28,809 nt of DNA from a bacterium (GTDB taxonomy: Bacteria; KSB1; UBA2214), in NCBI GenBank assembly GCA_029560815.1, contig JAKQKF010000138.1:1-28809 (forward strand), in the 5' to 3' direction. This document shows positions 1 through 28,809 of the stretch, piece after piece. The translations under genes and the position numbers were made by a program. Each line of letters opens with the position of its first letter. Within the stretch, counting starts at the first letter, position 1. The notes below the pieces were generated by a model. It ran no database searches, was not told the DNA's origin, and worked only from the letters and a program-made list of their open reading frames with translations.

Positions 1-107
1 AGGCGGGATTCATCAAGCTGTACCAAGTGCACAATTCTCGAGTTTGATGCAAGCTGTACTTTCTGCTCCTGCAGTACTTCCGCGTCTTCCTCCCTCACTT
101 TACGCAC
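1..107 (-). other. short open frame running off left edge, unassigned
   Basis: On the minus strand a frame is open from a GTG at 107 to the window edge (35 codons, rich in Glu, Gln and Val), with an in-frame stop shortly upstream. I recognise no family. No clear ribosome-binding site precedes the GTG, and the plus strand of the same stretch is also open for about 35 codons, so openness alone is weak evidence. The 10-mer CAAGCTGTAC occurs twice here (14-23 and 50-59). It could be the beginning of a real gene continuing to the left, or simply intergenic DNA. Confidence 0.15.
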
Positions 108-141
108 GATAGTACTTTTATACTCATTGTACTATTTTCGT

Positions 142-216
142 AACGAGTTTTTATATATTTATTGCATTTTCCAGAACGAGTTTATATATTAATATTACAT
201 TTTTCTGGAGGAGTTT
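142..216 (+). repeat. 33-bp tandem repeats upstream of ATPase gene
   Basis: Two adjacent 33-bp copies (142-174 and 175-207) match at about 26 of 33 positions by eye; both begin AACGAGTTT and continue through an AT-rich run to a CATTTT block. A third partial unit (GGAGTTTATG) follows at the same 33-bp phase, so that GAGTTT falls at 145, 178 and 211, and the last one is the spacer between the Shine-Dalgarno and the start codon. The repeats overlap the likely promoter and could be a duplicated promoter or operator sites. Confidence 0.75.
162..190 (+). promoter_or_regulatory. putative sigma70-type promoter of the ATPase gene
   Basis: TTGCAT (162-167) and TATATT (185-190) are separated by exactly 17 bp in an AT-rich setting. 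They would start transcription near 197, leaving a leader of about 20 nt that holds the GGAGGAG ribosome-binding site at 207-213. The -35 match is only partial. The call rests on spacing and position, not on any experimental signal. Confidence 0.4.
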
Positions 217-1527
217 ATGAAAAGAAGCGCCTATTCGACGTTGATCGAATGGAAAAACGGCAAAAACAGAAAACCGTTGCTTCTGCAGGGTGCGAGGCAG
301 GTGGGCAAGACCTATCTTGTCGACACTTTTGCCAAAAACGAATATTCTGAATACGCCGATTTTAATTTCGAAAAATCACCCGACTTGTCCATAATTTTTG
401 ACGGTGACCTTGACCCCAGGACCATTATTTCCAAGCTGTCTCTATTTATTGGCAGAAAAATTTCTCCTGATAATCCGCTTGTTTTTTTTGACGAGATCCA
501 GATCTGCCCCCGTGCGATAACGAGCCTCAAATATTTTGCCGAAGAAGCCCCTGAATATCATATAATTGCCGCAGGTTCGCTCCTGGGGGTCAGTGTAGGC
601 AAAAAAAGCAGTTTCCCGGTGGGAAAAGTGAATTTTATGACTTTGTATCCGCTGTCTTTCAGCGAATTTCTTGACGCTTCCGGGGACGGCCTTCTTGCGG
701 AAATGATCAGTGCAGGCCGGCTTGATGAGCTTGGCGATGTGTTTCATAACAAACTTGCAGAAAAATTGAAATTATATCTCTACTTGGGAGGAATGCCCGA
801 GGTTCTTCACTCATATTTCGAAAACACCGATATAGCTGAGGCGAGGAAAATACAAAACGAGATTTTGATCTCCTATAAGAACGACTTTTCCAAGTATACC
901 GCAACCGATCAGGCGGTAAAAACAGCGGAAGTGTGGGATTCAATTCCTTATCAGCTCTCAAGGGAGAACAAAAAATTTACTTACACAGGCGTAACCAAAA
1001 AAGCCAGGGGCTCGACGCACTCACTCACCATCACATGGCTGAAAAACGCCGGACTTGTATATCCGTCTTATCACGTCCCGGTCCCCAAAATCCCGCTCAC
1101 AGGATATTCGGATAAAACAAAATTCAAACTTTATCTCTGCGATACCGGCTTGCTGGGAGCCATGCTAGGTCTTACCTCGGATATCATTCTCAAGCCTGAT
1201 GCCATCTTTGCCGATTACAACGGCGCTTTCATTGAAAATTTTGTCGCCTCTGAACTTGTCAATACGTTCGGATACGAGTTGTATTACTGGTCATCAGAAG
1301 GCAAAGCGGAGGTTGATTTTCTGATTCAAAGGGGCAGCCAAATTTATCCCGCCGAAGTTAAAAGCGGATCAAGCAGAAATCTCAAAAGCCTGCGCGTATA
1401 TGAGGGCAAGTACGAACCTGAAAGAGTGATCAGAATCTCCCCAAGAATATTCAGTCGGGAAAAGGAATTCTACAACATCCCATTATATGGAGTGGCAGGA
1501 TTGGAGAATTTGATTGGAAACAGATGA
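217..1527 (+). CDS. AAA family ATPase with C-terminal DUF4143 domain
   Basis: A 436-residue protein of the widespread AAA_14/DUF4143 family. The N-terminal half is a P-loop ATPase: Walker A GARQVGKT lies near residues 25-32, Walker B LVFFDEIQ near residues 88-95, and a sensor-like AAGSLLG follows. The C-terminal half carries the DUF4143 fold with a PD-(D/E)XK-like signature: a Glu ahead of VDFLIQ and then AEVKSG near the end. The ATG at 217 follows GGAGGAG with good spacing. Length is normal for the family. These proteins are common singletons in accessory DNA and their cellular role is unsettled; a DNA-associated or mobile-element-linked role is often suggested. Base composition is clearly AT-richer than the genes to the right, consistent with transfer. 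Nothing links it functionally to its neighbours. Confidence 0.93.
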   Translation: MKRSAYSTLIEWKNGKNRKPLLLQGARQVGKTYLVDTFAKNEYSEYADFNFEKSPDLSIIFDGDLDPRTIISKLSLFIGRKISPDNPLVFFDEIQICPRAITSLKYFAEEAPEYHIIAAGSLLGVSVGKKSSFPVGKVNFMTLYPLSFSEFLDASGDGLLAEMISAGRLDELGDVFHNKLAEKLKLYLYLGGMPEVLHSYFENTDIAEARKIQNEILISYKNDFSKYTATDQAVKTAEVWDSIPYQLSRENKKFTYTGVTKKARGSTHSLTITWLKNAGLVYPSYHVPVPKIPLTGYSDKTKFKLYLCDTGLLGAMLGLTSDIILKPDAIFADYNGAFIENFVASELVNTFGYELYYWSSEGKAEVDFLIQRGSQIYPAEVKSGSSRNLKSLRVYEGKYEPERVIRISPRIFSREKEFYNIPLYGVAGLENLIGNR

Positions 1528-2126
1528 GACCAACAAAGGGGTAAAGAATCGTATTACAGTCTTGTTGTAAAATCCGGGAGAGAAACTTGCAAGCGTTTAT
1601 TATTTTGTGTGTTGCCACAATTTTTGCTCGTCCCGCGCAAAATTTACCGTCAAGAAACCCTATTTTTGACTGATGTTCGGTGTTGTTCTCACGATGAATG
1701 ATGTTGAAGCTGGAGTGCCGTAATTTATATGTTATATGCAACACCCCAACGTCTGTTTAAGAAGTACTGCGCCATAATTAAATGCACTCCTTGTGCTGAT
1801 TCCAGCAATCTCAACCTGTCAGAATGGGTGGTATGTGTCGAGGCAACCTTACTGGAACCTGTGATAGCTGAAAGGATATTTGCCAGAAAGGCTGTAGAAT
1901 CTGATATAATCTGAAATGAATCAGGCTGCCTTCAGGATTTTACTTTATCAGGGAACTTATTTCGAGTATTTGAAAGCTATCCAGTCTGAGATCTCGTAAA
2001 TTTTCACGCAGGCGTATATTCAACTCCCGCTGAACCAGAGCTGTGTGTTGATCCGATCATTTCTATTACCCGGAAACGATGGGCATGATAATTGGACTAT
2101 CTTCATGTTTGGCCTAATTTGATTAA
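1528..2126. other. AT-rich intergenic stretch without a convincing gene
   Basis: About 600 bp with no frame I can support. A 61-codon frame (1729-1914, plus) and a 27-codon frame starting at 1916 exist, but neither has a ribosome-binding site or a recognisable motif, and several frames are interrupted by stops. Composition resembles the ATPase gene, not the GC-rich locus that follows. It may be decayed accessory DNA. I saw no tRNA-like or inverted-repeat structure marking an element boundary. Confidence 0.5.
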
Positions 2127-2127
2127 A

Positions 2128-2160
2128 GCCCGCCGGGGTGGGAGCGAGGAGTGGGCGGGT
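2128..2160 (-). terminator. putative intrinsic terminator of the 13-gene locus
   Basis: Read on the minus strand, ACCCGCC pairs with GGCGGGC (plus-strand arms 2128-2134 and 2154-2160, one G-T pair) around a 19-nt loop, followed by TTTAATC. It sits 17-49 bp beyond the stop of the last minus-strand gene, where a terminator is expected. The U-tract is short, so efficiency is uncertain. Confidence 0.45.
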
Positions 2161-2176
2161 GGAAGTGAGCTGCTAC

Positions 2177-4027
2177 CTAGTCATTGGGATCGTTGACCGG
2201 CACGGAGAGGCCGGCCTCGGGCTTGACATAAACGAGGACAAGGCGGCAGGGTTGGTCTCCCTGGTTGAAAAAGGTGACCGCCTCCGCGGCCGCCGGAATG
2301 AGCATGGTCTCGAGATAGGCCAGCGAGGTGACACGGCCGTTGGCTGAACGCACCTCCACCCTCTCGCCCGCGACGAGATTGACGGCGAAGCCCCGCCCCT
2401 CGGTGAGCAGGGTATAGCGGGCGTCGAACTCGGCGCGCAGGACGACGTAAAAGGTCCAGGGCCGGTTGTAGAGCTCGTAGAGCCGGCTCTCCTCCGTCGC
2501 CTCGATCATCTCCGGCCGGGCGACCAGGTTTTTGCCCACCCAGCTCCCCCTGCGCTCAGAACGGATATTGGCAAAGCCGCGCTCGATGTTGATCGGCCGC
2601 AGCTTGCCCTCCAGATCCCGCCGCAGATAATCATAGATCTTCATGGTAAAGATATAGGGGGTGGCGCTGATCTCCAGCACCAGATTACCGCGGCCGCTGC
2701 AGTGGACGGTGCCGTTGGGGATAAAAAAGAGGTCGTGCGGCTGCGCGGGCTCGCTGTTGATCCAGGCCTCCACATCCAACTCCTCCTCCGCCGCCGCCGA
2801 ATGGAGCAGGGCCTTTTTGAATTCCTCCAGATCGGTATGCTCCTTTAGGCCGAGATAGACCCGGGCGCCGGGTTTGGCGTTCACGATGTAGTAGCACTCA
2901 TCCTGGGTGTAGGTCTCGCCGAACTCCTTTTTGATATAGTCCGGCCGGGGATGGACCTGGACGGAGAGGTTGCCGCCGTCGATGGTGTCAAGATAGTCGA
3001 AGCGGATCGGCCATTCGTAAATGAACTGCGCGGCCGCGCGCGGGCCGAGGATATTGCGGTTATGGGCGTACATAGAAAAGTCAAAGGAGCACTCGAGAAA
3101 GCGGCTGCCGCTGCGAAAGACAATGCCGTTCTCGGGAACGATCATCTCGAAGGACCAGGCGTAGTTGGGCTTGCTCTGGTCGAGGTTCATATGGCCCTTC
3201 ATGAACTGCCCGCCCCACGGTCCGGGGTAGAACCATGGCCGGACGCGAAAGGGCGACCGTGAGAGCTCTTCCAGCGCCTGCCGGAAAGCGGCGCCGGTCA
3301 TGAAGGCGGGATCGCCTTCGTCCTGGCCGTCAATGAAGAGTTCGATGCCGGGGAGAATATTCCGCTTCTGGCGGCTGAAGGCGGGCCACTCGACGAAATA
3401 GCAGCGTTTATAGAACTCTTCAAAATCAGCGGCGTTATGGCCGGTATTGCCGGCCTCTCCCGCCCTGAACTTTTCCTGGATGAGATCCTTGGGCATGTCG
3501 ATATACCAGAGTTCATCCTGGAGTTCGACCAGCGAGGCTCCGCTGCCGGCGATGATAGTGAGCCGGTCGGCCTTGTCGGCGCGGCGGATCGAGGCGGTGA
3601 TGCGCAGCTCCTCCACCTGGACCGGATCGAAGAAGATTTCCGGTCCGAAAGGCCAGTGTTTTCCGAAGAGGCGGTCCTCTCCGCCGAGGAATGGCCGGAG
3701 CGCGGCCTCGCGGGCGGCTGGATCGGCCAGGGCGGCGGCGAAGCGCAAAAGTTCGGGGCGAATATCCAGGCGCAGCAGTTCGGCCTGCAGGTTGGCGAGG
3801 AAAAGATCCCAGGCAACCCCCGGGAAACCTTCGATGACGAGCACGCGCAGCCCGTGCGGGATTTTTTGCGCGATCAGGCCGGCGAGTGCGGCATAGCCCT
3901 TGTTGATCTCCCCCTCTGCAAGGGGGAAAGAGGGCAGAGCGTCGTAACAGCCTTTCGGGTAGGATACAGCCTCGGCGGGCAGGGGGACTGCAAAAGGGGT
4001 CAACTCCCCATGGTCACTGTTCTTCAT
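2177..4027 (-). CDS. class I mannose-6-phosphate isomerase with N-terminal degenerate kinase-like domain
   Basis: A 616-residue protein, much longer than a single-domain isomerase. The C-terminal part (from about residue 265) is a type I phosphomannose isomerase cupin that interconverts mannose-6-P and fructose-6-P. The expected zinc ligands are present: Q357 and H359 in LSVQVHP, E377 in the DECYY segment, and H442 in IPNGTVHCSG. The N-terminal ~250 residues look like a nucleoside-kinase-like P-loop fold: VLVIEGFPG (62-70) is where a Walker A would be, but the following residues are V-A-W-D where GK(S/T) is needed, so nucleotide binding is doubtful. It is the last gene of the locus, 57 bp after the ROK kinase, which fits a sugar to sugar-6-P to fructose-6-P route. 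The isomerase call is firm; the role of the N-terminal domain is unknown. Confidence 0.88.
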   Translation of the reverse strand: MKNSDHGELTPFAVPLPAEAVSYPKGCYDALPSFPLAEGEINKGYAALAGLIAQKIPHGLRVLVIEGFPGVAWDLFLANLQAELLRLDIRPELLRFAAALADPAAREAALRPFLGGEDRLFGKHWPFGPEIFFDPVQVEELRITASIRRADKADRLTIIAGSGASLVELQDELWYIDMPKDLIQEKFRAGEAGNTGHNAADFEEFYKRCYFVEWPAFSRQKRNILPGIELFIDGQDEGDPAFMTGAAFRQALEELSRSPFRVRPWFYPGPWGGQFMKGHMNLDQSKPNYAWSFEMIVPENGIVFRSGSRFLECSFDFSMYAHNRNILGPRAAAQFIYEWPIRFDYLDTIDGGNLSVQVHPRPDYIKKEFGETYTQDECYYIVNAKPGARVYLGLKEHTDLEEFKKALLHSAAAEEELDVEAWINSEPAQPHDLFFIPNGTVHCSGRGNLVLEISATPYIFTMKIYDYLRRDLEGKLRPINIERGFANIRSERRGSWVGKNLVARPEMIEATEESRLYELYNRPWTFYVVLRAEFDARYTLLTEGRGFAVNLVAGERVEVRSANGRVTSLAYLETMLIPAAAEAVTFFNQGDQPCRLVLVYVKPEAGLSVPVNDPND

Positions 4028-4084
4028 TGCATTTTCCCGTTATATAAATATCGTAAAGGCCTGCTCTGCCGCCACCGTTTTCCC

Positions 4085-4984
4085 TCATTCATCGAGAAAG
4101 GCGGCGCCGAGGCAGGCGGCGCGGTCCTCAAGCAGGGCCGGCAGGATGCGCACATTGCCTTTGGGCACCATCCAGGCGCGGCGTTTGACGATCTCGAGCA
4201 GGCCGGGGATGATCTTTTCATGGCTCTTCATCAGCCCTCCGCCCATGACGACGGTGTTGACGCCATAGGCGTGCATGACGTTGATCACTCCGATGGCGAG
4301 GTTGTCGATGAATTCCTCCTTCACGGCGGCCCAGGCGGGACGGGCTTCAGCCCGCTCGAAGAAGGTCTTGAGCGGGATGGCCTCGGCCGCCAGTTCTGGA
4401 AAGGCGGCGAGGAGCCGCTTTTCAAAATTGACCGCCGAGCAGTAGAGTTCCAGGCAGCCCTTGAGTCCGCAAGGGCATTCCGGGCCGCTGCGGTCGATGC
4501 TCATGTGGCCGCCGAGGAGGCCGCTGGCTGGATTGCTGGAGCGGAAGAGGCGGCCGTCGATGACCGCGGCGCAGCCGACGCCGGTACCCAGGGTCATGGC
4601 GATGATCGAGGGGTAGCCCCGGCCGGCGCCGAACTTCCATTCGCCGAAGGCGTAGGCGCGGGCGTCGTTGTCGAAGGCGAAGGGCACCCGCAGCCTTTCA
4701 GCGAAGCGCGCGCGCAGGTCGATGCCGGCGAATTCATCGGCCGCGCCGACATCGTTGATCACCCCGCCGGCCTGGACATCGACCATCCCTTTCATGCCGA
4801 GGCCGCCGCGGGTCAGCTTTGCGCCAGCGGCGAAGCGGGCGGCGGCGGCGAGCAGGGCCTCCAGCAGCGCGCCCGTCGCAGCCAGATCGGCCACCCTCTC
4901 GACCGCAAATCGGCGTGTATTGCCCTCCTCATCGAAGAGGCCGAACTTGACATTGGTGCCGCCGAAATCGATGCCGATCCTCAT
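4085..4984 (-). CDS. ROK family sugar kinase (gluco-/mannokinase-like)
   Basis: A 299-residue cytoplasmic ROK kinase, probably phosphorylating a hexose at C6 with ATP. Seen: phosphate-1 loop DFGGTN (6-11), likely catalytic Asp107 in FDNDARA, phosphate-2 loop TLGTGVGC (131-138), and the ROK zinc site formed by H160 and the C-P-C-G-L-K-G-C cluster (C170, C172, C177). There is no N-terminal helix-turn-helix, so it is an enzyme and not a NagC-type repressor. Its ATG overlaps the stop of the upstream esterase by 4 nt, implying translational coupling. Located just before a mannose-6-phosphate isomerase, it is most simply a mannokinase or a broad hexokinase; specificity cannot be read from sequence alone. 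Confidence 0.9.
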   Translation of the reverse strand: MRIGIDFGGTNVKFGLFDEEGNTRRFAVERVADLAATGALLEALLAAAARFAAGAKLTRGGLGMKGMVDVQAGGVINDVGAADEFAGIDLRARFAERLRVPFAFDNDARAYAFGEWKFGAGRGYPSIIAMTLGTGVGCAAVIDGRLFRSSNPASGLLGGHMSIDRSGPECPCGLKGCLELYCSAVNFEKRLLAAFPELAAEAIPLKTFFERAEARPAWAAVKEEFIDNLAIGVINVMHAYGVNTVVMGGGLMKSHEKIIPGLLEIVKRRAWMVPKGNVRILPALLEDRAACLGAAFLDE

Positions 4985-6225
4985 CGCTTTTCCCCCGGGA
5001 AGAACCAGATCAGGGCGTCGATGAGGTGGCGCCGCCAGCTGCCCCAGGTATGGCCCTCGGGGTATTCGCGGTAGACGTACGCGTAGCCGGCCGCCCGGAG
5101 AACCTTTTCGAAGCGGCGGTTGCCCCCGGTAAAATTGGTCTCGGCGGCAGGAAGGAAGGAGGCGCCGACCTTCTCCTCGTAGGTCCCGACATCCACATAG
5201 AGACGGATGGGCTTTTTCGGTTGATCGCGGTAGAGCCCGATCAGGGAATCGCCCCGGAAGGAAACGTAGCCGGACTGGCTGTACCCGTTGCCGAAAATAT
5301 CCGGCCGCATGAAGGGGATGAAGGCGGAGATCAGCCCGCCGAACGAGTCTCCGGCCACCAGCCGCGCTGACGGAGAGGTGATGGTACGGTACTGCCCGTC
5401 GATAAAGGGGACGAGCTCATCGGCAAAAAAGCAGACATAGTCGCCGTTCATGCCGTACTCGGTCATGCGGTTGGGCATCCCGGGCTTGAAGCGGTTGGGG
5501 GGCGTGACGAAAACGGCGATCAGCGGCCGGACTGCGCCGGACGCGATGAGCTGGTCCAGCATCTGCGGCACCTGGGCGAACTCGACATAGTCGAGTCCAT
5601 CCTGCAGATAGAGTACGGTATAGTTTCCTCCGGCCTCATAGCCCGGCGGCAGATAGACGTGCAGGGTGTGGGGATAGCCGAGCGCCTGCGAGCCGATTTC
5701 ATGCACCTGGAGCTTGTCGGCGCCGCCCTTGCGGCCGCTGCGGTACTCCGCGAAGTAAGGGTGCTGCTCATAGCCGGGCATGGCCAGCTCCGAAAGCTCG
5801 CCGAAACCGTTGAGGGCCTTGGCGGGATTGAGCGGATCGACCGCCCAGAGGCTGTTGGCGCCGAAGAGGAACCAGTACTCGAGGCGGGCGCCGGCAGGGG
5901 CCGTGCCGCGCAGGTAAAAGAGATCAGTCCCCTCAACCCGCGTCATCCAGTCCGGTTGAGTCCAGTTATTCATATCGCCCAGGACCCCGACCGAATCTTT
6001 TTCCCCTTTGTAGATCAAAACCCAGGTGGTATCATCCGGGAAGATCGGATAGGCCGAAGGCTGCAGGCTCTGATAAAAGGTATCCGCCAGCTTCTGCTTT
6101 TCCGCCGGGCTGCCGGTCTTGCCGGCATCGGCGAGGAAGCGGTCGAAGGGAGAAAGCTCTTTCTTCTGCATGGGGCATCCCGCCATGGTTGCTGCGATCA
6201 GGAGTACAAAAATAGTTTTTCTCAT
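4981..6225 (-). CDS. lipoprotein esterase, CE1/esterase-D-like, with N-terminal CBM48-like domain
   Basis: A 414-residue exported alpha/beta-hydrolase. The signal peptide ends in a lipobox (MAGC, Cys17), predicting a lipid-anchored protein in the periplasm or on the surface. Residues ~60-150 form an Ig-like CBM48/E-set module with the typical GDMNNW motif. The hydrolase follows (about 170-410): nucleophile Ser294 in GDSFGG, a candidate acid Asp345, and His392 in EGHTWGSWR. This architecture matches feruloyl/acetyl esterase-like enzymes of glycan loci (compare IroE/Fes-like and CE1 families), so it probably removes ester substituents from the glycan or its breakdown products. It overlaps the ROK kinase by 4 nt and begins 8 bp after the glycosidase upstream. 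The natural ester is unknown. Confidence 0.85.
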   Translation of the reverse strand: MRKTIFVLLIAATMAGCPMQKKELSPFDRFLADAGKTGSPAEKQKLADTFYQSLQPSAYPIFPDDTTWVLIYKGEKDSVGVLGDMNNWTQPDWMTRVEGTDLFYLRGTAPAGARLEYWFLFGANSLWAVDPLNPAKALNGFGELSELAMPGYEQHPYFAEYRSGRKGGADKLQVHEIGSQALGYPHTLHVYLPPGYEAGGNYTVLYLQDGLDYVEFAQVPQMLDQLIASGAVRPLIAVFVTPPNRFKPGMPNRMTEYGMNGDYVCFFADELVPFIDGQYRTITSPSARLVAGDSFGGLISAFIPFMRPDIFGNGYSQSGYVSFRGDSLIGLYRDQPKKPIRLYVDVGTYEEKVGASFLPAAETNFTGGNRRFEKVLRAAGYAYVYREYPEGHTWGSWRRHLIDALIWFFPGEKR

Positions 6226-6232
6226 GCCGTGG

Positions 6233-8341
6233 TCACTTTATTCTGGTCAAGCCGTTGCGGGAGACGTTGAAAAGCTCATCCCGGTATCTGAGGTTGTGCA
6301 GTTCAGCGCCGGGGTCGAAACCGGCGAACTGCGGGGCGGCGCTGATGCCGTCGAATTTGGAGGCCCGGACGCCAAAGATCCCCTCAATGATGGTTGTGAG
6401 ATAACTGCCGCAGGAGGAGCAGGCCCAGTCCGAGCCGTAGGGCCATTCGTAAAAAACCTTGAGCGCCCCGCCGGATTCCGGGGGCATGGCGCTCTCGACG
6501 AAATGGCACTGGCCGAAAGGACCCTGATTGACCGAACGCGCCACCCCCTGGAGCCAGGGCAAGGCGATATCGGCACGGCCGATGCGGTAGAGGCCGGCGG
6601 CAGTGAGGGCCGGCCAGGCGGTATAGGCCCCGTTCCACTGATGATCCGGGCGGACGCTGAAGAGGGCGTTGGGGTCGCGGGGCGAGAGGGCGCGCATCCA
6701 GTGGGGGGTTTGAAGCTCTTCAATAAAAAAGCGCACCATCTCCTCTTGCTGCCGGGTGCTGAGGTCGCCGGCGAGGGTGGCGAGGGTGGTGATAAAATCG
6801 TAGCAGTGGCGCACCTCGACCAGGGCGCCGTCGGGGAAGCGGGCGTTCCAGTAGCCGCCTCCCTCCGTGTAAAGTTTCATAACCTCCTGCAGGAGCGCTT
6901 GCGCCTCCTCAAGACAGGCCCCGGCCGCGGGATCGTTGTAGCGGCGGTCGAGAATTTCGGCCAGGGTGCGCAGACCGTAGATATTGCCCGCATTGAGGCT
7001 GGCGACCTCATGGATGTAGGTGCTGACGCACTCGAGCAGGTTGTTGATGCCGCCGTAATCGGCGAGACCGGAGGGGGTTTTGAAACGGCGGTAGTTGAAG
7101 GCAAATTCGCGCAGATAGTCGATGACCTTGCGCGCCCCCGGCGCGGCCGGGCTTTCCCCTGCTGCCGGCGCACTCGCGGCGGATACACTCTCCAGCCAGG
7201 CGAAATCCCCGTTCCAGCGCAGATAGTCGTCGGCGAGCGAGATCAGGGCGTAATCGTTGACCGCGTACCAGGGGCCGACGGTCCCGCCATTGAGGTACTC
7301 GGTGCCGAAGTGGGAGTGGAGGTCGGTCCCCATCCAGAGCCCGATGTATTTGCGCAGGACGGCGGGATCGAGCAGGGCGTGGGCGCCCCCGCTGATGAAA
7401 TAGTCCCAGATGAAGGTGGTGGTCTGCCAGTAGCGCGGCATGAGGGTGTCGTAGGCGCGGCCATAGACCGAATGGGGATTGTCGCGGCGGAAATAGAGCA
7501 GCCCGAGGACGCAGGTATAGTAGAGTCGGGCGATCGCCTCATCCCGGGTGTGGAGGGTCGGCAGGAAACCCGAGTATTCGGAATTGCCGGGGGTAAAGGC
7601 GGCGGCGATCTGACGGTCCCAGGCCTCGCGGTGGACGGCGAAGAGGCGGCTGATCTGCTCGTTGGCCAGGGCATCGAACTGGCGGAAAGCCTCAGCGGGA
7701 CTCTCCGCGATGATATTGAAATACCAGAGAGTGACGGCGCCACCGGCGGGGATCTGCAGCCGTTTTTCGAGGCCGAATCCGTCGGCCCGGTCGGGCGCGG
7801 GATAGAGGCCCTGGAGGGAACAAGCCTGGCTGTGAAGCGCCTCAAAGAGCACGGCCCGTCGCGAGGGCTCGACGGTGACCCGATTGTCACCCTCGGAGGG
7901 AGGTATATAGGATTTGCCGGTCTCGCGGTTCTGTGTGACAGCGGCAGCGGTGCCGAATTTGATCGCCACCTCGCGTTCCGCTCCGCCGAGGTTGCGGATC
8001 TCGAGGCGCATAACCAGCGCGGTCCGGCCGAAGGGGAGGATCATCTCGGAGGTGAGTTGGAGTCCCTCATGTTCAGCCTCGCGCACGACGCGGTCGGGAT
8101 ACCAGGTGAATGCGATGGACTGGTTGTGCGCTGCGAAGTACCAGCCATCCAGAAAGAGCGAGGCGGTCACCTTGTCCCCGTTGGTGAAAGGGGGGAAATT
8201 GAGGCTGCGCACGCCGGTGATATCGAGATCCGCCTGGCAGACGCCCCAGAAATTGGTGATGCCCGGGGGACTGAAAATGTCGCCGAAGCGGTGGAGGAGC
8301 CGGTCGCTGCCGAGGGATTGGGAATCAGGGATCACGGGCAT
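6233..8341 (-). CDS. putative six-hairpin glycoside hydrolase (GH63/MGH-like), no signal peptide
   Basis: A 702-residue protein. The first ~250 residues are beta-rich, as in the N-terminal sandwich of many (alpha/alpha)6 glycosidases. The rest is helical, with TTTFIWDYF (Asp313 a candidate catalytic acid), NGGTVGPWYAVNDYALI, and a typical C-terminal segment (TTIIEGIFGVRAS) followed by a Pro-containing stretch. No signal peptide or lipobox is present, so it probably acts in the cytoplasm on imported oligosaccharides. An Ala/Pro-rich insert (about residues 386-404) looks like a flexible loop. It begins 6 bp after the propeller gene. The family assignment is by fold-like pattern only; GH63, GH37 and GH15-type relatives share it, and I cannot name the sugar cleaved. 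An AAGGA lies directly against the ATG, so the start is approximate. Confidence 0.7.
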   Translation of the reverse strand: MPVIPDSQSLGSDRLLHRFGDIFSPPGITNFWGVCQADLDITGVRSLNFPPFTNGDKVTASLFLDGWYFAAHNQSIAFTWYPDRVVREAEHEGLQLTSEMILPFGRTALVMRLEIRNLGGAEREVAIKFGTAAAVTQNRETGKSYIPPSEGDNRVTVEPSRRAVLFEALHSQACSLQGLYPAPDRADGFGLEKRLQIPAGGAVTLWYFNIIAESPAEAFRQFDALANEQISRLFAVHREAWDRQIAAAFTPGNSEYSGFLPTLHTRDEAIARLYYTCVLGLLYFRRDNPHSVYGRAYDTLMPRYWQTTTFIWDYFISGGAHALLDPAVLRKYIGLWMGTDLHSHFGTEYLNGGTVGPWYAVNDYALISLADDYLRWNGDFAWLESVSAASAPAAGESPAAPGARKVIDYLREFAFNYRRFKTPSGLADYGGINNLLECVSTYIHEVASLNAGNIYGLRTLAEILDRRYNDPAAGACLEEAQALLQEVMKLYTEGGGYWNARFPDGALVEVRHCYDFITTLATLAGDLSTRQQEEMVRFFIEELQTPHWMRALSPRDPNALFSVRPDHQWNGAYTAWPALTAAGLYRIGRADIALPWLQGVARSVNQGPFGQCHFVESAMPPESGGALKVFYEWPYGSDWACSSCGSYLTTIIEGIFGVRASKFDGISAAPQFAGFDPGAELHNLRYRDELFNVSRNGLTRIK

Positions 8342-8347
8342 TCCTTA

Positions 8348-9436
8348 TCAAGCCAAAGTTATTTCGAGGAGATGGGGATAATACTCTTCGAATTCGATAT
8401 AGGTGATATAGATAACACGGCCCCCCTCCCGCGCCAGCGCCGGGTGCTCCTTGCCCGCGTAGATGAGCTGGGGATAAGGCAGGCGGGCGGGATGGCTGCG
8501 GCGCACCTGATAAAGCTCCACCGGTGCGCTCCAGGGGCCCCAGGGTTCCGGGGCGGTGCGGGCGACGATCTTGCCCGAAAGGTCGAGGGAGTGAACCGCC
8601 AGATAGCACCCCAGCCAGGGGTTCCAGGAGACCGACTGCTCGTTGGGCATGCCGTCGAAGAGGGGCACGGCTTCACCGATCCGCGGCGACCAGGCCGGCC
8701 CCGCCTCGTCCGCCGGCGCCGGCGCGCAGAGATATTCATAACCATCCAGCCGGGCGATTTCTTGCCGCCGGACGCGGGCGAGATAGCAGCGCTGGACCAT
8801 GTCTTCTCCCTGCAGAACCCCGTAGAGATAGAGATAATCGCCCGCAGGGGCGAGGGCCGCCGAGGCGAAGTGGGGCTGCTCCGCCGGCCACCAGATGTCG
8901 CTGCCGCCATGGCGGAGGCGCGTGAAGGTCCAGTCGTGAGCATCCCCGGCGGCGACGCCGGAGCCGAGGATGCGAAAATTGACCGGAAAGATCCCCTCCT
9001 CCACGGTCTCGACCTTGACGAAAAAAAGATAGATCCGGTCATCGACCTCGATCCCGTGCAGGCACCATACCCGGATCCAGTCGGGGTCCTCCCCCCTTTC
9101 CAGCGGGATGAGGGGTTTGATCCCGCCACAGCCGTCGAGGAGATAACGGAATTCGCCGATGCCTGCGGGCCCCACCCGGGTGGAAGAGAGCAGACCGGTG
9201 TTGTTGATCATACGCTCGATCCCGGCCACCCCGCTCATATCCGCGTGGCCGACCGGCTTTCCGTCCGGGTACCAGATGCTCTCGCCCGGCCGGCGCGCCC
9301 CGATGAGGGTGTCCCCGAAGAACCAGAGCAGTCCCGCCCGGGTCGGGATGGAGTAGGCCCCGTCCTGCCCCACCATGCGGTGGGGGTTATTCGTGAACTG
9401 GGGGCCAAGGTCGTGTACCGAGGCAATTTTGATCAT
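8348..9436 (-). CDS. DUF4185/DUF5005-like five-bladed beta-propeller, cytoplasmic form
   Basis: A leaderless protein of about 362 residues. It looks like a GH43/GH183-type beta-propeller: GQDGAYSIP (near 25-33), LLWFFGDTLIG (38-48), INNTGLL (79-85), a central repeat of Tyr-Leu-rich blades, GPWSAPVELY, and AGKEHPAL near the end. The same ordered motifs occur in the lipoprotein at 13079-14974, so the two are paralogues. DUF4185 members include endo-D-arabinanases (GH183), which makes a glycosidase role plausible, but I cannot place catalytic residues with certainty. Two ATGs are available (9442 and 9436, MTMIK); I give the inner one, and the outer one is equally possible. It lies within a few bases of the GH38 stop (9447) and is clearly in the same transcript. 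Confidence 0.7.
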   Translation of the reverse strand: MIKIASVHDLGPQFTNNPHRMVGQDGAYSIPTRAGLLWFFGDTLIGARRPGESIWYPDGKPVGHADMSGVAGIERMINNTGLLSSTRVGPAGIGEFRYLLDGCGGIKPLIPLERGEDPDWIRVWCLHGIEVDDRIYLFFVKVETVEEGIFPVNFRILGSGVAAGDAHDWTFTRLRHGGSDIWWPAEQPHFASAALAPAGDYLYLYGVLQGEDMVQRCYLARVRRQEIARLDGYEYLCAPAPADEAGPAWSPRIGEAVPLFDGMPNEQSVSWNPWLGCYLAVHSLDLSGKIVARTAPEPWGPWSAPVELYQVRRSHPARLPYPQLIYAGKEHPALAREGGRVIYITYIEFEEYYPHLLEITLA

Positions 9437-9446
9437 GGTCATCAGC

Positions 9447-12400
9447 TCATGGCTTCTTTTCGATGCCGATGCGCATCAGGCCGTTGGCAGGAAGCGTGAG
9501 GGTGATCGCATTCGTTTGCACCGGCACAGTTCCGAGCGTGCAGCCGAGCAGGTCGAGTTCCGTGACCGCGGCCCCGGCCAGCCAGAGGGCCGACTGCAGG
9601 GTCACCACCTGGCCGGCCTCGGGATCGCTGTTTTGCAGCAGCAGTTCATAGCGGCCGTTCTCCTCCCCGGCGGGGCGCAGCGAGATGATCTTGACCCGGG
9701 GATTGGATGAGGTGAGGTACTGCTGCACCGGTTTCGCGCGGGTGTACCAGCTGCGGCGGGCCAGGGGCTCCGCGGCGGCCTCCCAGCCAAAGGCGGTGAT
9801 ATCGGCCTGCTGCGCATCGGCGGCGGCCAGATGGAAACGGAAAGTGAGGCGGCCCGAGTTCACCTCGTTGCGGTTCCACGATTCAGGAAAATTGTTGACC
9901 AGATTGGCGATGACGGTGCCGGCGTTGTTCAGGGTGTCGAGGGCGAAGACGCGGCAGTCGGGAGAGGCGAGCAGCAAAGTGCCCTCCGCCGTTTCCGCAC
10001 CGAGCGCCCGGCGGATGGAGAAAAAGGTATGGCCGACGCCGCTGAAGCGCTCCTCGAGGGTCGTCAGTCCGCCCAGGGTTTCGCAGCGAATCTCCCCCCC
10101 ACGGGCGTTGAAAGCGAAAGCGAGCCCGTACTCCTCGGTATGTTCGCTCTTTTGCAGCGCTTCCAGGTCGATCTCCACAGCGATGTCGATGCGGTTGAGG
10201 CCGCGCCACAGCCGGAAGGTAATGGTGCGATAGAGTGCTCCGGTGTAGCCCCGGCTGAGCTCTTCATAGACCGGATTTCTGGCGATACCGGGCTCACCGG
10301 CCCAGCCGGCGACGGGGGCGAAGGATTCGTTGAGCTGAAAGCGTTTGCGCAAGGGGAGAAACGAGGGCAAGGCCGCGGCGGGATCCATAAGGGGCCTGCC
10401 GGTGGCCGCGTCGAGGATCTCGATGCCCTTGCCGGTCGAACTGATGCGGTAATATTCATTTTCAATGGCGGGGCCCGAGGCCGCCGGCAGGGCGGCATGG
10501 CCGCGGGCCTGCACGGGCGCAGACCGGCCCTTTTCCGGCTGCGAGTGAGCGCGCTCTTTGCCGGCTGCCGCCCGGTTCTTCTCCGTCAGCGGGCCGGCGG
10601 CGGGCGCGGCCGGGGCCGGCCGGGTGACCAGCTCGAACTGGCGGCTGCCGATACCGGGCAGACCCCTGGCGAGGAAGGAGAGCCTCTCGCCGCTGCGATG
10701 GCCGGGGATTTCTGCACCGCTCGCCAGATCGATCACCGCATAGTCATTGGTGTCGGTGGCGGGAAAATCGATCTCCACCGGGGCTGACCGCTCCCAGGAG
10801 AGGGTATTGTAGACCATAATCCCGTGCGAGTCAAAGCTCTCCTTCGGAGCGGTGAGCCGGTAAAGCAGGCGTTCGCGGAGGGCGCGGGCGCGTTGGGCGG
10901 CGTTGCGGACGTGGTCGTCGCGCACGGCGTCGGTATAGAGGTTCTCTTCACGCGAGCCGAAGCCGTACTCGAGGCCGCTACCGTGGCCGGAAAAACCGAG
11001 CAGATCCTCGTAAACGGCATCGATCTCGCCGGCGCCGGTGCGGGTCTCGGGATGGATGGCTGCGGAGAGAGCGGCGAGGAGTTCGACCCCGGGCAGCTGG
11101 TTCTGCACTGCGCGGTAGCCGGTCATGCGCCGGGTTTCGCCCTGGTAGAGGATATCCCAGTCTGAGGTCCAGTCGCCGCGGCGGGTCTCGAGCAGGGCCG
11201 GGTTTTCGGCGCAAAGGGCGCGGCCGAAATCGTCGAGCGTGGCGATGACGAAGCGCGGCCAGGCGTAGAGGTTATTCCAGCGCAGGGCGTTTTCGTACTG
11301 CGCCAGGGCGATGCCGCTGTTGTCGGAGTAGGCCCCGCTGATGAGGATTTTGGTGAAAGGATAGTCGCGGCGCAGCAGGTTGTGCACGCGGTGCCAGATG
11401 CGGCAGGCGGTCGCCTCGGGTTCGCGTTCAAGCCCGTAGCGCGCCCCTTCAATGTAGGCCTCGGTCAGGTAGAGGAGCAGGGTGTCGCTGCTCGAGCCGG
11501 CCCAGTGGAAGACCTTGGGAAGGCTCTTCTGGAATTTATAGTCGGCGAAAAGCTCGTTGATACCGTCGGCCAGAAAGCGCACCCCGGCCTTGCGCAGATA
11601 CTGGGGCAGGGCCCAGGACTGGCCCGGCACATCGTTATAGACCGCGGCGAAATAGTCGAGGCCGTAGCGCCGTTTGTACTCGCCAGCGATGCGAAAGCTG
11701 GCGGCCATCTCCGCCTCGCTCACCCAGCCGGTGTAGGGATTGGAGTAGATGGGCGAGACCGCGATCCGCCCCGCCCTGATCAGGGCGATGAGGCGGGCAA
11801 AAGCCGCTTCCGAGCGCGCGCGGCGGTAGTTTTCTAGCAGCCACATGGTCTCGATGGTCCAGCGGAAGCTCGAGTCCGCTGCGCACTTTTCGACCGCCTG
11901 GTCAAGGGTCTGGAGCTGGCGTTCGATCACCACCGGCTGGGGGTTGGTATAGCCGATATCCATGTGGGTCAGGGGCATGAAATAGAGCTCGTATCTGGGG
12001 AGGGATTTCAGCTCCACCCTCTGGTTGAGGCTCTCCCCCGCCATTTCGAGCTCGGCCGGCACCTTGACCGGGGCCTCGACGGCCGGCAGATAGAGCTCGC
12101 GCTGGTTGGCCCCGAAAGCGATATCGTTGAGGGTGAATCGGACCTGAGCGTAGGGGATGGATATGACCGCCCGGGTTTTAGCCAGGCGGCCGGAATGGAT
12201 CTCGAGCAGATATTTCTGCACCAGTCCGCCCCGCTTCTTTTTATAGAAAAAGGTGGGCGTGAGCGCAAAGCTGGTCACGGGCTTGCCGGTCCCGACCAGC
12301 TGGCTGATGCCGGCCAGCGGGCTTTTACCCCGGCTGTCGAGGAGGCGGCAGTAAAAACCCCATTCGAAGCGGAGCGGGTCGAAAAAGTCGACCGCATGGT

Positions 12401-12953
12401 TGCGATGCGAGTTGGCGGTGCGGATGAGGAGTCGGTTGTTCCCCTTTTTCAGGGTCACCGGCACGGAAAAGTTGTCCCGGACGGCGTTGCACTCCCTGAG
12501 GGAGTGATAGACGGTTTCGCCGTTGAGGACGATGCGGGTGATGGTGTTGCCGCCGAAGCTCAGGATGGCCTCCCGATTCCGGTCTGCGACCAGTTCCGCG
12601 CAGGCGTAGACGATCTTGGCGTACCAGACCTTCTCGGGGGTGGCGAGGGTCTTCCAGCCGTACCAGGCATTCAGGTCGGTGAAGCCGTCATCACGGGCGC
12701 TGAGATGGAGCCAGGGGCTCTTTTCTTCCGCGAGGCCGGGATTTCGCTCCTCCTCCCCGCTGCGCGGAGCAGCCCGCTCCTCGTCCAGGGGGGCGTCGTC
12801 GGAGAGGTCGCCGAAGCCGACGGTCCTGATTTCAAAGGGACCGTTGGTCAGCCAGGCCTGGAGGCTGCCGTCCGGCCGCAGAGGGAGAATCTCATCGGCC
12901 TGCACAGCGACGGCAAGAATCAGGATGGCGAGAAGAAGCTTGACCGGTTTCAT
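9447..12953 (-). CDS. exported GH38 alpha-mannosidase
   Basis: A 1168-residue protein with a clear signal peptide (about residues 1-19, ending AVQAD). Residues ~80-300 form a beta-sandwich N-terminal region. The GH38 catalytic domain starts with PLTHMDIGY, giving the metal ligands H330 and D332; D441 in YNDVPGQ is the likely nucleophile and metal ligand; H657 in GFSGHGSG may be the second histidine. The GH38 C-terminal domain begins with IENEYYRISSTGKGIE (about 829-844). GH38 enzymes hydrolyse alpha-mannosides with retention, so this is the strongest clue to the sugar used by the locus. A low-complexity Ala/Pro/Gly/Glu-rich segment (778-830) interrupts the join between domains. No strong Shine-Dalgarno precedes the ATG. 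Length is in the upper range for bacterial GH38. Confidence 0.9.
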   Translation of the reverse strand: MKPVKLLLAILILAVAVQADEILPLRPDGSLQAWLTNGPFEIRTVGFGDLSDDAPLDEERAAPRSGEEERNPGLAEEKSPWLHLSARDDGFTDLNAWYGWKTLATPEKVWYAKIVYACAELVADRNREAILSFGGNTITRIVLNGETVYHSLRECNAVRDNFSVPVTLKKGNNRLLIRTANSHRNHAVDFFDPLRFEWGFYCRLLDSRGKSPLAGISQLVGTGKPVTSFALTPTFFYKKKRGGLVQKYLLEIHSGRLAKTRAVISIPYAQVRFTLNDIAFGANQRELYLPAVEAPVKVPAELEMAGESLNQRVELKSLPRYELYFMPLTHMDIGYTNPQPVVIERQLQTLDQAVEKCAADSSFRWTIETMWLLENYRRARSEAAFARLIALIRAGRIAVSPIYSNPYTGWVSEAEMAASFRIAGEYKRRYGLDYFAAVYNDVPGQSWALPQYLRKAGVRFLADGINELFADYKFQKSLPKVFHWAGSSSDTLLLYLTEAYIEGARYGLEREPEATACRIWHRVHNLLRRDYPFTKILISGAYSDNSGIALAQYENALRWNNLYAWPRFVIATLDDFGRALCAENPALLETRRGDWTSDWDILYQGETRRMTGYRAVQNQLPGVELLAALSAAIHPETRTGAGEIDAVYEDLLGFSGHGSGLEYGFGSREENLYTDAVRDDHVRNAAQRARALRERLLYRLTAPKESFDSHGIMVYNTLSWERSAPVEIDFPATDTNDYAVIDLASGAEIPGHRSGERLSFLARGLPGIGSRQFELVTRPAPAAPAAGPLTEKNRAAAGKERAHSQPEKGRSAPVQARGHAALPAASGPAIENEYYRISSTGKGIEILDAATGRPLMDPAAALPSFLPLRKRFQLNESFAPVAGWAGEPGIARNPVYEELSRGYTGALYRTITFRLWRGLNRIDIAVEIDLEALQKSEHTEEYGLAFAFNARGGEIRCETLGGLTTLEERFSGVGHTFFSIRRALGAETAEGTLLLASPDCRVFALDTLNNAGTVIANLVNNFPESWNRNEVNSGRLTFRFHLAAADAQQADITAFGWEAAAEPLARRSWYTRAKPVQQYLTSSNPRVKIISLRPAGEENGRYELLLQNSDPEAGQVVTLQSALWLAGAAVTELDLLGCTLGTVPVQTNAITLTLPANGLMRIGIEKKP

Positions 12954-13021
12954 CGTTGGCTTTCATATTTTCAGATGATCGAAAACCGCAAACAGTGAGC
13001 GGCAGCTTGACGGGTTTCATC
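12937..13021. repeat. duplicated start-region sequence before the GH38 gene
   Basis: An 18-bp sequence, AGCTTGACCGGTTTCATC at 12937-12954 (covering the GH38 start codon, MKPVKL), recurs at 13004-13021 with a single change. The upstream copy also encodes ATG-AAA-CCC-GTC-AAG on the minus strand but in a different frame (67 bp away). It looks like a small local duplication of the gene's start. Confidence 0.7.
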
Positions 13022-13078
13022 AGAACCGGGTATTCCCCTGTCGGCCGTGCAGCCGCCTCCCCCTCACGTCGGGCCCGT

Positions 13079-14974
13079 TCACTGGATCAGCATCATCTTT
13101 CTGGTCTCGCGCCGGCCGGAAGTCTCGAGGGTGTAGAAAAAGAGACCGCTGCTGAGGTTGTGTGGCTGCCAGCGGGTGGTATAGCGGCCGGGAGCAAAGT
13201 TCCGCGCCTCGAGCAGGGTCTCGACCAGCTGGCCGCGGGCGTTATGGATTTTCAGCGTCACCTCCGTCCGCTCCGTGATTTCAAAGGCGATCTCGGTGGC
13301 CGGATTGAAGGGATTGGGATAGTTCTGCAACAAGGCAAAGGCCGCCGGCGGCGGGACCGGCACCGCCACCCCGCTGCCGATACCGGCGGTCGACAGCTTG
13401 ATGAAACGGGGGTGGTAGATATCCGCGATGCGGAGGTTCTCGCCGAAATCGAGGGTGTTGACGTTATAGGTGATGAGCAGGGAGTCGGGATCCGAGAGCG
13501 ATGGGTGGGCCTTGGCGTTATAGATAAAAACGTTGTCCGAAATCTCCACCTCGGGGGCCCTGTAGATCTCCCGGTACATCTCGAAGGGACCGACGGGCGA
13601 GTTGCCGAGGCGGACGGCGACTGAGGAGCCGATCTGGCAGACGAGGATATAGCGGCCATTCAGCTCGGAGAGGCTGAACTCCTGCGAGATGCGGTTGGTG
13701 ATGGCGGCGCTGGCGGTGTGATCGCTGCTCCAGCCGCTCCCGTCCCAGAATCGCCAGGCGGTAAAATCGAGAAACTCTTCGGGCAGGACCCGGCCGGCGA
13801 CGAGGCTCTTGCCCGAGTCATCATCGCGCGGGCCGTAAATGTAGATATAGCCATCAGCCTTGCTGTTGCCGGAGGCGGCGGCGTTGGGCAGGATCGCCTG
13901 GCCGAGGACCGCGGTCAGCTCGCCATCCTTCATGAAGAAGGGCAGATCGCGCTGCTGCACCCCGGCCGGATAGTGATTCTCATCCAGCGTGAAAGAGATC
14001 ACCACCACCCCGGTGAGCTTCCAGTCGAAAGCGCCGCTGCCGGTGGTATGGAGCCGCAGGGCGAAGAGATGGATGAGGGAGTCTATTTTGACCCCGTCCA
14101 TCAGCCAGTAAAAATCGTTGGCAACCGCAGTGGGAGTGGCGGGTGTGAAAACCGCGCGCGGCGAGGTACCGCTCTGGTCCCACATAAAGGCGATGCGGTC
14201 CGGATCGGGCCGGTTGCCCTGCAGGTGGGCGAGGGTGTTGTTGACGATGGTGGAATTGACCCTCCTGCCCGAACCATCGACCTGGCCGATGAAGGTGTCG
14301 CTGAAGATGATGAGATGGTCCTGGCCGTGCGGCTGCTCGCTGCCGTCGAGCGGAATCGAATAGATGCCATCGGCGCCGGTCCAGCCCGAGGTACGCGTCA
14401 CCAGACTCTCCCACGAATCCGACCTGCGGACCTCGTACTCCCCCGCACAGACAGCGCCGGCGGGGAGGGCGATCGGGTTGGGATAGGAAAAGGGGGCCCA
14501 GCCGTCATTGCCGGAGCAGAGCAGATCGGGCGTGGCCTTGGTGACAAGGTAGCCAAGCTTGAAGCAGCCTTCGTTCTCGCCGGTCTGCAGCCTCACCTCG
14601 ATATCGATGGTGAGGGGCGCAGCGGGGGCATAGCCCTGGTCGGAGATCAGGCCGACCCATTTCATCTCGCCCTCGAACTCTTCAGGCGGATAGCAGGCGA
14701 CGAGGGAGTCGGTCCAGGCGGCGCTGTACTCGAGATCGCCGTCGCCGACGGGCGAGGTGTAGACGGCCTCCAGCACCCGCCAGTCGGCGGGCAGGAGGAT
14801 GCCGAGTACCCCCTTGTGGATGTTCGCATCCGCACCGTCCTGGATGGAGAGACGCACCGTGATCTCGCTGTTCTTGTCCGCCGACTCCGGCTGGGTGATC
14901 TGGGTAATCTTGCAGCTGCTGAGTAAAAGCGGCATGACCAGGACCATTCTCTTAATGAGTGCTTTTATTTTCAA
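13079..14974 (-). CDS. lipoprotein with DUF4185/DUF5005-like propeller and T9SS-like C-terminal domain
   Basis: A 631-residue exported protein. A Lys-rich n-region and hydrophobic core end in LLSSC, making Cys21 a lipobox cysteine. Residues ~30-175 look like an all-beta adhesion or binding module. Residues ~195-530 are the propeller: GADGIYSIPL, LIIFSDTFIG, IVNNTLAHL, DGYIYIYG and NAKAHPSLSDP match the leaderless paralogue at 8348-9436 in the same order. The last ~90 residues (from NYPNPFNPATEI to the Lys-rich end) form a FlgD-like/T9SS type A sorting-type domain. The start is TTG at 14974, overlapping the PorV-like stop (TTGA), with AGGA just upstream; the next in-frame ATG would remove the positive n-region. 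Probably a surface glycan-binding or glycan-cleaving protein; activity not demonstrable here. Confidence 0.8.
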   Translation of the reverse strand: MKIKALIKRMVLVMPLLLSSCKITQITQPESADKNSEITVRLSIQDGADANIHKGVLGILLPADWRVLEAVYTSPVGDGDLEYSAAWTDSLVACYPPEEFEGEMKWVGLISDQGYAPAAPLTIDIEVRLQTGENEGCFKLGYLVTKATPDLLCSGNDGWAPFSYPNPIALPAGAVCAGEYEVRRSDSWESLVTRTSGWTGADGIYSIPLDGSEQPHGQDHLIIFSDTFIGQVDGSGRRVNSTIVNNTLAHLQGNRPDPDRIAFMWDQSGTSPRAVFTPATPTAVANDFYWLMDGVKIDSLIHLFALRLHTTGSGAFDWKLTGVVVISFTLDENHYPAGVQQRDLPFFMKDGELTAVLGQAILPNAAASGNSKADGYIYIYGPRDDDSGKSLVAGRVLPEEFLDFTAWRFWDGSGWSSDHTASAAITNRISQEFSLSELNGRYILVCQIGSSVAVRLGNSPVGPFEMYREIYRAPEVEISDNVFIYNAKAHPSLSDPDSLLITYNVNTLDFGENLRIADIYHPRFIKLSTAGIGSGVAVPVPPPAAFALLQNYPNPFNPATEIAFEITERTEVTLKIHNARGQLVETLLEARNFAPGRYTTRWQPHNLSSGLFFYTLETSGRRETRKMMLIQ

Positions 14975-15909
14975 AATATAAATCCTGCTGTAAAGCGGTG
15001 AATGTCATCAAAAACCCGTTCGGACTGGACGAAGGAGTAATCGAGGCGGAGGCTGACCCCGGCCATGGCGGGGGTGATCAGGCCGAAGCCGCACGCGAGC
15101 TTGCCCTCGTCGGTGTTGAAGCGGTAGCCGCCGCGCAGAAAGAGGAGATTATGCAGCTGCAGCTCGGTGCCGATGTTGACGATTTCGACATTGTCGGTGG
15201 GATGGACCAGTTCGGCCCCGAGCGTCCAGGCCATCTCCTCTGATTTGTAGAGTTCGTCGGTGGCGTTGATGCGGAAAAGGAGCGGGGTCCGGTACTCCTG
15301 GTCGACCAGCTCCATATCGGGGCCGAAATGCTGGAGCGAGAAGGCGAGGCGCAGATTGCGGAAGCCGGTGTAATAGAGGGCGCCGATGTCGAAGAGCACG
15401 TTGTTGATACTGTAATTGTCGAGCTTTTCATTGACATATTTGACCTGTCCGCCGATGGAGAGTTTATCGGTAAACATGCGGGCGGCGGAGAGGCCGATCA
15501 TCATGTCCCCCGCGCTCACCATGCGTCCGGTCCCTTCCGGATGGGTGACGGTGGTCTCCTCGAAATCATCGATAGCGAACGAGAGGGCGCTGAAGGCGAC
15601 GGTGAAGGTCTTGAAGGGGATTGCCACCGCAGCGGCGATCTGGCGGCTGTTCACCAGCCAGGTATTGTGGGAGAAGGAGGCCTGATAGCGGGTCGCATAG
15701 GCCAGACCCGCCGGGTTCCAAAAGACCGCGTTGACATCGTTGACGTCGCCGGCGACCGCTTCACCCATGGCGCTCTCGCGCGCGCCGACCCCGATTTTGA
15801 GAAACTGCAGGCCGCCCGAGCCGGTCTTGGCAAAATCAAAGCCGTAATCGTATTGGGCCAGGAGCAGGCACGGCAGCAGCAGTAAGGCAAGGAGTATTTT
15901 TGCTTTCAT
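14971..15909 (-). CDS. PorV/PorQ-like (UPF0164) outer-membrane protein
   Basis: A 312-residue protein with a signal peptide (MKAKILLALLLLPCLLLAQ). Its mature start contains GVGARESAMGEA, then DVNAVFWNPAGLA, the hallmark of the PorV/PorQ/UPF0164 family. The rest alternates beta-strands as in an FadL-like barrel and ends in an aromatic residue (AGFIF), as outer-membrane barrels do. In T9SS bacteria PorV is the shuttle that carries CTD proteins from the translocon; many FCB genomes have several paralogues of unclear role. Here it lies between two genes for proteins with T9SS-like C-terminal domains, overlapping the downstream one by 4 nt, which suggests a dedicated partner. Spacing to the upstream gene is 9 bp. 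Confidence 0.85.
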   Translation of the reverse strand: MKAKILLALLLLPCLLLAQYDYGFDFAKTGSGGLQFLKIGVGARESAMGEAVAGDVNDVNAVFWNPAGLAYATRYQASFSHNTWLVNSRQIAAAVAIPFKTFTVAFSALSFAIDDFEETTVTHPEGTGRMVSAGDMMIGLSAARMFTDKLSIGGQVKYVNEKLDNYSINNVLFDIGALYYTGFRNLRLAFSLQHFGPDMELVDQEYRTPLLFRINATDELYKSEEMAWTLGAELVHPTDNVEIVNIGTELQLHNLLFLRGGYRFNTDEGKLACGFGLITPAMAGVSLRLDYSFVQSERVFDDIHRFTAGFIF

Positions 15910-15918
15910 AGTCGTCTT

Positions 15919-17730
15919 CTACTTTATGATAAGTAAAGTGCCCTTGGCATGGCCCACGGGGGATTCGACCGTCCAGAAATAGATCCCGGGGGCAGGCCGC
16001 TGACGCGCATCGGTGAGCTGGTCCCAGGTCTCCTCACCGGAGAAGGGACTGTTGTGTACCATGGTTTTGATCAGCTCGCCGTTGCTGGTGTAGACGCGGA
16101 TGGTGCACTCGGCCGGCAGGTTGGTCCAGACGATCGAGTTCTCCGCCCCGCTGACCGGAAAGCCGGAAGTGATGTGAAAGGGATTGGGAAAGACGGTGAC
16201 GCTGAGGGCATTTGCGGCAGGGCTCCGGATCGCATAGACCGGCGAAAAATTGCGGTTGGTCAGGGCGCTCTCGTTTCCCTCCGCATCGACGGCGGTGACA
16301 GCATAAAAATAGCCGGCGCCGAGGCTGATGGTATTGTCCTCATAGATCCATTTATTCTTCATGGCGTCGAAGTAGCGCGTCACGTCGGTCGACCGGCTGG
16401 GCCGGATCGCCTTGAGCAGATCATAGGGTCCGATGAAGGCGAGGCTGCTGCGATAGACGCGATATTCGAGAAAATCGGGACTCCCGGTGAGGGGATCGAC
16501 CCAGCTCAGGTCGACGGGCTCCCAGTTGAGGGTGATCGACTGGTTCTCCGGCACCGGGATGATCTGCAGCGCCGGCGAGGGCGGCGGTACTTTTTTCATC
16601 GCATAGTTCGCGGCATGGAGCTTTTGCGCCGCGAAGACGGTCTCCTGCAGCATCTCCTCGCCGTCCTCCAGCATGGGCTGAGCCTCGAGCCCCTTGAGGG
16701 CGTCGCGCAGCGAGATGCCCGCCACCGCCTCGACGAGGACGATGCGGACCGATTCATCCTTCGCCAGGTCGTAGGGGCCGAGGCTCATCAGCATCATTGG
16801 GGTGAGATGCGCCTCCTCATCAGCCTGCAGGCTTTTGTCCTGTCCGCTGAGGATCTTGTAGAGGTCCGCGGCGGAGCTGCTGGTCAGCGAAAAATAGCGC
16901 TCGTTGTTCAGAAGCTGGGCCCAGAGGACGACCGCGGGCTGGAAGCGGTTGCCCTTGGCCGGCGTGGCCTGGAGCAGGGCATAGCCGGCGTACCCCGTGG
17001 TCCGCAGCTCGTTCTGATCATCCCAGTAATTGCCGACATCGGTCGGCAGGGTATAGTTGGGAGTGTCGTCCCAGGCGTAGAGCAGCTTGTAATCGTCATC
17101 GAAGCGGACGATCTCGTCGGTGCGGTTAAAATCGTCCCCCCAGCCGTTGTGAACGACGAAATCCTGGTAGCTGGGCCGGATCAGATAGGGAAAGCCGAGA
17201 AAGAGATCGGTGACCCGGCCCGCATTGCGGTTGGTGAACTCGTACTCCAGGATGATAAAATTGTCGACGCCCGGGAAACTCCAGGCGCGGCTGGTGCGCT
17301 TGACCTCGATGCCGTGGGTCGTGCGCAGCCGCATGGTGATGACCTGCTCGGCCTCGGCCGGGTCGTAATCGGGATTGCCGATGAAATTACTCCTCTCCTC
17401 GAGGGGCTCGAATGTGCCCTGGTCCACATAGCTGAAGGGGCCGTTCTCGGTGTAAAAGAGGGTCCCGTCCTCGTGGTAGCCGCCGATCCAGAGGCCGGCT
17501 CCGGCCATGTAGGAGCGCTGGTCATCCTTGACCATGGTCTCCGGCCCGCCCGGCCAGTCCATGCTCGGATAGTACTGGAAGCGGTTGGAGGGATCGGGGG
17601 CGCCGATGGTGCCGTCGTCCTTCATGGTCTCCCACAGAACGCCGCGATTGTGAAATTTAAATTCGGCCTTGCGCGCCTGGGCGAAGAGCGACAAGGGAAT
17701 CAGTAACAGGCAGAAAAGTCTGAATTTCAT
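15919..17730 (-). CDS. exported protein with fibronectin-like and T9SS-like C-terminal domains, function unknown
   Basis: A 603-residue protein with a signal peptide (about residues 1-19, LSLFAQA). The first ~370 residues are beta-rich and contain recurring YxxTNRNAG-like turns (for example ILEYEFTNRNAGRVTDLFLGF); I do not recognise the family, although similar proteins occur in Calditrichota/KSB1-type genomes. Residues ~390-500 resemble a fibronectin type III domain (ITLNWEPVD, LEYRVYRSS, YFYAVTAVDAEGNES). The last ~90 residues have the FPNPF turn and GIYFWTV strand of a T9SS/FlgD-like C-terminal domain. AAGGG lies 6-7 bp before the ATG. Its position between the TonB receptor and PorV-like protein suggests a surface component, perhaps taking the place SusD-type binders hold in Bacteroidetes; that is inference only. 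Confidence 0.72.
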   Translation of the reverse strand: MKFRLFCLLLIPLSLFAQARKAEFKFHNRGVLWETMKDDGTIGAPDPSNRFQYYPSMDWPGGPETMVKDDQRSYMAGAGLWIGGYHEDGTLFYTENGPFSYVDQGTFEPLEERSNFIGNPDYDPAEAEQVITMRLRTTHGIEVKRTSRAWSFPGVDNFIILEYEFTNRNAGRVTDLFLGFPYLIRPSYQDFVVHNGWGDDFNRTDEIVRFDDDYKLLYAWDDTPNYTLPTDVGNYWDDQNELRTTGYAGYALLQATPAKGNRFQPAVVLWAQLLNNERYFSLTSSSAADLYKILSGQDKSLQADEEAHLTPMMLMSLGPYDLAKDESVRIVLVEAVAGISLRDALKGLEAQPMLEDGEEMLQETVFAAQKLHAANYAMKKVPPPSPALQIIPVPENQSITLNWEPVDLSWVDPLTGSPDFLEYRVYRSSLAFIGPYDLLKAIRPSRSTDVTRYFDAMKNKWIYEDNTISLGAGYFYAVTAVDAEGNESALTNRNFSPVYAIRSPAANALSVTVFPNPFHITSGFPVSGAENSIVWTNLPAECTIRVYTSNGELIKTMVHNSPFSGEETWDQLTDARQRPAPGIYFWTVESPVGHAKGTLLIIK

Positions 17731-17787
17731 GGCATGCCCTTTTCGGTTAGCCTTTTTCTATTCACTACCATAACAAAACACAATTTT

Positions 17788-17971
17788 CGCGCAGATCCGC
17801 AGAGACGTCAAGCCCCGCCACCACTCCAAATAAATTTCTCACGGAGGCACAGAGACACAAAGAAAATTAAAAAACCTCTGCTATCTCTGCGGCTTTGCGG
17901 GAGTCTTGTTTTTTCCTCTTTGTGCCTCCGTGCCATGGTGAGATATATTTTTCTCTTTGCGTCTTGGCGCG
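17788..17971. repeat. 184-bp nested inverted repeat (MITE-like or structured intergenic element)
   Basis: An inner pair of arms, CACGGAGGCAC-AGAGACAC-AAAG (17840-17862) and CTTTGTGCCTCCGTG (17918-17932), are reverse complements apart from an 8-nt insertion. Outer arms contain GACGTCAAG (17804-17812) and CTTTGCGTC (17955-17963, reverse complement GACGCAAAG). The centre has CTCTGCTATCTCTGC and T/A runs. It lies inside the operon between the TonB receptor and the next gene, and is AT-richer than both. Similar words occur, from memory, as dispersed repeats in many environmental bacterial genomes. It may be mobile, or may act as an RNA hairpin tuning expression of downstream genes. Confidence 0.7.
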
Positions 17972-17978
17972 AGCTCAT

Positions 17979-20957
17979 CTAAAATAAATACTTCACCCCC
18001 ATGTAGATCCGCCGGGTCTCGAAATAGTTCTGCCAGCCGATATCATAGCCGTCGGCGTCCACGGTCGAGACCGTCCCGTTTTCGATAAATTTCTTGGTCG
18101 CTTCACTGTCGAAGAGGGCGTCGCCGTAGGAACGCAGGTTTTTACGATTGAAGAGGTTGGTGACGTTCAAATAGAACGAGGTCGCATGGCTGCCCCAGAG
18201 GGGAAACTGCTTCTCGATCTTGAGGTCAAAGGTATAGATGGCCGGAAAGCGGTAGTTGTTGTAGGTATCCGGCGAATCGGTGGCCTGCAGATAGGTGAAA
18301 GCCTGACCGCTGTAATAGTTGAAGAGCAGGCTCATGGTGCTCTCCCGGAAGATGCGGTCGACCAGGCGGGCGGAGTTGACCTTTGGATAGCGGGCATAGC
18401 TGTTGACGCGCAGGACGTGAGGCCGGGAGAAGCTCTTTTCGATCGGGATGCGCTTGTTGACATCGCTGTCCCAGGTGTAGGAAGTGTTGCCCTCGCCGTC
18501 GTAGCGGATGACGCCCGGGGTGGCGCGGCCTTCCGTGGCGCGGCTAAAGCTGTAGTTGACGTCGAAAAAGAGCACGTCGCTGAAGAGCGAATGGAGCGCC
18601 ACCTCAATGCCGCGTGAATCGCCATAGTCGCCTGCCAGGTAGGTCTGGTAGGAGGCGTTGGGCGTGGTGACCTCGTTGAAGGGATCCCAGCCGTAGATAT
18701 GGTGGTCGAAGAGGCCGATGCGCTCCTGGGTCTGGTCGAAGACATCCTTGTAATAGGCGACCAGGTCGATGACGGCGATGCCCTCAAAACTCTGTTTGAA
18801 ACCGGCTTCGAACTGGATGGTCTTCTGCGGCTTGAGGGGCTGGTTGGTGAATCCCACCACCCGCTCTGCGTCGCCGTCATTGGAGGGGATGTGGCGCTCT
18901 TCCCGGCCCTCGGCCGCGGCAGCCTCGCGCTCGGCAAGAATGTTCTTGACGATATACTCCGGCCGGAAATAGCCGATCTCGAAAGACTGGTCGAGCGGCG
19001 GCATCTGGTAATAGTGGCCGTAGTTGAAATGGAGCAGCGAGTTGTCGCTGATCGGAAAAGAGACCCCGAAGCGCGGGCTGATCATGTGAAAGGATTTGGC
19101 CGCCTGGCGCGGCTTGTCGAGCAGATTGTCGAAGGAGTATTTGACATGGCCGTTGGCATCGACCTGGTCCTTGTCCGGATCGAGCGCCGGATCGAACTCG
19201 GGATCGATGGCGAGGTTGTAGAGCGTGGTCGGAGCGAACCAGTTGATGTTGGGATCATAATAGTCGTAGCGCACGCCGACGTTGAGGATCATGGACTCGA
19301 ATTCCATCTTGTCCTGCAGGAAGAGGGCGGCCTGGACGGGATGATAGCTCTCCATCAATCCGCGGTTCAGCCAGAGCGACTTGTCGCGGCTGAAGGAGGG
19401 GACACGGAAGGTCTCCCGCTCGTCGTAGGTATTGTAACGCAATTCAAAACCGCTCTTGAGCAGGTTGTTGGTGTCGAACTGCCAGTTGACATTGCCCGTG
19501 AGCGAGAGATCGCCGGTGAGGATATCGTTGTAGAGGACCGGCGAATAGTTATCGAAAGGCTCCGATTCATAGCCATCAAAGCGGTGGAAGCCCCAGAGGG
19601 TCGGTTTCTGGCTGGCGCCGACCAGGGAGAAATCGCTGGGCTTCTCCTTGAAATGCGACCAGTAGGTGGCCAGCTTGAGTTCGTAGAAGAGCCGGTCGTT
19701 GAGAAACTGGGTAAAGCCGTAGTTGAGCAGCCAGGTATCGGTGTTGAGCAGCGAGCCCCAGCCGCGGTAATATTTGGCCTGATTGGTGAAATCGCCATTC
19801 TCCTGGAGCGTGGAATGGGCATCCTGGTTGTAAAAGCCCGTCAGCTTCATCTTGATGCTGCGGGGATTCCAGGCGAGGTTGAACATGACGTTGTTGGCAT
19901 CGCGCGCGTCGCGCGGACGAGGCAGGGTGTAGGCCTGCTTTCTCAGGTTGAGTGAGGTGAAAAAAGTGACCGGAGCGCCCTTGAGGCTGAAGAGCGGCCC
20001 GTCCAGGCTGAGGGCGGCGGTGTAATCAGGGATCTTGCGATAATCGTAGACCTGGGACTGGCGTGCGGCGGTCCACCAGCCGGGATCGAGGCTGCCGTCC
20101 GGCAGGGTGTTGTCGACGAACTCTTTCTGTTCTGCCCGGTCATAGAGATAGGGGCCGAAATGGTGCTGCCCGGCGAGACCGTAGCTGAAATCGGCGGAAC
20201 CGTGAAGGGCATCACCGCCCTCCCGGGTGACGATGCTGACCACGCCGGACTGGGCCTCGCTGTATTCGGCGGTAAAGCCGCCGGTCATCACCTGCACCTC
20301 CTTGATCGCCTGCATCGGCACATTGGTAAAGGCGCCGCCCCAGTCGGCGCGGCCCAGGAGCAGATTGCTCACACGTGCGCCATCGATGAACCACTTGACC
20401 TCGTCCTGGCTGCCGCCGCGGACCGAATAGCGGGTCTCGCCCTTGCCCGCCGAGCCGAGGCCGCCGGCGACCGGAATGGGATCGAGAAAGACGCCGGCCT
20501 GGACCATCAGCCCCTGCTTGGCGTCGCGCATCGGAATACGCGCGAACTCGGCGATGCCGATGTTCTGGATGCTGGCGGTGACGTCCTTCTGGATGACCGG
20601 GGCCTCCGCATAAACGGTCACCTCCTTGCCGAGGGCGATGGCCTCATCCACCATCCTCACCCGGAGAGTAGTAGTGAGATCGACCTTGACGACCACATTT
20701 TCAATGACCACACTCTGGCGGCCGATCATGCTCGCCCGGACCGTGTACGTGCCCGGCGGCACCTGGAGGATGAAAAACTCCCCATCCAGGCCGGCAGCGG
20801 CCCCGAGCGAGGTGCCCACCAGGACGACATTGGCCCCGGGAAGCGGGGCGCCGGTGTCGCGGTCGACGGCGATGCCTCTGATTTTACCGGTTGTGCCGGC
20901 CTGCAGTACTCCGGCCCCCGCCAGCAGGACGATCAGCAAGCCGCGTGCCCATTTCAT
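17979..20957 (-). CDS. TonB-dependent receptor with carboxypeptidase-regulatory-like N-terminal domain
   Basis: An outer-membrane active transporter of about 992 residues. After a signal peptide (MKWARGLLIVLLAGAGVLQAG) comes a carboxypeptidase-D-regulatory-like domain (GKIRGIAVDRDTGAPLPGANV ... GTYTVRASMIG), then the plug (YSVRGGSQDEVKWFIDGARV, MQAIKEVQVMTGGFTAEYSEAQSGVV), then a long beta-barrel with typical DVNYSFSRA and NVTNLFNRKNL strands and an aromatic C-terminus (YLF). I start at the ATG at 20957; a TTG at 20978 is also open, but GGAGG lies between them and the ATG gives a clean signal peptide. The gene begins 31 bp after the ABC permease, so it is in the same operon. No SusD-type partner gene is present. 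The ligand is presumably a glycan, from context. Confidence 0.9.
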   Translation of the reverse strand: MKWARGLLIVLLAGAGVLQAGTTGKIRGIAVDRDTGAPLPGANVVLVGTSLGAAAGLDGEFFILQVPPGTYTVRASMIGRQSVVIENVVVKVDLTTTLRVRMVDEAIALGKEVTVYAEAPVIQKDVTASIQNIGIAEFARIPMRDAKQGLMVQAGVFLDPIPVAGGLGSAGKGETRYSVRGGSQDEVKWFIDGARVSNLLLGRADWGGAFTNVPMQAIKEVQVMTGGFTAEYSEAQSGVVSIVTREGGDALHGSADFSYGLAGQHHFGPYLYDRAEQKEFVDNTLPDGSLDPGWWTAARQSQVYDYRKIPDYTAALSLDGPLFSLKGAPVTFFTSLNLRKQAYTLPRPRDARDANNVMFNLAWNPRSIKMKLTGFYNQDAHSTLQENGDFTNQAKYYRGWGSLLNTDTWLLNYGFTQFLNDRLFYELKLATYWSHFKEKPSDFSLVGASQKPTLWGFHRFDGYESEPFDNYSPVLYNDILTGDLSLTGNVNWQFDTNNLLKSGFELRYNTYDERETFRVPSFSRDKSLWLNRGLMESYHPVQAALFLQDKMEFESMILNVGVRYDYYDPNINWFAPTTLYNLAIDPEFDPALDPDKDQVDANGHVKYSFDNLLDKPRQAAKSFHMISPRFGVSFPISDNSLLHFNYGHYYQMPPLDQSFEIGYFRPEYIVKNILAEREAAAAEGREERHIPSNDGDAERVVGFTNQPLKPQKTIQFEAGFKQSFEGIAVIDLVAYYKDVFDQTQERIGLFDHHIYGWDPFNEVTTPNASYQTYLAGDYGDSRGIEVALHSLFSDVLFFDVNYSFSRATEGRATPGVIRYDGEGNTSYTWDSDVNKRIPIEKSFSRPHVLRVNSYARYPKVNSARLVDRIFRESTMSLLFNYYSGQAFTYLQATDSPDTYNNYRFPAIYTFDLKIEKQFPLWGSHATSFYLNVTNLFNRKNLRSYGDALFDSEATKKFIENGTVSTVDADGYDIGWQNYFETRRIYMGVKYLF

Positions 20958-20988
20958 TTTTCTCAAGTCCACCTCCAAAAAACAAGAG

Positions 20989-21813
20989 TTATTCCTTGAT
21001 CCCGCTCATTGTGAATCCCTGAATAAAATATTTCTGGAAAAGGAAGAACAGCAGAATCACCGGCAGCATCATCAGCACCGAAGCCGCCATCAGCACCGCC
21101 CACTCCGGCTGCTGCTGCCCGGCCAGCTGCCCGAGACCGAGCGCCAGGGTGCCTTTGGCTTTATCGGACAAATAGATCAGGGGCGTGAGAAAATCGTTCC
21201 AGGTGAACATAAAGGTCAGGATGGCCACCGTCGCCAGGGCGGGCTTGGCCAGGGGCAGTACGATTTTCCACCAGATCCCCGGCTCACTGCAGCCGTCGAT
21301 GCGGGCGGCGTCGAGCAGGCTCTTCGGAACGGTCATGAAGAACTGCCGCATGAGAAAAATATTAAAGGCTCCACCGCCCAGGAACATCGGCACCGTCAGG
21401 GGCTTGAAGGTGTTGAGCCAGCCCAGTTCCTTAAAGATGACAAAGACCGGAATCATGGTCACCTGCATCGGCAGCATCATCGTGGCGATGACCAGATAAA
21501 AAAGGTGGTCGCGGCCGGGCCAATCGATGCAGCCGAAGGCATAACCCACCAGCGAGCTGGAGAGTACCACCCCGATGACCGAGAGCAGAGTGATCAGCAC
21601 CGAATTCTGCAGATACTGCAGAAAGGGCATCTTTTGGAAAAGCTTGTAATAGTTGTCGAGCTGGAACGAGCCCGGCAAAAAGCTGTTCGAAAAAACCTCA
21701 GCCTCCGGCTTGATGGAGGTCAGCAGCACCCACAAAAAAGGCAGGAGGAAAAAGAGGGCGATGATGGCCATGAGCAGAAAAACCAGATATTCGGTGCGTT
21801 TTTTGGTGGTCAT
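20989..21813 (-). CDS. ABC sugar transporter permease, MalG/UgpE-like
   Basis: A 274-residue inner-membrane protein with six predicted hydrophobic segments, the second permease of a CUT1-type carbohydrate importer. The EAA loop that docks the ATPase is seen as DAARIDGCSEPGIWWKIVLP. The ATG at 21813 overlaps the stop of the preceding permease (ATGA), and the protein then begins MTTKKRTEYLVF with a short basic tail, as usual; a longer frame reaching back to 21903 merely lies inside the upstream gene. It works with the permease and binding protein just upstream; the ATPase is not encoded here and is probably a shared MsmX/MalK-type subunit. Confidence 0.92.
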   Translation of the reverse strand: MTTKKRTEYLVFLLMAIIALFFLLPFLWVLLTSIKPEAEVFSNSFLPGSFQLDNYYKLFQKMPFLQYLQNSVLITLLSVIGVVLSSSLVGYAFGCIDWPGRDHLFYLVIATMMLPMQVTMIPVFVIFKELGWLNTFKPLTVPMFLGGGAFNIFLMRQFFMTVPKSLLDAARIDGCSEPGIWWKIVLPLAKPALATVAILTFMFTWNDFLTPLIYLSDKAKGTLALGLGQLAGQQQPEWAVLMAASVLMMLPVILLFFLFQKYFIQGFTMSGIKE

Positions 21814-22703
21814 TTGCCGGTCCCGCCGCTGTAATAGACCCATTTTTTGCTCACCCGGAACTGTATGAAGGTGATGATCCCCGCCAGCAGGAAGAGCAGC
21901 CATGCCAGGGCCGAGGCGTAGCCCATGTCGAAATCGTCAAAAGCCTTGTTATAGAGATAGAGATTGTAAAAGAGGGTCGAGTTGAGCGGCCCGCCCTTGG
22001 TCATGACGTAGGCTTCGACGAAGACCTGCAGGGAGCCGATGATCTCGAGGATGAACCAGAGAAAGAGCACCGGCGAGATGAAAGGCAAAGTGACATGACG
22101 GAACCGGTCCCACCAGTTGCCGCCGTCCATTTCGACCGCCTCGTAAAAATGGTCCGGTACACTCTGAATGGCCGCCAGGAAGACCAGCATACGGCCGCCG
22201 CCCAGAGACCAGACGCTCATCAGAATGATCGCCGGCTTGGACCAGCGTGGATCGATAAGCCAGAGCGGCCCCTGCAGCCCGAAGAACTGCAGGGAAGTGT
22301 TGATCAGCCCGTACTCGGGATTGAGCAGCCACATCCACAGCACCGACAGGATGACACCCGAGATGATCGAGGGGATAAAAAAGATGGTGCGAAAGAGCCT
22401 GACCCCGCGCGCCGCTTTGCTGACCAGCATCGCCAGCAGCAGCGAGCCGAGGATGACCAGAGGCGTGCGGATGCAGGTATAAAAAAGGGTGTTCCAGACA
22501 GATGCATAAAAATAGTGGTCCTCAAAGAGCAGTTCACGGTAATTCCGCAGCCCGATGAACTGGGGGATGCGCAGCACATCGTACTGGCAGAGGCTGTAAT
22601 AGAGGGACATGATCATGGGATAGAGGCCGAAGACCAGGAAACCGATGATCCAGGGCGAGACAAAAAGGTAGCCCCAGAGCGTATTTTTCTTCAGGGGTTT
22701 CAT
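21810..22703 (-). CDS. ABC sugar transporter permease, MalF/UgpA-like
   Basis: A CUT1-family permease of about 297 residues with six hydrophobic segments and the EAA loop EAVEMDGGNWWDRFRHVTLP. I take the ATG at 22703 (MKPLKKNTLWGY), because an AGGA lies 8 bp before it; an ATG at 22712 would add three residues but has no spaced ribosome-binding site. Pairs with the MalG-like permease, coupled through a 4-nt overlap, to form the membrane pore for the substrate delivered by the binding protein encoded upstream. Confidence 0.92.
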   Translation of the reverse strand: MKPLKKNTLWGYLFVSPWIIGFLVFGLYPMIMSLYYSLCQYDVLRIPQFIGLRNYRELLFEDHYFYASVWNTLFYTCIRTPLVILGSLLLAMLVSKAARGVRLFRTIFFIPSIISGVILSVLWMWLLNPEYGLINTSLQFFGLQGPLWLIDPRWSKPAIILMSVWSLGGGRMLVFLAAIQSVPDHFYEAVEMDGGNWWDRFRHVTLPFISPVLFLWFILEIIGSLQVFVEAYVMTKGGPLNSTLFYNLYLYNKAFDDFDMGYASALAWLLFLLAGIITFIQFRVSKKWVYYSGGTGK

Positions 22704-22738
22704 GCCGGCCATCCTGCGCCCTGCCGCGGCGAGGTGGT

Positions 22739-22782
22739 GAGCAGCTCTTGGGCTGCTGCGTTAGGCGTGATATGCGCTGCTC
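22739..22782 (-). other. intra-operon inverted repeat between binding protein and permease genes
   Basis: Plus-strand arms GAGCAGC (22739-22745) and GCTGCTC (22776-22782) can pair, and a nearer GCTGCT (22752-22757) gives an alternative 6-bp hairpin with a 6-nt loop. There is no U-tract, so it is not a classical terminator. A stem-loop after the binding-protein gene is typical of ABC operons, where it protects the upstream mRNA so that the binding protein is made in excess. Confidence 0.35.
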
Positions 22783-24120
22783 TCAATCGAAAAAATCCTC
22801 GGTCTTCATTCTGGCATTGACATAGGTATCGTATTCGAGTGCCCGGTCGAGAAAGGACTGAATGGTGTTTTCGGCCTGCTGCAGGGCTTGCCGCGGGGGC
22901 ATGACGCCCCGCAGCGAGCGCTCCCGCGCCAGGGAGAACTCGCGCCAAAAGATGTCATGGACCAGCGGCACGATCGACTTGGAGCGGCTCTGCTCCATCT
23001 GGCCGCTAAAGATGGCAACGTAGGGATTCATCGCCAGAAAGGTCGAGTCGTTCGCGGCCAGGCGGTTGACCGGGAAGAGGGTCTCCTCCCGGCTCATGCT
23101 CTCGGCCAGCTGGATCTCGCGGCTGACGACAAATTTCATAAAGGCCCAGGCGTCCCGCTTGTTTTTGGCTCCGCGCGGAATCGCCAGCCACCAGCTGCCC
23201 GCCGAGGAGACCGAGGGGGAATCGCCGAAAGTCGGGATCATCGCCACGCCGTAGTCAAGGCCGGGATGGTATTTTTCGATCTGGTCGATAAAGCTGTTGT
23301 CGTTGATGAAGAGGGCAACCTTTTCGGCGATGAAGCCATGCTGGTTGCCGTAACCAAATCCGCCCATAAAGGCGGAGACCTCCTCGACCGAATAGAGATC
23401 GAAAAAGTCGCGTTCCCACTGAAAGGCCTGCACCGCCACCGGATCGGTCAGGTTGATGCGGGTGCCGGCGGGATCGATAAAACGCGCGCCCAGTTCAAAA
23501 GCGATGATCAGGGGGGTCTCGATGGTGCCATACTGTGGGATGAAGCCCATGCGCACGATGCGGCCGTTTTCACGCTTCGTCAGCCGGCGCGAGTACTCGC
23601 GGATCTCCTGCCAGGTCGCAGGCGGCCTGCCGGGATCGAGGCCGGCCTCGCGCAGCAGCCGGCGGTTGTAAAAGAGGGCGTAGGAGCCGGTGTAGGCGGG
23701 CAGCGCGTAGGTCCGGCCGCGATATTTCATCTCCTCCCACAGGGAGGGAAAGAACTGGGCCGTGTCGAGGCGGTCCGCTGCGATGACCGCATCAAGGGCG
23801 ACCAGGGCATTGCGCGCCGCCCATTTGGGCACCGGGGTGACCAGATTGACCATATCAGGAGGGTCGCCGCTAAGGATGGCGGTGAGGACCTTTTTCTCGT
23901 GCTCATTCCAGGGGATTGGAATGCTGTTGACGTAAATGCTGTCCTGGGCCTGATTGAAAAGCGCGACGCAGGGTGGGCTGTCGTCCTTGACCCCGGCGAC
24001 GAACCAGTAATCGACCTGACGGCGTCCGGGTTGTCTGACCTCCCTGCCGGACCAGAAAAGCGCTATCATACAGGCAAAAAGGAAGACAATGCCGGCAATT
24101 TGGGCGGATTTTCTCATCAT
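22783..24120 (-). CDS. ABC transporter sugar-binding protein (family 1), probably membrane-anchored
   Basis: A 445-residue protein with the layout of family 1 extracellular solute-binding proteins: early PIPWNEHEKKVLTAILSGDPPDMVNL, central YALPAYTGSYALFYNRRLLREAGLDP (a diagnostic block), then GSWWLAIPRGAKNKRDAWAFMKFV and a helical C-terminus. It would capture oligosaccharides in the periplasm and hand them to the permeases. The N-terminus is hydrophobic (residues 8-24), but a cysteine at 17 is followed by further hydrophobic residues rather than a polar stretch, so an uncleaved membrane anchor is at least as likely as a lipoprotein. First gene of the locus; two adjacent ATGs are possible. GAAGG sits close to the first, favouring the second. 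Confidence 0.9.
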   Translation of the reverse strand: MMRKSAQIAGIVFLFACMIALFWSGREVRQPGRRQVDYWFVAGVKDDSPPCVALFNQAQDSIYVNSIPIPWNEHEKKVLTAILSGDPPDMVNLVTPVPKWAARNALVALDAVIAADRLDTAQFFPSLWEEMKYRGRTYALPAYTGSYALFYNRRLLREAGLDPGRPPATWQEIREYSRRLTKRENGRIVRMGFIPQYGTIETPLIIAFELGARFIDPAGTRINLTDPVAVQAFQWERDFFDLYSVEEVSAFMGGFGYGNQHGFIAEKVALFINDNSFIDQIEKYHPGLDYGVAMIPTFGDSPSVSSAGSWWLAIPRGAKNKRDAWAFMKFVVSREIQLAESMSREETLFPVNRLAANDSTFLAMNPYVAIFSGQMEQSRSKSIVPLVHDIFWREFSLARERSLRGVMPPRQALQQAENTIQSFLDRALEYDTYVNARMKTEDFFD

Positions 24121-24145
24121 ACCTTCGGGATGGGTAGTTAGTCAA

Positions 24146-24174
24146 AACCTAACAGATTTTTGGAAGAGATGCAA
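24146..24174 (-). promoter_or_regulatory. putative promoter of the glycan-utilisation locus
   Basis: On the minus strand TTGCAT (24174-24169) and TAGGTT (24151-24146) are 17 bp apart, about 25 bp before the binding-protein start. The 178-bp gap to topA is the only sizeable gap at the head of the locus, so a promoter is expected here. The -10 match is poor, and an alternative element nearby cannot be excluded. Confidence 0.3.
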
Positions 24175-24298
24175 GCAAATAATGCACAGGCCCAGTCGAA
24201 GGGTGACCGCCAGGCGGCAGAAAGTTGCCGTTGAACAAGCCGGTGTTACGGGGCTGGAAATACCCTGAAACAGAAGAAAAAGCTCCCGGAGTATGAGG

Positions 24299-26923
24299 CT
24301 ATTTTCGCCGCCTGGGCGCGCTCACCTTTTCCCGCTTGCTCTGCCATTGCCCCTCCTCAAAATAGGCCACCCACCCCGAAGGTTCGCCGTCCCCGGTCAC
24401 GCCGACCAGATACTGCTTCCCCTCCTTGCGCTTCCAGCGGATCTCGAAAAGATGGCCGTCCGGGTCGTTCTGCGGCGCGTCGGCGAGATAGTGGAATTTC
24501 GGATCGAGTTCGCCGCGGTGACGCGTCAGATCGGCCACTTTGGGCGAGGCGGTCTCGCGCGAGCGTGGAAAATTATGGGCGGCGAGAAAGAGCCCGGCGG
24601 CGCCGTCGCGCAGGAGAAAATAGGCGTCGGATTTTCTGCATTTCAGCTCGGGCATGGGCACGGGATCGGACTTGGGCGGGGCCACCTGTCCCCCGCGCAG
24701 CAGCTTGCGGGTGTTCTTGCACTCGGGATAGCGGCTGCAGCCGAAATACTTGCCGAAGCGACCGGTTTTGAGCTGCATCTCCGCCCCGCATTTGTCGCAG
24801 ACCAGCACCGGTCCGTCATAGCCCTTCAGCTTGAAGGTTCCCTCCTCCACCACCCAGCCGTCGCAGTCCGGACTGTTGCCGCAGACGTAGAGCTTGCGGC
24901 GGGCGTCCATCAGCCAGCTGTCCATTGCCGCCCCGCACTTGTCGCAGCGGCGGCGGGCGAGCAACTCCTCGGCGTTGCCCTCCTCCTCCCCTTCCAGCGT
25001 CTCCTTGGCGGGCTTGACCGCGGCGGCCTCGTCGCCGGAGATGAGGTTGACCGTGCTCTTGCAGCGCTCCTTGGGCGGCAGCTCGTAGCCGGAGCAGCTG
25101 AGAAAAACGCCGGTGCCGGCGGTGCGGATCACCATCGGCCGGCCGCAGCCGGCGCAGGGGATGTCGGTCGGCACCGGCTCATTGCGGCGCATGCCCCCGG
25201 CAGCGGCGGCGAGCTGCTTTTTGAATCCGGCGTAAAAGGCATCGAGGGTCTGCTTCCACTCCGCCTCGCCCGTGGCGATGGCGTCGAGCTTTTCCTCCAT
25301 CGCCGCGGTAAAGCCGTAATCCATCAGGTCGTCAAAGTTCTCGACCAGCCGGTCGGTGACGATGTCGCCGATCTTGAGGGCATAGAAGCGCCGGCTGACG
25401 AGCTTGACGTAGCCGCGCTCCTGGATGGTGGTGATGATCGAGGCGTAGGTGGAGGGCCGGCCGATGCCGCGCTTTTCGAGCTCGCGCACCAGGCTGGCCT
25501 CACTGTAGCGGGCCGGGGGCTTGGTGAAGTGCTGGGTGGGATCGAGCCGGATCAGCTTGAGGAGATCGCCGACCCTGAGGTCGGGCATCTCGGTCTCGTC
25601 CTCTTTTTTAGCCGGCGGCAGCACCCGCATCCAGCCGTCGAAGCGCATCACCCGGCCGCGGGCGCGCAGCTCATAGCTGCCGGCCAAGATGGTGATGGCG
25701 GTGGTGTCGAATTCGGCCGGCTTCATCTGGCAGGCGATGAACTGGCGCCAGATCAGGTCGTAAAGACGCTCGGCGTCGCGCTCGAGCCCGGGGATGGAAC
25801 CGGGCACGGCCTCGGCCCGGGTCGGGCGGATCGCCTCGTGGGCCTCCTGGGCCCCCGCCTTGCTGGCGAAATAATTGGGTTTTTCCGGCAGATATCTGGC
25901 GCCATACTCCTTTTCAATGAAATGGCGGGCCGCGCCGACCGCCTCGGGGGCGAGATGGAACGAGTCGGTGCGCATGTAGGTGATGTATCCCGCCTCATAG
26001 AGGCGCTGGGCGAGGAGCATGGTCTTTTTCACCCCGAAGCCGAGGCGCACGCTCGCCGCCTGCTGCATGGTCGTGGTGATGAATGGGGGATAGGGCCGGG
26101 AGACGGTCGGGGCGTCCTTGCGCTCGGTGATCTCATAGGCCGCCTTTTCCAGCTCGGCCATGGCGAGGTCGGTCTCGATCTTGTTGACCGGCTTGAAGGT
26201 TTTACCCCGGTGCTTGACCACCTGGGCGCGCACCGGATTCTTGCCGAGGAGGTCGGCCCACAGCTCCCAGTACTCCTCGGGGATAAAAGCGCGGATCTCG
26301 CGCTCGCGCTCGACGATCAGGCGCACGGCCACCGACTGCACCCGTCCGGCCGAGAGGCCGCGGGCGATCTTTTGCCAAAGCAGGGGCGAAACCATATAGC
26401 CGACGACGCGGTCGAGGAAGCGCCGCGCCTGCTGGGCGTTGACCCGGTCCATGTTGATCTGCCCGGGCGCACTGAAGGCCTTTTGCAGGGCCGATTTGGT
26501 GATCTCGCTGAAGGTGACGCGGCGGTAGCGGGCCGGATCACCGCCGATGGCTTCGCGCAGATGCCAGGCGATCGCCTCCCCCTCACGGTCGAGATCGGTG
26601 GCGAGATAGATGGCATCCACTGCGGCCGCGGCCTGCTTCAACTCGCGCAGCACCTTGGTCTTGCCCGGCAGGATGACGTAATGGGCCTTCCAGCCGTTCT
26701 CCGGATCGATGCCCATCACCCGCACCAGATTGCGCTGCTTGCGCTCCTCCGCGGGCAGTTTGGCCCCCCCCTCCTCTTTGGCGGCCGCGCCGGCCTGGGC
26801 TGCGCTCGGCGGCAGATCGCGGATGTGGCCGACCGAGGATTTGACGATGTACTCCCCGCCGATATATTTGTTGATGGTTTTCGCCTTGGCGGGCGATTCG
26901 ACGATGACAAGGGTCTTGGGCAT
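24299..26923 (-). CDS. topA: DNA topoisomerase I, long E. coli-type with three zinc fingers
   Basis: An 874-residue type IA topoisomerase that relaxes negative supercoils. The Toprim domain has E9 in [12 protein letters not shown] and D110/D112/E114 in DLDREGE; the catalytic Tyr316 is in ITYMRTDS with R318. Three Cys4 zinc ribbons follow (CAGCG to [17 protein letters not shown] to CGNSPDC; CDKCG to CSRYPEC). The C-terminal region, with [22 protein letters not shown] and YLADAPQ, is the extra domain of the E. coli enzyme, and the N-terminal half also resembles the E. coli sequence closely as I recall it. Start ATG at 26923; the Gfo/Idh gene ends 17 bp upstream, so they may be co-transcribed. 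Certain as topA. Confidence 0.97.
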
Positions 26924-26940
26924 AAGTTGACCGCTTCCTT

Positions 26941-27939
26941 CTAGGCTATGTAATAGTCCCTGACCATCTCTTCCATCACTGCGCTGGTACGCGCGCCGCT
27001 CACGCCGGTCGAGAGTGCTTCCGCTTCGCCTCGCAGGGAGGCGACGATATTCTCGATCAGCAGCTGCTGAACGTGTTTTGGTTTTGGCCGGGTAAATTCC
27101 TTCCTGTTTTTGCCGCTTTGCACCACAATGGGGACAAAATCAAAGGTGGAGAGCAGGATATGGCCCTCGCTGCCGAGGATCTCAATCTCGTCCCGTGCCA
27201 GATTAGCCGGCCCGGCAAAGCACCAGGAGCCGGTCCCGGCGACACCGCTCTCATGCCGCCAGCCGGCCAGGACGGTATCCTCGGCCTTGTACCTCCCGCC
27301 GAGGTTGAACGCGTTGGCCCGGATCGCGCCGATGGGGCCGAAAAGGTAGTCCAGAAAATCGAGGGTATGACAGGCGAGGTCAAAGAAGAGACCGCCGCCG
27401 CTGATCTCCGGCCGCAGCCGCCAGGGCAGGCCGCCGCTGACATCATCGAGCGGGCGCAGAAACCGCACCTGGACCAGCCGCACGCTGCCTATCGCCCCTT
27501 CATCGATGAGCTCCTTCACCTTGATAAAACCGGGCAAGGCGCGGCGGTAATAGGCGACGAATAGGGGCGCACCGCTCTCCTCCTGGACGCGCAGCATCTC
27601 CCGGCATTCCGCGTGGGTGCGCGCCATGGGCTTTTCGACATAGACCGCCTTGCCCGCGCGCAGGGCGCGGATGGCATATTCGGCATGAGTGTCGGGCGGT
27701 GTGGCGACATAGATGGCGTTGACCTCCGGATCGGCGATGAGCCGGTCGGCGTCAGCGTACCAGTGCGGCACCCCGTGGCGGCGGGCGTAATCCTCCGCCA
27801 GAGCGGCCGTGCGGCGCATGACCGCCGCCAGTCGCGAATGGGGAACCAGTTGCAGGGCCGGTCCGCTCTTGACCTCGGTGACCTCCCCGCAGCCGATGAT
27901 GCCCCAGGCGATCTCTGACGAATAAGGCTCAAGATTCAT
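26941..27939 (-). CDS. Gfo/Idh/MocA family NAD(P)-dependent oxidoreductase
   Basis: A 332-residue cytoplasmic dehydrogenase. The Rossmann motif GIIGCGEV is near residues 12-19, [13 protein letters not shown] follows, and VEKPMA holds the family EKP lysine; [22 protein letters not shown] carries the expected aspartate-histidine (DxxxH) pair. The substrate is usually a sugar or inositol derivative and cannot be named. I place the start at the ATG at 27939: GGAGGG lies 12 bp before it and the residues that follow fit the family. A longer frame to 28086 would add an unrelated, poorly composed N-terminus. It is upstream of topA by 17 bp. It is separated from the mannose locus but could still modify an incoming sugar. 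Confidence 0.9.
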
Positions 27940-28063
27940 GAATGATTCATTCCCTCCGCTCTTCAAACGCCGATGACAAACCGGTCGGAGAAAACGCAGC
28001 TCTCCCCTGCTCCGCCAGACCGGGCTGTGAAAAAGATAGAGATATTTTATGCCTCCAGCAAGG

Positions 28064-28099
28064 AAAAATTGCGCCCCGCAAGGCATCTCCCCCGGGGCG
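28064..28099 (-). terminator. terminator-like hairpin in leader of the oxidoreductase gene
   Basis: On the minus strand CGCCCCG and CGGGGCG (plus-strand arms 28072-28078 and 28093-28099) form a 7-bp all-GC stem with a 14-nt loop, followed by CAATTTTTCC. This is a good intrinsic terminator shape. It lies about 125 bp before the start codon and downstream of the likely minus-strand -10 element, so it may act as an attenuator, or it may end a short minus-strand RNA. Confidence 0.5.
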
Positions 28100-28120
28100 A
28101 TTCAACATGAAAGGACTTGC

Positions 28121-28152
28121 TTTGCATTTTCCAGATCGTATATTATAGTATA
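28121..28152. promoter_or_regulatory. putative divergent promoter core
   Basis: Plus strand: TTTGCA (28121-28126), 17 bp, TATAGT (28144-28149), which would drive the exported protein gene with a leader of about 100 nt. Minus strand: a perfect TATAAT (28147-28142) and an overlapping TATACT, with weak -35 matches, could drive the oxidoreductase gene. GTATA and TATAC flank the core (28138-28153) as a short inverted repeat that could bind a regulator. Confidence 0.35.
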
Positions 28153-28257
28153 CCGCTGTCATCACCTCTTGAGCAGACCTTAAACACATACATCTTCCAG
28201 CCCTGTCAGCCCCTGTCTAATATCATCCGGGTTGTTTCTTTGTGAGGAGGATACAAT

Positions 28258-28809
28258 ATGAAACGTACCTGGCTTTTCATCCTGCTTTTCTGCTCTTCCT
28301 CTGCCTATGCTTCTTTTTACGCCCGCAATCTCGATGGCAGCGGCTATAGCTGGCACCAGTTCGACCTCAAGCAGCTCGCCTGCGAGGTGGAATGCTTCGG
28401 CCTCTTTTATCAGACCACCATCACCTTCGAAATCGTTCTGACGCCCTGGCCCTATGGCAGTGATTTGCGGCCCGGGGCGTACGAAGTGTTTTGGGATTTC
28501 GACCTCGTCGAGGGTGCGGTGATCACCGACTGCTGGATCAAGTCCTGGGGTGCGTCGGCATTCCGCAATGCGGAGATCGTCGATCTGACCAGTGCGGAGA
28601 AGCGCTATCAAGCGGCGCCCGCAGCGCAGCCGCGCCTGCTGCTGCGCCATCGCTGGTACCGTGACTGGAACGGCGAGCTGAACAAGCGCTTTGAGATGAA
28701 CTTTTCGCCCGTGACCCTGACCCAGTCGCCGACGGTTAAAATCCGCTATCTCTCGCCCTCGCTTCCCTATTATAATGCCCGTCGGGTCATTCTGCCGCTC
28801 AACGAGTTC
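28258..28809 (+). CDS. exported VIT-like domain protein, partial (cut by right edge)
   Basis: A frame of 184 codons, open to the window edge. GGAGG lies 7 bp before the ATG. The first ~20 residues are a signal peptide (MKRTWLFILLFCSSSAYAS). The mature part resembles a VIT (vault/inter-alpha-trypsin) beta-domain: YEVFWDFDLVEGAVITDCWI, NAEIVDLTSAEKRYQAA (the typical A...Y helix), RLLLRHRW, and VKIRYLSPSLPYYN. VIT domains usually precede a von Willebrand factor A domain, which would lie beyond the window. Function unknown; probably periplasmic or surface. High confidence that it is a gene, moderate for the VIT call. Confidence 0.72.
   Translation, partial: MKRTWLFILLFCSSSAYASFYARNLDGSGYSWHQFDLKQLACEVECFGLFYQTTITFEIVLTPWPYGSDLRPGAYEVFWDFDLVEGAVITDCWIKSWGASAFRNAEIVDLTSAEKRYQAAPAAQPRLLLRHRWYRDWNGELNKRFEMNFSPVTLTQSPTVKIRYLSPSLPYYNARRVILPLNEF

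Follow-up and report, generated by a model that had tools for sequence, protein, structure and literature searches.

Background

Among the closest described relatives of the locus reported here are the SusC/SusD loci of the Bacteroidota, in which a TonB-dependent receptor with a CarboxypepD_reg N-terminal domain is encoded together with SusD, a helical protein, and with surface enzymes whose genes run in the same direction. TonB-dependent carbohydrate loci without SusD are known from Proteobacteria (Xanthomonas/Caulobacter type), and we know of neither a T9SS-tailed partner nor a PorV-family barrel in them. Canonical type IX secretion (T9SS) needs one or a few PorV/PorQ proteins. To our knowledge, the SusD-less uptake of complex sugars by FCB bacteria outside the classical Bacteroidota is poorly described.

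The locus analyzed here, within a 28,809-nt stretch of bacterial DNA (the window), is, in our view, a new variant of glycan-utilisation locus. It shares with the SusC/SusD loci the CarboxypepD_reg-bearing receptor, the surface enzymes and the co-directional enzyme genes, and with the proteobacterial loci a receptor-based sugar uptake without SusD. It differs from the former in its inner-membrane step, a CUT1 ABC importer, in a receptor that scores far below the SusC-type cut-off (TIGR04056, 55.4 vs 368.25 bits), and in the absence of any SusD family among its 13 proteins (Pfam). PF07980, the only SusD model run on genomes, was not found in the related genomes KLAP87 (G001), UBA2214 (G020) and G002. 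It occurs in 30 of 82 genomes of the phylum of KLAP87 and in 47 of 197 of the class of G002; SusD systems and the system described below are therefore not exclusive.

Organisation of the locus

Thirteen consecutive genes occupy the minus strand from 24120 to 2177 (ORF list). Pfam and NCBIfam searches of their products returned SBP_bac_1, BPD_transp_1 (twice), a CarboxypepD_reg/Plug/TonB-barrel receptor, a PorV-family barrel, DUF4185 (twice), GH38N, Esterase and ROK. In the 5' to 3' direction, the run begins with a CUT1 substrate-binding protein (22783-24120; PF01547, 111 bits vs a cut-off of 26), a MalF/UgpA-type permease (21810-22712; PF00528, with the UgpA model at 136.7 bits, below its cut-off of 335), and a MalG/UgpE-type permease (20989-21813; PF00528), whose ORF opens at 21903 and whose likely start is the ATG at 21813. 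Three genes that we call the triad follow: a TonB-dependent receptor with CarboxypepD_reg (17979-20978; PF00593, PF07715, PF13620), a protein termed P5 (15919-17730), and a PorV/PorQ-family outer-membrane barrel (14971-15909). The run continues with a DUF4961, DUF4185 and T9SS-tail protein (13079-14974; PF16328, PF13810 and PF18962, all above cut-off), a GH38-type α-mannosidase (9447-12953), a second DUF4185 protein (8348-9442), an MGH1-like glycoside hydrolase (6233-8341), an Esterase-family protein (4981-6225), a ROK sugar kinase (4085-4984), and a phosphomannose-isomerase-like protein (2177-4027).

A sequence-only reading of the window had described an unbroken minus-strand run with 4-nt overlaps and without SusD. 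The run, the lack of SusD and three such overlaps (MalF/MalG, if the MalG ATG is 21813; 14971-14974; 4981-4984) are borne out, whereas the word "unbroken" is weakened by two larger gaps, one of 248 nt between the receptor and P5 (17731-17978, minus strand), holding a hairpin (z -2.67), and one of 125 nt before the GH38 gene. These gaps, the first lying 3' of the receptor, together with the placement of the ABC genes after the triad in some Rhodothermota, would suit a run made of two or three transcription units, in which importer and receptor are regulated apart from P5-PorV and the enzymes. We consider this arrangement quite improbable: at all remaining joins, neighbouring genes are 4-70 nt apart or overlap by 4 nt, and the receptor-P5 spacer is far longer than in relatives L002, L003 and L021, where the gap is about 20 nt. 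Scans for sigma-70 promoters and terminators did not clearly mark internal breaks of the run, and neither RNA families (gathering threshold) nor tRNAs were found in the window. Upstream of the run lies a topoisomerase I gene (TopA); downstream, in the surroundings of a plus-strand AAA_14/DUF4143 gene, a GC content of about 60% gives way to one of 42-43%.

P5 and the PorV-family barrel

P5 belongs to no Pfam family, had no useful match in the PDB by sequence and none in PHROGs, and is 55-81% identical across 32 aligned relatives. Its N-terminus resembles an export signal, and its predicted model comprises a β super-sandwich, an FN3-like domain and a T9SS-like tail. Fold matches of this model indicate that the N-domain resembles the β-sandwich found in cellobiose phosphorylase and in GH116 enzymes, whose catalytic barrel it lacks; since the model has no (α/α)6 barrel, P5 would have no catalytic domain of that kind. 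We rejected the idea of a SusD in disguise, as the locus holds no SusD family and P5, in contrast to SusD, is predicted to be mostly β; a likeness to SusD would therefore be one of analogy only.

The T9SS-like tails and the PorV-like protein noticed in the sequence-only reading can be placed more precisely. The 13079-14974 protein carries a C-terminal sorting domain above cut-off (PF18962, 29.9 vs 27; TIGR04183, 30.2 vs 23), and the tail of P5 aligns to the tails of the PorU and PorZ models (E 6e-5 and 3e-3) and stays below every curated T9SS cut-off. The barrel is a PorV_fam protein (NF033709, 165.6 vs 90), as are the PorV/PorQ proteins of T9SS attachment or shuttling, and scores below the PorV, PorQ and PorV2 equivalog cut-offs (canonical PorV, NF033710, 46.7 vs 250). 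Unlike canonical T9SS, three genomes hold 27, 24 and 14 PorV-family genes above cut-off.

Enzymes and likely substrate

The GH38 protein is divergent, with a signal-peptide-like N-terminus (PF01074, 60.8 vs 25). As a single sequence it had no match in the PDB; as a profile it finds the α-mannosidase 2wyh (E 1.4e-4). Residues H330, D332 and D441, which by GH38 motifs would be the putative Zn ligands and nucleophile, are invariant in six orthologs. The isomerase-like protein carries about 250 extra N-terminal residues, its orthologs being long as well; it matches solved phosphomannose isomerases within residues 256-483 only (1zx5/1qwr, E 7e-10), and scores below the class I equivalog cut-off (TIGR00218, 19.3 vs 116.2). 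The kinase belongs to the ROK family (PF00480, 157.7 vs 22.9), with glucokinases and ManNAc kinases as PDB matches, and lies below the cut-off of the glucokinase subfamily (TIGR00744, 113.9 vs 260.35). The Esterase-family protein (PF00756, 119.8 vs 22) has a lipoprotein-like N-terminus, as read from the translation. The MGH1-like protein has no visible signal peptide and no Pfam match of its own; PF22422 is precomputed on its relatives at 61-63% identity, and no PDB match was found by single sequence or profile. The 8348-9442 protein has a DUF4185 domain and GH183 fold, is divergent (20% identity to EndoMA1 across the fold), and looks cytoplasmic, with no visible signal peptide.

The locus probably serves the use of a mannose-containing sugar chain. 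The mannose-type label of the sequence-only reading keeps the support of these enzymes and is incomplete because a GH183-fold protein is present. Clusters for D-arabinan that contain GH183 enzymes likewise have DUF4185 genes, and in Microbacterium these adjoin a putative ABC transporter (PMC10115798, PMC10509167). Unlike in those clusters, DUF4185 is here accompanied by GH38, ROK and isomerase-like genes, and neither GH172 nor GH116 is among the Pfam matches of the window. The DUF4185/GH183-fold proteins of the locus might act on D-arabinan, a reading that we judge unlikely: GH172 (DUF2961) is missing from those Pfam matches, no D-arabinose-using gene was recognised, and the DUF4185 protein is as divergent and apparently cytoplasmic as described above.

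The locus in related genomes

A profile search of genome contigs with a 33-row P5 alignment yielded 24 loci, in records named KSB1, Ignavibacteria, Bacteroidetes, Rhodothermales, Balneolaceae, Calditrichia, Caldithrix or just bacterium. P5 is preceded by a receptor in 23 of them and followed by PorV in 22, the exceptions being L023 (a copy with internal stops) and L010 (a contig end). Three genomes, G192 (L108+L109), IGN16 (L119+L120) and Melioribacter FI88 (L003+L146), carry the full set of 13 genes in collinear order on a single contig; in KLAP87 the set is spread over two contigs (L001+L206), each ending inside PorV; G002 has 12, the MGH1-like gene not being seen. Between GH38 and DUF4185, the Ignavibacteria loci have one or two additional ORFs with a match to the DUF4961/T9-tail profile (Pfam for two), and in some Rhodothermota the ABC genes come after the triad and a second GH38-like gene. 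With its order conserved between phyla, the locus is far more than chance. The comparison across relatives, a check set beforehand, found the genes together in other genomes, against the condition named as refuting. The proposed locus type for a poorly cultured FCB lineage is indeed distinct, conserved and SusD-less, and is not limited to one lineage.

Among 82 genomes of the phylum of KLAP87, the TopA of the window is nearest to KSB1 bacterium KLAP87 (81% identity) and UBA2214 (80%). In the P5 and receptor trees, the window and the KSB1 copies group with two Ignavibacteriota (L002 and Melioribacter FI88) with 100% support, apart from other Ignavibacteriota. This grouping points to a transfer of the locus from one phylum to another, with ancient duplication and loss as a possible alternative.

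Importer ATPase and upstream region

The three importer genes form a CUT1 core (PF01547 and PF00528 twice), and no ATPase was found among the 13 proteins (Pfam), in agreement with the sequence-only reading; relatives indicate that one is probably encoded elsewhere. A MalK ATPase gene directly follows the isomerase gene in L118, L120, L146 and L152, and comes one ORF later in L156. In IGN16 this is the only OB_MalK gene found in the genome; a single MalK-type gene is present in 18 of 23 related genomes. The one MalK gene of KLAP87 and that of UBA2214 lie at another place (L142, L143), and in KLAP87 a second GH38 gene directly follows the isomerase gene, with no MalK there. Judging by these relatives, the importer of the window most probably depends on a MalK whose gene is located elsewhere; for the genome of the window, we infer MalK, TonB and the T9SS machinery from relatives. 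CUT1 importers with a shared ATPase (MsmX, MsmK) similarly combine a binding protein and two permeases without an ATPase, unlike the several relatives here in which a MalK gene comes straight after that of the isomerase.

In 7 of the 9 loci examined, including KLAP87 and UBA2214, a GntR/UTRA regulator gene stands ahead of that for the binding protein (Pfam for L004 and L009). In the other two, L019 and L024, an ORF of similar size at this position does not match the regulator. The palindrome core ATGTNNGAACAT is located at or upstream of the annotated GntR gene start in 7/7 loci and is absent from L019 and L024; neither the GntR gene nor this palindrome was found in the window. The window keeps a promoter-like element, TTGCAT-N17-TAGGTTT (24145-24174, minus strand). 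Among 226 loci, the shared form TTGCWT-N17-TAGNTTT is otherwise confined to the region ahead of the GntR gene in two relatives (L003, L021), apart from one unrelated occurrence in L149, with none expected in shuffles of the window. Another palindrome upstream of the binding-protein gene, GTTAG-N7-CTAAC, was dropped since no counterpart was found ahead of the GntR genes in relatives. In neither KLAP87 nor UBA2214 does TopA adjoin the locus. Most simply, the copy in the window would have been moved or trimmed at both ends.

Recurrence of the receptor-P5-PorV triad

The receptor/T9SS/PorV part is not peculiar to this locus: the triad is repeated within genomes beside other genes. Relatives of P5 are numerous in the class of G002 and the phylum of KLAP87 (190/197 and 80/82 genomes); many of these matches are partial, covering the tail or FN3 domain only, and the tallies were therefore not used as triad counts. 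We instead examined two samples of 20 paralog regions, chosen by us among the matches listed, and counted receptors split into two ORFs (L126, L173) as receptors. The first sample (14 regions from the phylum of KLAP87 and 6 from the class of G002, with strong and middling matches) has receptor, P5 and PorV in this order in 16 of 20; one region has an ORF between receptor and P5, two read receptor-PorV-P5, and one has tandem P5 copies only. In the second sample, drawn entirely from one of these two groups and from matches at a distance of at least some 6 kb from the start of their contig, the order holds in 18 of 20, with one receptor-PorV-P5 and one region cut at a contig end.

Twenty control regions around other T9SS-tail proteins, taken from G001, G005, G018, G020 and G022 among the matches listed that hit the PorU tail only (three of these five genomes are also in the second sample), gave no triad. 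Of the control proteins, L186 and L190 lie shortly after a triad, while L194 and L189 show a receptor-like gene upstream, directly and one gene away respectively, with no PorV after. For a P5 profile built from 44 sequences (the first sample plus orthologs), the matched part is at least 0.92 of the profile in all 20 proteins of the second sample, and at most 0.29 in the matching control proteins.

Among the best-scoring 20 of the 27 PorV-family genes above cut-off in KLAP87, 17 adjoin a receptor: 13 close a triad and four have no P5 between; for the other three, no receptor is visible. Of the 13 triads, L220 and L224 also figure in the samples above, as L179 and L123. In eight of the 13, P5 matches well in its N-terminal part; the other five are long forms (933-1215 aa) that match mainly in FN3 and tail. 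Across 32 paralog triads, a set that takes in L190 from the control regions, distance correlations were 0.957 for P5-receptor, 0.916 for P5-PorV and 0.915 for receptor-PorV, reached by 0/2000 permutations (Mantel). Such agreement points to joint inheritance, not contact.

Proposed mechanism and alternatives

The explanation that we favor, with some confidence, is a complete outer-to-inner glycan-uptake line in which P5 would do the job of SusD. The TonB receptor at the surface would work with P5 and with a PorV-family barrel dedicated to it. The C-terminal tail of P5 would direct its export via type IX secretion, the barrel would keep P5 in the outer membrane, and the β-sandwich of P5, of a carbohydrate-enzyme type, would be presented above the receptor. 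Exported GH38, DUF4961/DUF4185 and esterase proteins would trim a mannose-containing glycan, and the CUT1 importer, driven by a MalK encoded elsewhere, would bring in the oligosaccharide. In the cytoplasm, the GH183-fold and MGH1-like enzymes would finish it, and the ROK kinase and isomerase-like enzyme would feed mannose into glycolysis. While gene content, gene order, recurrence and predicted folds are as described above, we infer export, anchoring, glycan binding, direction of flow and identity of the sugar. Several observations speak against this explanation: the sub-threshold tail of P5, the five long P5 forms in KLAP87, its PorV-family genes lacking P5 (four) or any visible receptor (three), the four regions of the first sample with another arrangement, and the presence of SusD in part of both groups of genomes.

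P5 could alternatively be ordinary T9SS cargo, perhaps a degenerate enzyme, with the PorV-family protein only its secretion shuttle and the receptor working alone. PorV is called a T9SS shuttle in Cytophaga (PMC8564354), the predicted N-domain fold is that of carbohydrate-active enzymes, and both the four receptor-adjoining PorV-family genes without P5 in KLAP87 and the receptor-like genes upstream of L194 and L189 fit such a view. We nevertheless regard it as doubtful, as none of the 20 other T9SS-tail proteins in five related genomes is flanked by receptor and PorV, P5 stays beside the receptor across paralogs with a median identity of about 25%, and its model lacks the (α/α)6 barrel.

Returning to P5 as the counterpart of SusD, we tentatively propose that receptor-P5-PorV might be a third general TonB-dependent nutrient gate, in addition to lone receptors and SusC/SusD pairs, with a T9SS-exported, PorV-held β-sandwich lid in place of the lipid-anchored SusD, of which KSB1-type genomes would have a dozen or more for different substrates. 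No prior description of the triad was found in the literature searched, most subscription journals being outside it, and one may nevertheless exist in print. The triad would be a new kind of outer-membrane gate if its members prove to act together. Its recurrence gives a gene signature and a testable mechanism joining type IX secretion with the import of nutrients; many genes of environmental genomes now annotated as "hypothetical protein" could then be assigned to uptake gates for particular substrates.

Within the locus, the isomerase-like protein encoded by the last gene (2177-4027) carries approximately 250 N-terminal residues beyond the region that matches phosphomannose isomerases of known structure, and its alignment with five orthologs spans nearly the full length. 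The spacer between the TonB receptor gene and the gene for P5, a protein with a T9SS-like tail, (17731-17978) is about 230 nt longer than its counterparts in the related loci L002, L003, and L021 and contains a long hairpin (z -2.67); it looks like a repeat-type insertion.

Upstream of the locus, a promoter-like element common to the window and some relatives is still present in 24120-24300, even though the GntR regulator and its palindrome are both absent. Topoisomerase I lies directly upstream of the locus in the window, but not in the related genomes KLAP87 or UBA2214. Upstream of topoisomerase I is a GFO/IDH/MocA oxidoreductase (26941-28086, minus strand), which may or may not be part of sugar metabolism. 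A protein with a signal-peptide-like N-terminus (28258-28809, plus strand), continuing past the window end, had no match in Pfam or among PHROGs.

An AAA_14/DUF4143 ATPase gene (217-1527, plus strand) directly follows the locus inside a patch of 42-43% GC; tblastn at 1e-10 gave no match to it among the 226 loci compared.

In related genomes, stand-alone genes for MalK, the importer ATPase, occur at L142, L143, L147, L149, L153, and L158, each preceded by an ORF of 426-430 aa. P5 paralogs stand in tandem at L132, L133, and L135, following a receptor-PorV pair in L132 and L135. One MAG, SURF_24, holds the locus in two similar copies on separate contigs (L007 and L008).
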